Origin: Clostridia bacterium
GTDB lineage: Bacteria > Bacillota > Clostridia > Oscillospirales > CAG-272
Assembly: GCA_017387685.1 (NCBI GenBank)
Contig: JAFOEU010000098.1
Location: 1 to 50,504 of the forward strand
DNA: 50,504 bases
Direction of reading: 5' to 3'
This document shows, in pieces, positions 1 to 50,504 of the stretch. Positions within the stretch are counted from its first letter, which is position 1. The number at the start of each line of letters is the position of its first letter. The notes below the pieces were generated by a model that did not search any database, was not told the origin of the DNA, and saw only the letters and a program-made list of their open reading frames with translations. Made by a program: the position numbers and the translations under genes.

Positions 1-121
1 CCTTATTTAACAACTCCGATTTTCATCAGAGTCAAGCTTGTACTTATTAGTCTGTTGTTCAATTTTCAATGACCTCGCCGCCGCTTTGCTCACCGCTCTG
101 CGTTGTGCTCTGCGCGACAGC
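1..121 (-). other. Probable rRNA operon leader (partial, runs off left edge)
   Basis: Read leftwards, this stretch follows a very strong promoter and contains TTGAAAATTGAACAACA, which resembles the antitermination-type leader found ahead of rRNA genes in Bacillota. No open reading frame is visible. The rRNA gene itself is not in the window, so its presence just beyond position 1 is an inference from the promoter and leader. Confidence 0.6.
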
Positions 122-127
122 TTGTAT

Positions 128-156
128 ATTATACCACTTTCGTCCCGCTTTGTCAA
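128..156 (-). promoter_or_regulatory. Consensus sigma-A promoter of the leftward leader
   Basis: On the minus strand a perfect TTGACA (156-151) is separated by 17 bp from a perfect TATAAT (133-128). This is the strongest promoter in the window and fits a stable-RNA operon. It diverges from the rbsK promoter about 150 bp away. Confidence 0.8.
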
Positions 157-280
157 GCCTTTTTTTAAAGTTTTTTGAGATTTTTTTCACTTTGTATGTT
201 TAGTGATGTTTTGCACAATTATCAGGTGTTTCGTTTGTATATTTTGACGAACAAAATCGACCAAAATCGCAAATTTCCCC

Positions 281-309
281 TTGATTTCTTGCTTATTATA
301 TAGTATAAT
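281..309 (+). promoter_or_regulatory. rbsK promoter
   Basis: TTGATT (281-286), a 17-bp spacer and TATAAT (304-309) lie about 55 bp before the ribokinase start. Confidence 0.7.
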
Positions 310-363
310 ATAAGATGGTAATATATCCGACTTCAAAAATTTTCTCAAATTCGGAGGTAAAAA

Positions 364-1305
364 ATGTTGATACCTAAAAGAATTTTAACCGTAAGCTCCG
401 CAAATATGGACTTTGTTATGAGCGTCAGCAAGATCCCGCAGGGAGGCGAAACTCAGCTTGAAAGCGGAACGTATCAATTCGTTCCGGGCGGGAAGGGCGC
501 AAATTCCGCTGTTGCTGTTCGCCGTCTTGGAGGTGACAGCGTATTTTGCTGTCGACTCGGCAAGGATGCAAACGGTTCCATAATGCATAATATTTATAAA
601 AAGGAAGGTCTCGACACACGTTTCATCGTCGTTGATCCCGATGCAGTCACCGGTCTCGGGGCAATTATGGTCGAGCCGAACGGTCAGAATCGCATAATTC
701 TCTTCCCCGGCGCGAACGTTCGCCTCACAAAAGAGGACATTGACGCTTCATTCATCTGCCGCCCCGATGCTCTCCTGATGCAGCTTGAGATCACGCAGGA
801 CGCCGTTATGCACGCGGCTTGGACTGCAAACGAAAAAAATATTCCGATAATTCTCGATGCGGGACCCGCAAATAGAGATTTTCCGCTTGCGGATCTTCCT
901 CCGCTTGAAATTTTTTCGCCCAACGAAACTGAAACCGAGATCTTCACGGGCATCAATCCAACAAATCCCGACAACTGTCTGCGCGCGGCAATGGCGCTTC
1001 AGAAGCTCGTCAGTGCAAAATATTACGTTATCAAGCTCGGCGGACGCGGATGCTACATTTACGACGGCAAATATTATCACTGTCTGCCCGCTTACGGCGT
1101 GAATGCTGTCGACACTACTGCCGCCGGAGACGCTTTCACCGCCGCGTTGACGCTTGAATATCTCCGTTCGGGTGACATCGTCCGCGCGGGACGCTATGCG
1201 AATGTGGTTGGCGCACTTGCGGTCAGCAAGAAGGGTGCTCTCCCCTCTCTTCCGACAGATGCTATGGTTAACAAATTCATCGCGGAAAAGGCTATCAGAC
1301 TTTAA
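364..1305 (+). CDS. rbsK: Ribokinase (PfkB family)
   Basis: Cytoplasmic sugar kinase that phosphorylates D-ribose at O5 with ATP. The 313-residue length is typical. The N-terminal half has the GGKGANSAVAVRRLGG substrate/ATP-lid signature near residue 42. The C-terminal half has DTTAAGDAF, the PfkB signature 2, with catalytic Asp at about residue 256. The start is supported by GGAGGT seven bases upstream. It is the first gene of a rightward run and has its own promoter. No ribose transporter lies nearby, so another pentose or nucleoside-derived sugar is possible; the family assignment is secure, the exact sugar less so. Confidence 0.88.
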   Translation: MLIPKRILTVSSANMDFVMSVSKIPQGGETQLESGTYQFVPGGKGANSAVAVRRLGGDSVFCCRLGKDANGSIMHNIYKKEGLDTRFIVVDPDAVTGLGAIMVEPNGQNRIILFPGANVRLTKEDIDASFICRPDALLMQLEITQDAVMHAAWTANEKNIPIILDAGPANRDFPLADLPPLEIFSPNETETEIFTGINPTNPDNCLRAAMALQKLVSAKYYVIKLGGRGCYIYDGKYYHCLPAYGVNAVDTTAAGDAFTAALTLEYLRSGDIVRAGRYANVVGALAVSKKGALPSLPTDAMVNKFIAEKAIRL

Positions 1306-1323
1306 CCTGCTTACCGAAATATT

Positions 1324-1830
1324 ATGAAAGACAAGCCAATCAAATTATATACCGAATGCGGCAATCATCCCGCCGCTCTTTTGGGAAGCGGTGCTGTATT
1401 CTTCTTTTACGCGATTATGGATTTTATTCTTGCTCTGATACTGTTCCGTATATATTTTCCGTTGTCTTTGGCGTCGATACTGATGGTGCTCTGTTTGATC
1501 GCATCGTGGGCTTTTACAGTATTGAGCAATTACGTCATTTTCGACGGTGATGAGATACGCTTTTATTCGGGATTCAAACACAAAAAAACCTTCTCGAAAT
1601 CAAGCGTTTCCTCTGTCAAATATCTACGCGCTGCGGCACAGACACGCGTTCAAAGCGGAAAACGAGGCAGAAACCATCCCGGTGGAGAGATTCTTTGCGT
1701 TTACAACGCGGATGATTTCGCTTTGTTTTACGTTGCAGATGACAACATAGCCCGCGAGTTCTTTCGAAAAGAATTCAACATCGTAATTGACGTTTCCGTA
1801 GCGTTCTTCGGAGACGATCTCAATAATTGA
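1324..1830 (+). CDS. Small membrane protein with C-terminal cytoplasmic domain
   Basis: I do not recognise a named family. The 168-residue protein has two hydrophobic segments close together (about residues 19-42 and 46-67), then a polar domain of about 100 residues with a beta-rich look (YVIFDGDEIRFYSG, EILCVYNADDFALFYV). That layout resembles bacterial PH-like membrane proteins, which is only a guess. It starts 18 bp after rbsK and has no clear Shine-Dalgarno sequence, so it is probably cotranscribed and possibly translationally coupled with rbsK. Confidence 0.6.
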   Translation: MKDKPIKLYTECGNHPAALLGSGAVFFFYAIMDFILALILFRIYFPLSLASILMVLCLIASWAFTVLSNYVIFDGDEIRFYSGFKHKKTFSKSSVSSVKYLRAAAQTRVQSGKRGRNHPGGEILCVYNADDFALFYVADDNIAREFFRKEFNIVIDVSVAFFGDDLNN

Positions 1831-1863
1831 TTTTTCTACATTATATTATATATGAGGTACACT

Positions 1864-3381
1864 ATGACCGACACTAAAATCTGCCGACTCATCTCGGCTC
1901 TCCTTGACCACGCAGAAAATTGCGGAATGCTTGACTCCGCCGACCGCATCTACGCCGCAAACACTCTTTGCACAGAGCTTGGGCTCACAGCTTTTGAGGA
2001 TTACGTTTCCGTTGAGGAAAAGGGACTCCGTTTGCACGAAATTCTCGACGCGATCTGCGAATATGCGGTAGCCAATAATATTATTAATGAAGGAATTACC
2101 GCGCACGATCTCTTTGACACCAAGCTGATGGGCATTCTTATGCCCCGTCCGAGCGAGGTCACCGCGAAATTCTTTGAGCTTTACAAGAACGATCCAAAGG
2201 CGGCAAGCGACTACTTCTACCGTCTTTCGATCGATTCCAACTACATACGCGAGGATCGCGTGGAGAAGGACCGACGCTGGTCGGTCGATTCGAAATACGG
2301 CAAGATCGATATTTCGATCAATCTTTCCAAGCCCGAGAAGGACCCGAAGGACATCGCGGCGGCGAAGCTTGCGCCTCAGTCGGGCTATCCTAAGTGTCTG
2401 CTCTGTCCCGAAAACGTGGGTTATGCGGGACACGCGAACGCGCCTGCGCGACAGAATCTGCGCCAGATCCCCTTTACCCTTGGCGGAGACGAGTGGCTGC
2501 TTCAGTATTCGCCCTACGTTTACTACAACGAGCACTGCATCGCGCTCTCAAAGGCGCACGTTCCGATGAAGATCTGCCGCGCTACCTTCGAGCGTCAGCT
2601 TGACTTTGTCACCGAGCTTCCGCACTACTTCATCGGTTCGAATGCCGATATTCCGATCGTTGGCGGCTCGATCCTCTCGCACGACCACATGCAGGGCGGT
2701 TGCTACACCTTCCCGATGGAGCGCGCAGAGATCATTCTGCCCGTTAAATTTGAAAAATTCCCCGAGATCGAGGCAGGAATCGTCAACTGGCCGATGTCAG
2801 TTCTCCGTCTGCGCTCTGCAAACAAGGCGGCGCTCGTCGAGCTTGCCGATCAGATCCGTATCGCTTGGTCGGGCTATTCCGACGAGGCAAACGGCGTTGT
2901 TGCATTCACAGATGACGTACCGCACAACGCGATCACTCCCATCGCGCGCCGCCGCGGCGAGGACTTCGAGCTTGATCTCGTTCTCCGCAACAACCTCACA
3001 AGCGAGGAATTCCCGATGGGAATTTACCATCCGCACGCGGACAAGCATAATATAAAGAAGGAAAATATCGGTCTTATTGAGGTTATGGGACTTGCGATCC
3101 TTCCCGCGCGACTCAAAAAGGAGATGGCGCGCCTCGGCGAGATTATTCTTGCAGGCGGCGACGTCCGCGCCGATGCCGATTGCGAAAAGCACGCGGATTG
3201 GCTTGATAGCTTTAAGAGCAGCTACACCTTCACCGCAGAAAACGTCGAAGAGATCCTCTACGAGGAGATCGGCAAGACCTTCACCGCAGTTCTCGAGGAT
3301 GCCGGAGTTTATAAGGCAACCGACGAGGGACGCGCGGCGATGATGAAGTTCGTGGAATACGCCGGAGGCGTTAGTTGCTAA
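1864..3381 (+). CDS. galT: UDP-glucose--hexose-1-phosphate uridylyltransferase (Bacillota type)
   Basis: Leloir-pathway enzyme that exchanges UMP between UDP-glucose and galactose-1-phosphate. At 505 residues it is the long GalT form seen in lactobacilli and clostridia, not the roughly 350-residue enterobacterial form. It contains VGGSILSHDHMQGGCYTFP, which fits the family's active-site region, and a C-terminal GalT-type domain. I chose the ATG at 1864 rather than 1852 because GAGG at 1854-1857 is a good ribosome-binding site for 1864 and would lie inside the coding region of the earlier start. No galK or galE is adjacent. The stop codon TAA is itself part of a heptad repeat tract (see 3372-3520). 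Confidence 0.9.
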   Translation: MTDTKICRLISALLDHAENCGMLDSADRIYAANTLCTELGLTAFEDYVSVEEKGLRLHEILDAICEYAVANNIINEGITAHDLFDTKLMGILMPRPSEVTAKFFELYKNDPKAASDYFYRLSIDSNYIREDRVEKDRRWSVDSKYGKIDISINLSKPEKDPKDIAAAKLAPQSGYPKCLLCPENVGYAGHANAPARQNLRQIPFTLGGDEWLLQYSPYVYYNEHCIALSKAHVPMKICRATFERQLDFVTELPHYFIGSNADIPIVGGSILSHDHMQGGCYTFPMERAEIILPVKFEKFPEIEAGIVNWPMSVLRLRSANKAALVELADQIRIAWSGYSDEANGVVAFTDDVPHNAITPIARRRGEDFELDLVLRNNLTSEEFPMGIYHPHADKHNIKKENIGLIEVMGLAILPARLKKEMARLGEIILAGGDVRADADCEKHADWLDSFKSSYTFTAENVEEILYEEIGKTFTAVLEDAGVYKATDEGRAAMMKFVEYAGGVSC

Positions 3382-3520
3382 TATTAGTTGCTAGTTACTA
3401 GTCGCTAGTTGCTAGTTGAAGGTGAATTTTCGCCAAGGCGAAAATTTTCCTATAAAAATAAAAATATTTTCGCGACAGCGAAAATTTCCTATTCACTAGC
3501 AACTAGAAACTAGCAACTTG
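3372..3520. repeat. Family A element, full length (heptad ends, two inner palindromes)
   Basis: From the galT stop the order is: heptads AGTTGCT/AGTTACT with TAG every 7 bp; TTGAAGGTGAA; palindrome TTTTCGCCAAGGCGAAAA; an A/T-rich centre; a second palindrome (TTTTCGCGACAGCGAAAA); then the heptads in inverted orientation (CACTAGCAACTAGAAACTAG). The whole unit can fold into one long imperfect stem. The heptads begin inside the last codons of galT and supply its stop codon. Confidence 0.85.
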
Positions 3521-3578
3521 GCACTCGCAAAAGTCAAACATCCCAACAAAATTACTACCTTAAATAAAGGACAAACAT

Positions 3579-4694
3579 ATGCTTAAAATCCTCCACACCG
3601 GCGACTTCCACCTGGATTCGCCCTTCACCGGGGTCGATCTTCCAACCGGAGAGCGGCTTCGCAATGAACTTCGTAACATCTTTATAGACGTCGTCGAGCT
3701 GGCGGGCAGTCACGATATGCTGCTCATCGCGGGCGACCTTTTCGACTGCGGTTACGTCAGCCCCGACACGCTCGCGCTCGTTCGCGACAGTCTTGCGGCT
3801 TACGGCAAGCCCGTCGTCATTGCGCCCGGAAATCACGATCCCTATTCCCCCGGAAGCATCTGGACGGCGGTGGGGTGGCCCGAAAACGTACATATTTTTG
3901 ACAGCGACGAGCTTTCGGTCTTCAAGCTTGAATTGAACGGTCAGCGCGTTGCGGTTCACGGTTGGGCGTTCACCTCGCCCTCGCTTGAGCGTTCTCCGCT
4001 TTCGGACGGAATTATGATCGATCCCGCCGCGATCAACCTAATCTGCGCGCACGCGGACACCGTCTCGCCGATCTCGCGCTACGCGCCCACGCCCCTCGCG
4101 CTCTTTGCCACATCGGGATGTACTTACGCCGCGCTCGGACACATTCACAACGTCCCCGATATCACTCTCGCGGGACGCACGACTGTCTCGTACTGCGGTT
4201 TCCCCGAGGGTCGCTCCTACGATGAGGAGGGCGACGGCGGTGTGCTTTCGGTCGTGATTGAGGAAGGGCGTGCTCCCGTTATCGAAAAGCTTATCACCTC
4301 GACGCACAAATACATCACCCGTCACCTTGAGATCACGGGTGCTGACAGCGATTCCGAGGTCGCCGCGCGCATCATTGAGCTTGCGCGGAGTGAGAAATGC
4401 GACAAAAACGTGTCACTCAAGGTCTACCTTGAAGGCTCGATACCGCCCACTTACACTCCGAACGCGGCGCAGATCGAGCTGCTTGCGGGTCTTTCGCTCT
4501 GCTCATTGAAGCTCCGCGACCGCACAGCCCCCATCTTCGGCGCGGAATATCTTGAGGGGGATATGTCGATCAAGGGCGAGCTTTACCGCACTCTGTTGCC
4601 CCGTCTCGCCTCGCCCGACGAGGACGAGCGCCGCATCGCCGCGGACGCGCTCCGAATCGGTCTGCTCGCGCTTGAAGGCAGAGCCTTTATTTAA
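3579..4694 (+). CDS. YhaO-like DNA-repair metallophosphoesterase
   Basis: SbcD/Mre11-type calcineurin-like phosphoesterase, 371 residues, expected to act as the nuclease subunit with the ATPase encoded next. Metal-binding motifs are visible in order: GDFHLDSPF (Asp9, His11), GDLFDCG, GNHDPYSPG and later CAHADTV and LGHIHN. The ligands for a two-metal centre therefore look intact. The start has AAAGGA nine bases upstream. The stop is 12 bp from the start of the ATPase, so they are surely one operon. The role in DNA end processing is inferred from the family. Confidence 0.85.
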   Translation: MLKILHTGDFHLDSPFTGVDLPTGERLRNELRNIFIDVVELAGSHDMLLIAGDLFDCGYVSPDTLALVRDSLAAYGKPVVIAPGNHDPYSPGSIWTAVGWPENVHIFDSDELSVFKLELNGQRVAVHGWAFTSPSLERSPLSDGIMIDPAAINLICAHADTVSPISRYAPTPLALFATSGCTYAALGHIHNVPDITLAGRTTVSYCGFPEGRSYDEEGDGGVLSVVIEEGRAPVIEKLITSTHKYITRHLEITGADSDSEVAARIIELARSEKCDKNVSLKVYLEGSIPPTYTPNAAQIELLAGLSLCSLKLRDRTAPIFGAEYLEGDMSIKGELYRTLLPRLASPDEDERRIAADALRIGLLALEGRAFI

Positions 4695-4706
4695 GGAGGC
4701 GGCAAT

Positions 4707-7031
4707 ATGATTATAAGGAAGATAAATATTACCTCCTTCGGCACGCTCACGGACTTTACAGCCGAGCTTTCGGGAGGACTCAACATTATTTCGGGCGCAA
4801 ACGAATCGGGCAAGAGCACGATCCTTGCGTTTATTCGCTTCATCCTCTACGGTCTGCCCTCTCGCAGAAGTGAGGAGGGCGCACTCGAGCACGATCGCGC
4901 ACTTTCGTGGGAAAGCGGTCGTGCCGAGGGAAGCCTTGAGATCGAATGTGAAAAGGAATCCTATCGCATTGAACGCTCGGGAATCCGCTCCGACAACCGC
5001 GACGGTTACAGCGAAAAATGCCAGATCATCGACCTCTCCACGGGAAGCGTAGCTTTCAAGGGCGAGGTGCCCGGTCAGGTCTTTCTCGGGGTGCCCTCGG
5101 GCGTATGGGATTCGACCTCGTCCGTAAAACAGCAATCCCTCTCGTCGCTTTCGGGCAGCGAGATCGGTTCGTCCATTGAAAACATCCTCTTTTCCGCCGA
5201 TGAGGCGATATACACCGAACGCGCGCTGACCAGACTCAACACCGCGCGCCGTCAGTTCCGTCTTCAGCGCGGAAACGGCGGCAAGATCGCTGATCTGACC
5301 GCAGAGCGCGATGCTCTGCGCCAAAGACTCGCGCAGGCGGAGGAAGCTTCAAAAAATACTCTCGCGCTTCAATCTACGGTTGAACGCGCGCGAAAGCTCA
5401 CCGCCGAGCTTCGAACCAAGCTGACGGCGGCAGAGGACAGACTCCGCGCGTTTGAAACGATACAAACGCTCAAGCGTTTTGATATGCTCCACGCGGGCGA
5501 GGCGAAGGTCGCCGCGCTGACCGCAGAGCGCGATGCTCTGCTCGCGGAATACGGCTTCGAGGGCAGACTCCCCGACCGCGCCTACGTCGCTGAACTCGAT
5601 TCGCTTTCGCGCCGTCTTGCCGTGGCTGAAAGTGATGCCGCAAAAACCGCGGGCGAGCTTGCAGGTCTTCGATCCGATCAATCGGGCGACACGGTTCTTG
5701 CCGCGCGCGCCGACGATATAATCCGCACGGGCGGTCCCGAGGCGGTTGCAGACAAATACAAAAAGCTCCGATCCGCGGTCGGCAGGCGGCTCGCGTTCGG
5801 AATCATTCTTATGGTGCTCGGTATCGCACTCGCGGGCGCATCGCTCGCGGCATACTTCCTCGAGCTTCTCCCCGCACTGACGATGCAGTTTTCCTCCGGC
5901 ATTACCGTCGGCGGGCTCGTCGTTGCGCTGATCGGTCTTGCAATCACACTTTCATCCTCGCGAGCGCGCAAAAATGCGGAAAATTATCTCTACGACCTTG
6001 GCGTCGAGCACGATGGACGCGTAAAACGCCGGGATATCGTCGCGCACTCGGAGGCTTGCCTCAAGGCAAAGGACGAGATCGAAGAATTTTCAAGCAAGAT
6101 CGGTATGCTCGAGCGCACTCACGCTGATAAAAACGCAACCGTGATCGAGATCGTCGAGGCGGCAAAGAGCACACTCGCAGGCTTCGGCATTGAATGCGAA
6201 AACGCCAACATCGCCGAGCTCCTTGCGGCTACCTCTGAAAAATTCGCATCGGTTGCAGATCGCGGAGGCGAGCTGAACGCGGACATTGAAAAATACACGG
6301 CATCGGTTAACGATTCCCGCTCAAAGCTTGATGGGGCGGATGAAGCCGCGCTCCGCGCACATCTTTCCCCCGCCGCAAAATCCTTGCTCGATCTCGCAAA
6401 CCCCACGGCTCTCAAGCAGGAGCGCGACGAATATGCCGCACGCCTTGATGCGGCGCGCACACGTCTGCTCGAATCCGAGAAAAATCTCGGTATAATCGAG
6501 GGCACTTGCGAAAATCCGAACCGTCTCGCCGCCGAGCTTGAAGCCGCAGAAGCCGCTCTCGCAGAGGCAGAGGCAAAGCACGCGGCTATCGTTCTTGCTT
6601 ACGAGTCGATCCAGGGCGCGGGAGAAAGTCTGCGCCGCAACGTCACTCCGCGCCTTCGTTCAAACGCGGGAGCTCTTATGCGCCATCTGACGGGCGGAAA
6701 ATATTACGATTTCGGCATTTCCGAGGACTTTTCCCTCTCGATACTGACCGATTGCGGCACAAAGCCGATCTCCTCCCTCAGCGCAGGCACGCGCGACGCG
6801 GCGTATTTCTCGCTCCGCACCGCCCTCTCATCGATGCTCTTCCCCGCCGACCGTCCCCCGATGATCCTCGACGAGGTATTCGCCCAGCTCGACGACACCC
6901 GCGCAGAAAATCTTCTCGATCTTCTTTCAAAGATCGCGGATGAATCGCAGATCATAATCCTCACCTGCCACTCGAGAGAAGCGGAACTGCTCAGACAGAG
7001 CGAAAAAGATTTTTCGCTTATCACTTTATAA
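4707..7031 (+). CDS. YhaN-like SMC/Rad50-type ATPase
   Basis: Large ATPase partner of the upstream nuclease, 774 residues. The Walker A motif GANESGKST is at residues 30-38. The middle is long, Ala/Glu/Arg-rich coiled coil. Two hydrophobic segments lie at about residues 358-416, a known oddity of YhaN proteins that suggests membrane association. The C-terminus has the ABC signature-like SLSAGTRDAAYFSLR and Walker B MILDEVFAQLDD. Start ATG 4707 follows AAGGAGG. The pair fits the YhaN/YhaO complex, an SbcC/SbcD-like DNA-processing machine; biochemical activity is inferred. Confidence 0.85.
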   Translation: MIIRKINITSFGTLTDFTAELSGGLNIISGANESGKSTILAFIRFILYGLPSRRSEEGALEHDRALSWESGRAEGSLEIECEKESYRIERSGIRSDNRDGYSEKCQIIDLSTGSVAFKGEVPGQVFLGVPSGVWDSTSSVKQQSLSSLSGSEIGSSIENILFSADEAIYTERALTRLNTARRQFRLQRGNGGKIADLTAERDALRQRLAQAEEASKNTLALQSTVERARKLTAELRTKLTAAEDRLRAFETIQTLKRFDMLHAGEAKVAALTAERDALLAEYGFEGRLPDRAYVAELDSLSRRLAVAESDAAKTAGELAGLRSDQSGDTVLAARADDIIRTGGPEAVADKYKKLRSAVGRRLAFGIILMVLGIALAGASLAAYFLELLPALTMQFSSGITVGGLVVALIGLAITLSSSRARKNAENYLYDLGVEHDGRVKRRDIVAHSEACLKAKDEIEEFSSKIGMLERTHADKNATVIEIVEAAKSTLAGFGIECENANIAELLAATSEKFASVADRGGELNADIEKYTASVNDSRSKLDGADEAALRAHLSPAAKSLLDLANPTALKQERDEYAARLDAARTRLLESEKNLGIIEGTCENPNRLAAELEAAEAALAEAEAKHAAIVLAYESIQGAGESLRRNVTPRLRSNAGALMRHLTGGKYYDFGISEDFSLSILTDCGTKPISSLSAGTRDAAYFSLRTALSSMLFPADRPPMILDEVFAQLDDTRAENLLDLLSKIADESQIIILTCHSREAELLRQSEKDFSLITL

Positions 7032-7038
7032 TAAAAAG

Positions 7039-7070
7039 GAAGCAACCGACTCCGCGGAGTCGGTTGCTTC
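7039..7070 (+). terminator. Perfect 32-bp palindrome after yhaN
   Basis: GAAGCAACCGACTCCG is followed at once by its exact reverse complement, just after the yhaN stop. There is no T-run directly after it, so it is either a weak terminator or an mRNA 3' end stabiliser that works together with the next hairpin. Confidence 0.55.
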
Positions 7071-7105
7071 AGCTTACTGACAAAGTATCAATATTATCAA
7101 TCCAC

Positions 7106-7146
7106 AAAAGGGCTGAGATTGCTAAAAAAGCATCTCAGCCCTTTTT
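7106..7146. terminator. Bidirectional terminator between yhaN and rny
   Basis: The stem AAAAGGGCTGAGAT / ATCTCAGCCCTTTT is flanked by A-runs and T-runs on both sides, so it can end transcripts of the converging yhaN and rny genes. Confidence 0.8.
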
Positions 7147-7153
7147 ATTCGGA

Positions 7154-8704
7154 TTATTTCGCGTAATCCACAGCGCGGGATTCGCGGATAAGGTGGATCT
7201 TGATCTGTCCGGGGTACTTGACGTCTTCCTTGATCTTCTGCGCCATATCGCGCGCGATGACCTTCATGGTCACGTCGTTTACTTCCTCGGGCTTGACCAT
7301 TACGCGGAGCTCGCGGCCCGCCTGAATAGCGTATGCCTTATCGACTCCTTCAAAGCCCTTGGCGATCTCCTCGAGCTTCTCAAGACGCTTGGTGTAGTTC
7401 TCGAGATCCTCGCGGCGTGCGCCGGGACGAGCGGCAGAGATTGCGTCCGCTGCCTGAACGAGAACCGCAATAATCGTCTGCGGCTCGACGTCGTTGTGGT
7501 GCGCCTCGATCGCGTGAACGACCTCGCGGCTTTCCTTGTACTTCTTGACCGCATTTACGCCGATCTGTACGTGGGTTCCCTCAACGTCGTGGGGGAATGC
7601 CTTACCGATATCGTGGAGAAGTCCCGCGCGGCGTGCGGTTGCCGCATCAACGCCGAGTTCTTCAGCCATAATTCCCGCAAGGAATGCGACCTCGACCGAG
7701 TGCTTGAGCACGTTCTGACCATACGAGGTACGGTAGCGAAGTCTGCCGAGGAGCTTGACAAGCTCGGGGTTGAGTCCATGAACTCCGACCTCGAAGGTTG
7801 CGCGTTCGCCCGCCTGCTTGACGCCAGCCTCGACCTCGCGCTTTGCCTTTTCGTACATCTCCTCGATGCGGGTGGGATGGATTCGTCCGTCCGAAATGAG
7901 CTTTTCGAGGGTGAGTCTTGCGATCTCACGGCGAACGGGATCAAATCCCGAAAGAGTGATAGCCTCGGGGGTATCGTCGATGATGAGATCGACGCCCGTA
8001 AGCTTTTCAAGCATAAGAATGTTTCGTCCCTCGCGTCCGATAATACGTCCCTTCATTTCCTCTCCGGGGAGAGAAACCGACGTGATCGTGCTTTCGGAAA
8101 CGTTGTCCGCGGCGTATCTCTGAATAGCCAGCGAAATGTAATTGCGTGCCTTAGTGTCAGCCTCGTCCTTGAACTGCTCCTCGAGCTCGATCATACGCTG
8201 AGCGAACTCAAACTTTGCAACGCTTTCAAGCTTCTCGACGAGTTCAGCCTTTGCCTCCTCGGCGGTGAGTCCCGAAATACGTTCCAGTGCCTTGGTCTGA
8301 AGCTCAATAGCGGCATTGAGCTGCTCGCGTGCGAGCTCGTTGTCCTTGATCTTCTTATCGAGCTGCTCGTTTTTCTTTTCGAGCTGTTCGGTCTTTTTAT
8401 CAAGAGATTCTTCCTTTTGCGTGAGTCTGCGCTCTGATCTGGTAATTTCGCCGCGGCGTTCCTTGATCTCTCGCTCCGACTCGGTGCGCATCTGATTGAT
8501 CTCCTTCTGCGCGGCGAGTATCATCTTGTTCGTGTCGGCTTCAGCCTGGATCTTTGCATCCGCTTCGATCTTCTTCGCGCGCTCCTCGGCGATACCGAGC
8601 TTCTTTTCGGCGATGGATTTACGGATCAGAATTCCCACGACGATACCTGCGGCAATACCAACGATGCCGACGGCTACGCAGATAAGAATTTCCACTAATG
8701 TCAA
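7154..8704 (-). CDS. rny: Ribonuclease Y
   Basis: Membrane-anchored endoribonuclease that starts mRNA decay in Bacillota. The order is: one N-terminal transmembrane helix (VEILICVAVGIVGIAAGIVVGIL), a long Glu/Lys-rich coiled coil, a KH RNA-binding domain (GRIIGREGRNI), and an HD domain (LLHDIGKA) that carries the metal site. I place the start at TTG 8704 because AAAGGAGG ends 10 bp upstream and this gives the usual short N-terminus before the helix. A longer frame from TTG 8737 would put that ribosome-binding site inside the gene. The result is 516 residues, normal for the family. It is monocistronic. Confidence 0.93.
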   Translation of the reverse strand: MTLVEILICVAVGIVGIAAGIVVGILIRKSIAEKKLGIAEERAKKIEADAKIQAEADTNKMILAAQKEINQMRTESEREIKERRGEITRSERRLTQKEESLDKKTEQLEKKNEQLDKKIKDNELAREQLNAAIELQTKALERISGLTAEEAKAELVEKLESVAKFEFAQRMIELEEQFKDEADTKARNYISLAIQRYAADNVSESTITSVSLPGEEMKGRIIGREGRNILMLEKLTGVDLIIDDTPEAITLSGFDPVRREIARLTLEKLISDGRIHPTRIEEMYEKAKREVEAGVKQAGERATFEVGVHGLNPELVKLLGRLRYRTSYGQNVLKHSVEVAFLAGIMAEELGVDAATARRAGLLHDIGKAFPHDVEGTHVQIGVNAVKKYKESREVVHAIEAHHNDVEPQTIIAVLVQAADAISAARPGARREDLENYTKRLEKLEEIAKGFEGVDKAYAIQAGRELRVMVKPEEVNDVTMKVIARDMAQKIKEDVKYPGQIKIHLIRESRAVDYAK

Positions 8705-8802
8705 TTCTTTTGCACCTCCTTTGTTGCTTTCTTTCAAAAATGATATTATGAGATATAGGTATAATAATATAAATTAAAATAAGAATAAACTCATACTACT
8801 CT

Positions 8803-8831
8803 ATTGTATCACAAAAGCCTTGATTTGTCAA
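8803..8831 (-). promoter_or_regulatory. rny promoter
   Basis: On the minus strand TTGACA (8831-8826), a 17-bp spacer and TACAAT (8808-8803). It lies about 100 bp before the start codon, which leaves a 5' leader of roughly 90 nt. Confidence 0.75.
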
Positions 8832-8833
8832 GC

Positions 8834-8871
8834 AAAAAATGCAGAAAGTGTGCGCACTTCCTGCATTTTTT
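8834..8871. terminator. Bidirectional terminator upstream of rny
   Basis: The stem AAAAAATGCAG...CTGCATTTTTT, with an inner AAGTG/CACTT pair, ends the operon whose last gene stops at 8908. It sits directly before the rny promoter and so insulates it. Confidence 0.8.
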
Positions 8872-8907
8872 CGTCTTTTCCGAACAATTGTCAACAATAA
8901 TTGTCTT

Positions 8908-9576
8908 TTAGAAATCATCGTCCTTATCGTAGCGAACGAAGGGATCCATCCTGTGTCGTGATTCAAGCGGAGCTGCCGCAAAGAAAATTACGATACACAC
9001 GGCAGCCGCAACCGACACGGCGATGGCGGGATTATACCGCGAGGCAACAACGATGAGATCGTTCATTACGTAATACTTATAGAAAAGGTATCTGATAACG
9101 TAGGGCATAAACGCGGGATAAACGGGCAAAAGCATAGTCAAAAGCACAAGCCATTTGCCGGGGAAAAAGGTCTTGAACCATATTTTTGCGCGGTTGGTCG
9201 GGACCGACATCGGATCGCCGATGAGGATCGCGATCGCAAAGATCAAAAGGTAGAGCGAGAGCACGCCGGCGATGATAAAGCACCATGTGTACGCCGTCGT
9301 TACGGGTCCTAAAGCACCCGCAAGAAGCTTGGTGTAGCTGTCGTCCTTCGCCGCATCAAAGGATCCCATTCCCCTAATTGCCTGCGTAACCATTTCGTTT
9401 ACTGATTGCAGGCTGTAAAACTGTTCTCCGTCATAAAATCGCACACCGCGAACAAGGCAGGAGAACCAAGAAAACAGCGTAAGTATCGCGGGGGAGCAGT
9501 ATTTCAGCCAGACGAGCGTTCGCTCAAATTTATGTCTTTTGCGCGTTTGCTCCGAGATTTTTCTTACTCGAGCCAC
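8908..9576 (-). CDS. Multi-pass membrane protein of unknown function
   Basis: Not recognised. The 222-residue protein has a basic N-terminus (VRKISEQTRKRHKFERT), then about four hydrophobic helices (around residues 29-43, 96-118, 142-163 and 183-203) and an acidic C-terminal tail. The start is GTG, with GGAGG 10 bp upstream inside the end of the HD-domain gene. Only two bases separate the GTG from the preceding stop, so translation is probably coupled. It is the last gene of the leftward operon that includes mltG, which hints at an envelope role but proves nothing. Confidence 0.7.
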   Translation of the reverse strand: MARVRKISEQTRKRHKFERTLVWLKYCSPAILTLFSWFSCLVRGVRFYDGEQFYSLQSVNEMVTQAIRGMGSFDAAKDDSYTKLLAGALGPVTTAYTWCFIIAGVLSLYLLIFAIAILIGDPMSVPTNRAKIWFKTFFPGKWLVLLTMLLPVYPAFMPYVIRYLFYKYYVMNDLIVVASRYNPAIAVSVAAAVCIVIFFAAAPLESRHRMDPFVRYDKDDDF

Positions 9577-9578
9577 GG

Positions 9579-10169
9579 TCAGTTGTCCTCCGGCATACCC
9601 TCAAGGAAGTAGGCAGCTTCCATATCCGCAACCGACAGCGCGAATGCAAGCGGGAACATTTCAAGCGCCTTGCCGACTGTTCCGTTATCCTCGGGACCCG
9701 AGAAGCCCATATGATATCTGATCGCAAAAGCCTCGTCGCGAGTCAGGCGCATAAAGCCCGATGCGATATATACCGACTTTTCACCGTGACCGTAGGGAAG
9801 CGTGTCTTCGATGGTATAATAGGGCTTGGTCACCCATTGACCGTTTACCTTGACGTTGCGGCTGTCAACGCGGTAGAAATTGATCTTGCAAAGATCGTGG
9901 AGCAGAGCGGCGATGGCGATGCTTTCGTCGCTGTAATGGATTCCGTAAACGTCCTTCATACGCTTGCGGTTCATAATGTCAACGAGGCAATCGTAGACGT
10001 TGAGGCTGTGGCGGCAAAGTCCGCCGACCTCCGCACCGTGGTAGCGCGTGGATGCGGGCGCGGTGAAAAAGTCGCAGGACTCGGAGCAAAGGTACGCAAG
10101 CAGCTCTGTGGAGCCATCGCGGGTGATCTTGTCCTTATAGATCTGTATAAATCTTTCCTTATCTGTCAT
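9579..10169 (-). CDS. HD-domain phosphohydrolase
   Basis: A 196-residue protein with HD-superfamily metal ligands: His54 in GGLCRHSLNVY, His91-Asp92 in LLHDLCKI, then YGHGEKS and RYHMG. The arrangement resembles the HD part of YhaM-type 3'-5' exoribonucleases, but the OB-fold RNA-binding domain is missing, so a nucleotide or RNA phosphodiesterase role is only likely. I use the ATG at 10169, where GAAAGG lies 8 bp upstream; the longer frame to 10202 would overlap that site. It lies 63 bp after mltG in the same direction. Confidence 0.78.
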   Translation of the reverse strand: MTDKERFIQIYKDKITRDGSTELLAYLCSESCDFFTAPASTRYHGAEVGGLCRHSLNVYDCLVDIMNRKRMKDVYGIHYSDESIAIAALLHDLCKINFYRVDSRNVKVNGQWVTKPYYTIEDTLPYGHGEKSVYIASGFMRLTRDEAFAIRYHMGFSGPEDNGTVGKALEMFPLAFALSVADMEAAYFLEGMPEDN

Positions 10170-10232
10170 AACGTTTTTCCTTTCTTTTTTGGTTTTAACC
10201 AATTGTAAAACACAGTTTTAGAGTTGCCTGAT

Positions 10233-11498
10233 TTATTGATTTTCGGCAGCTTCTGCCTTTTTGATAGCATCGATATTCGCATTGTGATCCTTGAGAGTGG
10301 TGGCATAATACATCACTCCGTATTTATCGGAAACGAAATAATAATACTTTTCCTCAGTATCCGCGGGGTCAAACGCGCAGGCAATCGAGTTATAGCTGGG
10401 GTTGCAGATCGGTCCGGGGGGCAAGCCCTCCTCGTTATAGGAGTTGTAGGGGTTATCCATATTGAGATCATCGAGCGTAATATCGGTCACTCGCCTGCCC
10501 GCCTCGCAGGAAAGCGCATAGACTATCGTCGAGTCGCATTCGAGCTTCGGGAAGGTATCGGGATCGAGCAAACGGTTATGGATTACCGACGAAACGACGT
10601 CAAAGTCGTTTTGATGATAAGCCTCCTTCTCGATGATCGAGGCTATGGTGAGCAGCTGATCGATCGTATATCCGGTTTCCTCAGCCGCCTCAAAGAACTT
10701 CGACTGTCGGAATACCTTTGCGAACTGATCAAGCAGACGACAAAGATAATATTCGGGCTTTCTTCCCGTATAGAAATCGTAGGTGTCGGGATAGAGATAT
10801 CCCTCGAGCAGATAATATCTGTCCGTCATATCAATATCTCGCAGAAAATCGTATTCCGCGCCAAAATCGTAGGTCTTCATACATTCGAGGAACTCCTCGC
10901 GGTCAGAGCATCCGTTTGCCTCGAAGAGAGCGATCATCTCATCGACCGTTGCGCCCTCGGGGAAGGTGATTCGCACCGTGGTCAGCGTCAGAGTCTCAAC
11001 GAACGAGAGCATCAAGGTATCGTAGTTCATCGCCGTCGAGATCGTGTAGCTTCCGCTCTGGAATTTATACGCGGGGCTTGTATCGACGTCCTTGAGGTTG
11101 CAATAGAGCCTGAACAGCCAGGGGTAATTGATCGCTCCCGCCTCGCCGAGTATATCGGCAAGCTCGTCGGAGGTGACGTAATCGGGAATGACGACCTCTA
11201 CCGTTTTCTCCTCCTTTACGAAGGCAAAAACGTCGTTTGCGCAGGAGATCGCAAAGACCGCGAGCGCGACGGACACGGTAATGATCGCAATTATATAAAC
11301 CATAGCCTTGATAACCGCAGAAACAGTGCTCTGCGTTTCGGTGTAATCGGCTCGGTCGAAGAAATCCTTCTCCTCAGGATCGAGCTCCCTGAGCGCTGCG
11401 GCATACTGCGCGCGAGTGTAGCCGCCGATCAGCTCTTTTCTATTCGGTCTTTTCAATATTTTCTTTTTTGGAGTTTTTTCGGGATTGGTGTTCTCCAT
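10233..11498 (-). CDS. mltG: Endolytic murein transglycosylase MltG
   Basis: Inner-membrane lytic transglycosylase that cuts nascent peptidoglycan and sets glycan chain length. A basic cytoplasmic tail (about 60 residues) is followed by one transmembrane helix (about 62-86) and then the YceG domain, with EGYLYPDTY (232-240) and the catalytic Glu290 in ASIIEKEA. ATG 11498 is preferred over 11522 because AAAGGAG lies 7 bp before it. The 421-residue length is normal. The CPBP protease gene ends 13 bp upstream, so these genes form an operon. Confidence 0.92.
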   Translation of the reverse strand: MENTNPEKTPKKKILKRPNRKELIGGYTRAQYAAALRELDPEEKDFFDRADYTETQSTVSAVIKAMVYIIAIITVSVALAVFAISCANDVFAFVKEEKTVEVVIPDYVTSDELADILGEAGAINYPWLFRLYCNLKDVDTSPAYKFQSGSYTISTAMNYDTLMLSFVETLTLTTVRITFPEGATVDEMIALFEANGCSDREEFLECMKTYDFGAEYDFLRDIDMTDRYYLLEGYLYPDTYDFYTGRKPEYYLCRLLDQFAKVFRQSKFFEAAEETGYTIDQLLTIASIIEKEAYHQNDFDVVSSVIHNRLLDPDTFPKLECDSTIVYALSCEAGRRVTDITLDDLNMDNPYNSYNEEGLPPGPICNPSYNSIACAFDPADTEEKYYYFVSDKYGVMYYATTLKDHNANIDAIKKAEAAENQ

Positions 11499-11511
11499 CT
11501 GAAGCTCCTTT

Positions 11512-12480
11512 CTAAAATTCAATGAAAACTGCCGCGGTATAAGCGACGTAACATACGAGTGAGGGGAACGAGAAGATCGCTCCGCAGGTTGCGGCTATCC
11601 TCGGATGCTTCGCGGCAAGCTCCTCGAGAGGAGTGGAATCGGCATCCGCGGGGGGATAGGGCGGATCGAGCTCTCTATACGCGCTTGAAAGATCAAAGCG
11701 CGCATAATTTTTATAAAGTCTTGCTGCTTCGGCGGCAAAAATACCCGAAAACAGCAAAAATATCGCCGTAAGCAGAATCATAAAAAGCTTTTCGCCACCG
11801 AGGGAAACGAGAGTTTGCATATACGGTCTGCCGAAAAGTCCGACGAGATTGTGCCATAGATGCACGGCTATCGCCGCGGGGAGGGAGCGCGTAGCATAAA
11901 GCGTCATCGCCAGAACGAGCCCCGCAAAAAAGTAGACGAGGAAGCGCTCGATATCGAAATGCAAAAGCGCAAAAAAGAGCGATGAAAGCAGAACCGCGGC
12001 GGTCGTGCTTCTCTTCTCATATTCTGATATCAGAAGTCCGCGAAAAACGAATTCCTCGCAGATCGCGGGAAGCGAGGCATAGGCGAGGATCAGATAGATC
12101 GTGTTCGACACAGTGCCCTCGTTTTTTGAGATGAACACGCCCCATAGGTCGTAGCTTCGGTCAAGAGATGCTCCACCGACGGTGTAAAACTCGATAAGTA
12201 TCGTTCCGGCGGTCAGCGAAATAAACGCCGAAAGAAGCAGGAGCAAATGACCGGGGCCAAAGGCGGAGATCCTGAAGCGACCGAAATCAAGCCCGAGCGC
12301 CTTGATATAAAAGGCGGCGGGAAGCAGAAAAATTATGAGCTGCAGCACGATAACGGCAACGTATTCGTTCTCTCGGTTGAGCAGAGTTGTGTCGATAAGC
12401 CTGCTGACGAGGAGCAGAACGAATATTCCGAGGACGAGCAGCGGTGCCGTATTCGCGGAATTTTTGAAATAATCCTTCAT
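11512..12480 (-). CDS. CPBP-family intramembrane glutamic endopeptidase
   Basis: Multi-pass membrane protease of the CAAX/ABI (CPBP) family, 322 residues, about eight hydrophobic segments. All three family motifs are intact: EExxxR at Glu142-Glu143-Arg147, FxxxH at Phe170-His174, and HxxxN at His207-Asn211. Its start codon overlaps the stop of the DJ-1-like gene (TAATG). Family members process prenylated proteins or bacteriocins, or cut C-terminal sorting signals (MrtX- and MrtJ-type). The substrate here is unknown. Two surface proteins in this window have Cys-containing C-terminal anchors that could be substrates, which is speculative. Confidence 0.88.
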   Translation of the reverse strand: MKDYFKNSANTAPLLVLGIFVLLLVSRLIDTTLLNRENEYVAVIVLQLIIFLLPAAFYIKALGLDFGRFRISAFGPGHLLLLLSAFISLTAGTILIEFYTVGGASLDRSYDLWGVFISKNEGTVSNTIYLILAYASLPAICEEFVFRGLLISEYEKRSTTAAVLLSSLFFALLHFDIERFLVYFFAGLVLAMTLYATRSLPAAIAVHLWHNLVGLFGRPYMQTLVSLGGEKLFMILLTAIFLLFSGIFAAEAARLYKNYARFDLSSAYRELDPPYPPADADSTPLEELAAKHPRIAATCGAIFSFPSLVCYVAYTAAVFIEF

Positions 12481-13016
12481 TATTTTGCAAGAACTGCGGC
12501 GAAGAGCTTGTCAGCCGCCCCTCTTCCCTTCAGCGCGGCAACGATCTCGATGCCGAACTCAAGAGCCGCGCCCATACCGACGCCCGTGATGACCTGACCG
12601 TCACGAACAGCGCGTCCGCCGACGTTCGCGCCCTCGAGATATTCCTCGAATCTGGGGAAGCAGGTGGCGTTTTTACCCTTGAGAATACCGCGCTTACCGA
12701 GGATCATCGGTGCGGCGCAGATAGCGCAGATAAGGGAGTTATTTTCAAGTGCCGAGTCGAGTGCCTTATGAACGACGGGGGAGGCGTCGAGATTGGTCGT
12801 TCCGGGCATACCGCCGGGGAGGATGACGCATTCGGGGGAGTTATCCGAAAAATCCGAGTCGAGCATATCGGCTTTGACGGTAATTCCGTGCGAGCCGGTG
12901 ATATCGAGCGAGCCGATGCCGACGGTCTTGACAGGGAGACCCGCGCGGCGCATAAGGTCGAGGGGCATCAGAGCCTCAACTTCTTCAAATCCGTTTGCGA
13001 GAAACATGTAGATCAT
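12480..13016 (-). CDS. DJ-1/PfpI (YajL-like) family protein
   Basis: A 178-residue single-domain protein of the DJ-1 superfamily. It keeps the nucleophile elbow Cys100 in ICAICAAP and the partner Glu12 in GFEEVEA, as in deglycase or redox-stress members such as YajL. It is expected to be cytoplasmic and to protect against carbonyl or oxidative damage, although the exact activity of this family is disputed. It is the first gene of the leftward run that continues with CPBP and mltG. An AAAGG ribosome-binding site precedes the ATG. Confidence 0.87.
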   Translation of the reverse strand: MIYMFLANGFEEVEALMPLDLMRRAGLPVKTVGIGSLDITGSHGITVKADMLDSDFSDNSPECVILPGGMPGTTNLDASPVVHKALDSALENNSLICAICAAPMILGKRGILKGKNATCFPRFEEYLEGANVGGRAVRDGQVITGVGMGAALEFGIEIVAALKGRGAADKLFAAVLAK

Positions 13017-13050
13017 TGTTTTGGTTCCTTTTCTTTAGTCAGATGGTTTT

Positions 13051-13195
13051 GAGTGCAGAATGCAGAGTGCAGAGTGCAGAGTTATGGTAACTTTTCGCCG
13101 AGGGCGAAAAGTGATTTTATTCAAATCCGAAAATTTTCGCCAAAGGCGAAAATTCACCTTCAACTAGCAACTAATAACTAGCAACTAGTAACTTT
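13051..13195. repeat. Family A element with two kinds of heptad
   Basis: The left end is four copies of a different 7-bp unit (TGCAGAG/TGCAGAA). The right end is the AGTTACT-type heptad in inverted orientation, ending 1 bp from the GDPD stop codon. Between them are two palindromes (TTTTCGCCGAGGGCGAAAA and TTTTCGCCAAAGGCGAAAA). Confidence 0.85.
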
Positions 13196-13945
13196 TTACG
13201 CTATTGGCGTAAAAACGCAATTTGACGGCTGATAATCGAGTCCGAGGTCGATCATCTCGCGCAGCTTTTCGCGTGTATCCGCCGCGCGCATGCAGATGCG
13301 GAGGTCGCGCTCGTGCAGGTCGCCGATGATGCCATCGGGCAGATCGGCAGAGTCAGCGATCTTGAGCGAAAGTCCCGCGTAGCCGAGGTCGCAGAGCGCG
13401 TCATAGTGCTTTTCCTTGGCAAATATCAGATGTACGAATATCTCGGGCGAAAGTCTTCTCGCCTCGGCGATATAATCGAATTTTACCGAAGAAGCAACCG
13501 CGTAATCGAGCATTCCCCGTCTGCGCAGGCTCTTTATTGCCGCCTCAACTCCCTCGGGGGTCTTAAACTCGATAAAAGGCACGCATCCGTAGCGCATACA
13601 AACGTCAAGATACTCCTCAAAGGTAGGCACGCGGAGCTGATCCTCGGGCAGCTTGTCCGCGCCGACGCCCTTATTGATACGCGCACGGCGGACTTCATCG
13701 AAGGTCATTTCCTCAATAATTCCCTCGTTATCCGTCATTGTGGCAAGCGTACTGTCATGCATACAGACCGCCACGCCGTCGCGTGTCAAGTGGATATCCG
13801 TCTCGATCGCCCACACGCCCATCCTCGCAACCGTCTCAAAGGCGGGTAACGAATTCTGCGGCGCGTAATTATTACAGCCTCTGTGCGCTATAATAAGCGG
13901 TCGGCGGTATGAATTTCTCTCGTGAAAAATGGGTCCTGTCTGCAT
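13196..13945 (-). CDS. Glycerophosphodiester phosphodiesterase (cytoplasmic)
   Basis: TIM-barrel GDPD that hydrolyses glycerophosphodiesters to glycerol-3-phosphate and an alcohol. Key residues are present: His21-Arg22 in IIAHRGCN, Glu48 and Asp50 in AIETDIHL, and His63-Asp64 in CMHDST. It has 249 residues and no signal peptide. AAGGAG lies 8 bp before the start. It is one of three GDPD proteins in the window and stands alone between the DJ-1 operon and the divergent MATE gene. Confidence 0.9.
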   Translation of the reverse strand: MQTGPIFHERNSYRRPLIIAHRGCNNYAPQNSLPAFETVARMGVWAIETDIHLTRDGVAVCMHDSTLATMTDNEGIIEEMTFDEVRRARINKGVGADKLPEDQLRVPTFEEYLDVCMRYGCVPFIEFKTPEGVEAAIKSLRRRGMLDYAVASSVKFDYIAEARRLSPEIFVHLIFAKEKHYDALCDLGYAGLSLKIADSADLPDGIIGDLHERDLRICMRAADTREKLREMIDLGLDYQPSNCVFTPIA

Positions 13946-14068
13946 TTTTATCTGCTCCTTAAAATGAATTATATTATCTCAATTATATTATATCACATAT
14001 TTCCGAAATTTTCTATACCTTCGCAATTTTTCTTTGAATTTTTTCGGATTTTTATTCGCGCAAAGTCA

Positions 14069-14097
14069 TTGACTTCTCCCCTTTACTGTGCTATAAT
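14069..14097 (+). promoter_or_regulatory. MATE gene promoter
   Basis: TTGACT (14069-14074), a 17-bp spacer and TATAAT (14092-14097), 34 bp before the start codon. Confidence 0.8.
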
Positions 14098-14130
14098 TAA
14101 CATATCATATTATGCCTATCGGAGGAAGAT

Positions 14131-15561
14131 ATGTCAACTTCAGCAGCCAGAACACTAAAGGCAAAGAAAGAGATCAGCTTCACCTCGGGCCCTCTCTTTA
14201 TGCCCATCCTTCTCTTCACGCTACCCATCCTCGCGACGGGCATTTTGCAGTTTCTTTACAACACTGCAGACACACTCATAGTTTCGAATTTCGCCGCCGA
14301 CGGAGAAGCCGCGCTCGCCGCAGTTACCTCCACGGGCGCACTTTCGAACCTGATCACGGGACTCTTCATCGGTCTTTCCGTCGGTGCATCGGTCACGCTT
14401 TCGCACTCGCTCGGCGCGGGACGCGACGACGAGGCAAGCGACGTTGTCCACACCTCCATCACCATCGCCGCGATCCTCGGAGTGATCGTCGGAGTGATCG
14501 GATTTATCGCCTGCAAGCCCCTTTTGGTGCTTATGGATTCGCCCCTCGACGTACTTGACCACGCCGCACTTTATATGCGCATCGTCTTCCTCGGTATGCC
14601 CGCGCAGATGGTTTACAACTACGGCGCCGCGCTCCTCCGCGCAAAGGGCGACACCAAGCGCCCCCTCTACTTCCTTATGGTATCGGGCGCGGTAAACGTC
14701 ATCTGCAACCTTATTTTCGTTATCGTTTTCCATCTCGACGTTGCGGGCGTTGCGCTTGCGACGATCATTTCGCAGTATCTTTCGGCAACCTTGGTCATCA
14801 TCCGACTCACACGACTTGACGATGCCTGCAAGCTTGACCTGCGCCACCTTCACATCGCACCATACCTTATGGTGAAGATCATCAAGGTTGGCATTCCCGC
14901 GGGAATTCAGGGCTGTCTTTTCTCCTTCTCGAACGTAATAATCCAGTCCTCCGTCAACTCCTTTGACAAGATCGGCGTTGCGGGCAACGGTGCCGCGGGC
15001 ACGATCGACGGACTTATCTACATCGCTCTCAACTCCTTCTACCACGCCGCGCTGACCTTCTCGGGTCAGAATCTCGGCGCACGAGAGATCACGCGTGTGA
15101 AAAAGACCTGCTATTACTGTCTGCTTTCGGTGCTGATCATAGGCGTCCCGCTCTGTCTTGTCACCTACGCATTCGGTGAGCCTCTGCTCAACATCTTCCT
15201 GCCCGCTGACGGCGCGGCAAACAAGCAGGCGATCATTGAATTCGGTATGGAGCGAATGTTCTACACAACTATTTTCTACTTCCTTTGCGGACTTATGGAG
15301 GTAATGTCGGGAATGCTTCGCGGACTCGGAGCATCAACGACCTCGATGGTCGTCAGCCTGATCGGTGCTTGCGCGATGCGAGTTGTCTGGGTCTACACCA
15401 TCTTTGCGGAATTCAGAACTCCCGGTTCGCTTTACATCTCCTACCCGATCTCGTGGCTTGCAACCGCAATCGTGCTTTATATCTGCTACGCCGTCATTCT
15501 TAGGCGTATCGAAAAGGGCTTTGCCAACATTGCTCCCCCCGCGCATCATAAGGGCGCGTGA
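14131..15561 (+). CDS. MATE-family efflux transporter
   Basis: Twelve-helix multidrug and toxic-compound exporter, 476 residues, using a Na+ or H+ gradient. Hydrophobic helices are spread along the whole length, with FTLPILATGILQFLYNTADTLIVSNF at the N-terminus, the typical MatE start, and GASVTLSHSLGAGRDDEA in the first half. The start follows CGGAGGA. The lipoprotein gene follows after 25 bp with its own ribosome-binding site, so the two may be cotranscribed. The substrate cannot be told. Confidence 0.9.
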   Translation: MSTSAARTLKAKKEISFTSGPLFMPILLFTLPILATGILQFLYNTADTLIVSNFAADGEAALAAVTSTGALSNLITGLFIGLSVGASVTLSHSLGAGRDDEASDVVHTSITIAAILGVIVGVIGFIACKPLLVLMDSPLDVLDHAALYMRIVFLGMPAQMVYNYGAALLRAKGDTKRPLYFLMVSGAVNVICNLIFVIVFHLDVAGVALATIISQYLSATLVIIRLTRLDDACKLDLRHLHIAPYLMVKIIKVGIPAGIQGCLFSFSNVIIQSSVNSFDKIGVAGNGAAGTIDGLIYIALNSFYHAALTFSGQNLGAREITRVKKTCYYCLLSVLIIGVPLCLVTYAFGEPLLNIFLPADGAANKQAIIEFGMERMFYTTIFYFLCGLMEVMSGMLRGLGASTTSMVVSLIGACAMRVVWVYTIFAEFRTPGSLYISYPISWLATAIVLYICYAVILRRIEKGFANIAPPAHHKGA

Positions 15562-15586
15562 AAATAAAATAAAAAGGAGAATCGCT

Positions 15587-17092
15587 ATGAAGACCAACAA
15601 ATTTTTTCGCATTATCACAGTCCTCTGCCTCTGCATCGCAATGATCCTTCCCGTTCTCTCCTGCGCGGAGACCTCGGGCGGTGACACCACCACCGCAACC
15701 CCCGACCAAGGAGGAGCCGCACAGACTCAGGCTCCCACCGACACAACGACCGAGGAAACCTCCTATCCCTTCCTTGACGTTAACTACGCAAACGAGGAAT
15801 TTCTCATTTTCAACAGCGAGCCCAAGTACTCGATGATAATGAACATCCTCGCCGACGACGTAACCGGCGAGCCCGTCAACGATGCGCAGTACAAAGCTAT
15901 GTTCAAGGTCGAGGAACAGTACAAGATCGACCTCGTTGAATACGCCTGCGGATGGGACAATCAGTACAACGAGATCATGAACGCCTCATCGACGGGGGAG
16001 GATATCTATGACGTTGCCTATCTGCGCTCCACCCACATAGGCACGATGTTCACAAGCTCGTATCTTCTCAACCTCTACGGCGTTGAAAACCTCAACATCG
16101 ATATGCCTTGGTGGAATCAGCAGCTCAAGAATGACGCAACCCTCCTCGGCGATCACCTTTACTATCTCTCGAGCGATGCTCATCTTATGGCATTCGAGGG
16201 CACTTGGGCAATCTACTTCAACAAGGCCCTCGCTTCAAACGTAGGACTCCCCTCTCCCTACGAGGACGTATACAACAACACCTGGACTCTCGAGCGTCTG
16301 ACCGAGCTTGCTGCTCAGGGCGCGGCTCTCGGCGGCGAAGCATCTTGGGATTTCACAGCGGGCGGCTCGAGCATTTACGGCATGGCATCCTTCAAGAACC
16401 TCATCAACGCTCTGATGGTCGGCTGTAACGAGCACTACTGCCTCAAGGACGCAGAGGGTGTTCCCTACTATGCAATGGCTGAAAGCCAGACCGTCTACGA
16501 CGTTACCGAGGCGATCGCCGCACTTACGGGCGATACCGCAAACGGAACCTACATCAGCGCAAACTCCACGGGCAAGCACTACATCGCAGATATCTTCTCT
16601 CAGGGCAGATCGGTATTTATGGGCGGCGAGCTCAAGGCGGGTGCCTCCGAGCTCAAGGATATGAGCGATCCCTACGGAATCCTTCCCATTCCGAAATATA
16701 ATTCCGATCAGGAAAACTACCTCAGCAATATGTATTGGGGAACTCTGCTTTTCACCATCCCCACCACCTGCGCAACCCCCGAGCGCACCGCGGCGGTTAT
16801 GGACCTCCTTTCCTACCACGCTTGGCAGGACGTTCTTCCCGTTTACTATGAAAGACTCTGCTACCGCGGCACTCGCGATGCGGAAAGCGTTGCAATGCTT
16901 GAGATGATCAGCGAGAGCAGATACCTCAACTGGGCGATCGCATACGACTGGATCGACTCCATCGAGCCCCAGCTCAACACCGAGCTCGATGCCGGCAGAG
17001 CAACCGCCATCGCCTCTCTCATCAGAGGTTCTAAACGAGTTGTGCCGGGTCTTATAGAGAAAACCCTGAACGCATTGAAAGCGATGAATTAA
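15587..17092 (+). CDS. Lipoprotein extracellular solute-binding protein (orphan)
   Basis: A 501-residue protein with a lipoprotein signal peptide (MKTNKFFRIITVLCLCIAMI then LPVLSC, lipid on Cys26), a Thr/Asp-rich linker and a domain that looks like a family 1 ABC sugar-binding protein (for example FNKALASNVGLPSPYEDVYN and YGILPIPKYN). I chose ATG 15587 because AAGGAG lies 7 bp upstream and a signal peptide follows; the frame open from 15365 lies inside the MATE gene. No permease or ATPase gene is nearby, so it either uses transport proteins encoded elsewhere or acts as a sensor. A terminator follows. Confidence 0.82.
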   Translation: MKTNKFFRIITVLCLCIAMILPVLSCAETSGGDTTTATPDQGGAAQTQAPTDTTTEETSYPFLDVNYANEEFLIFNSEPKYSMIMNILADDVTGEPVNDAQYKAMFKVEEQYKIDLVEYACGWDNQYNEIMNASSTGEDIYDVAYLRSTHIGTMFTSSYLLNLYGVENLNIDMPWWNQQLKNDATLLGDHLYYLSSDAHLMAFEGTWAIYFNKALASNVGLPSPYEDVYNNTWTLERLTELAAQGAALGGEASWDFTAGGSSIYGMASFKNLINALMVGCNEHYCLKDAEGVPYYAMAESQTVYDVTEAIAALTGDTANGTYISANSTGKHYIADIFSQGRSVFMGGELKAGASELKDMSDPYGILPIPKYNSDQENYLSNMYWGTLLFTIPTTCATPERTAAVMDLLSYHAWQDVLPVYYERLCYRGTRDAESVAMLEMISESRYLNWAIAYDWIDSIEPQLNTELDAGRATAIASLIRGSKRVVPGLIEKTLNALKAMN

Positions 17093-17108
17093 AATTTTAA
17101 AATTTTCA

Positions 17109-17140
17109 GCAAAACCGCGGAACTTTTTCCGCGGTTTTGC
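17109..17140 (+). terminator. Terminator after the solute-binding protein
   Basis: The stem GCAAAACCGCGGAA / TTCCGCGGTTTTGC lies just after the stop codon. The stem's own T-run ends the hairpin. Confidence 0.75.
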
Positions 17141-17160
17141 GTCTTATATAGGTGAAAGCG

Positions 17161-17410
17161 GAGTGATATGTCCTTCGGACACGATATATTCCTATTAAAA
17201 ATAACGTTTGCGAAGTAAACATATCGCATCGGCGAAGCCGATAACTCCCCTTCCCGGTTTACGGGAAGGGGGCGGGGGATGGGTCCCGATTTGCCGAAAC
17301 AAAATTATCGGATATCGAGAAAACCAATGTAGCCAAACCTCACACAAGCACTCGCAAAACATCAGCCACGCTGATGAAAAAGCCCGCCCGCTTGCGGGAG
17401 GGTTGGGTGG
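17161..17410. repeat. Family B hairpin chain followed by GC-rich palindromes
   Basis: This fills most of the 395-bp gap before the serpin. First come short hairpins with TGATAT/CGATAT/CATATCGC spacers: TGTCCTTCGGACA, GTTTGCGAAGTAAAC and ATCGGCGAAGCCGAT. Then come two GC-rich palindromes, one at 17245-17275 (CTTCCCGGTTTACGGGAAG) and one at 17375-17405 (CCCGCCCGCTTGCGGGAGGG). The second resembles the E repeats at 48 kb. I see no gene here. Confidence 0.75.
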
Positions 17411-17487
17411 GTATACAGCGGATAGCTAAAAAATCCGCGCAAAACCAAACCAAGTATAAAAAACATCACTCAAAAGGAGAGACCGCC

Positions 17488-18822
17488 ATGAAAAAATCAC
17501 ATTCCCGCCTCCTCTGCGCACTCCTCGTGCTCTGCTTTATCCTCCCCGCGCTTGCCGGCTGCAGGATCAACGGCTCGGACGGCAGTTGCGCTTTGACCGA
17601 GCCCGATTATTCCCCGATGCAAGGTGCTGACGTCGAATTTCTCGCGCCGACCGACACCTCGCCGAGCCGTGAGCCCGACGAGGTAGCCAAAAGCTTCCGC
17701 GAGGCTTATGCTGATTTCGCGCTGAATCTTCTCCGCGAAAGCCGCGCCGTTTACGAGGGCAACGGACTTCTCGTTTCTCCGCTTTCGGCAATGATCGCGC
17801 TTGCAATGACGGCGAACGGAGCCGAGGGAGATACTCTCCGCGAGATGGAGAACGTACTCTGCGGCGGTATGCCGGGCGGTATGTCGATCGACAAGCTCTC
17901 CGCCGAGCTGTATAACTACACCTCATCGCTTGCCTCGACCGAAAACGCGCGCTTTAACCTCGCAAACGCGATTTGGGTCACGTCGAACCCCGCCTTCAGC
18001 ATCAATCAGAACTTTGTCAACACCGCCAAGAATACCTTCAACGCCGACGTAATCGCCGCCGATCTGCCGAATTCTATCGGCGCGATCAACGATTGGGTGA
18101 AGGACGAGACTCTCGGAATGATCCCGAGCATACTGAACGAGGGCGACCTTGACGAGCTTTCGGTAATGGTCCTTCTCAACGCCCTCGCCTTCGACGCGCT
18201 CTGGGCAAGTCAATCGAGCGACAGCGCGTGCTTTGAGGACAGCTTCAAGGCGCATAACGGCAGCAAACAAAAAGCGACCTTTATGTGGGCGGATTGCAAC
18301 GGCTACGTTGAGGGCAAGGGTGTGACGGGCATCGTCAAAAATTACAAAAACGGGAATTACGCCTTTCTCGCGCTCCTGCCCGAGGGCGACGTTTACGATT
18401 ACGCCGCCTCACTTGACGGAAAAGACCTTCTGAAGCTCTACGATAACCGCGAAAAATCCTCGCTTGGCATCGAAATACACGCCAAAATGCCGCATTTCTC
18501 CTATGATTGCAGTATCGAAATGGCAGACGTGCTCGCAAAAATGGGTATGCCCCGAGCATTTGACAGCGGCGCGGCAGACTTCTCCTCCCTCGGGGTGGAC
18601 ACGCGCGGCAACCTCTATATTTCGCGAGTCATACAGAAAACTCACATCGATCTCGACAACTCGGGCACCCGCGCCGCGGCTGTAACCGCATTGATAGTTA
18701 AAGCCGAATGTGCACCCCAAAAGTCGTACAGCGTCAACTTCGACCGCCCCTTCATCTACGCCATCATCGACACCGAAAACGGACTCCCCATCTTCATCGG
18801 AGTTTGTGATAATATCGGTTAA
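17488..18822 (+). CDS. Serpin, lipoprotein form
   Basis: Serine/cysteine protease inhibitor tethered to the cell surface. Residues 1-25 are a lipoprotein signal peptide (lipobox ALAGC, Cys25), followed by a disordered linker of about 40 residues and a full serpin fold. Family hallmarks are AINDWVKDETLGMIPSIL (199-216), LLNALAFDALW (230-239), the hinge GTRAAAVTA (393-401) and the C-terminal FDRPFIYAI (418-426). Small residues in the hinge predict an inhibitory, strand-inserting serpin. The scissile bond lies somewhere in IVKAECAPQ; an exposed Cys there is unusual. ATG 17488 follows AAAGGAGA. The target protease is unknown; host or competitor proteases are possible. Confidence 0.92.
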   Translation: MKKSHSRLLCALLVLCFILPALAGCRINGSDGSCALTEPDYSPMQGADVEFLAPTDTSPSREPDEVAKSFREAYADFALNLLRESRAVYEGNGLLVSPLSAMIALAMTANGAEGDTLREMENVLCGGMPGGMSIDKLSAELYNYTSSLASTENARFNLANAIWVTSNPAFSINQNFVNTAKNTFNADVIAADLPNSIGAINDWVKDETLGMIPSILNEGDLDELSVMVLLNALAFDALWASQSSDSACFEDSFKAHNGSKQKATFMWADCNGYVEGKGVTGIVKNYKNGNYAFLALLPEGDVYDYAASLDGKDLLKLYDNREKSSLGIEIHAKMPHFSYDCSIEMADVLAKMGMPRAFDSGAADFSSLGVDTRGNLYISRVIQKTHIDLDNSGTRAAAVTALIVKAECAPQKSYSVNFDRPFIYAIIDTENGLPIFIGVCDNIG

Positions 18823-18830
18823 ATAAAAGG

Positions 18831-18871
18831 ATCTCGGATATTTCGAAGCCTCGTAATATCCGAGATTTTTC
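18831..18871 (+). terminator. Terminator after the serpin gene
   Basis: The stem ATCTCGGATATT / AATATCCGAGAT is followed by TTTTTC. Confidence 0.85.
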
Positions 18872-18946
18872 TTTATCTTCGCTTTATAGCATATTTCCCT
18901 CCCCGCCGACGTATTAATTACTGTATTAATTTTGCGAGGTGAAGCT

Positions 18947-20245
18947 ATGCGAAGGAAAATTTTTGCGTATTTAGTCTGTTTATGTATGATCGCGGCGATT
19001 GCCGTTCTGCCGTCATTTGCCGCAGAAGACGGAGAAGCTCTGCTCTCTCCCGGTCTCGACGTGATCGCGGCGCGGTGCGGGATGGTGGTATCGGGCGTGC
19101 CGAGCGGTGAGGTCGTTTTCACGCGCGAGGATTTTGCCCGCGCGGTCGGTTACGTGCCCGAAAGCATCAGGATCACGGCGCGCCCCGATCTTGCGGTCGG
19201 TCAGCTTACGGTAGGAAGCGTGGTAGTGCCCGAGGGACAGGTGCTGTCAAGGTCGAGCCTTGACAAAATGGCGTTTATGCCGAGCGGGTTGCCCTCGGCG
19301 CAGGACACCGTCTTTTACTTCACAGCCGACGGCTCGGCTTACGAATACGCTTGCTCGGTTCGTCTGAGGGATGCGGGCGCAACAAACTCTGCCCCAACGC
19401 TTGAATGCGCGACCGCGGCATCGCTCTCCGCGCGCGTGCCCGAGGGCGGTATCTGCGGCGGCATTCTCGCGGCAAGCGATCCCGAGGGCGACGAAATGGT
19501 CTTTGAGATCACCTCATACCCGCGCCACGGAAGCGTTATCCTCTCCGACCGCTCGCGCGGACACTACGTTTACCGTCCGAGTGCGGGCTACACGGGCAGG
19601 GATTCCTTCACCTACACCGTCCGCGACGAGTGGGGAAATTATGCGGGTGAGGCTGAGGTGAACGTAACGGTCAGCCGTTTCTCCGCGCCCGATTACGCCG
19701 ATATGGCGGGCAGTAACGAAACTTTCGCGCGCATTTGCGAGGCAGAGTGCTTAATGAGCGGTACCGTCTACGGCAAGGATACGCACTTTTATCCCGAAAA
19801 GGGTATGACGCGCGCCGAATTCACCGTCACTCTGCTCACGGCGGCAGGGATCGCGCCCGAGGGCGAGGCTGAATGCAGCTTTGCCGACAAAAATGACATC
19901 ACCGCATCGGCTCTCCCCTACGTTGCCACGGCGCAAAAGCTCGGGCTTACAAGCGGATGGATCATCGACGGCGAGCAGATGTTTATGCCAAACGCCGAGA
20001 TAACGCTTGCCGAGGCGGCGCATATGACCGCACTCCTGCTCGGACTCAACTCCGATCGCGCGGTCGAGGTATCGGTCGGCAGTGCGAATTTCGCGCGATA
20101 CGAGCTCTCCGCGCTCTGCTCGGCGGGCATTGCAGAGGCATTTTTTGAGGTCGCGCCGAGCAAGGTGCTGAGCCGCGCCGACGCCGCCGAGATATTCTGC
20201 TCCGTGCTTGCGATAGCTCGTTCGGGAGGTATCGGAAATGAATAA
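18947..20245 (+). CDS. SLH-domain surface protein with Ig-like domain
   Basis: Secreted cell-wall-bound protein, 432 residues. A signal peptide ends at about residue 24 (PSFAA). An N-terminal region without a clear family follows. Next is a cadherin-like/bacterial Ig domain at about 150-240 (SDPEGDEMVFEITSYPRHGS...GYTGRDSFTYTVRDEWG). Three SLH repeats fill about 250-425 and would bind pyruvylated cell-wall polymers. ATG 18947 sits 5 bp after GAGGTG. Its last 8 bp overlap the start of the next gene, so the two are translationally coupled. Confidence 0.85.
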   Translation: MRRKIFAYLVCLCMIAAIAVLPSFAAEDGEALLSPGLDVIAARCGMVVSGVPSGEVVFTREDFARAVGYVPESIRITARPDLAVGQLTVGSVVVPEGQVLSRSSLDKMAFMPSGLPSAQDTVFYFTADGSAYEYACSVRLRDAGATNSAPTLECATAASLSARVPEGGICGGILAASDPEGDEMVFEITSYPRHGSVILSDRSRGHYVYRPSAGYTGRDSFTYTVRDEWGNYAGEAEVNVTVSRFSAPDYADMAGSNETFARICEAECLMSGTVYGKDTHFYPEKGMTRAEFTVTLLTAAGIAPEGEAECSFADKNDITASALPYVATAQKLGLTSGWIIDGEQMFMPNAEITLAEAAHMTALLLGLNSDRAVEVSVGSANFARYELSALCSAGIAEAFFEVAPSKVLSRADAAEIFCSVLAIARSGGIGNE

Positions 20246-20828
20246 CAATCCCTATCCCGGACTTACCTACATCCCCTACGATCGCTCCCGTGCCGTCGCA
20301 TACGCACGAAGGTGGGCGCTCTCGCGCAATCCGCTCTTCAGCGACTACACGGGCATCGGCGGCGACTGCACGAATTTCGTTTCGCAGGCGATTTTCGCGG
20401 GCACTTGCGTGCAAAACTACACGCGCGAGCTCGGATGGTATTATATTTCCCCCGAAAACCGCGCGCCCGCCTGGACGAGTGTGGAATATTTCTACGATTT
20501 TATGACGGGAAATCCGAGCTTTACCGCAGAAAACGGCGGTACGGGACCTTTCGGCTTCGAGATAACTCTCGACCGCGTGCGTCCGGGCGACGTCATACAG
20601 CTTGCCGACGAGGCGGGCGACTTCTACCACACCCTGATCGTTTCGATGGTGGACGGCGGCGAGATCTATATCTGCGCCCACTCCGACGACGCCCTCGACC
20701 GCCCGCTTTCAAGCTACAACAACGCCTCCGAGCGCGCGATAATGATCGCGGGAGCAAGAACCCGTCCGGTTTACGGCTGCTTTGATGAGTTGATGAGAGG
20801 TGGGAGCGATCTCCCTTCGGGAGAATGA
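20238..20828 (+). CDS. Amidase_6-type protein (putative amidase domain)
   Basis: A 196-residue protein matching the putative amidase domain family (PF12671 type): YDRSRAVAYARRWAL at the N-terminus, then GGDCTNFVSQAIFAG with the likely nucleophile Cys, VRPGDVIQLA, and YHTLIVSMV with the likely His. This is a papain-like NlpC/CHAP-related arrangement, expected to cut peptide or amide bonds in the wall. It has no visible signal peptide although its coupled neighbour is secreted. Its stop TGA lies inside the spacer of a family B hairpin chain, so the last residues (GGSDLPSGE) are encoded by the repeat. Confidence 0.82.
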   Translation: MNNNPYPGLTYIPYDRSRAVAYARRWALSRNPLFSDYTGIGGDCTNFVSQAIFAGTCVQNYTRELGWYYISPENRAPAWTSVEYFYDFMTGNPSFTAENGGTGPFGFEITLDRVRPGDVIQLADEAGDFYHTLIVSMVDGGEIYICAHSDDALDRPLSSYNNASERAIMIAGARTRPVYGCFDELMRGGSDLPSGE

Positions 20829-20910
20829 TGATCTGCTAACGCAGAATGATGATCTGCCCCTCGGAGCAAAATTGAGGTGAATTTCCGCCCTTTTGGGGCG
20901 GAAATTTTCA
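20809..20910. repeat. Family B hairpin chain overlapping a gene end
   Basis: Hairpins CTCCCTTCGGGAG, TCTGCTAACGCAGA and TCTGCCCCTCGGAGCA are joined by AATGATGA spacers. Then TTGAGGTGAA leads to a strong terminal palindrome, AATTTCCGCCC...GGGCGGAAATT, followed by TTTTCATTTT. The last hairpin can act as a terminator for the SLH/amidase pair. Confidence 0.75.
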
Positions 20911-20965
20911 TTTTGACAAAACCGTTAAAAATGTGATATGTTAAATTGCAAATAATAGTCAAGGT

Positions 20966-21123
20966 GATACGTTCGCACTTTCATTGTCATCCTGAGCGGA
21001 GTCGAAGGATCTCACGAAGTGGGTCAGTTATGAAGTCTGCTGTGAATTATATCAATATGTTTTCATATTGAGAAAATGCAATACAGATTTTTTTGTAAGT
21101 GACAACGGGAGTGCGAACATAGC
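20966..21123. mobile_element. Small inverted-repeat element (158 bp, MITE-like)
   Basis: The ends are 23-bp imperfect inverted repeats (18/23 matches) around GTTCGCACT. The inside holds TGTCATCCTGAGCGGAG and TCGAAGGATCTCA, a type of sequence I have seen scattered through uncultured gut Clostridia. There is no coding capacity. The movement mechanism is unknown; the name MITE-like is by structure only. No clear target duplication was found. Confidence 0.5.
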
Positions 21124-21157
21124 TTTCTGAATTTTGTACATATTTTATCATCGGCTT

Positions 21158-21188
21158 AAAATTTCGCCCTTTTTGGGCGGAATTTTTT
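21158..21188 (+). terminator. Hairpin with T-run upstream of the sigma-factor promoter
   Basis: AAATTTCGCCC / GGGCGGAATTTTTT, just before the ECF promoter. It would insulate that promoter from readthrough. Confidence 0.65.
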
Positions 21189-21200
21189 CATTTTTATTGG

Positions 21201-21229
21201 TTGACAAACCGAATTTGGTATGATATTAT
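21201..21229 (+). promoter_or_regulatory. Sigma-A promoter of the ECF operon
   Basis: TTGACA (21201-21206), a 17-bp spacer and TATTAT (21224-21229). Housekeeping expression is therefore likely. Whether an additional ECF-type autoregulated promoter exists cannot be told. Confidence 0.75.
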
Positions 21230-21311
21230 ATAAAAAACGAGAAAATTTTCAAAAAATCGGTGACGCGAGGGGTGCAAAACGCTTCTTATAGGATGAAAGG
21301 AGTTGACGAAA

Positions 21312-21869
21312 ATGGATGACAAAAAAATAATAGAGCTCTTTTTCGCCCGTGACGAGGCGGCACTTGACGGCGTCGAGAAAAAATACGGCGCGCTCTGCCG
21401 ATACATCGCGTCCAAAATTCTCGTGATGCGCGAGGACGTTGAGGAATGCGTCAACGACGTTCTGCTCGCTCTGTGGAACGCGATCCCTCCCGAGCGTCCG
21501 CGCGATCTGCGTGCTTACATCGGCAAATCGGTGCGAAACCGCGCGCACGAAATTTCGCGCGAGGAAAACGCCTGGAAGCGCGGCGGACGGATTCGCATTG
21601 TCGGCGATGAACTGCTTACTATGCTCGATGACGGCACCGATCTCGCCGCCGATTTCGAGGCGAAGCGCGCGGGCAAGATCATCAGCGATTTTCTGCAGAA
21701 AATAAACAAAAACGATAAAAAGATCTTCGTCCTCCGCTATTGGGCGGGGCTTGAGATCCGCGAGATCACACAGCAGACGGGATTCGGCGAAAGCCGCGTC
21801 AAGATGTCGCTCCACAGATCGAGAAAAAAGCTCGCCGAAGAGCTCGGAAAGGAAGGTATTACGGTATGA
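21312..21869 (+). CDS. ECF-type RNA polymerase sigma factor
   Basis: A 185-residue sigma-70-family extracytoplasmic-function factor. Region 2 is at about residues 15-80 (EKKYGALCRYIASKIL, EDVEECVNDVLLALW) and region 4 at about 125-180 (FVLRYWAGLEIREITQQTGFGESRVKMSLHRSRKKL), which contains the helix-turn-helix that reads the -35 box. Start ATG 21312 lies 9 bp after AAAGGAG. Its stop overlaps the next start (ATGA), so it is made together with its likely regulator. The signal it responds to is unknown. Confidence 0.92.
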   Translation: MDDKKIIELFFARDEAALDGVEKKYGALCRYIASKILVMREDVEECVNDVLLALWNAIPPERPRDLRAYIGKSVRNRAHEISREENAWKRGGRIRIVGDELLTMLDDGTDLAADFEAKRAGKIISDFLQKINKNDKKIFVLRYWAGLEIREITQQTGFGESRVKMSLHRSRKKLAEELGKEGITV

Positions 21870-23878
21870 AAAACAACATAAAGCCCGAAAACAGACGCCT
21901 GCTTGATGCGTTTTATTATATCGACGAGTCGGTCCTCTCGGACGTTCTCGCCGACATCCGCGTGCCCGACACCGCGCCCGAGACCTCGAAGCGGCGTGCG
22001 CTTGCGCGTTCTCTGCGCTCCGCAGTACTGATCGCCGCCTGCGCTCTGCTTCTCGGCGCGGTCTTCCCCGTAGTGTCGCATCTGATCGCGTATTTCGGGG
22101 AGGGGACGAGTACCGATTCCCCCGCGAGCATCCCCGGAGCGCCCGATTATCTGAAATATTCCGAATACGTCATCACCAAGGACGACCTCGATGCGATCAA
22201 CGCCGCGTGGAAGGCGAATCTCGGTAGTATTCTGGCGGAAACTGTCGACGAGGCAATGGAGCGGACGAGGGACGGCAACCATTATTTCGGCAAATACGGC
22301 GACACCTTCGTATTCTGGCGCAGTTCCTTTTACGAGGGGGACGGTATTAAAGCGCACATAAAATTTATGGGGAACGATTATTTCTTCTCGCCCGGTAAAA
22401 TGTGGTGCGTAAGCGGTTCCCAAGTTTATTCGATAGGTGATGCTGCCGGTTCGTTCGGTCAGAGCGAAGCCGACGCGCTTTACGAATATTATTCCGAGGA
22501 ATACCTGACCTACAACGACGATTGGAACGATTACTCCTATCCGATGTTTGTCCCCGATCTTGAGTATCTTTCAAAGAAGACGATGGCGAAGATCAACGAG
22601 GACTACTATGCGTGGAAGTACCGCGAGCTTTATGAGGAATATTTCAGAGGCGTTGAGATCTCCGAGATACCCGAAGTCGATCCCGTTGCCTCGGCGTATG
22701 CCTTCAAACAGCTCGGCGACGACAAATACCGCTTCTTCAATCCGAAAAAATGCGATCTTTATCAGTATTACGGCAAATTCGGTGACTGTGTCATGCTCGC
22801 GGTCGAAAATGCGTTTTACGTTCTTCAGACCATCAGCGTAGCGGATTATACCTTTGAGCTCGGCGGCACGGGAGGGCTCTACGTCTGGCGCGGCGGCGAG
22901 ATAATTCACATCGGCGAAGCACTTGAGAACGGTTACCTGACCGAAGCAGATATTGGCAAGGCGTACGAACGCTATCTTGCTTATCAAGAATATCTGGAGG
23001 GGTACACGCCCACTCTGTCGACGTATGTGATCCCCGAATACGCCCCGCCCGAGCACACGACCGAGCCCGTTTATTGGGCGTTCATTCCCGGCACGCTCTC
23101 GCGTGAGGAAATGCTTAATATCCGAGAGGCTTACGCGAAATACGTGTTCACTCACACCTATATGAGCACTTACGAAAATCACATAATGAATGATTGGAGC
23201 AAGGAGGATGCGGAAAAATCTGCATTTTCAAATGCCAAATCTTATGCTGACAGAGCTTTCGTCAAATTCTTCCGAAACAACAATATTTCCGAGCGTTGCT
23301 ACGGTAAGGTAGGCAACACGGTGGTGCTTGCGGTAGCGGACCCGAAGCTCGCCGAATTCCACTATCCCCTCGCGGACACGGCGATAGAATTTGAATTTGC
23401 TACCGATCTGCTTTTATACAACGGCGAAGACGTTTTCGATTATGATGAATATAGATACTCGCTGAGCACGGAAGAGCAGTTGATAATCGCCTCGCGCCAC
23501 GAAATTTACGAGGCACGGATCGAATTTGAGGTCACCGATGTGGAAGCTAAGGCGACAGCTCCCACTCCGATCGGAAGCATCGACCTTGTGCCCTATTTCG
23601 GCGCGGATTATATGAACGATCCGAACTGCAAACCCGTGAATTACTATGGCATTTGGGACGACTGTATGGTCATCGGCAGAACCTTTGGCGCACCGTATAA
23701 TATGGGTACGTTCGTCGGCGCGTATGAATTCTACTATCCCGAGAATTATATGATCACCGTCGGCTGCGGCGGGGACGCCTACGACCTCTCAGTAGCTTAC
23801 CACTTGGGGCTGATAGACGACTACGAGCTTGCGGAGATATACGCGATGTTCAGGCTTTACGCCGAGAGTCAACAATAA
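21866..23878 (+). CDS. Probable anti-sigma/sensor membrane protein with four extracellular repeats
   Basis: A 670-residue protein translationally coupled to the ECF factor. Residues 1-50 are cytoplasmic and would hold the sigma factor. One transmembrane helix is at about 51-76 (AVLIAACALLLGAVFPVV). The large outside part holds four diverged copies of one unit of about 70 residues, starting near 139 (HYFGKYGDTFVFW), 301 (YYGKFGDCVMLAV), 479 (CYGKVGNTVVLAV) and 593 (YYGIWDDCMVIGR). Each ends in a helix such as GYLTEADIGKAYERYL or GLIDDYELAEIYAMF. The anti-sigma role is inferred from gene pairing and topology; I know no name for the repeat. Confidence 0.78.
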   Translation: MKNNIKPENRRLLDAFYYIDESVLSDVLADIRVPDTAPETSKRRALARSLRSAVLIAACALLLGAVFPVVSHLIAYFGEGTSTDSPASIPGAPDYLKYSEYVITKDDLDAINAAWKANLGSILAETVDEAMERTRDGNHYFGKYGDTFVFWRSSFYEGDGIKAHIKFMGNDYFFSPGKMWCVSGSQVYSIGDAAGSFGQSEADALYEYYSEEYLTYNDDWNDYSYPMFVPDLEYLSKKTMAKINEDYYAWKYRELYEEYFRGVEISEIPEVDPVASAYAFKQLGDDKYRFFNPKKCDLYQYYGKFGDCVMLAVENAFYVLQTISVADYTFELGGTGGLYVWRGGEIIHIGEALENGYLTEADIGKAYERYLAYQEYLEGYTPTLSTYVIPEYAPPEHTTEPVYWAFIPGTLSREEMLNIREAYAKYVFTHTYMSTYENHIMNDWSKEDAEKSAFSNAKSYADRAFVKFFRNNNISERCYGKVGNTVVLAVADPKLAEFHYPLADTAIEFEFATDLLLYNGEDVFDYDEYRYSLSTEEQLIIASRHEIYEARIEFEVTDVEAKATAPTPIGSIDLVPYFGADYMNDPNCKPVNYYGIWDDCMVIGRTFGAPYNMGTFVGAYEFYYPENYMITVGCGGDAYDLSVAYHLGLIDDYELAEIYAMFRLYAESQQ

Positions 23879-23882
23879 ACAG

Positions 23883-23910
23883 GAAAATTCCGCCCTCGGG
23901 CGGAATTTTC
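23883..23910 (+). terminator. Terminator after the ECF operon
   Basis: The palindrome AAAATTCCGCCCTCGGGCGGAATTTT's halves pair perfectly around a short loop directly after the stop codon, followed by CCGTTTT. Confidence 0.75.
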
Positions 23911-23958
23911 CGTTTTATGGCGATATGTTGGCGATAAAAAAATATTTATATTTTGTTA

Positions 23959-23987
23959 TTTACTTTGTTGCAAGTATTTGCTATAAT
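23959..23987 (+). promoter_or_regulatory. Promoter of the CHAP surface protein
   Basis: TTTACT (23959-23964), a 17-bp spacer and TATAAT (23982-23987), 29 bp before the start codon. Confidence 0.7.
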
Positions 23988-24016
23988 ATAATAGAATATT
24001 TTTATCGGAGGACGAT

Positions 24017-25741
24017 ATGCCGATCTTGCATAAACTTAAAAAACTCACCGCGGGAGCGATCGCGGTGCTTTGCCTGCTTTCAACCGTGGTGATTTTTGCG
24101 CCCGATGCTTCTGCCGTTGCGCCGACGTATAACGTCAGCAGCCAATACAAAAGCACAAATTATTACAAGGCGCTCACCGATTACACGCTCACGGGCGACG
24201 AGAGATTTGACGTCGTTTCGATCGCTATGACACAGTACGGCTATCACGAGGGCAACTCGGAAGACGATATGGACGGCGCAAACCTTGACGGACACAAAAA
24301 TTTTGCCGAATATAACCGTATGTACGGCAAGCTCGACAACAACGAGGGCAACGGATTGAGCTACGGATACTCGTGGTGCGCATCCTTTGTTTCGTGGTGT
24401 CTTCGTCAGGCGAGAGTTCCCACCTCGACTGTTGAGACCTTCGTTTCCTGCTCAAAGGCAGTCCGTAATTTCCGCACGCAGGGCATCTTCAAGGAAGCCT
24501 CGAGCGGATATATTCCCCGGGCGGGCGACATAATCTTCTTCGTCACTCCCGAGGAGAAGGCTAACGGATATATCTCGAGCCACGTCGGTCTCGTCATCGG
24601 CACCGACAGCGGATTTATCTACACCATCGAGGGCAACACCGATAACTATTACGTTTGTCAGAAATCCTACGCCTATGATAACGAAAAGCTCGTCGGCTTT
24701 GCAGTTCCCGATTATAAGACCGTTGAGGGTATGGTTTATGATTTTCCGCAGAAGACGGATATGAAATTCCCCGGCAACTACACGGTTACCAAGGAAGATC
24801 TCGCCGTTTGCAGTGAGTCGGAAAATTATGAAACCGCACTCGGCTATCTCAGTGCCGGCGACAATGTTGAGGTCAAGGAGGTCGTCCTCGGATGGGGCCT
24901 TATAGACTATGACGGTGCGGAGGGCTGGATCTACCTTTACCACGCCGAAAGAGAGCAGCTTCGCATAAAGCTTGACGGAAACGGCGGAATCCCCTCGATT
25001 TCGTATCACAACAAGGATATCGGAGTCGGACTCGAGCTTGCCACCCGTATGCCGCGCCGCGACGGATATACTCTCGCGGGCTGGTCGACTGTCCCGGGCG
25101 GCGGAGTTGAGCTTCTGCCCGAATCGCTCTATGAAACCGATGCTGAAACGACGCTTTACGCCGTTTGGAAGCCGATTGAATACACCGTTGAGTTTGTCGA
25201 TTACGACGGAACGCGCATCTCGATCAACCAATACCCCTACGGCGCAGCGCTCATCCTTCCCGTTTCTCCGACAAGACCCGCAGATTCGCAGTTCTCATAT
25301 GAGTTTTCGGGTTGGGACAAGCAGGTTGATCAGACGGTAACGGGCGATGCCGTCTACCACGCGACCTATAAAGCAACGCTTCATCCCGTAACCACCGCGC
25401 CCGAAACAACGGTCGCTCCCCCCGTCACCACCGCGCCCGAAACAACGGCAGAGGTGACCACCGCGGCGCCCGAAACGACCGTGGCACCCGAGGTCACTAC
25501 CGAGCCTGAGGTCACGACCGAGCCCGAGGTCACTACCGAACCCGAAGTCACGACCGAACCCGAGATCACGACCGAGCCCGAGATCACGACCGAGCCCGAG
25601 GTTACAACTGCCAAACCCGCGGTCAAGGAGGAAGAAACTCTTCCGCCCCTGCTCCTCAGCGGATGCAGATCGACGGTTGCGATGCCGATCTTCACCGTTC
25701 TCGCCATCGCCGCAATAATCTTCAAAAAGAAAAGAATATAA
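24017..25741 (+). CDS. Secreted CHAP-domain surface protein with C-terminal anchor
   Basis: Likely cell-wall amidase or endopeptidase, 574 residues. Signal peptide 1-33. CHAP/NlpC-like domain about 60-235, with Cys121 in GYSWCASFVSWCLR, His189 in SSHVGLVIG and Glu205 in IEGN as the probable catalytic set. An SH3-like part (about 255-310) follows, then two Listeria-Bacteroides-type repeats (about 316-455, including AGWSTVPGGG and YAVW). A Thr/Pro/Glu stalk with repeated TTEPEV comes next. The C-terminus is GCRS, a hydrophobic helix and KKKRI, with no LPXTG. The start follows GGAGG. It is monocistronic, with promoter and terminator. Confidence 0.85.
   Translation: MPILHKLKKLTAGAIAVLCLLSTVVIFAPDASAVAPTYNVSSQYKSTNYYKALTDYTLTGDERFDVVSIAMTQYGYHEGNSEDDMDGANLDGHKNFAEYNRMYGKLDNNEGNGLSYGYSWCASFVSWCLRQARVPTSTVETFVSCSKAVRNFRTQGIFKEASSGYIPRAGDIIFFVTPEEKANGYISSHVGLVIGTDSGFIYTIEGNTDNYYVCQKSYAYDNEKLVGFAVPDYKTVEGMVYDFPQKTDMKFPGNYTVTKEDLAVCSESENYETALGYLSAGDNVEVKEVVLGWGLIDYDGAEGWIYLYHAEREQLRIKLDGNGGIPSISYHNKDIGVGLELATRMPRRDGYTLAGWSTVPGGGVELLPESLYETDAETTLYAVWKPIEYTVEFVDYDGTRISINQYPYGAALILPVSPTRPADSQFSYEFSGWDKQVDQTVTGDAVYHATYKATLHPVTTAPETTVAPPVTTAPETTAEVTTAAPETTVAPEVTTEPEVTTEPEVTTEPEVTTEPEITTEPEITTEPEVTTAKPAVKEEETLPPLLLSGCRSTVAMPIFTVLAIAAIIFKKKRI
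25440..25620 (+). repeat. Coding tandem repeat, TTEPEV stalk
   Basis: An 18-bp unit encoding TTEPEV or TTEPEI is repeated in-frame about six times after looser TTAPET-type copies. Synonymous differences between units (gag/gaa, acg/act) show it is not brand new. Copy number is likely to vary between strains. Confidence 0.8.
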
Positions 25742-25744
25742 TAT

Positions 25745-25782
25745 AAAAAACTCGGAAATTCCAAGGAATTTCCGAGTTTTTT
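25745..25782. terminator. Bidirectional terminator after the CHAP protein
   Basis: AAAAAACTCGGAAATTCC pairs with GGAATTTCCGAGTTTTTT around a 2-nt centre. It serves the CHAP gene, and possibly the convergent dehydrogenase. Confidence 0.85.
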
Positions 25783-25825
25783 ATATTTGAACACTTTCGC
25801 CGGCACGAAATCCCATCCGCACCGC

Positions 25826-25905
25826 ACAAAATTATCGCAGTAAAATTTTCGCTCCGCGAAAATTTACCTTTCACCAGCAACCGGCAACCAGTAACCAGTA
25901 ACTTT
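25826..25905. repeat. Family A half element (diverged heptads)
   Basis: Starting at the dehydrogenase stop and reading leftwards: heptads of the form GTTACTG/GTTGCCG (a decayed AGTTRYT), then GAAAGGTAAA and the palindrome TTTTCGCGGAGCGAAAA. At its far end is AAATTATCGCAGTA, shared with the repeats at 47.5 and 50.5 kb. Confidence 0.75.
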
Positions 25906-26967
25906 TTAGTCCTCGTCAACAAGCAGGATTCTTCCCTTTACCGCGCCTGGGATAAGATACTGCTCGAATGCCTCCCACGCCTTTGAAAGCGGGTACTTCG
26001 CAAATACGAGTCCGTCGTCGTACTTAAGTCTGCCGTCAGAGAAGCACGCTGCGGTGAGCTCCCATTCCTTGCCCGGGAAGGGTGCGGAATAGCTCATCCA
26101 CGAGCCGACAAGGCGGAATTCCTTGCGGTTGAGGTTTTCCCACATCTTGGGCGTGAAGGTCACGTCGGTGTGGGGAGTGCCGACGAAGCAAACGTGCGCG
26201 CGGTTAGCGGCAAGCTCGAATGCCATCTTCATCGTTGCGGGGCTGCCCGCAGTTTCGTAAACTGCGCCAAATCCCGCGCCGCCCGTGTAAGCCTTGACCT
26301 TTTCGGCAAAATCGGGGTCGGTGGAGTTGAATCCCTCGTCCGCGCCGAGCTTCTTTGCGAGCTCAAGACGCTCGTCGAGGATGTCGATAACGACTACCTT
26401 CTTCGCGCCGAAGATTTTTGCCCACTGCGCGGTGAAAAGACCGATCGTTCCGCCGCCGCAAACTGCAACGACCTCGCCGCCGGGGCACTCGTTGAGAAGA
26501 ACACCGTGGAGTGCTACGGTCGAGGGCTCGAACATCGCGCCCTGCTCAAAGGAAACGCTCTTATCGAACTTGATCGCGTTCTGCGCGGGGATTGCCACGT
26601 ACTGCGCAAAGCTTCCGTTCTCGCGCGAGCCGATGAAGGAATAGTGCTTGCAAAGGGAGTAGTTACCCTTCTGACAGTCGCGGCACTTTCCGCAGGGCTT
26701 GAGGGGCGCGCCCGAAACGCGGTCGCCGATCTCAAATCCCTCAACACCCTCACCGATCTCCGCGATCTCGCCCGAGAACTCGTGGCCGAGGATTATGGGG
26801 AAGAAATGCGCGCCCTTATGGAGCACACGGGGAATATCCGAGCCGCAAATGCCGCTGGCACGGACGCGAACAAGCACCTCACCCGCCTTCGGGGAGGGCT
26901 TTTCGGTCTCTTTATACTGAAGATCTCTGTCGCCGCAAAGCACGGCAGCCATCATTTTTTCGCTCAT
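25906..26967 (-). CDS. Zinc-dependent sugar-alcohol dehydrogenase (GatD-like)
   Basis: Medium-chain dehydrogenase, 353 residues. The catalytic zinc ligands are visible (Cys41 in ICGSDIPR, His62-Glu63 in GHEFSGE). The structural zinc lobe has Cys92, 95, 98 and 106. A Rossmann motif GGGTIGLF binds NAD(P). CGSDIPR and the overall pattern are closest to galactitol-1-phosphate 5-dehydrogenase, but sorbitol or L-threonine dehydrogenases share this fold and no phosphotransferase genes are nearby. AAAGG precedes the ATG. It is downstream of the GH2 gene on the same strand, about 100 bp apart. Confidence 0.85.
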   Translation of the reverse strand: MSEKMMAAVLCGDRDLQYKETEKPSPKAGEVLVRVRASGICGSDIPRVLHKGAHFFPIILGHEFSGEIAEIGEGVEGFEIGDRVSGAPLKPCGKCRDCQKGNYSLCKHYSFIGSRENGSFAQYVAIPAQNAIKFDKSVSFEQGAMFEPSTVALHGVLLNECPGGEVVAVCGGGTIGLFTAQWAKIFGAKKVVVIDILDERLELAKKLGADEGFNSTDPDFAEKVKAYTGGAGFGAVYETAGSPATMKMAFELAANRAHVCFVGTPHTDVTFTPKMWENLNRKEFRLVGSWMSYSAPFPGKEWELTAACFSDGRLKYDDGLVFAKYPLSKAWEAFEQYLIPGAVKGRILLVDED

Positions 26968-27000
26968 TTTATGTTACCTTTTCTGTTTTTATAATAATCG

Positions 27001-27067
27001 GGAAATTTCCGCAAAGCGGAAATTCACCTTTAACTAATAACTAACAACTAATAACTAATAACTTTTC
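27001..27067. repeat. Family A half element
   Basis: Directly after the GH2 stop (reading leftwards): heptads AGTTATT/AGTTGTT with TAG every 7 bp, TAAAGGTGAA, then the palindrome TTTCCGCTTTGCGGAAA. Confidence 0.85.
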
Positions 27068-28774
27068 TTACTCCTCACAAGCCGCCTTACGCTGAAGGAT
27101 CGCCTTGAATATCTCGGGATCAAACTTAACCTCGCGGTTATATGTATAAAGTCCGTTAACCTCCTGCTCTACGTCGGTGAGCTGGGTGTAGCAAAGACCT
27201 CCGATCGCGGGGTTATCGAGGAGGGCGTCGGTAAGTCCCTTGAATCTCTCGATGAACTCTTCACCCGTCTTCGGCGCGTTACCGTAGCCCCATCCTGCTC
27301 CTTCGGGAGCCCAGCGGATTCCGCCGTACTCGGAAACAAATGTGGTGGTGTAGCCGAAGTGGTTGCGAGGCATACCCTGGAGAGTGCCGTTGACTCTCAT
27401 ATCCTCGTATCTCGCGCGGAAGGTTTCGGGATTCTGATCGTAATCGTGAACGTCCCAGAAATCGGAAATATGGCGAACGTGAGTCCATCCCGATGTGTCG
27501 ATGTAGGCACGGGTGGGGTCAAACGCACGGTTCACAGCCGCAAGCGCGCGAAGGAAGTCGGGATCCTGATTCTTCTGAGTTTCGTTGAGAGGACACCAGC
27601 CGATGATCGCGGGGTGGTTGAAGTCGCGCTCAAGGCACTCGACCCACTCGGGAATGAAGCCCGCCCACGCATCAGCGCGCGCGATGTCAAGTCCCCAGTT
27701 GCCGTGCTCGCCCCAGACGATGTAGCCCTCGCGGTCGCAATGGTATAGGAATCGGGGCTCAAAGATCTTCTGATGGAGTCTTGCGCCGTCAAATCCGCAA
27801 GCGACCGAACGCTTGATGTCGTTCAGAAGCTCTTCCTCGCAACGTGCGGTGTAAATTCCGTCGGGATAGAAGCCCTGATCGAGAATGAGGCGCTGGAATA
27901 CGCACTTGCCGTTGAGGTAGAGGAAGCCGTCCTTGACCTCGACCGAGCGCATACCGAAATACGTATCTACCTTGTCGTCACCGAGGGTGATGGTCATACC
28001 GTAAAGTCTGCCCGCGCCGATCTCCCAGAGCTCGACCTTGGAAAGCTTAACTGTGACGGTTGCGATTCCGCTGCCGACGATAGCTTCAGCACAGCCTGTG
28101 CACTCGGAATCATAAGAGGTAGCGACCTTGACGGTCTTGCCCTCTGCCGCTATCGCGCTGACCGAAACGGTAACGGTGCCGGCGTGGATGTCGGTGTAAA
28201 CCTTGAAATTCTTTATGTAAGAAGCGGGAACGCGCTCAAGCCATACGGTCTGCCAGATACCGGTGGTTCTGGTGTAGGAGCAACCGTGGGATGCCCATTC
28301 GGGGCACTGCTTACCGCCGGGCTGATTGCCCGAACGGATAATATCGTCCGCGCAAACAGTGATGATATTCTCACCCGCCTCGAGAGCGTCGGTGATATCT
28401 GCATTTACGGGAACGTAACCGCCGACGTGATTTACCACGTTTTTGCCGTTTACCCAAACCTCGGTCTTGTAATCGCAAGCACCGATGTGGAGGAGGATGC
28501 GGTCGGTGCCATTATTCCAACCCTCGGGAAGGGTGATAGCCTTGCGATACCATACGCACTCGCAGAAATCGGTGTGACCGAGACCCGAAAGCACGCTCTC
28601 GCGGCAGAAGGGGACGGTAATTCTCTGGTCAAGAGCCGCATCGGCGTGATAGAGCTTACGCGCTCTGCCGGAACGGCTGTAATCCTCGTGGAATTCCCAT
28701 TCGCCGTTGAGGTTTACCCAATCGGCACGGTAAAAATCAGGACGCGGATGCTCGGGACGCGGAATATTCATCAT
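27068..28774 (-). CDS. Glycoside hydrolase family 2 protein
   Basis: Cytoplasmic beta-galactosidase or beta-glucuronidase-type enzyme, 568 residues, no signal peptide. It has the sugar-binding jelly roll (RADWVNLNGEWEF; CDYKTEVWVNGKNVVNHVGGY), an immunoglobulin-like domain and the TIM barrel. The proton donor is Glu398 in CPLNET and the nucleophile Glu482 in FVSEYGG. It is much shorter than LacZ and ends soon after the barrel. GAGGAAA lies before the ATG. With galT, the GatD-like dehydrogenase and SGNH esterases nearby it fits use of plant or mucin glycans; the exact sugar is unknown. Confidence 0.88.
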   Translation of the reverse strand: MMNIPRPEHPRPDFYRADWVNLNGEWEFHEDYSRSGRARKLYHADAALDQRITVPFCRESVLSGLGHTDFCECVWYRKAITLPEGWNNGTDRILLHIGACDYKTEVWVNGKNVVNHVGGYVPVNADITDALEAGENIITVCADDIIRSGNQPGGKQCPEWASHGCSYTRTTGIWQTVWLERVPASYIKNFKVYTDIHAGTVTVSVSAIAAEGKTVKVATSYDSECTGCAEAIVGSGIATVTVKLSKVELWEIGAGRLYGMTITLGDDKVDTYFGMRSVEVKDGFLYLNGKCVFQRLILDQGFYPDGIYTARCEEELLNDIKRSVACGFDGARLHQKIFEPRFLYHCDREGYIVWGEHGNWGLDIARADAWAGFIPEWVECLERDFNHPAIIGWCPLNETQKNQDPDFLRALAAVNRAFDPTRAYIDTSGWTHVRHISDFWDVHDYDQNPETFRARYEDMRVNGTLQGMPRNHFGYTTTFVSEYGGIRWAPEGAGWGYGNAPKTGEEFIERFKGLTDALLDNPAIGGLCYTQLTDVEQEVNGLYTYNREVKFDPEIFKAILQRKAACEE

Positions 28775-28824
28775 AATTGTTTCCTCACTTTTAATAGATT
28801 AAGGATTATTTTTATCCACTATAT

Positions 28825-28853
28825 ATGATACCAAATTTTCGGGCGTTTGTAAA
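28825..28853 (-). promoter_or_regulatory. GH2 gene promoter
   Basis: On the minus strand TTTACA (28853-28848), a 17-bp spacer and TATCAT (28830-28825), about 50 bp before the start. Confidence 0.6.
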
Positions 28854-28871
28854 GAGTTTTTTGAAAAAAAG

Positions 28872-29070
28872 CAAAATTGAGGTCAATTTTCGCCTTTGGC
28901 GAAAGCAAGAGCGTTTCCGGGAACCCGACGGAAGCATGAGAGGAGTGATGTTTTTCTCCTGCGGAGAAAAGTGATGTATTGGCTACGCCAAAGTTAAGTT
29001 TGCGCTCCGCGCAAGTGAAGTTTCGTCCTTCGGACGAAGTTGAGGTAGAAATTTGCCGGAGGCAAATTTT
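28872..29070. repeat. Family B hairpin chain
   Basis: Successive hairpins include TTTCGCCTTTGGCGAAA, TTTCTCCTGCGGAGAAA, TTGGCTACGCCAA, TTTGCGCTCCGCGCAA and TTCGTCCTTCGGACGAA. They are joined by GTGATG, GTTAAG and GTGAAG spacers and end in GTTGAGGTAG plus the palindrome AAATTTGCCGGAGGCAAATTT. This fills the first part of the 802-bp gap between the GH2 and ZIP genes; no gene is visible. Confidence 0.8.
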
Positions 29071-29090
29071 TATTTTGATTAAAATTGCTT

Positions 29091-29428
29091 GTGCGAACAT
29101 AGCGTTCTCGGTGTCCCCTCATCACCCTCTGCGGAGGGAGCTTCTCCCAGGAGAAGCCTTAGGACAAGGCTGATGCCTTGCGTGAAATATTTCTCCTATG
29201 GAGAAATGTGAAATTTTTGCTCCGCAAAAGTGAAATTCACGCTTCGCGTGAGTGAAATATTCCGCTAAAGCGGAATGTTAAGGAGGAAATTTGCTGAAGC
29301 AAATTTCAATTTTTATAAAATTAATGTAGCTGAACATAAAATTCGCAGTTCTAAACCTTAGGCTTCTCCTGGGAGAAGCTCCCTCCGCAGAGGGTGATGA
29401 GGGGACACCGAGTGTGCTATGTTCGCAC
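29091..29428. mobile_element. 338-bp inverted-repeat element with a hairpin chain inside
   Basis: The arms 29107-29159 and 29360-29412 are perfect 53-bp inverted repeats. With the outer GTGCGAACATAG ends (13/16 match) the arms reach 69 bp. Each arm holds two small hairpins (CCCTCTGCGGAGGG and CTTCTCCCAGGAGAAG). The inside contains the family B chain at 29164-29308. No transposase is encoded, so it would depend on functions supplied elsewhere, if it moves at all. Confidence 0.75.
29164..29308. repeat. Family B hairpin chain nested in the inverted-repeat element
   Basis: Hairpins ATTTCTCCTATGGAGAAAT, TTTTGCTCCGCAAAA, TCACGCTTCGCGTGA and ATTCCGCTAAAGCGGAAT are joined by a constant GTGAAAT spacer. 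The chain ends in GTTAAGGAGG and AAATTTGCTGAAGCAAATTT. Confidence 0.8.
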
Positions 29429-29511
29429 TCGGTTTATAATTAAATGGAAAATTTTCGAGCAAAGCGAGAAAATTCTCCTTATATTTGCACTTTGAATTTT
29501 ATCCAAAATCG

Positions 29512-29541
29512 TTGACCTAACGCCCAAAATTATGATATAAT
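29512..29541 (+). promoter_or_regulatory. Promoter of the first ZIP gene
   Basis: TTGACC (29512-29517), an 18-bp spacer and TATAAT (29536-29541), 35 bp before the start. Confidence 0.75.
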
Positions 29542-29576
29542 ATTTAATGAAGAAATTTACTCGAAAGGAATAAAAA

Positions 29577-30335
29577 ATGAAACTTGTATTATTGACAGCT
29601 CTCGGTGTCGGCGGAGCGACCCTCCTCGGCGCGCTCCTCGGCTTTATTTTCAAAAAGATATCCCACAAGGTGGGCGACATAATCCTATCCTTCGCGGCGG
29701 GAGTTATGCTCGCGGCGGCGGTGATCGGGCTTGTTCTCCCCTCCGTCGAGCTCGGCGGAGGCGCAAAAGCGCTCCCCGTCGTCATCCTCGGCATCTTCCT
29801 CGGCGCGCTGACGGTCAATCTGCTCGACAGGCTCGTGCCCCATCTGCACAAGCTGAGCGGCGTCGATAGCGAAAGCCACCCGGAGAGCGGAAAGATCGAC
29901 AAGATACTGCTCTTCGTCCTCGCCATCGCAATACACAACTTCCCCGAGGGAATCGCGGCGGGAGTCGGCTTCGGTACGGGCGACGTATCCGACGGACTTA
30001 TAATCGCCGCCGGAATCGCGCTCCAAAATATCCCCGAGGGTATGGTAATCATCGCGCCGATGCTCTCGGCGGGAATCAGTCAGCGCCGCACCTTCCTCAT
30101 CGCCGCATCAACGGGCGCGGTTGAGGTCGTTGGCACGCTGATAGGATACTTTGCCGTCACCGTTTCGCAGGCGATCTTGCCCTTCGCCCTCGCATTCGCG
30201 GGCGGAACGATGCTCTACGTCATCAGCGACGAAATGATCCCCGAAACGCACACGCACGGAAGCGAGCGCGGCGCGACCTACGCTCTGCTCGTCGGCTTCT
30301 GCCTGATGCTGGCGATGGACGTGCTTTTGGGTTAA
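29577..30335 (+). CDS. ZIP-family metal transporter (ZupT-like), copy 1
   Basis: Inner-membrane importer of Zn2+, and often Fe2+ or Mn2+, 252 residues with about eight helices. The metal-site helices contain HNFPEGIAAGVGFG and LQNIPEGM, and a later MIPETHTHGSERG lies near the C-terminus. A variable acidic/His stretch (SESHPESGK) sits between helices 3 and 4. AAAGGA precedes the start. It has its own promoter and terminator. A close paralogue follows. Confidence 0.9.
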   Translation: MKLVLLTALGVGGATLLGALLGFIFKKISHKVGDIILSFAAGVMLAAAVIGLVLPSVELGGGAKALPVVILGIFLGALTVNLLDRLVPHLHKLSGVDSESHPESGKIDKILLFVLAIAIHNFPEGIAAGVGFGTGDVSDGLIIAAGIALQNIPEGMVIIAPMLSAGISQRRTFLIAASTGAVEVVGTLIGYFAVTVSQAILPFALAFAGGTMLYVISDEMIPETHTHGSERGATYALLVGFCLMLAMDVLLG

Positions 30336-30340
30336 ATAGA

Positions 30341-30370
30341 AGAGGCTGTCAATCAGCCTCTTTATTTTTT
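30341..30370 (+). terminator. Terminator between the ZIP genes
   Basis: The stem AGAGGCTG / CAGCCTCT is followed by TTATTTTTTT. Confidence 0.85.
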
Positions 30371-30392
30371 TACATTAAAATCGCCGAAAACC

Positions 30393-30422
30393 TTGAAATT
30401 ATCTATCGAATTGTGGTATAAT
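30393..30422 (+). promoter_or_regulatory. Promoter of the second ZIP gene
   Basis: TTGAAA (30393-30398), an 18-bp spacer and TATAAT (30417-30422). The two ZIP genes therefore have separate transcription units. Confidence 0.7.
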
Positions 30423-30466
30423 ATATTTTAACAAAATTCGATAAAATCATCAAGGAAGAACAAAAA

Positions 30467-31228
30467 ATGAAGGCTGTACTATTAACCGCACTCGGTGTCG
30501 GCGGGGCAACTTTGCTCGGCGCGGTACTCGGATTTATATTCAAGAAGATTTCTCACCGCGCGGGAGATATCATTCTCTCATTCGCGGCGGGCGTAATGCT
30601 TGCGGCGGCGGTGCTCGGACTCGTCATCCCCTCGGTCGAATACGGCGGAGGCGGCGCGAAGGGCCTTCTCATCGCCGTGGTCGGCATCTTTCTCGGCGCG
30701 CTGACGGTAAACGCGTTCGACAAGCTCGTTCCCCATCTTCACAAGCTGACGGGAATCGATCCCGAAAACGGGGAGAAGGGTGGCAAAGCGGACAAGGTGC
30801 TGCTTTTCGTCCTCGCAATAGCAATACATAACCTGCCCGAGGGCATCGCGGCGGGCGTCGGATTCGGCACGGGCAACGTGGCGGACGGAATCCTGATCGC
30901 CGTCGGAATCGCGCTTCAGAACATCCCCGAGGGTATTGCCATTATCGCACCGATGCTTTCGGCGGGAATCAAGCCTCGCCGCACCTTCCTCATCGCCGCC
31001 GCAACCGGAGCGGTCGAGGTCGTAGGCACTCTTTTCGGATACCTCGCTGTCACACTTTCGCAGGCAATACTCCCCTGGGGCCTTGCATTTGCGGGCGGCA
31101 CGATGCTCTACATCATCAGCGACGAAATGATCCCCGAGACCCACGCGCACGGAAGCGAGCGCGGCGCAACCTACGCGCTGATCGCCGGCTTCTGCCTGAT
31201 GCTGGTTATGGACGTTTTGCTTGGGTGA
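30467..31228 (+). CDS. ZIP-family metal transporter (ZupT-like), copy 2
   Basis: Tandem paralogue of the preceding gene, 253 residues and very similar along its whole length (both begin with VLLTALGVGGATLLGA and keep HNLPEGIAAGVGFG and LQNIPEG). The main differences are the loop between helices 3 and 4 (NGEKGGKADK in place of SESHPESGKIDK) and scattered conservative changes. Since each copy has its own promoter, they may be used under different metal conditions; that is inference. Confidence 0.9.
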   Translation: MKAVLLTALGVGGATLLGAVLGFIFKKISHRAGDIILSFAAGVMLAAAVLGLVIPSVEYGGGGAKGLLIAVVGIFLGALTVNAFDKLVPHLHKLTGIDPENGEKGGKADKVLLFVLAIAIHNLPEGIAAGVGFGTGNVADGILIAVGIALQNIPEGIAIIAPMLSAGIKPRRTFLIAAATGAVEVVGTLFGYLAVTLSQAILPWGLAFAGGTMLYIISDEMIPETHAHGSERGATYALIAGFCLMLVMDVLLG

Positions 31229-31249
31229 TTCTTGGTGGATGCGTACTAT

Positions 31250-31359
31250 CCGCCTTCGGCGGAGTTATAATCTCGCTTCGCGAGAGTGATAATCTGCTTC
31301 GCAGAATGATAATTTGCCTTCGGCAAAATGAAGGTAGATTTTCGCCGCGGCGAAAATCT
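31250..31359. repeat. Family B hairpin chain, clearest example
   Basis: Five hairpins in a row: CCGCCTTCGGCGG, TCTCGCTTCGCGAGA, TCTGCTTCGCAGA, TTTGCCTTCGGCAAA and the terminal AGATTTTCGCCGCGGCGAAAATCT-type palindrome (31336-31359). The spacers are AGTTATAA, GTGATAA, ATGATAA and ATGAAGGT. The arms differ in each unit but always pair. Several spacers contain the double stop TGATAA. Confidence 0.85.
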
Positions 31360-31380
31360 TTGAAATTATAGTAAAAACAA

Positions 31381-31416
31381 GTGCAAACAAAGCGTTCTTG
31401 ACGCCTATGTTCGCAC
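31381..31416. repeat. Hairpin of GTGCGAACATAG-type motifs
   Basis: GTGCAAACAAAGCGT pairs with ACGCCTATGTTCGCAC around a short loop. The outer motif is the same one found at the ends of the inverted-repeat elements. Confidence 0.65.
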
Positions 31417-31433
31417 TTGTTTTTTATTTATTG

Positions 31434-31493
31434 AAAATTTTCGCTTGCGAAAATTTACCTTCAACTAGTAACTAGCAACTAGCAACTAGCAAC
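31434..31493. repeat. Family A half element
   Basis: From the cyclophilin stop, reading leftwards: four AGTTGCT/AGTTACT heptads with TAG every 7 bp, TTGAAGGTAAA, and the palindrome TTTTCGCAAGCGAAAA. The stop TAA runs straight into the first heptad. Confidence 0.85.
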
Positions 31494-31997
31494 TTACTCT
31501 ACCACTCTGATGCTCTCGATGACAACGCTCTCACGGGGAACGTCAGCCATATAGAATCCGAGAGTTCCGGTCTTGACGGATGCGATGAGGTCGATCACCT
31601 CAAGTCCCTCGATGACCTTGCCGAAGCCCGCGTACTGCGCGTCGAGGTGGGGGGAATCCTTGTGCATAATGAAGAACTGCGAGGATGCAGAGTCGGGATC
31701 GGAGGTACGAGCCATGGAAAGCACGCCCTTGGTATGCTTAAGATCATTCTGAACCCAACCGTTAGCCGCGAACTCACCCTTGATCGAGGGAGCTTCCTTG
31801 TGCTCAAACTGCGCATTGTATCCGCCGCCCTGAATCATAAAGCCCTTGATAACGCGGTGGAAGATGAGTCCGTCGAAGAAATTCTCGCCGATGAGCTTGA
31901 GGAAATTCTCAACCGTCTTGGGCGCAAGCTTGGGATAAAGCTCCGCCTTCATAGTGCCGAAGTTTGTTACTTTGATTTCAATAATAGGATTTGCCAT
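31494..31997 (-). CDS. Peptidyl-prolyl cis-trans isomerase, cyclophilin type
   Basis: Protein-folding catalyst that isomerises X-Pro bonds, 167 residues, single domain, no signal peptide and so cytoplasmic. It has the family core LAPKTVENFLKLIGENFFDGLIFHRVIKGFMIQGGGY with the catalytic Arg in FHRV, and later LSMARTSDPDSASSQFFI and LDAQYAGFGKV. AAAAGGAAA lies before the ATG. It stands alone, about 150 bp from mrnC. Confidence 0.93.
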   Translation of the reverse strand: MANPIIEIKVTNFGTMKAELYPKLAPKTVENFLKLIGENFFDGLIFHRVIKGFMIQGGGYNAQFEHKEAPSIKGEFAANGWVQNDLKHTKGVLSMARTSDPDSASSQFFIMHKDSPHLDAQYAGFGKVIEGLEVIDLIASVKTGTLGFYMADVPRESVVIESIRVVE

Positions 31998-32081
31998 TGT
32001 TTTATTTCCTTTTCTATAAATATTCTGTCGCGAAATTTAAGCTAGTGCGAACATAGGCACACTTGCTTTTTATTTCAAATC

Positions 32082-32143
32082 GGAAAATTTTCGCCTTGGC
32101 GAAAATTCACCTTACCTCTGCCCTCTGCCCTCTTACCTCTGCA
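32082..32143. repeat. Family A half element with a different heptad
   Basis: From the mrnC stop, reading leftwards: heptads GCAGAGG/TAAGAGG/GCAGAGG, then TAAGGTGAA and the palindrome TTTTCGCCAAGGCGAAAA. The 7-bp period, position next to a stop codon, and terminal module are the same as in the AGTTRYT copies although the unit sequence is unrelated. Confidence 0.8.
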
Positions 32144-32527
32144 CTACCGCAGGTCGGGATACCCAATATCGAGCAGCTCGTTCATCCTCTGCGTGTCGCC
32201 ATCTAAATAGAGCTGCCCAAACAAGGTCTCCACTCCCGTCGCGCGGCGGTATTCGCTGACGGACGCGCTCTTTGGCGTATTCTTACCGTGACCGAGATTT
32301 CGCCCGCGCTTGTAGGTTGCTTCTTCGGCTTCGGTGAGATGCGGGAGCATTCGCTCGAGTGCCTCGCTCTGTGCCGTTGCCTTGACGTAGGCAAGGGATG
32401 CGTTATTCAGCCGCTTCGACGAGCAAAGTCCCGATCGAACAAGCCTTTCACGAATCAGCACCTCCATCGCCGCGTCGCCGAGGTAGGCGAGTGCTTCTAC
32501 GGCGATCACGCCGCCACTCTCACTCAA
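32144..32527 (-). CDS. mrnC: Mini-ribonuclease 3
   Basis: RNase III-type domain without the double-stranded-RNA-binding domain; it matures 23S rRNA in Bacillota. The 127-residue length is right for the family. Motifs: LAYLGDAAMEVLIRERL with catalytic Asp18, then KRGRNLGHGKNTPKSA and YRRATGVETLFGQLYL. The start is TTG, 5 bp after GGAGG, and overlaps the end of the upstream SGNH gene by 8 bp, so it is translationally coupled. In many Bacillota mrnC sits next to cysS; here the neighbours are carbohydrate-esterase-like genes, which is unusual. Confidence 0.88.
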   Translation of the reverse strand: MSESGGVIAVEALAYLGDAAMEVLIRERLVRSGLCSSKRLNNASLAYVKATAQSEALERMLPHLTEAEEATYKRGRNLGHGKNTPKSASVSEYRRATGVETLFGQLYLDGDTQRMNELLDIGYPDLR

Positions 32528-33626
32528 GGGAGCCTCCGTTGCGCTCGATCGCCTGAACGATAGTGCTTGTGATGCCCTCTGCCATCAGATAATATCCCAT
32601 ATCGTTCGGATGTACGCCATCGATCACGAAATCGTCCTCGCCGTCAACACCGAGGAAGAAGGATTCGCCGTCGATGTAGTAAACGTTCTTGTCACCCGCG
32701 TCGAGTGCCGCACGGTAGGTGTCGATGATGATCTTTTTGCGCTCCTCTGCCTTTGAGGGGTTGGTCGCCACGTTCGGACGGGTGATGAGAATTATCGGAA
32801 TATCGGGATGCGCCGCACGGATGATGTCAAATCCGCGCTTGTGAGTTTCGGCAAGATACTCGGGATTCGGCGCATTGTGGTCGTAATCGTATACGAAGAG
32901 GCTCATTTCAAGCGAGGCAAGGTAGTTCATTATCGGAAGCTCCGCCTTTGCGTTGCCCGAGAAGCCGAGATTTACAACGTCCATATCGAGCTTGCGGCTG
33001 ATAATGTTGGAATAAGCAAGTCCTGGACGGGATGCGCCGGTGCCGTGAACGATCGAGGAGCCGTAAATGATAATCGGCTTTTTGTTCTTGTAGGGCTTGC
33101 CCGCGCCGATCTGCGCATCCTCCTGAAGACCGACGTAGAACTCGGAAACTACCGAATGAAGCGGGAAATTGATGGTAAAATATCTCATCTTGCGGCTGCC
33201 GAAGCGGATGATCTGCTCGTAGCCGTCCTCCATCTTGTAGGGGGGCATGAACGCCTTGACAAATCGGCTTCCCGTGGGGGTGTCCTCGTAAAGGTCGAAT
33301 CCGCCCGACATAAGCAGGGTCATATGCGAGTTTCTTGCGATTACGGGCATTTTGGTCTTGATGAGGATATAGCCCGAGTCGGTCGAAAAGCGCACGCGAA
33401 CGCCCGCGGTCTCTTTAGCGAGCTTATTTACGCCCGCGCTCGTCGCCTCGGCAACTGCCTTGGGCAGACGGCGATAGATCTCATCCTGCTCGCCGTAGAG
33501 ATTATAAAGCTCGAAGGGCTCGTTTCTTACGTTATGGAATTTAACGTCCTCGGTATCGGGAAAAACCGTTTCGACGATCAGATTTTTATCTACTTCAACA
33601 TAAGCTTCTTTTTTGATGTCACTCAT
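32520..33626 (-). CDS. SGNH/GDSL hydrolase with GxDLY domain, copy 1
   Basis: Likely carbohydrate esterase, 368 residues, no signal peptide. The N-terminal beta-rich part carries the GxDLY-type pattern (FELYNLYGEQ...YRRLP). The C-terminal SGNH domain has Ser190 in IYGSSIVHGTG, Gly221 and Asn225 in GFSGNAK, and Asp336/His339 in DGVHPND, so the catalytic set is complete. It is a paralogue of the gene at 34286-35359. AAGGAG lies 6 bp before the ATG. It is third in a four-gene operon ending with mrnC. Confidence 0.85.
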   Translation of the reverse strand: MSDIKKEAYVEVDKNLIVETVFPDTEDVKFHNVRNEPFELYNLYGEQDEIYRRLPKAVAEATSAGVNKLAKETAGVRVRFSTDSGYILIKTKMPVIARNSHMTLLMSGGFDLYEDTPTGSRFVKAFMPPYKMEDGYEQIIRFGSRKMRYFTINFPLHSVVSEFYVGLQEDAQIGAGKPYKNKKPIIIYGSSIVHGTGASRPGLAYSNIISRKLDMDVVNLGFSGNAKAELPIMNYLASLEMSLFVYDYDHNAPNPEYLAETHKRGFDIIRAAHPDIPIILITRPNVATNPSKAEERKKIIIDTYRAALDAGDKNVYYIDGESFFLGVDGEDDFVIDGVHPNDMGYYLMAEGITSTIVQAIERNGGSLE

Positions 33627-33638
33627 GATTATCTCCTT

Positions 33639-34283
33639 TTAATTACCTATTACCTTCTTGGGATACGCTTCGGGATAGAAGGTGTCCATATTGACAGCCT
33701 TCGCCTCGATTTCGAGCTCGCTCGAGATGCACTCGATGACCTTACCGCCCACGCGCTCGATGCCTGCGGGGGTGGAATAGTGCGTCATGTCGCTGTGGCA
33801 TTCCTCGGGAGCGGTCGCGGTGACGGCGTAAAGATCGTCGATGACGGTGCCCGTGCCGTCAAGAGCCTTGATCGCCGCGGCGTTGAAAGCCTCGATGGTC
33901 GCATTTTTGCGCTTGAAAACGGGACCGAACTTTTCCTCCTGAACGGCGGTGCTCGTCGCAAAAACGATCTTTGCATTCGGGAAAAGCAGGCGCAGACGCT
34001 TATCTATGCGCGCGATCTGAACGGCGTACTGGTCGATGGGAGTTACGGGCTCGTCGCCGAGGATCTCGGGGACGTCCCAGAGTCCCGCGTTCCAATGAAC
34101 GAGGTCAACGTCATCGGGCCACTCGCCCTTCTTCTTCCACTCGTGAACGAAACGGAGTATGTATGTAGCAAAACGGCAGTTATCCGTGGGATAATAAACC
34201 TCTGCGGTCTCGGAAAATGCTTCCTTGACGTATTTATCGTAGCCCATACGGATCGAATCGCCGATAAGAACTATTTTTTTCAT
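33639..34283 (-). CDS. SGNH/GDSL hydrolase, short form
   Basis: Single-domain SGNH hydrolase, 214 residues, no signal peptide. Nucleophile Ser10 is in LIGDSIRMGY, an Asn block is in LVHWNAGLWDV, and the Asp/His block is in CHSDMTHYSTPAG. I use ATG 34283, which has GGAGG 7 bp upstream; the TTG at 34289 would overlap that site. It starts 2 bp after the upstream SGNH stop. It probably removes acyl or acetyl groups from sugars, together with its two neighbours. Confidence 0.85.
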   Translation of the reverse strand: MKKIVLIGDSIRMGYDKYVKEAFSETAEVYYPTDNCRFATYILRFVHEWKKKGEWPDDVDLVHWNAGLWDVPEILGDEPVTPIDQYAVQIARIDKRLRLLFPNAKIVFATSTAVQEEKFGPVFKRKNATIEAFNAAAIKALDGTGTVIDDLYAVTATAPEECHSDMTHYSTPAGIERVGGKVIECISSELEIEAKAVNMDTFYPEAYPKKVIGN

Positions 34284-34285
34284 CG

Positions 34286-35359
34286 TCAATCCTCCTTGAT
34301 GCGGCTACGGAGCACGCGCTCGAGGAGCTGACCGATCGATTCCGCCATCTTCATCATACCGATATCGTTGGGATGCGAGCCGTCGGTCGAGCATTCTTCC
34401 TTGTGGTAGCCGCGGTAAAGTCCCTGACCGTCGATGTAGAAGACGTGCTTGTCCCCCTCCTCGCGTGCGCGATAGAAGGTATCCTCGATCACGCGGCGGC
34501 GATCAACACTCGCCTCGTAGCCGTTGTCAAAGTCGGGCTTGGAAACGAAGATTATGGGGAGCTTCGGGTGCGCCTCGCGGATGGTCTTATAGAAATCGTA
34601 GTGGGTTGCCTCAAGGTGCTCTGCGGTGGGGGCGTTGTGGTCGTAATCGCAAACAAAGGCGGTCATTTCGCGGGAAGCGATATAATTTGCCATCGACTGC
34701 TCGCCCTTCGCGTTGCCCGAGAAGCCGAGGTTGACAAAGTCGATCTCGTTGCGGCGGCAGATTATCGACTGATAAGCGATACCGGGACGGCTTGCGCACG
34801 CGCCCTGAGTGATCGAGGAGCCGTAATAGATGATGGGAGCAACGTCGCGGTATTTCGCACCCGCGCCGAGCTGTGCGCCCTCGTCGATACCGATCTCAAG
34901 CGCGGAAACGGGGCTGTAAAGCGGGAAATTTATGGTATAATAACGCATCTGACCGCCGAGAACTCCCCTTTTCGAGGTATATCCGTCGGTATCCGTCATC
35001 TTGCAGCGGAAGGTGCAAACGTAGTGATGAGAATTCGGGAAATCCTCATACATATCAAACGACGCCGCACCCGTCATGGGCATGTGGTCGTATTTGGTCA
35101 TATAGGGCATCTTGGCACGGATGGCAATGCGCTTCGAATCGGTCGAGAAACGAACGCGTCCGCCGCAGGTGTGAGATGCGTTACGCGCGGTTCCGGGATT
35201 GGTAGCCTCTGCAACGTCAGCGGGAAGGCGGCGGTAAGTGTCGCCCTCAATGCCCGCAAAGCCGTAAAGGTCAAGATTCGCGGCATCATACCAAACAAAT
35301 CCCTCCGCATCGGCAGAAACGATCATATTCTGGTCAAGTTCTTTCGGAATGTTACTCAT
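34286..35359 (-). CDS. SGNH/GDSL hydrolase with GxDLY domain, copy 2
   Basis: A 357-residue paralogue of the gene two places downstream, with the same layout: N-terminal GxDLY region (LDLYGFAGIEGDTYRRLP), a jelly-roll-like middle, and an SGNH domain with Ser181 in YYGSSITQGA, GFSGNAKGE and the Asp/His block TDGSHPND. No signal peptide. First gene of the operon; AAAGG precedes the ATG. The two copies are diverged enough that they likely act on different esters; this is inference. Confidence 0.85.
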   Translation of the reverse strand: MSNIPKELDQNMIVSADAEGFVWYDAANLDLYGFAGIEGDTYRRLPADVAEATNPGTARNASHTCGGRVRFSTDSKRIAIRAKMPYMTKYDHMPMTGAASFDMYEDFPNSHHYVCTFRCKMTDTDGYTSKRGVLGGQMRYYTINFPLYSPVSALEIGIDEGAQLGAGAKYRDVAPIIYYGSSITQGACASRPGIAYQSIICRRNEIDFVNLGFSGNAKGEQSMANYIASREMTAFVCDYDHNAPTAEHLEATHYDFYKTIREAHPKLPIIFVSKPDFDNGYEASVDRRRVIEDTFYRAREEGDKHVFYIDGQGLYRGYHKEECSTDGSHPNDIGMMKMAESIGQLLERVLRSRIKED

Positions 35360-35463
35360 TTTGACGTACCTTTCTATTATTTTATAAATTTTGAAGATAA
35401 GAAGGTAATTTTTCGCCGCGGCGAAAAATATTTTATTAAATCGGTTTGGTATCCTATACTATA

Positions 35464-35830
35464 TGCAGTACAGACTCCGATCTCCTCATCCACCACTGCC
35501 GTGGTCCCCCTTCCCCGCTGGGGAAGGCTTATTGATAATTCCGCTCAATACTCCTAAACATCGTTAGCATATTGAGTTATCAAAACAATCTTTAAATCGA
35601 CACTTTTGAACATCATTAATTTTTCAAGCTGTAAAATCGTGTTAAACGTACGAGCCGGGAAGCGAAATAACGCTATCATTGTAAATTTGGCGATATAACA
35701 AGCAATATTTTCAAGATTTACACGAAAATATATCACTTTAGCCTATGTTCGCACTTGCCAAATAAGCCTTCCCCAGCGGGGAAGGGGGACCACGGCAGTG
35801 GTGGATGAGGAGATCGGAGTCTGTACTGCA
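35464..35830. mobile_element. 367-bp element with perfect 70-bp inverted repeats
   Basis: Arms 35464-35533 and 35761-35830 are exact reverse complements over all 70 bp. Each arm holds two small hairpins (CCACTGCCGTGG and CCTTCCCCGCTGGGGAAGG), the same design as the arms at 29.1 kb. The 227-bp centre is A/T-rich with no convincing gene and contains CTATGTTCGCAC at 35743-35754. It explains most of the 492-bp gap before the SGNH operon. No transposase is present. Confidence 0.8.
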
Positions 35831-35851
35831 GAAAAGACAAGCGTACCAAAG

Positions 35852-36229
35852 CTATTTTGCAGGCTTCAGATCATTGATGCTTAACCCCAAGTGCTTCAAG
35901 ATATCGTTACAAACTGCGTCAAAATTGCGGTTTACATCAATATTTCTATATCGGAGTACCTTAATATACAGCTTTTCAAGCTCCGCATCTCTTTCGGCAT
36001 CTTCTTTTTTGTTGCTTGGCAAGTTATGCCCACTTCCGTCGAGTTCAATGACTATTCTTGCGCTTGCAATATAAAAATCAACGATAAAATCCCCGATATT
36101 CTTTTGTCTGTTTACCGTAACGGGCAATCTCTTCAAAAAGTCATACCAAAGATGTTTTTCTTCATCCGTCATTCGTTTTCGAAGAGATTGCGCCGTACCG
36201 ACGAGCTTTTTGTTGTAATTATAACTCAT
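35852..36229 (-). CDS. DUF559 endonuclease-like protein
   Basis: A 125-residue protein of the DUF559 family, a Vsr/restriction-endonuclease-like PD-(D/E)XK fold. It shows the typical SLRKRMTDEEKHLWYDFL, VNRQKNIGDFIVDFYIASARIVIELDGSGH and later KVLRYRNIDV. The function of these small proteins is unknown; DNA repair or mobile-element roles have been suggested by fold. It overlaps the HAD gene by 11 bp and is last in the GDPD-nadE-HAD operon. Its stop lies only about 20 bp from a perfect inverted-repeat element. Confidence 0.85.
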   Translation of the reverse strand: MSYNYNKKLVGTAQSLRKRMTDEEKHLWYDFLKRLPVTVNRQKNIGDFIVDFYIASARIVIELDGSGHNLPSNKKEDAERDAELEKLYIKVLRYRNIDVNRNFDAVCNDILKHLGLSINDLKPAK

Positions 36230-36872
36230 TGTTTATCAACGCCGTACACATCTCCGCAAAAGTGGGATATACCATCCCCGCGCCCATATCGGCGAAGCTT
36301 TCGGGGGTTACGGCGCCGGTGCAGACGGCGGCGAAATCGACTCCGGCGTTGATTGCCGTTTTCATATCGGTGACGCTGTCGCCGACGTAGAGGATATCGC
36401 AGAGCGCGATGCCCGTCTTTTCGGAGAGGTAAAAGATTCCGTCGGGCTCGGGCTTGTGCGCCGCGACCTCGTCGGGGCTGATGACGGAGTAGATATACTT
36501 ATCCACTCCCGCACGCTCAAGCGGACGCCATATCTGATCCGAGGATTTCAGCGAAAGCACGGCAAGGACGATACCCTTTGCGTGCAGAGCGGCAAGCCCC
36601 TCGGCAACGCCGGGATAGAGCTCCGTCTGCTCGCGCATTGTTTCGGCTGAATATGGAATGTATTCATCGTGAAGCCTTTTGGCATCGGGTGCGCTGCAGC
36701 CCGCGTTGAGATAGATCGTCTCGGCGGTCAAGCCGATGCCGTCGCGCAGGATCTTTCGGTCAAGATCGTAGCCAAAGCGCGCGGCGTTGGTGTAAAGGCA
36801 ATCCTCAATGAGCGCGGCGGTGTCGGCGAGAGTCAGGTCGAAATCTGTGATTATTGCTTTATATTTTTTCAT
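36219..36872 (-). CDS. HAD-superfamily phosphatase (phosphoglycolate phosphatase-like)
   Basis: A 217-residue haloacid-dehalogenase-like hydrolase. Motif I is DFDLTLAD (nucleophile Asp10, acid/base Asp12), motif II lies in VLSLKSSD, motif III in AAHKPEPDGI, and motif IV is YVGDSVTDM. A helical cap sits between motifs I and II. This pattern fits Gph-like phosphatases acting on small phosphorylated metabolites. It overlaps nadE by 4 bp (ATGA), so translation is coupled. The substrate is uncertain. Confidence 0.87.
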   Translation of the reverse strand: MKKYKAIITDFDLTLADTAALIEDCLYTNAARFGYDLDRKILRDGIGLTAETIYLNAGCSAPDAKRLHDEYIPYSAETMREQTELYPGVAEGLAALHAKGIVLAVLSLKSSDQIWRPLERAGVDKYIYSVISPDEVAAHKPEPDGIFYLSEKTGIALCDILYVGDSVTDMKTAINAGVDFAAVCTGAVTPESFADMGAGMVYPTFAEMCTALINNEL

Positions 36873-37621
36873 TTTTCCTCATATACGAAGCAGTCCATAT
36901 ATCTCAATTTGAAGAGATTGATGGCGTGCTTGCGGTCGATCGCCGCCTTCTTTTCGGGAGTGGGCTCGATGCCCTCGCGGATATATCTGTCAAGCTCCGC
37001 ATATGTGAAACCAAGGTTGTCCTCGTCGGTCTTGCCGCAAAGTCCGTCGATGGGGGTCTTATCGACGAGCTCGATCGGCAGACCGAGATAGCGTCCGATC
37101 TGCTTGAGCTCGGTGACGGTGAAGCAGGAGATCGGCGAAAAGTCGCCCGCGCTGTCGCCGTAGCGGGTAGAATATCCAACCCAGTCCTCGGAGAGGTTGC
37201 AGGTGTTTGCGACACGTCCGTTGACCGACTGCGAAACGGCGTAAAGGGTGGTCATTCTGATTCGGGGCGGAATATTCTGAAGCGATTGGGGAGTCAGCGT
37301 GCTTCCGAGGGCGTCAGCGACGGTCTTGTCCATCGCATCGGCGACCTCTTTGATATTGACGACAACGTGCTCGATTCCGAGATGGTTTACAAGCTGATGC
37401 GAGCAGGAAATATCGAACTGCTCGCCGCGCGGCATAAGAACGCCGAAAACGCGATCCTTGCCGAGTGCCTTTACGCAGAGCGCGGCAACTATCGAGGAAT
37501 CCTTGCCGCCCGAAATGCCGACGACCGCGCGGCAACCACGGCCGTTTATCTCAAACCAATTCCTGATCCACGCGACACATTCCTCTGTCGCGCGGACGGG
37601 ATCGAATTTATATTCCTTCAT
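36869..37621 (-). CDS. nadE: NH3-dependent NAD+ synthetase
   Basis: Makes NAD+ from deamido-NAD+, ATP and ammonia. At 250 residues it is the short ammonia-using form without a glutaminase domain. The PP-loop SGGKDSS is at residues 37-43, and CNLSEDWVGYSTRYGDSAGDFSPI contains the NAD-synthase signature. The start lies 1 bp from the GDPD stop, and a GGAAG ribosome-binding site is inside the end of that gene. It is linked downstream to a HAD phosphatase by a 4-bp overlap. Confidence 0.92.
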   Translation of the reverse strand: MKEYKFDPVRATEECVAWIRNWFEINGRGCRAVVGISGGKDSSIVAALCVKALGKDRVFGVLMPRGEQFDISCSHQLVNHLGIEHVVVNIKEVADAMDKTVADALGSTLTPQSLQNIPPRIRMTTLYAVSQSVNGRVANTCNLSEDWVGYSTRYGDSAGDFSPISCFTVTELKQIGRYLGLPIELVDKTPIDGLCGKTDEDNLGFTYAELDRYIREGIEPTPEKKAAIDRKHAINLFKLRYMDCFVYEEK

Positions 37622-37622
37622 A

Positions 37623-40376
37623 TTAGTCTTCCTTCTTTTTAATAATAAGTACAGCCGCGGGAATGAGCGCGAGGATGGAGAGCGAGATCATCGAACCGCA
37701 ACCCTTTTCCTCTGCGGGCTCGGTCTCGGGAGCAGATGTGCCTACGGGTGCTTCTGTAACCGCGGGAGCCTCGGTGGTCACCTCTTCGGTGGTCTCGGGG
37801 ATGGGCTCAGCCTCGACGTTCTCGGTTGCGAGGATAACGGGAGTTACGGTGTAGTAGGAGGTTCCGTTCGAGAGTGTCTTTTTAAGCTTGAAGAAGAAGC
37901 CTTCCGCGCCATCGGAAAGGGTAACGTAACCGTCCTTATAGGTTCCCGTACCGCCGATGACAACAAGCTCTGCCTTAGCCGAGCCCGCGTTGTTGCCGGC
38001 GTAAGTAACGGCATTCAGAACGAGCTTGCCGCTTTCGTCAAAGGAAGCGGTGAAATCCTCAACGTATGTGCCCGCCCACTGGGAGTAGTTGGTGGTGATA
38101 CCGCGGATACCGCTGATGAAGAAGGAGTTGAAGGCATCCTCCTTGTTGACGGTCCAGTTCCAAAGGGTTACGCCGCGGACGGCAAGATCTGTATAGAGAT
38201 TGATACCGAGAGTACCCGAGCTCTGGCTAGGCGAATACGCGGTATTTATCGGGATCACTTCCGAAAGAACGTCCTGTGCTATTGTAAGGCTTCTTTGCTC
38301 GTTGGCGGTGATAGCGCTTGTGAGGAAGTTGATCGAAAGATTGGGGTTCGCCGCGCGCATTGCCGTGATCATCGACTTATTGAACGCGATGACAACGACC
38401 TGACGCTCCATACCGTATTTTTTGATAAGCTTTGTAAGAGGCTCGGCGATCTTTGTGTTGCTGCCCTTGAGCTCGACTACAAGAACCTCGCCCGTGCCCT
38501 TGAATCTCTCAAAATAGTCATCGAGAAGCGGGATGGGCTCAGGCGCAACGCCTGACTTGGAGTCTACCTGGAACTTCTTGATCGTCTCTGCGGTCATATC
38601 GACGGTGTTACCCTCACCGTTTGTGGTTCTGTCGATAGTTCCGTCGTGCATAACGATGATATTTCCATCCTTCATAAGGTAGACATCGTTTTCAACCATC
38701 GTCGCGCCGAGTCTGAACGCCTCAACCGAGCCCGCAACGGTGTTTTCCTGCTGTGTCGAGGGGTTTCCGCGGTGACCGATGATCTCGGGTGTGCGGACGA
38801 GGGTGTTTTTATCGTAATATTTGGTGAAGCAAGCCTCTGTCGCCTTGACGTCGGGAGTGATCAGACCGAGCACGCCGTTATTGATCGCGCTGACGGCGGA
38901 AACATCCTTTTCGGTGATCGCCTGCCATACGACGAGGTATCTGTCCTGAAGATAGGAAACAAAATCGCGTGATGCAATATCGGTGGCAGAGCTCATGATC
39001 GCGCCACGCGCGCCTGCCTCGATACAGCGAGCTCGAAGCTCCTCGGCGTCCCAGATATTTCCGGTAGTGTCGAACATAGCGTAGACTCTATTGTTCTTTG
39101 AGCGCACCTGCTGGATGATCTGAGTGCTCGACGAGATAATATAAAGGTCGGGGAGCTCGAGAGATGCCACGTATTTTGCGAACGCCTCAGCCTCAGGCGA
39201 GGTTTCAATGCGGAACGCGGGAATAACGCGATCGCAGATCGTAATATCGGAAAGCTTGACAAACTTTTTGTCGAGTGTAACGCCGAGCTCATTTCCCTCG
39301 ACCTCGCATTCAAAGATCGCGATAGAAGGAAGAGTCGTCTCGAGTGCCTTCAGCTGCTCGGTGGTGGCTATCTCTGTGATAAGCGCGGGCTCAAGAGCTA
39401 TGTTGGATTCGGGATCGCGTGTGTCGTGGAGCTGAGGTCTGGGTCTTGAAACCTTGCTTCCGAGATTGACAGTGATCTTTACGCTGTCAACGGTAAGGCG
39501 TGCGCCGCGAACCTGAAAGCCCATTGCACCCGCGTCATAGGGGGTATTAGTTTCTGTGAGATAGGTCTTTCCGTTTACCGTGCTTGTTGCTGTGCTTCCG
39601 CAGAAGTTTACAGTAACGTCAAAGTACGAGCCGCCGGTGATGCCGGTAACGGGGCCCTTCTTCGTTACGCTCCAAGCGTCCGACGCAGTACGCTCCGCGA
39701 TCTCAAGACCGTTCGATGCCGAAATATCGTATCTGAATGCATTCTGAACGTAGGGGATCTTCTTGCCCGCGGGATCCTGAAGGCGGAAGATCAGCGCGCC
39801 GTAGCGGCCCGTGGAGGTCTGCTTGGTGATCTTTACGCGCGCAGAATAGCTCGCGTCGCCAAAGGCGTCAAGATAGGAGGGGAGAAGCACGCGCATATGG
39901 CTCGCGCCATCGTTTGAGGCGTCAAGATAGATCGCGCCCTCAGCTTCATCGTAGCCAAAGGTGGTACCTGCGGGCTGCTGAATTATGCGGAACTTCGAAA
40001 GGTCGGGCTTTGCGGAATAATCGTCCTCATAAAGAACGTATTCGCTCTCGCCCTCATTCTTCGCAACGACGTAGACCGTCTTCGACTTGCCGTTTGCGGT
40101 TGCGGTCAGGGGATAAACGCCCTTTTCCGCGGGGGTGTATGCGGTGACGGTATTATTGCCGTCCTTCCAAACTATATCAGCGGGAGCTGTGAGATTTGCG
40201 CCTGCTTCAAACTGAACGCTTACCTTGGTAAGATCGACCGCCTTGCCCGCATCCGTGCAGATCGCGGGGCTCGAGAAGCCTACCTCAATCTCACCCGCCG
40301 CAGAAGCAGGCACAGCCGAGAGAAGCATCGGCAGAAGCATTAGTACGCATAAAACTGTTGCGAAAATTCTTTTCAT
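37623..40376 (-). CDS. Large surface-anchored glycerophosphodiesterase
   Basis: A 917-residue secreted protein. Signal peptide 1-26 (PASA). About 30-110 is beta-rich. About 115-305 looks like a laminin-G/DUF1080-type domain. About 345-525 resembles a degenerate GDPD-like barrel without the catalytic residues. About 530-800 is an intact GDPD domain, with His535-Arg536 in IIGHRGN, Glu562 and Asp564 in VENDVYL, and His577-Asp578 in MHDGT. The C-terminus is a Thr/Glu stalk, GCGS with Cys893, a hydrophobic helix and KKKED. ATG 40376 follows GGAGG and starts the signal peptide. First gene of the operon with nadE. It could release glycerol phosphate from teichoic acid or lipid head groups. Confidence 0.87.
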   Translation of the reverse strand: MKRIFATVLCVLMLLPMLLSAVPASAAGEIEVGFSSPAICTDAGKAVDLTKVSVQFEAGANLTAPADIVWKDGNNTVTAYTPAEKGVYPLTATANGKSKTVYVVAKNEGESEYVLYEDDYSAKPDLSKFRIIQQPAGTTFGYDEAEGAIYLDASNDGASHMRVLLPSYLDAFGDASYSARVKITKQTSTGRYGALIFRLQDPAGKKIPYVQNAFRYDISASNGLEIAERTASDAWSVTKKGPVTGITGGSYFDVTVNFCGSTATSTVNGKTYLTETNTPYDAGAMGFQVRGARLTVDSVKITVNLGSKVSRPRPQLHDTRDPESNIALEPALITEIATTEQLKALETTLPSIAIFECEVEGNELGVTLDKKFVKLSDITICDRVIPAFRIETSPEAEAFAKYVASLELPDLYIISSSTQIIQQVRSKNNRVYAMFDTTGNIWDAEELRARCIEAGARGAIMSSATDIASRDFVSYLQDRYLVVWQAITEKDVSAVSAINNGVLGLITPDVKATEACFTKYYDKNTLVRTPEIIGHRGNPSTQQENTVAGSVEAFRLGATMVENDVYLMKDGNIIVMHDGTIDRTTNGEGNTVDMTAETIKKFQVDSKSGVAPEPIPLLDDYFERFKGTGEVLVVELKGSNTKIAEPLTKLIKKYGMERQVVVIAFNKSMITAMRAANPNLSINFLTSAITANEQRSLTIAQDVLSEVIPINTAYSPSQSSGTLGINLYTDLAVRGVTLWNWTVNKEDAFNSFFISGIRGITTNYSQWAGTYVEDFTASFDESGKLVLNAVTYAGNNAGSAKAELVVIGGTGTYKDGYVTLSDGAEGFFFKLKKTLSNGTSYYTVTPVILATENVEAEPIPETTEEVTTEAPAVTEAPVGTSAPETEPAEEKGCGSMISLSILALIPAAVLIIKKKED

Positions 40377-40407
40377 AGTTGTCCTCCGTATAGGAAATGT
40401 CGTGTTT

Positions 40408-40436
40408 CTATTGGGTGCGAACCCGCCACCCAATAG
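40408..40436 (-). promoter_or_regulatory. Hairpin in the leader of the large GDPD gene
   Basis: CTATTGGGTG and CACCCAATAG pair perfectly around a 9-nt loop between the promoter and the ribosome-binding site. No T-run follows, so it is not a simple terminator. It may protect the 5' end or bind a regulator. Confidence 0.5.
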
Positions 40437-40458
40437 AATACAAACAATTATTTATTAT

Positions 40459-40487
40459 ATTATATAACATTTCTTCTCCCCAGTCAA
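40459..40487 (-). promoter_or_regulatory. Promoter of the GDPD-nadE-HAD-DUF559 operon
   Basis: On the minus strand TTGACT (40487-40482), a 17-bp spacer and TATAAT (40464-40459). Confidence 0.75.
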
Positions 40488-40507
40488 TGAAAATTTCAAA
40501 AAAAGCA

Positions 40508-40536
40508 TTGATTTTCCTTCAATTATGTGATAATAT
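40508..40536 (+). promoter_or_regulatory. Promoter of the FAD-dependent oxidoreductase
   Basis: TTGATT (40508-40513), a 17-bp spacer and TAATAT (40531-40536). It diverges from the GDPD promoter. Confidence 0.55.
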
Positions 40537-40578
40537 ATAATTAGAAAAATATGCTTTTTAAAATAAAGGAGCAAGACA

Positions 40579-41949
40579 ATGAAAAATTATGACGTTATTA
40601 TAATCGGCGCGGGTCCCGGCGGTATTTTTACTGCGTATGAGCTCAATAAGCTCTCCCCCGAGCTCAAGGTTGCCGTTCTTGAAACGGGCGCACCCCTCGC
40701 GGAGCGCAAGTGCCCCATCGACGGCAAGAAAATAAAGTCCTGCATCGGATGCAAGTCCTGCGCTATTATGAACGGCTTCGGCGGCGCGGGCGCGTTCTCG
40801 GACGGTAAATACAACATCACCACCGAATTCGGCGGCACTCTTCACGAATATATCGGCAAGGAAGAGGCGATCGACCTGATGAACTATGTCGATACCATCA
40901 ACCTCTCCCACGGCGGCGAGGGCACAAAGCTCTACACCACCGCAAATTCCCAGCTCAAAACCAAGTGCCTGCAGAACGGACTCCACCTGCTCGATGCATC
41001 CGTCCGCCACCTCGGCACGGACGTAAACTACATCGTGCTCGAAAACCTCTACAACAAGCTCTCCCCCACCGTTGATTTCTACTTCCGCACACCCGCAAAG
41101 GACGTTGAAAAGATCGAGGGCGGCTACCGCGTTAACACCAAGGATGAAACCTTTGAGGCACCCATCTGCATCATTTCGGCGGGCAGATCGGGCAGTAAGT
41201 GGATGGAGAAGGTCTGCGATGACCTCGCGATCCCCACAAAGTCGAACCGAGTTGACATCGGCGTCCGCGTTGAGCTCCCCTACGAGATCTTCGCGCACCT
41301 GACCGACGAGCTTTACGAATCGAAGATCGTCTACCGCACCGAGAAATTCCGCGATCTCGTCCGCACCTTCTGTATGAATCCGCGCGGCGCGGTCGTTAAC
41401 GAGAACACAAACGGCATCGTCACCGTAAACGGCCACAGCTACGAGGACCCCGCAAAGCACACGGGCAACACCAACTTCGCGCTGCTCGTTTCAAAGCACT
41501 TCTCGCACCCCTTCAAGGATTCGAACGGCTACGGCGAGAGCATCGCGCGCCTTTCGAATATGCTCGGCGGCGGAGTTATGGTTCAGCGCTTCGGCGACCT
41601 CATCCGCGGTCAGCGCTCGAATGAAAAGAGAATGTCGGACTCCTTTGTCCGTCCCACCCTTCAGGCGACCCCCGGCGACCTCTCCCTCGTCATCCCCAAG
41701 CGAATCCTCGACGGCATCATCGAGATGATCTACGCCCTCGATAAGATCGCCCCCGGCACCGCAAACGATGACACCCTGCTCTATGGCGTCGAGGTCAAGT
41801 TCTATAATATGGAGGTCGACACCGACAACCACCTCCAGACCTGCCACGAAAACCTCTTCGTAATCGGCGACTGCGGCGGAACAACCCACTCCCTCTCGCA
41901 GGCATCGGCAAGCGGAGTGTGTGTAGCGAGGTATATCGCTTCGCGATAG
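40579..41949 (+). CDS. FAD-dependent oxidoreductase (COG2509-like)
   Basis: A 456-residue flavoprotein of the BFD-independent 'FAD-dependent dehydrogenase' type. The N-terminal dinucleotide fold is VIIIGAGPGGIFTAYEL (GAGPGG at 10-15). A Cys-rich stretch, CPIDGKKIKSCIGCKSC, is followed by FGGAGAFSDGKYN, typical of this group. A second FAD contact near the C-terminus is LFVIGDCGGTTHSLSQAS. The physiological substrate is not known for the family. AAAGGAGC precedes the ATG. It is monocistronic. The stop TAG is the first TAG of a heptad tract. Confidence 0.87.
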   Translation: MKNYDVIIIGAGPGGIFTAYELNKLSPELKVAVLETGAPLAERKCPIDGKKIKSCIGCKSCAIMNGFGGAGAFSDGKYNITTEFGGTLHEYIGKEEAIDLMNYVDTINLSHGGEGTKLYTTANSQLKTKCLQNGLHLLDASVRHLGTDVNYIVLENLYNKLSPTVDFYFRTPAKDVEKIEGGYRVNTKDETFEAPICIISAGRSGSKWMEKVCDDLAIPTKSNRVDIGVRVELPYEIFAHLTDELYESKIVYRTEKFRDLVRTFCMNPRGAVVNENTNGIVTVNGHSYEDPAKHTGNTNFALLVSKHFSHPFKDSNGYGESIARLSNMLGGGVMVQRFGDLIRGQRSNEKRMSDSFVRPTLQATPGDLSLVIPKRILDGIIEMIYALDKIAPGTANDDTLLYGVEVKFYNMEVDTDNHLQTCHENLFVIGDCGGTTHSLSQASASGVCVARYIASR

Positions 41950-42145
41950 TTGCTAGTTACTAGTTGCTAGTTGAAGGAAGATTTCCTCACTTCGTTCGGA
42001 AATCTGAATTTTAAATAAAAACCTCGGATACCGCAAAATGCGATATCCGAGGTTTTATTATATAGGAAGATTTTCGCCTCAGCGAAAATCAACCTTTAAC
42101 TAGCAACTAGCAACTAGTAACTAGTAACTGTCGCGAAGCGACAAT
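41947..42145. repeat. Family A full element between two convergent stops
   Basis: Heptads with TAG every 7 bp start at the FAD-gene stop; inverted heptads end close to the tpiA stop on the other strand, with one small hairpin (GTCGCGAAGCGAC) between. Inside are GAAGGAAGA, AGATTTTCGCCTCAGCGAAAATC and the terminator at 42018-42056. Both ends of the same element therefore serve a stop codon. Confidence 0.85.
42018..42056. terminator. Terminator inside the family A element
   Basis: AAAACCTCGGATA / TATCCGAGGTTTT with a loop around GCAAAATGC. Strong stem with T-runs on both strands; it can serve the FAD gene and tpiA. Confidence 0.85.
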
Positions 42146-42913
42146 TTACTGTGCCGCGTTTACGATAGCAGCGAACTTCTCGGGAACGAGGGATGCGCCG
42201 CCGATAAGACCGCCGTCTACGTCGGGCTTTGCAAGAAGCTCTGCAGCGTTAGCGTCGTTCATAGATCCGCCGTACTGGATGGTTACGGACTCTGCAACCT
42301 CTTCGCCGTAAAGACCTGCAACTACCTTACGGATAACTGCGCAAGTCTCCTGTGCCTGCTCGGGGGTAGCGGTGAGGCCGGTGCCGATTGCCCAAACGGG
42401 CTCGTATGCGATGATTACGTTCTTGAGCTCCTCAGCGGTGATACCTGCGAGGTCGAGCTTGGTCTGCATGCCAACAACCTCATCGGTGATGCCTGCAAGT
42501 CTCTCTTCCTTAACCTCACCGAGGCAGAGGATAACCTTCATGCCTGCTGCAAGAGCAGCCTTGGTGCGGAGGTTAACGGTCTCGTCGGTCTCTGCGAAGT
42601 ACTGACGTCTCTCGGAGTGGCCTACGATAACGTACTCAACGCCGATAGCGCGGAGCATTTCAGCGGAAACTTCACCGGTGTACGCGCCCTTGGGTGCGAA
42701 GTGAACGTTCTCAGCGCCGATCTTGATATTAGTGCCCTCTGCTGCTTCCATAGCTGCCGCGATGGTTACGTAGGGAGCGCAGAAAATGATGTCGCAATTG
42801 TCCTTGCCTGCAACGAGGGGAGTTACGTTCTTAATGAACTCACGTGCCTCTGCGGGGGTGAAATTCATCTTCCAGTTGCCTGCGATTACTGTTCTTCTCT
42901 TTGCGGGATTCAT
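42146..42913 (-). CDS. tpiA: Triosephosphate isomerase
   Basis: Glycolytic enzyme that interconverts glyceraldehyde-3-phosphate and dihydroxyacetone phosphate, 255 residues. Lys15 in GNWKMN, His in VIVGHSERR, the catalytic Glu in IIAYEPVWAIGTG, and IQYGGSMNDANA plus GGLIGGASL in the phosphate-binding loops are all present. AAAGG precedes the ATG. It lies downstream of pgk on the same strand, but a 227-bp gap with a family A element separates them, so the usual gap-pgk-tpi operon is broken. Confidence 0.96.
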   Translation of the reverse strand: MNPAKRRTVIAGNWKMNFTPAEAREFIKNVTPLVAGKDNCDIIFCAPYVTIAAAMEAAEGTNIKIGAENVHFAPKGAYTGEVSAEMLRAIGVEYVIVGHSERRQYFAETDETVNLRTKAALAAGMKVILCLGEVKEERLAGITDEVVGMQTKLDLAGITAEELKNVIIAYEPVWAIGTGLTATPEQAQETCAVIRKVVAGLYGEEVAESVTIQYGGSMNDANAAELLAKPDVDGGLIGGASLVPEKFAAIVNAAQ

Positions 42914-42990
42914 ATGTTTATCCTACCTTTCAAAAATTACAAATTAATTTAGATAGCTGAAATTGGTATATTTCGGTGCGAGGACCGAGG

Positions 42991-43140
42991 TTTTTAGTTG
43001 TTAGCAGTTAGTTTTTAGTTGTTAGTTGAAGGTAGAAATTTTCTCGCAAGCTCGAAAATTATTTCAATAAAAATGAAAATTTCCGAACGAAGTGAGGAAA
43101 TTCTCCTCCAACTAATAACTAACAACTAATAACTAAAAAC
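42991..43140. repeat. Family A full element between pgk and tpiA
   Basis: The right end has heptads AGTTATT/AGTTGTT directly after the pgk stop; the left end has inverted heptads (AGTTGTTAGCAGTTAG, AGTTTTT). Inner palindromes are TTTTCTCGCAAGCTCGAAAA and TTTCCGAACGAAGTGAGGAAA, with AAGGTAGAAA next to the first. Confidence 0.85.
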
Positions 43141-44331
43141 TTACTCTTTGTCCTGGAGGCACGCGATACCGGGAAGCTCGAGACCCTCGAGGAACTCGAG
43201 AGATGCGCCGCCGCCGGTGGAGATGTGAGTCATCTTGTCTGCATAGCCGAGCTTCTCAACAGCTGCTGCGGAGTCGCCGCCGCCGATGATGGAGATCGCG
43301 CCGCTCTCTGCAACTGCGTTAGCAACTGCATTGGTGCCTGCTGCGAAGTTAGTCCACTCGGAAACGCCCATCGGGCCGTTCCATACAACGGTGCCTGCGC
43401 CCTTGATAGCGTCAGCGAAGAGCTTCTGGGTGTTTGCGCCGATGTCAAGACCCATCCAACCGTCGGGAATGTTATCGGAATCAACGTCCATATACTCGGT
43501 GTTCTCGTCGTAAGCCTTACCTACTCTGTTGTCGATGGGGAGGAGGAACTTAACGCCCTTTGCCTGTGCCTTTGCCATCATTTCCTTAGCGAGGTCGATC
43601 TTGTCGTGCTCGCAGAGGGAGGTACCAACGCTGTAGCCCTGTGCTGCGAAGAAGGTGTATGCCATACCGCCGCCGATGATGAGGGTATCAACCTTCTCGA
43701 TGAGGTTGTTGATAACGCCGATCTTATCGGAAACCTTTGCGCCGCCGAGGATGGAAACGAAGGGACGTGCGGGATCGGAAAGAGCCTTGCCCATTACGCC
43801 GATTTCCTTCTGGATGAGGTAGCCGCAAACTGCGGGGAGGTAATCAGCTGCACCTGCGGTGGAAGCGTGTGCACGGTGAGCCGCGCCGAAAGCGTCGTTT
43901 ACGAAGATCTCAGCCATAGAAGCGAGTTCCTTAGCAAACTCGGGATCGTTCTTCTCTTCTCTCTTGTCAAAACGGGTGTTCTCAAGAAGGAGAGCCTGTC
44001 CGCACTCGAGAGCTGCAGCCATAGCCTTGGTCTCGGGACCAATGGTGTCGGGAGCGAGCTTTACTTCCTGACCGAGGATCTCGGTGAGGCGAGCCGCTAC
44101 GGGAGCGAGGGAGTACTTGGGGTTAACTTCGCCCTTGGGCTTACCCATGTGAGAGCAAAGAATAACTGCCGCACCCTGATTGAGGAGGTACTTGATGGTG
44201 GGGATAGCCTCAACGATTCTCTTGTCGGAGGTGATCACGCCATCCTTGAGCGGAACGTTGAAGTCGCAACGTACGAGGACTTTCTTACCGGATACCTGAA
44301 TGTCCTCAATGTTTTTCTTGTTGTAGGTCAT
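43141..44331 (-). CDS. pgk: Phosphoglycerate kinase
   Basis: Glycolytic ATP-forming kinase that converts 1,3-bisphosphoglycerate to 3-phosphoglycerate, 396 residues in two lobes. It shows [60 protein letters not shown] and the C-terminal nucleotide loop [15 protein letters not shown] lies before the ATG. It has its own promoter, and no gapdh gene is adjacent. Confidence 0.97.
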
Positions 44332-44376
44332 ATTAAAAACCTGCCTTTCGCAAATTTAATTTCTTTCCAATATATT

Positions 44377-44405
44377 AATATATCACAAATTTGGTGATTA
44401 ATCAA
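44377..44405 (-). promoter_or_regulatory. pgk promoter
   Basis: On the minus strand TTGATT (44405-44400), a 17-bp spacer and TATATT (44382-44377). Confidence 0.65.
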
Positions 44406-44432
44406 TAGGATTGCGTAAATTTTTTAAAAATT

Positions 44433-44612
44433 ACGTCGGCGAAGCCGACATATCGTGCCGAAGGTATATCGTATCCGAAGGATATATCGTGCGTAGCATA
44501 CCGTGTCGAAGACCAAAATGGGTAAACACGATATATTCGCTTCGCTCATACGATATATTGCGCAAGCGCAATACGATATATGAATACGATATGTTCGCCG
44601 TTGGCGAACGTG
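44433..44612. repeat. Family B hairpin chain with a switch of orientation
   Basis: The first half has hairpins GTCGGCGAAGCCGAC, GCCGAAGGT, ATCCGAAGGAT and GTCGAAGAC joined by ATATCGT. The second half has TTCGCTTCGCTCA, TTGCGCAAGCGCAA and TTCGCCGTTGGCGAA joined by ACGATATA, which is the reverse complement of the first spacer. The chain fills the 320-bp gap between pgk and thiI; no gene is visible there. Confidence 0.8.
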
Positions 44613-44651
44613 AGCGCTCGTCTTTTAGTTTATGCGAACAAAACGACTCCG

Positions 44652-45839
44652 TCAATCCTCGATCCCGCGAACCGTGATGATCTCCTCGGTTGCGAGTGCC
44701 TTTTCGCAGAGGGCGGCGAAGTCGAGCTTCTGCTCCTCGGCGATGACTTTATCAAGCTCGGGCTTGGTCTTGGGGTGGCGGGGGGTGAAGACGGTACAGC
44801 AGTCCTCGTAGGGGAGGATCGAGGTCTCAAAGCTGCCGATGCGGCGCGCGTAGGTGACGATCTCCTCCTTATCAAGACCGATGCAAGGTCTGAAAACGGG
44901 GATATTTACTGCCGAATTGGTGACGTGGAGTGCCTGAATGGTCTGCGATGCGACCTGACCCATGCTCTCGCCCGTGACGAGCGCGTTGCAGTTCGAGTCG
45001 ATCGCGATGCGCTCCGAGATCGTCATCATAAAGCGGCGAAGAAGGAGGGTGAAATAGTCCTCGTTGCAGCTCTTGGCGATCTCCTCCTCGATCTCGGTGA
45101 GAGATACGATATGGAGTCGCACGCTTCCCGCCCAGCCCGCAACGATACGCGCGAGCTCGATGACCTTTTCACGCGCCTCGATCGAGGTGTAGGGGAAGGC
45201 TTCGTAATAAACGGCTTCGATCTTGACGCCGCGCTTTGCCATCATCCAGCCGGCAACGGGGGAGTCGATTCCGCCCGAAAGCAGGAGGAGTCCGCGTCCG
45301 TTCGAGCCGACGGGCATACCGCCCGCGCCCTGCTCCTGACCCGCGCCGATATAAGCGGCGTCATCGCGGATCTCGCACTTGACGAGAACCTGGGGATTAT
45401 GAACGTCAACCTTTAAGTGGTTGAATCTTGAAAGTATCTTACCGCCGAGCTCACGGCTGACGGCGTCCGAGGTCATCGGGAAACGCTTGTCCGCGCGCTT
45501 GGTCTCAACCTTGAAGGTGCGCGCGTTCGCAAGTCGGTCGCCGAGATATTCAATGGCGAGCGCGACGATATCGTCGAAATTCTTTTCGGTCTGCGCCACG
45601 CGGGATACGGCAACGATGCCAAAGGTCTTGCGGAGAAGCGCATAAGCGGTGTCAAACTGCTCCGAGGTCAGCTCCTCGGCGGGTTCGACGCGGATAACGC
45701 TCTGGGAGCGTACTATCTGAAATTTACCGACGTGTCCGAGGCGGAATTTGATCTCGCGGACGAGCAGTGCCTCAAAGGTCGCGCGGTTTGCGCCCTTGAG
45801 CGCGATCTCACCGTATTTGCAAAGGAAGATCTCACGCAT
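44652..45839 (-). CDS. thiI: tRNA 4-thiouridine synthase ThiI
   Basis: Transfers sulfur to U8 of tRNA and can supply sulfur for thiamin thiazole, 395 residues. It has the N-terminal ferredoxin-like/THUMP region (MREIFLCKYGEIALKGANR) and a PP-loop ATPase (LLSGGIDSPVAGWMMAKRG). There is no C-terminal rhodanese domain, as is normal in Bacillota. ATG 45839 is chosen because homologous ThiI proteins start there and it overlaps the upstream gene by 8 bp; the frame open to 45887 lies inside that gene. Bacillota often pair thiI with a cysteine desulfurase, which is not seen here. Confidence 0.93.
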   Translation of the reverse strand: MREIFLCKYGEIALKGANRATFEALLVREIKFRLGHVGKFQIVRSQSVIRVEPAEELTSEQFDTAYALLRKTFGIVAVSRVAQTEKNFDDIVALAIEYLGDRLANARTFKVETKRADKRFPMTSDAVSRELGGKILSRFNHLKVDVHNPQVLVKCEIRDDAAYIGAGQEQGAGGMPVGSNGRGLLLLSGGIDSPVAGWMMAKRGVKIEAVYYEAFPYTSIEAREKVIELARIVAGWAGSVRLHIVSLTEIEEEIAKSCNEDYFTLLLRRFMMTISERIAIDSNCNALVTGESMGQVASQTIQALHVTNSAVNIPVFRPCIGLDKEEIVTYARRIGSFETSILPYEDCCTVFTPRHPKTKPELDKVIAEEQKLDFAALCEKALATEEIITVRGIED

Positions 45840-46203
45840 CGTCTTCGTCCTCGCTCTCGAGTGCTGCCTCTTCCTCAAGCGCGGCAAGCTCCTCGTCGGT
45901 CAGCTCTACGGCATCCTCGCCCATAACGATGACGGTTGCATCGTCGAGCATATCCTCGGGGACGTAAAAATCAACGCCCGAGGTACAAAAGCCCATAAAA
46001 ACGCGCATCCAGGAGTCGGTTGTGTTCTCCTTGCAGACGTAGGGAATGCCCGCGCCGCGCAAAAGGCTTTCGATAACTCCCTGCTCGCCGTTGTCGGCGG
46101 CGGTCATAAGCTTTGCGAATTTAACACCGTCCTTCAGGAAGGTGGGAATATCCTCTATGCCCGCAGTTTCGGTGGGCATAGGTCTGCGTCCGAAATCTTT
46201 CAT
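45832..46203 (-). CDS. DUF2007-like small protein
   Basis: A 123-residue acidic protein. Residues 28-85 (VKFAKLMTAADNGEQGVIESLLRGAGIPYVCKENTTDSWMRVFMGF...GVDFYVPEDMLDDA) match the pattern of DUF2007 'putative signal transducing proteins', which have a small ferredoxin-like fold. The C-terminal tail is very Glu/Asp-rich. Its start overlaps the exonuclease stop by 4 bp (ATGA) and its end overlaps thiI by 8 bp, so three genes are coupled. The function is unknown. Confidence 0.78.
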   Translation of the reverse strand: MKDFGRRPMPTETAGIEDIPTFLKDGVKFAKLMTAADNGEQGVIESLLRGAGIPYVCKENTTDSWMRVFMGFCTSGVDFYVPEDMLDDATVIVMGEDAVELTDEELAALEEEAALESEDEDDA

Positions 46204-47300
46204 TCGTTTGCCTCCGGTTCACTCTCATAATAATGAGGGAAGAGTCTTTCCCAGACCTTCATACAGCCGATGGTGTCGGCGATCGAGGTGTGGGCAACGC
46301 CGTCCCATTCGATGCCGAAGCAAGCCATCGCGTCGGTCAGGCTCGCGTGCTCGATATCGGGGCGGTGCTCGTGTATGTAGCGAACGAATTCGTTAGCACA
46401 GCAACGGATCTTCGAATGAAGCGCCTTGCGCTCCTTTTCGGTAGCGTAAATGTACTTGATGTGGCTGTAGTCGGTCGAAACACCGTAAGCGATGAGGTTA
46501 TCCGCACCCGCGAAGATCTCCTTGATCTGGGGGGTGAGCTCCTCGAGAGTCTGCGCGTCCTTGACCATTTCGGGGGTAATGCCGTGGATCTTTTCGGTGC
46601 GCTTCCACTTCTTTGTGTGAACGGGACGGACGAGGGTGTCCATTATCTTCTCGCCGAGGGCGTTGAAGATCGAGATCGAGATGATCTCATCGTGATCGTA
46701 AAAGCCCGTCAGCTCAAGGTCGAAGAAAAGAACGCGGCTGCGGTCCATTCCGTAGTATGCGTTTCTGTGCGCATCTCCCTCAGCGCGGCGGACTGCAAGA
46801 TCCTCCTCATAGCAAGCGCGGCAGAGCTTCTTCTTGAAGCGGACGTCCTTACCGCACTTGACGCACATAAGCGGCATGCGGAGGGTGGTCATTTTGTCGT
46901 AGAAATAAACGATCTCCTTATCTCTGCGACGTGTGAAGGCAACGGGCTCCTCGATGACCTCGAGGTGCATCGCGGTGAGTCGCTCCTTGGGATAATAGCC
47001 GAAGGATGCGGCACGGCGCATAGACATACGCTCAATCTCGGTGCCCGATTCAAGCACGACGGTCTCCTGACGCGCATCGGGCGCGTACCAGAGCTCGGGA
47101 TCCGACTCGGTAAGCTTTTCGGGATCGAACCAGAAAACAACGCCTCCGTTTTTACCTTCCGAATACGCCGCAGGTGCACCGTCGGGTGCAAGATGCATGA
47201 GCTTGAGAGTAGCTCTGTCAAGATAATTTTTTGCTTGCGCTTCACGGTAGCTGACTTGCGGCACTGTCGCCCCGCTGCGCAGTCTGATACTTTCCTTCAA
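46200..47300 (-). CDS. Zinc-ribbon plus DEDDh 3'-5' exonuclease protein
   Basis: A 366-residue protein. The N-terminal 140 residues are of no family I recognise. A four-Cys zinc ribbon follows (Cys146, 149, 160, 163 in CVKCGKDVRFKKKLCRAC). Residues 188-355 form a DnaQ-like exonuclease domain with Asp194 and Glu196 in FFDLELTGF, Asp278 in TDYSHIK, and His337 and Asp342 in AHTSIADT, so the DEDDh set is complete. The start is TTG, 8 bp after AGGAGG. It leads the operon with the DUF2007-like protein and thiI. DNA versus RNA substrate cannot be decided. Confidence 0.85.
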   Translation of the reverse strand: MKESIRLRSGATVPQVSYREAQAKNYLDRATLKLMHLAPDGAPAAYSEGKNGGVVFWFDPEKLTESDPELWYAPDARQETVVLESGTEIERMSMRRAASFGYYPKERLTAMHLEVIEEPVAFTRRRDKEIVYFYDKMTTLRMPLMCVKCGKDVRFKKKLCRACYEEDLAVRRAEGDAHRNAYYGMDRSRVLFFDLELTGFYDHDEIISISIFNALGEKIMDTLVRPVHTKKWKRTEKIHGITPEMVKDAQTLEELTPQIKEIFAGADNLIAYGVSTDYSHIKYIYATEKERKALHSKIRCCANEFVRYIHEHRPDIEHASLTDAMACFGIEWDGVAHTSIADTIGCMKVWERLFPHYYESEPEANE

Positions 47301-47362
47301 AATCAGACCTCCTATAAAACTAATGCACGGCGCAACCCGCGCATATGACTTTCCAAATAACT

Positions 47363-47391
47363 ATTATATCATATATTTTTAATATTTACAA
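47363..47391 (-). promoter_or_regulatory. Promoter of the exonuclease-thiI operon
   Basis: On the minus strand TTGTAA (47391-47386), a 17-bp spacer and TATAAT (47368-47363), about 60 bp before the TTG start. Confidence 0.65.
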
Positions 47392-47483
47392 TAGTAAAAT
47401 ATGAATTAAGTTTATATTTGAATGATTTTGTTATATATTATATATTATTATACAAAAAACGAACAAGATGATGTTGCGTGGTC

Positions 47484-47756
47484 GACGGTCCCGGGCAGCA
47501 CTAAATTAATAATAGATAATATTCAATGGAAATTATAAAATTATCACAGTAGGGACCGACGTCCTCGGCGGTCCGTGGGCATTAAATTATTTATGTGTCT
47601 AAAATCAAGAACATATAATGCTATTTTCTTGATTATATGCAAAGCAATAATTCCATTGGGCTCGGACCGCCGAGGACGTCGGTCCCTACAGGTATAATTA
47701 AATTATTACTCCTAAACATCATCAAATAACAACCTTTGTGCTGCTCGGGACGTCGG
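47484..47756. mobile_element. Nested inverted-repeat element
   Basis: The inner arms 47549-47575 and 47663-47689 are perfect 27-bp inverted repeats beginning GTAGGGACCGACGTCC. The outer arms, CCCGGGCAGCAC (47490-47501) and GTGCTGCTCGGG (47739-47750), are imperfect inverted repeats. A similar start, AAATTATCACNGTAG, recurs at 50464. There is no coding sequence. The element occupies the first part of the 1.28-kb gap between the exonuclease and lipid-kinase genes. Confidence 0.65.
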
Positions 47757-47831
47757 GGGCGCCGTCCCCTACGGCTTTTAATTTTATATGTGCATAGGGG
47801 TAAAGAGTGCGGTAGAATAAAGTTCGGGAGT

Positions 47832-47969
47832 TGCGCCGTCTGCGGACGGCGCGCGATATGCTTGCTTCGCAAGCGCGATATATCCGCTTCGCGGATACGA
47901 TATACCTGCGGCACGATATGTTTCGCTTTGCGAAACGTAAAGGTAGAAATTTGCCCGGGGGCAAATTTC
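47832..47969. repeat. Family B hairpin chain (CGATATR spacers)
   Basis: Hairpins GCGCCGTCTGCGGACGGCGC, GCTTGCTTCGCAAGC, TCCGCTTCGCGGA and TTTCGCTTTGCGAAA are joined by GCGATATA, TACGATATA and CACGATATG. The end is CGTAAAGGTAG plus AAATTTGCCCGGGGGCAAATTT. Confidence 0.85.
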
Positions 47970-48013
47970 AATCAGAATCAAATCAGCCATACGATCTTAC
48001 AGCTCGGAAATAT

Positions 48014-48097
48014 AGTTCCCGCACACAAAAAGCCCCGTCCGCTTGCGGAAGGGGGTGGGGAAGGTAGTCAGCACCTGTACGAGGGAGTTCGCTCCCA
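48014..48097. repeat. E repeat, copy 1 (84 bp)
   Basis: Direct repeat with the copy at 48278-48362. It has AGTTCCCGCACAC, then CCCCGTCCGCTTGCGGAAGG, GGTGGGGAAGGTAGTCAGCA, CCTGTACGAGGGAGTTCGC and CTCCCA. It is non-coding. Confidence 0.75.
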
Positions 48098-48129
48098 AAC
48101 AAAACCAAGGGCGAAATTTAATAAAGATG

Positions 48130-48245
48130 AAAAAATCCGCCGAAGCGGATTTTTACCTTCACGTTCCGCAAAGCGGAACATATCGTATCGAAGATATATC
48201 GTGTGAAACATATCGTGCCGCAGGCATATCGCGTGCCGAAGGCAC
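48130..48245. repeat. Family B hairpin chain, inverted relative to 47832-47969
   Basis: It begins with AAAATCCGCCGAAGCGGATTTT and TACCTTCACG. Hairpins TTCCGCAAAGCGGAA, ATCGAAGAT, GCCGCAGGC and GTGCCGAAGGCAC follow, joined by CATATCGT/ATATCGT. It faces the chain at 47832-47969, and E copy 1 lies between them. Confidence 0.8.
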
Positions 48246-48277
48246 CAAAAAACGATGTCCGGAACGCTGAACAAACA

Positions 48278-48362
48278 AGTTCCCGCGCACTAAAAATCCC
48301 CGTCCGCTTGCGGACGGGGATGGGGAAGGTAGTCAGCACCTGTACGAGGGAGTTTGCGCCCA
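48278..48362. repeat. E repeat, copy 2 (85 bp)
   Basis: Same sequence as copy 1 with about ten differences. In the central hairpin CCCCGTCCGCTTGCGGACGGGG both arms are complementary here, while copy 1 has mismatches. A related hairpin lies at about 17375-17405. Confidence 0.75.
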
Positions 48363-48381
48363 AGCGATATCATGAAGGAAT

Positions 48382-48426
48382 GACTTAACCCCCACTTCCC
48401 TACAATCGGGAAGTGGGGGTTAAGTC
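48382..48426. repeat. Perfect hairpin after E repeat
   Basis: GACTTAACCCCCACTTCCC pairs exactly with GGGAAGTGGGGGTTAAGTC around a short loop. It is not followed by a T-run, so it is probably not a terminator. Confidence 0.7.
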
Positions 48427-48514
48427 CAAAAATCCGAAGCAAGCTTCGTATTTTTGAAGCGCGGTGGCGAGACCTGAAGGTCTCGCATTGGTCCGAGGCT
48501 CTGCCTCGGCTCCG

Positions 48515-48546
48515 CTTAAGAAATTTTTTGAAAAAAGTTTCTTAAG
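48515..48546 (-). terminator. CTTAAG hairpin downstream of the lipid kinase
   Basis: CTTAAGAAA...TTTCTTAAG with a T/A-rich centre lies about 35 bp after the kinase stop (minus strand). A near-identical 32-bp hairpin sits at 50273-50304, upstream of the same operon. Confidence 0.55.
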
Positions 48547-48580
48547 GATCTTCAAAAACTTTGCCGCCGGTGGGGGGGAG

Positions 48581-49519
48581 TTAGTTTTTGCGTTGTTTGG
48601 TGTCGAGGACGAGGTTTGCGGCTTTGGGGATATTCGTCACAGTGACCTTTCCGGGGCAGATCGCCTTTTCTCCGTCGAGCGTCCAGGGTGTGCCCTTGGG
48701 CATCTCGAACGTGACGTGGCGCGTGCGGAAAAATTTGATCAGCTTACAGTTATGCAGATCCGACTGCATAACCGCCATTGCGATCTGACTCAGCTCCGCG
48801 GGGTCCTTCGGCATCGTTACAAGCACTACCTCGAAAAGTCCGTCCGACATATCGACCTCATCCTCGCCGAGCTTCACAACTCCGCCGACAGAACGCGTAT
48901 TGCTGACCGCACCGAATGCGAGATCGGCAATTATCCGCTTACCCTCAGACGTGGTGCAAACAGTATGAATCGGCTTGATCTTAAAGAAGTCGTTGACGCC
49001 CGAAAGGACGTACGCGAGGTAGCCGAGATTATTCTTGACCGACTGCGGCGTGGTATAGGACGGCGATGAAAACGCGCCAAAGGATGCGATGTAGCTGAAA
49101 TAACGCTCCGCGCCGAAGCGTCCGAGGTCGAAATTGAGCAGCTTTCCGCGATTTAAGTTCTCCGCGATCTCCCTTGCCGCCTCGGGCGGGTCGAGCGGGA
49201 GTCCGAGACCGTTTGCAAAATCATTTGTCGTGCCCGCGGGGATATATCCGACGGGCATTTTTGAATGCGCCTCGCGCAGACCGGTCAGAACTTCGTTGAG
49301 AGTTCCGTCGCCGCCGCAACAAAGCACGGCATCACATCTGCCCTCGGCATGAAGCGCCGCCGCTTCGCGCGCAATACGGATGGCGTCTCCCCTTCCCTTT
49401 GTCAAAAGAACGGTCGGAACAACGTCCTTTGCCGACAAAGCCTCGATCACTCCGAAGAGTGCGGATTTGCCCTTAAGCTTTCCCGAAACGGGATTTACGA
49501 TAAGAATTACGTTTTTCAT
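48581..49519 (-). CDS. Diacylglycerol/lipid kinase family protein
   Basis: Cytoplasmic, membrane-associated lipid kinase of the DgkB/YegS type, 312 residues. The N-terminal kinase domain has VNPVSGKLKGK and the nucleotide loop CCGGDGTLNEVLTGL; the second domain has VGYIPAGTTNDFANGLGLP and ends in the usual beta-rich part (MPKGTPWTLDGEKAICPG). I use ATG 49519, which overlaps the GDPD stop (ATGA); the GTG at 49528 is possible but has no ribosome-binding site. Phosphatidic-acid recycling fits with the GDPD gene in the same operon. Confidence 0.9.
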   Translation of the reverse strand: MKNVILIVNPVSGKLKGKSALFGVIEALSAKDVVPTVLLTKGRGDAIRIAREAAALHAEGRCDAVLCCGGDGTLNEVLTGLREAHSKMPVGYIPAGTTNDFANGLGLPLDPPEAAREIAENLNRGKLLNFDLGRFGAERYFSYIASFGAFSSPSYTTPQSVKNNLGYLAYVLSGVNDFFKIKPIHTVCTTSEGKRIIADLAFGAVSNTRSVGGVVKLGEDEVDMSDGLFEVVLVTMPKDPAELSQIAMAVMQSDLHNCKLIKFFRTRHVTFEMPKGTPWTLDGEKAICPGKVTVTNIPKAANLVLDTKQRKN

Positions 49520-50220
49520 TTTCTCCACTTGTTTGCGAGATCCATTCTGTTTGTCAAAAGAGTATCAATGCCCATCGAGAAATACTTGTCGTAATCCTCC
49601 GCGGTGTCGGCGTAGTAAAGATTGCAATTGATGCCCGCCGCGTGCATCTTTTCGATGAGCGCCTCATCGAACATATCGAGCCAGAACTGAACGCCCGAGC
49701 AATGGTATTTCGTTGCCATTTCATAGATCTCGACGGTGTCCTTGGGGAGCTGGATAGCGGTGCGCGGGATCTCGGGCGCGACCTTTTCCATCCATTCAAG
49801 CTCGGAGGGAGAGCCGGCGAAGTAGACGCTCTTCCAAGCATCGTATTTTTCGACCAATTTGACGAGCTCGCGGATCAGATAACCATCCTCGCCGTGCTCC
49901 TTGAGGTGCATATTGAAGACGATCTTGTTCGCGAACTGCGCGAAGACCTCCTCTGCGGTGCAGAAGCCGACCTCCCAGCCGTGCTTTACGCCGATGTTCA
50001 ACTGCAAAAGCTCGTCGAGAGTTTTCTCCTTCAGCTTGCCCTCGCCGTCGGAAATACGCTCAAGAGTTCCGTCGTGGGAAACGATGAGCTTTTGATCCTT
50101 GGTGAGTCTGATATCAAATTCGATCTCGTCCGCACCGAGAGAAAGCGCCGCCGCGAAAGCGGGCAGAGTGTTCTCGGGCATTAACTTGGAAAGACCGCGA
50201 TGTGCACAAAATTTTTTCAT
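49516..50220 (-). CDS. Glycerophosphodiester phosphodiesterase (short)
   Basis: A 234-residue cytoplasmic GDPD. Catalytic residues are His7-Arg8 in CAHRGL, Glu34 and Asp36 in EIEFDIRL, and His49-Asp50 in SHDGT. No signal peptide. AAAAGGAA lies before the ATG. It is followed by a lipid kinase with a 4-bp overlap, which suggests a joint role in membrane-lipid or lipoteichoic-acid turnover (glycerol-3-phosphate and diacylglycerol recycling). Confidence 0.92.
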   Translation of the reverse strand: MKKFCAHRGLSKLMPENTLPAFAAALSLGADEIEFDIRLTKDQKLIVSHDGTLERISDGEGKLKEKTLDELLQLNIGVKHGWEVGFCTAEEVFAQFANKIVFNMHLKEHGEDGYLIRELVKLVEKYDAWKSVYFAGSPSELEWMEKVAPEIPRTAIQLPKDTVEIYEMATKYHCSGVQFWLDMFDEALIEKMHAAGINCNLYYADTAEDYDKYFSMGIDTLLTNRMDLANKWRK

Positions 50221-50504
50221 TGTTTTATATTCCTTTTCAAAATAAAATTCAGCTTAAAAGTTTTTGAGGTTTCTTAAGGAACTTTTTTCAAAAAGTTCCT
50301 TAAGTCGCCGTCCGCAGACGGCGAAACTCCCTCCGTGCTTCAAAGCGGCGCCGCCCCGGCGCCGTTTTGGAAGGAGTAAATCCTCCCGCAAGCGGGAGGA
50401 TTTCGCTCCTTCACCCCTGATGTACAAAATTATTTAACCAAACAAAACCAATATGAACAAATAAAATTATCACCGTAGAGAGCAGCGCCCCCGATCAACC
50501 GAAA
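50221..50504. repeat. Repeat-rich right edge
   Basis: No gene is visible. It holds the CTTAAGGAA...TTCCTTAAG hairpin (50273-50304), small GC-rich hairpins (GCCGTCCGCAGACGGC, CGGCGCCGCCCCGGCGCCG, TCCTCCCGCAAGCGGGAGGA) and, at 50464-50504, AAATTATCACCGTAGAGAGC, a partial relative of the element at 47.5 kb. Confidence 0.7.

Follow-up and report, generated by a model that had tools for sequence, protein, structure and literature searches.

What are the heptanucleotide arrays that lie directly behind stop codons at this locus, and why are they found there? In the window, that is the whole stretch of 50,504 nucleotides that was analysed, inspection of the sequence alone (hereafter the sequence-only reading) had described eight elements adjoining the stops of nine genes, and all nine associations (galT, 13196, 25906, 27068, 31494, 32144, FAD, TIM and PGK) hold. 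The eight elements are as it described them, except that the starts listed at 13051 and 42991 proved to be START-facing ends, the latter 94 bp from the start codon, and the stop-abutting arrays of these two elements are the right-hand ones in Table 1. The proposed order of stop, heptads, AAGGTRRA-like motif and palindrome is true of every stop-side array. As also proposed, the repeat tract itself supplies the stops of galT and of the FAD gene (TAG at 41947-41949), while the TIM (42146) stop lies 16 bp from its array. No NCBIfam match was obtained for the product (127 aa) of gene 32144-32527. Rfam yielded one match within the window, none at an element.

Table 1. Positions of the elements and their parts in the window.
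Feature	Positions	Strand	Remarks
Heptad array at galT	3372..3417	+	AGTTRYT type, first units imperfect; supplies galT stop TAA at 3379-3381
Core GAAGGTGAA and hairpin AATTTTCGCC-AA-GGCGAAAATT	3418..3446	+	
Mirror-image half with hairpin and a decayed array on its right	3465..3525	-	
TGCAGAG array (stop-less in every frame) on the left of a mirrored pair	13054..13082	+	START-facing, 37 bp from start
Two hairpins and A/T linker of mirrored pair	13083..13158	.	Hairpins 13090-13112 and 13132-13154
Right array, unit AGTTRYT	13161..13193	-	2 bp from stop of gene 13196-13945(-)
Half-element at stop of dehydrogenase gene 25906	25843..25902	-	Array 25873-25902 (GTTRCTG), core, hairpin 25843-25865
Half-element at stop of GH2-type gene 27068	27004..27063	-	Array 27031-27063, core, hairpin 27004-27024
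Far end of element at 31494 gene	31254..31360	.	Mosaic in which short hairpins and heptad-like spacers take turns, followed by core hairpin
Terminator stem in the centre (AAGTGCGAACATAGGCG.. type, with a T-run on each side) and core hairpin	31377..31456	.	Core hairpin 31435-31456
Array at stop of peptidylprolyl isomerase gene 31494	31463..31494	-	TAA shares base with first heptad
Half-element at stop of gene 32144-32527	32086..32142	-	Array 32115-32142, unit GGCAGAG
Mirrored pair between convergent FAD gene and TIM	41947..42129	.	Arrays 41947-41973(+) and 42098-42129(-); bidirectional terminator stem 42021-42053
PGK-TIM gap, left-hand array of mirrored pair	42990..43028	+	AGTTRTT type; START-facing
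Right array fused to PGK (43141) stop TAA	43110..43141	-	

The same anatomy recurs throughout 800 kb of this genome (G000). Half-elements consist of about four heptads behind a stop, the core motif RAAGGTRAA and a hairpin, the foot of which is RAAGGTRAA or a variant, and GTAG or CGTC tetranucleotides are absent from it. Some elements consist of paired, mirror-image halves and others are single: array ends occur in both orientations in 21 of 54 gaps and in one orientation only in 33, although a decayed second half is present in some of the latter. In 800,064 bases (87% coding) we found 80 array ends adjoining the core motif, not one of which is centred more than 10 bp within a called gene; a short palindrome is thus dispersed in many extragenic copies, as is usual for REPs and REPINs.

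Heptad sequence varies from element to element within the genome, and identical unit families reappear at many loci. Across these families the unit count is four in 53 of 78 array ends (range 2-7). In the 99,026 intergenic bases, tracts of period 7 number 67 and those of any other period between 4 and 12 number 0-1; after Markov shuffling, period 7 itself falls to 0-1 tracts in every one of 20 copies. A GGG run is absent from 69 of the 78 arrays, and in 50 of 58 AGTTNNN arrays the longest G run is a single base.

Placement was analysed for 76 of the 80 ends, two mis-stranded and two contig-edge rows having been dropped. Fifty-five ends face a STOP and 21 a START. The enrichment near stops expected by the sequence-only reading is evident genome-wide: 44 of the 55 STOP-facing ends lie -13 to +10 bp from the upstream stop, compared with 3% of random intergenic points, and few copies are near starts (1 of 21 START-facing ends within -13..+10 bp). 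Because the stop precedes the array within 10 bp, sharing one base with it at most, in 40 of 55 cases and lies inside it in four, this proximity does not simply result from arrays terminating open reading frames. Among gaps of at least 120 bp, elements occupy 20 of 37 convergent, 29 of 152 tandem and 1 of 68 divergent ones. The heptad-at-stop pattern is thereby confirmed as real and extends far beyond the window.

A structure at the 3' end, likewise suggested from the sequence alone, is present in one class of elements and mostly absent from the other. Strong terminators occur in all 9 convergent mirrored pairs vs 2 of 12 tandem pairs (Fisher p 0.0002), and the tandem PGK-TIM gap has none. In 11 of 12 cases, a terminator stem of the CTCGGATA type has an array no more than 330 bp away. 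A strong terminator is also situated further downstream of the half-element at gene 25906.

The proposed comparison of orthologous loci revealed, in relatives, sites both with and without the element. Six genomes carry such arrays (G000, G004, G008, G009, G012 and G015), and the units searched are missing from eight members of the genus. Among 29 comparisons with orthologous gene ends, an array was present in 20 and absent in 9; genome G004, for instance, is devoid of the element at the place matching the half-element of GH2-type gene 27068, its element-free site being a 26-bp gap. The unit differs in 16 of the 20 array-bearing comparisons (16 gene ends vs relatives), and arrays with other units are found at the orthologous stop of gene 32144-32527 in G004, G009 and G012. 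Since the unit changes both between elements and between related species, it is probably not the precise sequence that counts. Four units are again preferred in the sister genus (13 of 16 arrays in G015). All 14 of the 14 gene adjacencies that span a convergent element are disrupted in relatives, the controls being tiny (1/3, 2/2), and those spanning tandem elements in 4 of 29 cases, less often than in other gaps of at least 60 bp (24 of 43); we do not claim that the elements are rearrangement hot spots.

Candidate movers were searched for in genomes 72-97% complete. Y1 transposases (PF01797) were not detected in G000, G008 or G012, reverse transcriptases (PF00078) in G000 or G012, nor TnpB in 13 genomes of the genus, so that RAYT, reverse transcriptase and TnpB have no candidate in this genome (85% complete). 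Carriers G004 and G009 each possess one Y1 gene, which is accompanied by separate palindromes and, in the flanks read, by no heptads. Two reverse-transcriptase matches came from G009 and one weak Y1 match from carrier G015. Purine-biosynthesis genes lie on the element-dense contig C57 and on contig C78; of nine proteins scanned there, 8 were matched, none to a transposase. Target-site duplication was not seen in 6 strictly defined mirrored pairs, and the element at 27001 shows one 7-bp candidate.

Taken together, these elements are probably short non-autonomous REP/REPIN-like repeats occupying gene 3' ends, a reading to which we assign a probability of roughly 0.55. It builds on what is seen of their anatomy, on the favoured copy number, on their spread over 54 gaps and on stop-side placement, to which the relatives add occupied and empty sites and a change of unit between species. 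Presence and absence between species suggest mobility, and spread might be mediated by a putative trans-acting enzyme. Retention at 3' ends would follow if insertion is tolerated in the few bases after a stop; tolerance alone does not explain stops abutted on both sides of convergent gaps. At convergent ends, where most elements have a bidirectional intrinsic terminator at their centre, the element would serve to terminate both genes, and in operon gaps the form without terminator would be kept. The heptad array would represent an end module, maintained in period and length and free to change in sequence. The outcomes of the searches for a mover and for target-site duplication weigh against this reading, as do two control counts: strong terminators are present in 23 of 27 convergent and 92 of 180 tandem element-free gaps, and by a looser test a terminator-like hairpin accompanies element stops in 48 of 55 cases and sampled control stops in 85 of 120. 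The suggestion that a repeat inserts next to stops is upheld in part: it fits as to place, by stop enrichment, fixed orientation, occupied and empty sites in relatives and scarcity near starts and in divergent gaps, and insertion as such is presumed.

Alternatively, the enzyme might target the stop codon or A/T-rich bases there (joining TA to AGTT), so that placement would reflect targeting and not filtering. At the commonest offset (d=-1, 13/55) stop and first unit have one base in common, which would agree with this, as would arrays at identical stops in several species and a flank bias in G000 and its relatives, where strictly matched ends have T at -2 in 27/55, A at -1 in 30/55 and C rarely. 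However, similar A/T-rich flanks accompany ends that face starts or follow terminators, and the target may thus be merely A/T-rich. In short tandem gaps, such as the 26-bp gap of G004, proximity is moreover forced by the room between stop and ribosome-binding site. We regard such targeting as possible, though rather unlikely.

It is also conceivable, but in our opinion doubtful, that the period and length of the four-unit module are selected or copied, and not its sequence or G-quadruplex potential, with units rewritten in concert at constant position, phase and length. If true, this would imply that short heptad arrays are written or homogenised by some process, or have a function for which geometry alone counts, and a four-unit heptad module would follow stops in unrelated phyla (these Clostridia and, by literature, Xanthomonas and Nostoc).

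Heptads could also arise and homogenise in place by replication slippage, as in an ordinary microsatellite, in which case mobility of the arrays would not be needed. Between G000 and G012, the flanking hairpin and last partial unit at TIM are common, inner units differ and the count passes from 4 to 3. Ortholog cores rank 4, 4, 2, 2, 41, 1, 16 and 25 among 78 cores; ranks of 1-4 in five of eight comparisons fit inherited cores with changed arrays and suggest, without deciding the matter, that units changed in place and did not arrive by re-insertion. Slippage is nevertheless an improbable source of the arrays as a whole, given that their copy number is narrow whatever the unit family and also in another genus, that tracts of other periods are nearly absent and that the same unit families recur at many loci.

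A selected all-frame translation stop with 3' structure, the other proposal of the sequence-only reading, is highly improbable: AGTTNNN arrays do hold stops in all frames (57/58) and the tract supplies the stop in 4/55 cases and, by eye, at galT, but 15 of 17 TGCAGAG/GGCAGAG arrays hold none in any frame, units with and without a stop adjoin gene stops equally often (35/44 vs 8/10), which indicates that placement does not depend on all-frame stops, the stop-less TGCARAR, the sole unit searched in G015, abuts stops there too, and START-facing ends (21/76) carry like arrays. Since the latter are equally long, a role of the array as spacer holding the hairpin off the terminating ribosome is not favoured.

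Among known systems, Nostoc small dispersed repeats were reportedly described by Elhai et al. in 2008 as hairpin elements embedded in tandem heptamers, and would resemble the mosaics at 31254-31330. In 350 of the 366 kb of Trichormus plasmid A, there are 11 period-7 tracts, 3 of them inside genes, and 0-2 of any other period between 5 and 12. Of these tracts, about four reach or abut the stop end of a gene, too few for statistics, and the inspected stretches contain no AAGG-hairpin core. There, the feoB array is followed by CAAAGGATAAAA, which is also the likely ribosome-binding site of feoC. TAACTGA heptamers of Beggiatoaceae (MacGregor 2015, PMC4679880), present in 2-6 copies in the genome described there and with stops in all frames, have a reverse complement that rotates to AGTTATC, similar to the Clostridia heptads. 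In that genome they mostly lie just upstream of start codons, whereas ours are at stops, and the text of that paper nowhere uses the word "palindrome".

REPs, BIMEs and REPINs (PMC3733652, PMC3116915, PMC12306157) are small hairpins arranged as singlets and mirrored doublets in convergent or unidirectional gaps; in two genomes studied they are near ORF 3' ends, and they may supply the stop codon. In small hairpins, singlets and mirrored doublets, gene 3' ends and a stop sometimes supplied, our elements are alike. Unlike ours, E. coli REPs are seldom so near a stop: by one tool, only 446 of 4,072 are at 15 nt or less. They differ in lacking the GTAG or CGTC end tetranucleotide that marks two large REP superfamilies (PMC3733652), in having heptad arrays outside the hairpins, and in that RAYT was not found in this genome.

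The sequence-only reading knew of no stop-linked heptad form; PMC3733652 contradicts this for palindromic repeats, and for heptamers the link was already known. Rehm et al. 2015 (PMC4692102) describe G-rich heptamers, GGGAATC in Xanthomonas and GGGGA(C/T)T in Nostoc PCC 7120, of 2 to 26 units with a preference for four that they relate to G-quadruplexes. These are mostly intergenic, under-represented between divergent ORFs, and mostly located 0-50 bp from a stop on the coding strand, sometimes overlapping it; convergent inverted pairs number 70 and 75 in two Xanthomonas genomes, while Nostoc has few and leans to the non-coding strand. Period, four-unit preference, stop proximity and avoidance of divergent gaps are common to both systems. 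In contrast to the G-rich heptamers, Clostridia units have many sequences, mostly without G-tracts, and differ at orthologous stops; the RAAGGTRAA-hairpin core and central terminators are unmentioned for those heptamers in the sections of PMC4692102 on which we draw. Stop-linked heptamers are hereby extended to Clostridia and joined to REP-like hairpins and repeated bidirectional terminators. Here, four is preferred in units, AGTTRYT and TGCARAR, that cannot form G-quadruplexes, so that the account of this number given in PMC4692102 cannot apply to these elements. With several unit families, six carrier genomes and orthologous gene ends, they offer a comparative system for asking why seven and why four.

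Within the window, all eight elements and the nine genes that they accompany are in place as the sequence-only reading described them. Two of its coordinates refer to the wrong end: 13051 and 42991 are ends that face a start codon, and in each of these elements the array that abuts the stop lies at the other end. Read along the gene, each stop-side half consists of the stop codon, about four units of 7 bp, the core motif RAAGGTRAA or its variant, and a hairpin; some elements are composed of two such halves in mirrored arrangement.

The analysis covered 800,064 bases (~31%) of the source genome (G000), which comprises 2.58 Mb in 116 contigs, the window being contig C97. Stretches were partly picked for pattern matches, blind to stops, so that densities are not genome averages. 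Gene calling with our own hexamer model yielded 670 genes (87% coding). Intergenic period-7 tracts number 67 in this sequence, against 0 or 1 for every other period between 4 and 12 and 0 or 1 period-7 tract in each of 20 shuffled controls. Core motifs adjoin 80 array ends, whose midpoints all lie outside called genes or reach no further than 10 bp into one. After removal of two wrong-strand rows and two ends at contig edges, 76 were used to examine position.

The nearest feature outside the array is a stop for 55 of these 76 ends and a start for 21. Distances to stops had been proposed for comparison with random positions, and linkage is borne out: 44 of the 55 stop-facing ends have their stop between -13 and +10 bp, where uniform placement of each half in its own gap predicts 5.0, and random intergenic points fall in this range in 3.0% (stop) and 2.7% (start) of cases. 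Only one of 21 start-facing ends has a start in the same range. Among gaps of at least 120 bp, elements occupy 20/37 convergent, 29/152 tandem and 1/68 divergent ones. In stretches of relatives, many chosen for containing pattern matches, 17 of 25 stop-side ends are in range and six ends are start-facing. The sister genus of the same family (G015) gave 76 pattern matches; the leading 30 loci, once overlaps were merged, come to 16, which hold 16 arrays. Of these arrays, 13 are on the stop side: six at most 5 bp from the stop and the others at 13-55 bp. These are REPIN-like repeats with heptad ends abutting stop codons, and the pattern is real and strong.

Three tandem AGTTRYT units were found in 4 of 59 genomes searched, G000 included, and three TGCARAR units in six, namely five of 13 genus members and G015. 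A named scan, whose coverage may omit records close to the genome of the window, returned the AGTTRYT-core pattern in four stretches of two Clostridia genomes (yak colon, goat cecum).

Strong hairpins with a T-run are present in 21/21 convergent gaps (at least 60 bp) with an element versus 23/27 without. When gaps contain ends in both orientations, a strong terminator occurs in 9/9 convergent versus 2/12 tandem cases (Fisher p 0.0002), one of the latter two being a fold through the array itself; contig C57, carrying purine-biosynthesis genes, has three mirrored pairs in tandem gaps with no true strong terminator. Tandem gaps show one in 8/20 cases with one end and 92/180 without any element. 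By a looser test, terminator-like hairpins accompany 48/55 element stops and 85/120 control stops (sampled from 234), which means that having a terminator does not in itself set elements apart. Of 12 CTCGGATA..TATCCGAG stems, 11 are no more than 330 bp away from an array (exception in the table), which suggests that this bidirectional terminator is part of the element.

Orthologous gene ends in at least one of four same-genus relatives (G004, G009, G012, G008) were available for 16 stop-side ends, giving 29 comparisons judged by eye for array presence and unit family. An array is present on the relative's side in 20 of these, belonging to another unit family in 16 and to the same one in four; the other nine lack one, PGK in G009 perhaps retaining a remnant. 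The 32144 gene carries TGCAGAG (G009), TGAAAAG-type (G012) or GGCAGAG-type (G000) units after the same stop, each 30 nt ahead of AAGG, and AGTTRYT units in G004. After the TAA at C48:100251, four GTGRCTA units (G000) correspond to four ATGCAAA-type units (G004) in identical phase. Ranked among the 78 G000 cores, ortholog cores take positions 4, 4, 2, 2, 41, 1, 16 and 25, which favours in-place unit change for part of the loci; elsewhere re-insertion may have occurred. In some relatives, arrays of the AGTGGAC and AAATGCA types abut inner sequences other than RAAGGTRAA, so array and core are partly independent modules. Mosaics of short hairpins alternating with heptad-like spacers (AGTGATA, AATGGTT, GTTAAGR types) were also seen, beside the PPI gene in G004 and G009, at the G012 ortholog of C48:158749 and in the window; they look like hairpins inserted between heptads.

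Insertion next to stops had been suggested, with comparison of orthologous loci as a check, and sites with and without the element were indeed found. One is clearly element-free: the 27068 gene end, which in G000 carries a half-element, is separated from the following start by 26 bp in G004. The six strictly defined mirrored pairs showed no target-site duplication. Y1 transposase and reverse transcriptase had no match in G000 or G012, and TnpB had none among the 13 genus members, a weak absence because these genomes are incomplete; reverse transcriptase has two matches in G009, and Y1 a single weak one in G015. Y1 genes of G004 (C75, stretch L127) and G009 (C128, L128) lie between inverted palindromes with GTAG heads, which may be REPINs of their own; the 2 kb read there holds no heptads.

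Units per end, counted back from the core (n=78), are four in 53, five in 11, three in nine, two in three, and six and seven in one each; G015 arrays have exactly four in 13/16 and three in 3/16 (the search required at least three). According to Rehm et al. 2015 (PMC4692102), heptamers prefer four units in Xanthomonas and Nostoc, coinciding with the four G-tracts needed by a G-quadruplex. This is an unlikely reason in G000: 69/78 arrays lack three consecutive G, and 50/58 AGTTNNN arrays lack even two.

Selection for an all-frame stop, the other suggested cause of placement, is not supported: AGTTNNN arrays carry stops in all three frames in 57/58 cases and the TGCAGAG/GGCAGAG group in 2/17 (15/17 lack any stop), and the stop-side ends of this mostly stop-less group are in the -13..+10 range in 8/10 cases versus 35/44 for AGTTNNN.

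Coordinates of further features observed in the window, elsewhere in G000 and in Trichormus
Feature	Position	Remarks
Match to Gut-1 RNA (Rfam RF01706)	window 29180-29263 (+)	51.1 bits, gathering score 50
Second short-repeat family	window 44450-44492, 48177-48244	ATATCGTGCCGAAGG type; similar stretches in G012
18-nt repeat	window 25487-25602	6.4 copies, within gene 24017-25741
Hairpin-heptad mosaic	window 31254-31330	
CTCGGATA..TATCCGAG stem	window 18831	the one stem distant from arrays
Small ORF	G000 C48:100251-100836 (L046)	~110 codons, between two heptad ends; missing in G004 ortholog
Four heptads (AGTTATT, AGTCATT x3)	Trichormus plasmid A 190679-190708 (L174 40679-40708)	overlap feoB end; then CAAAGGATAAAA before feoC

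No description of heptad-ended palindromic elements in Clostridia was found in the literature searched, to which any claim of novelty is limited. Stop proximity as such has been published for REPs (PMC3733652) and for heptamers (PMC4692102); the latter reports stop-proximal heptamers, against the initial statement that no stop-linked heptad form is known. For E. coli REPs, one tool finds a stop at a distance of 15 nt or less for only 446 of 4,072 (PMC12306157). The Trichormus feoB arrangement is much like the Clostridia one. What is surprising is not the stop link itself: period, number and position stay constant while unit sequence changes. Heptamers giving stops in all frames were already noted in PMC4679880; most of the repeats there lie before start codons.
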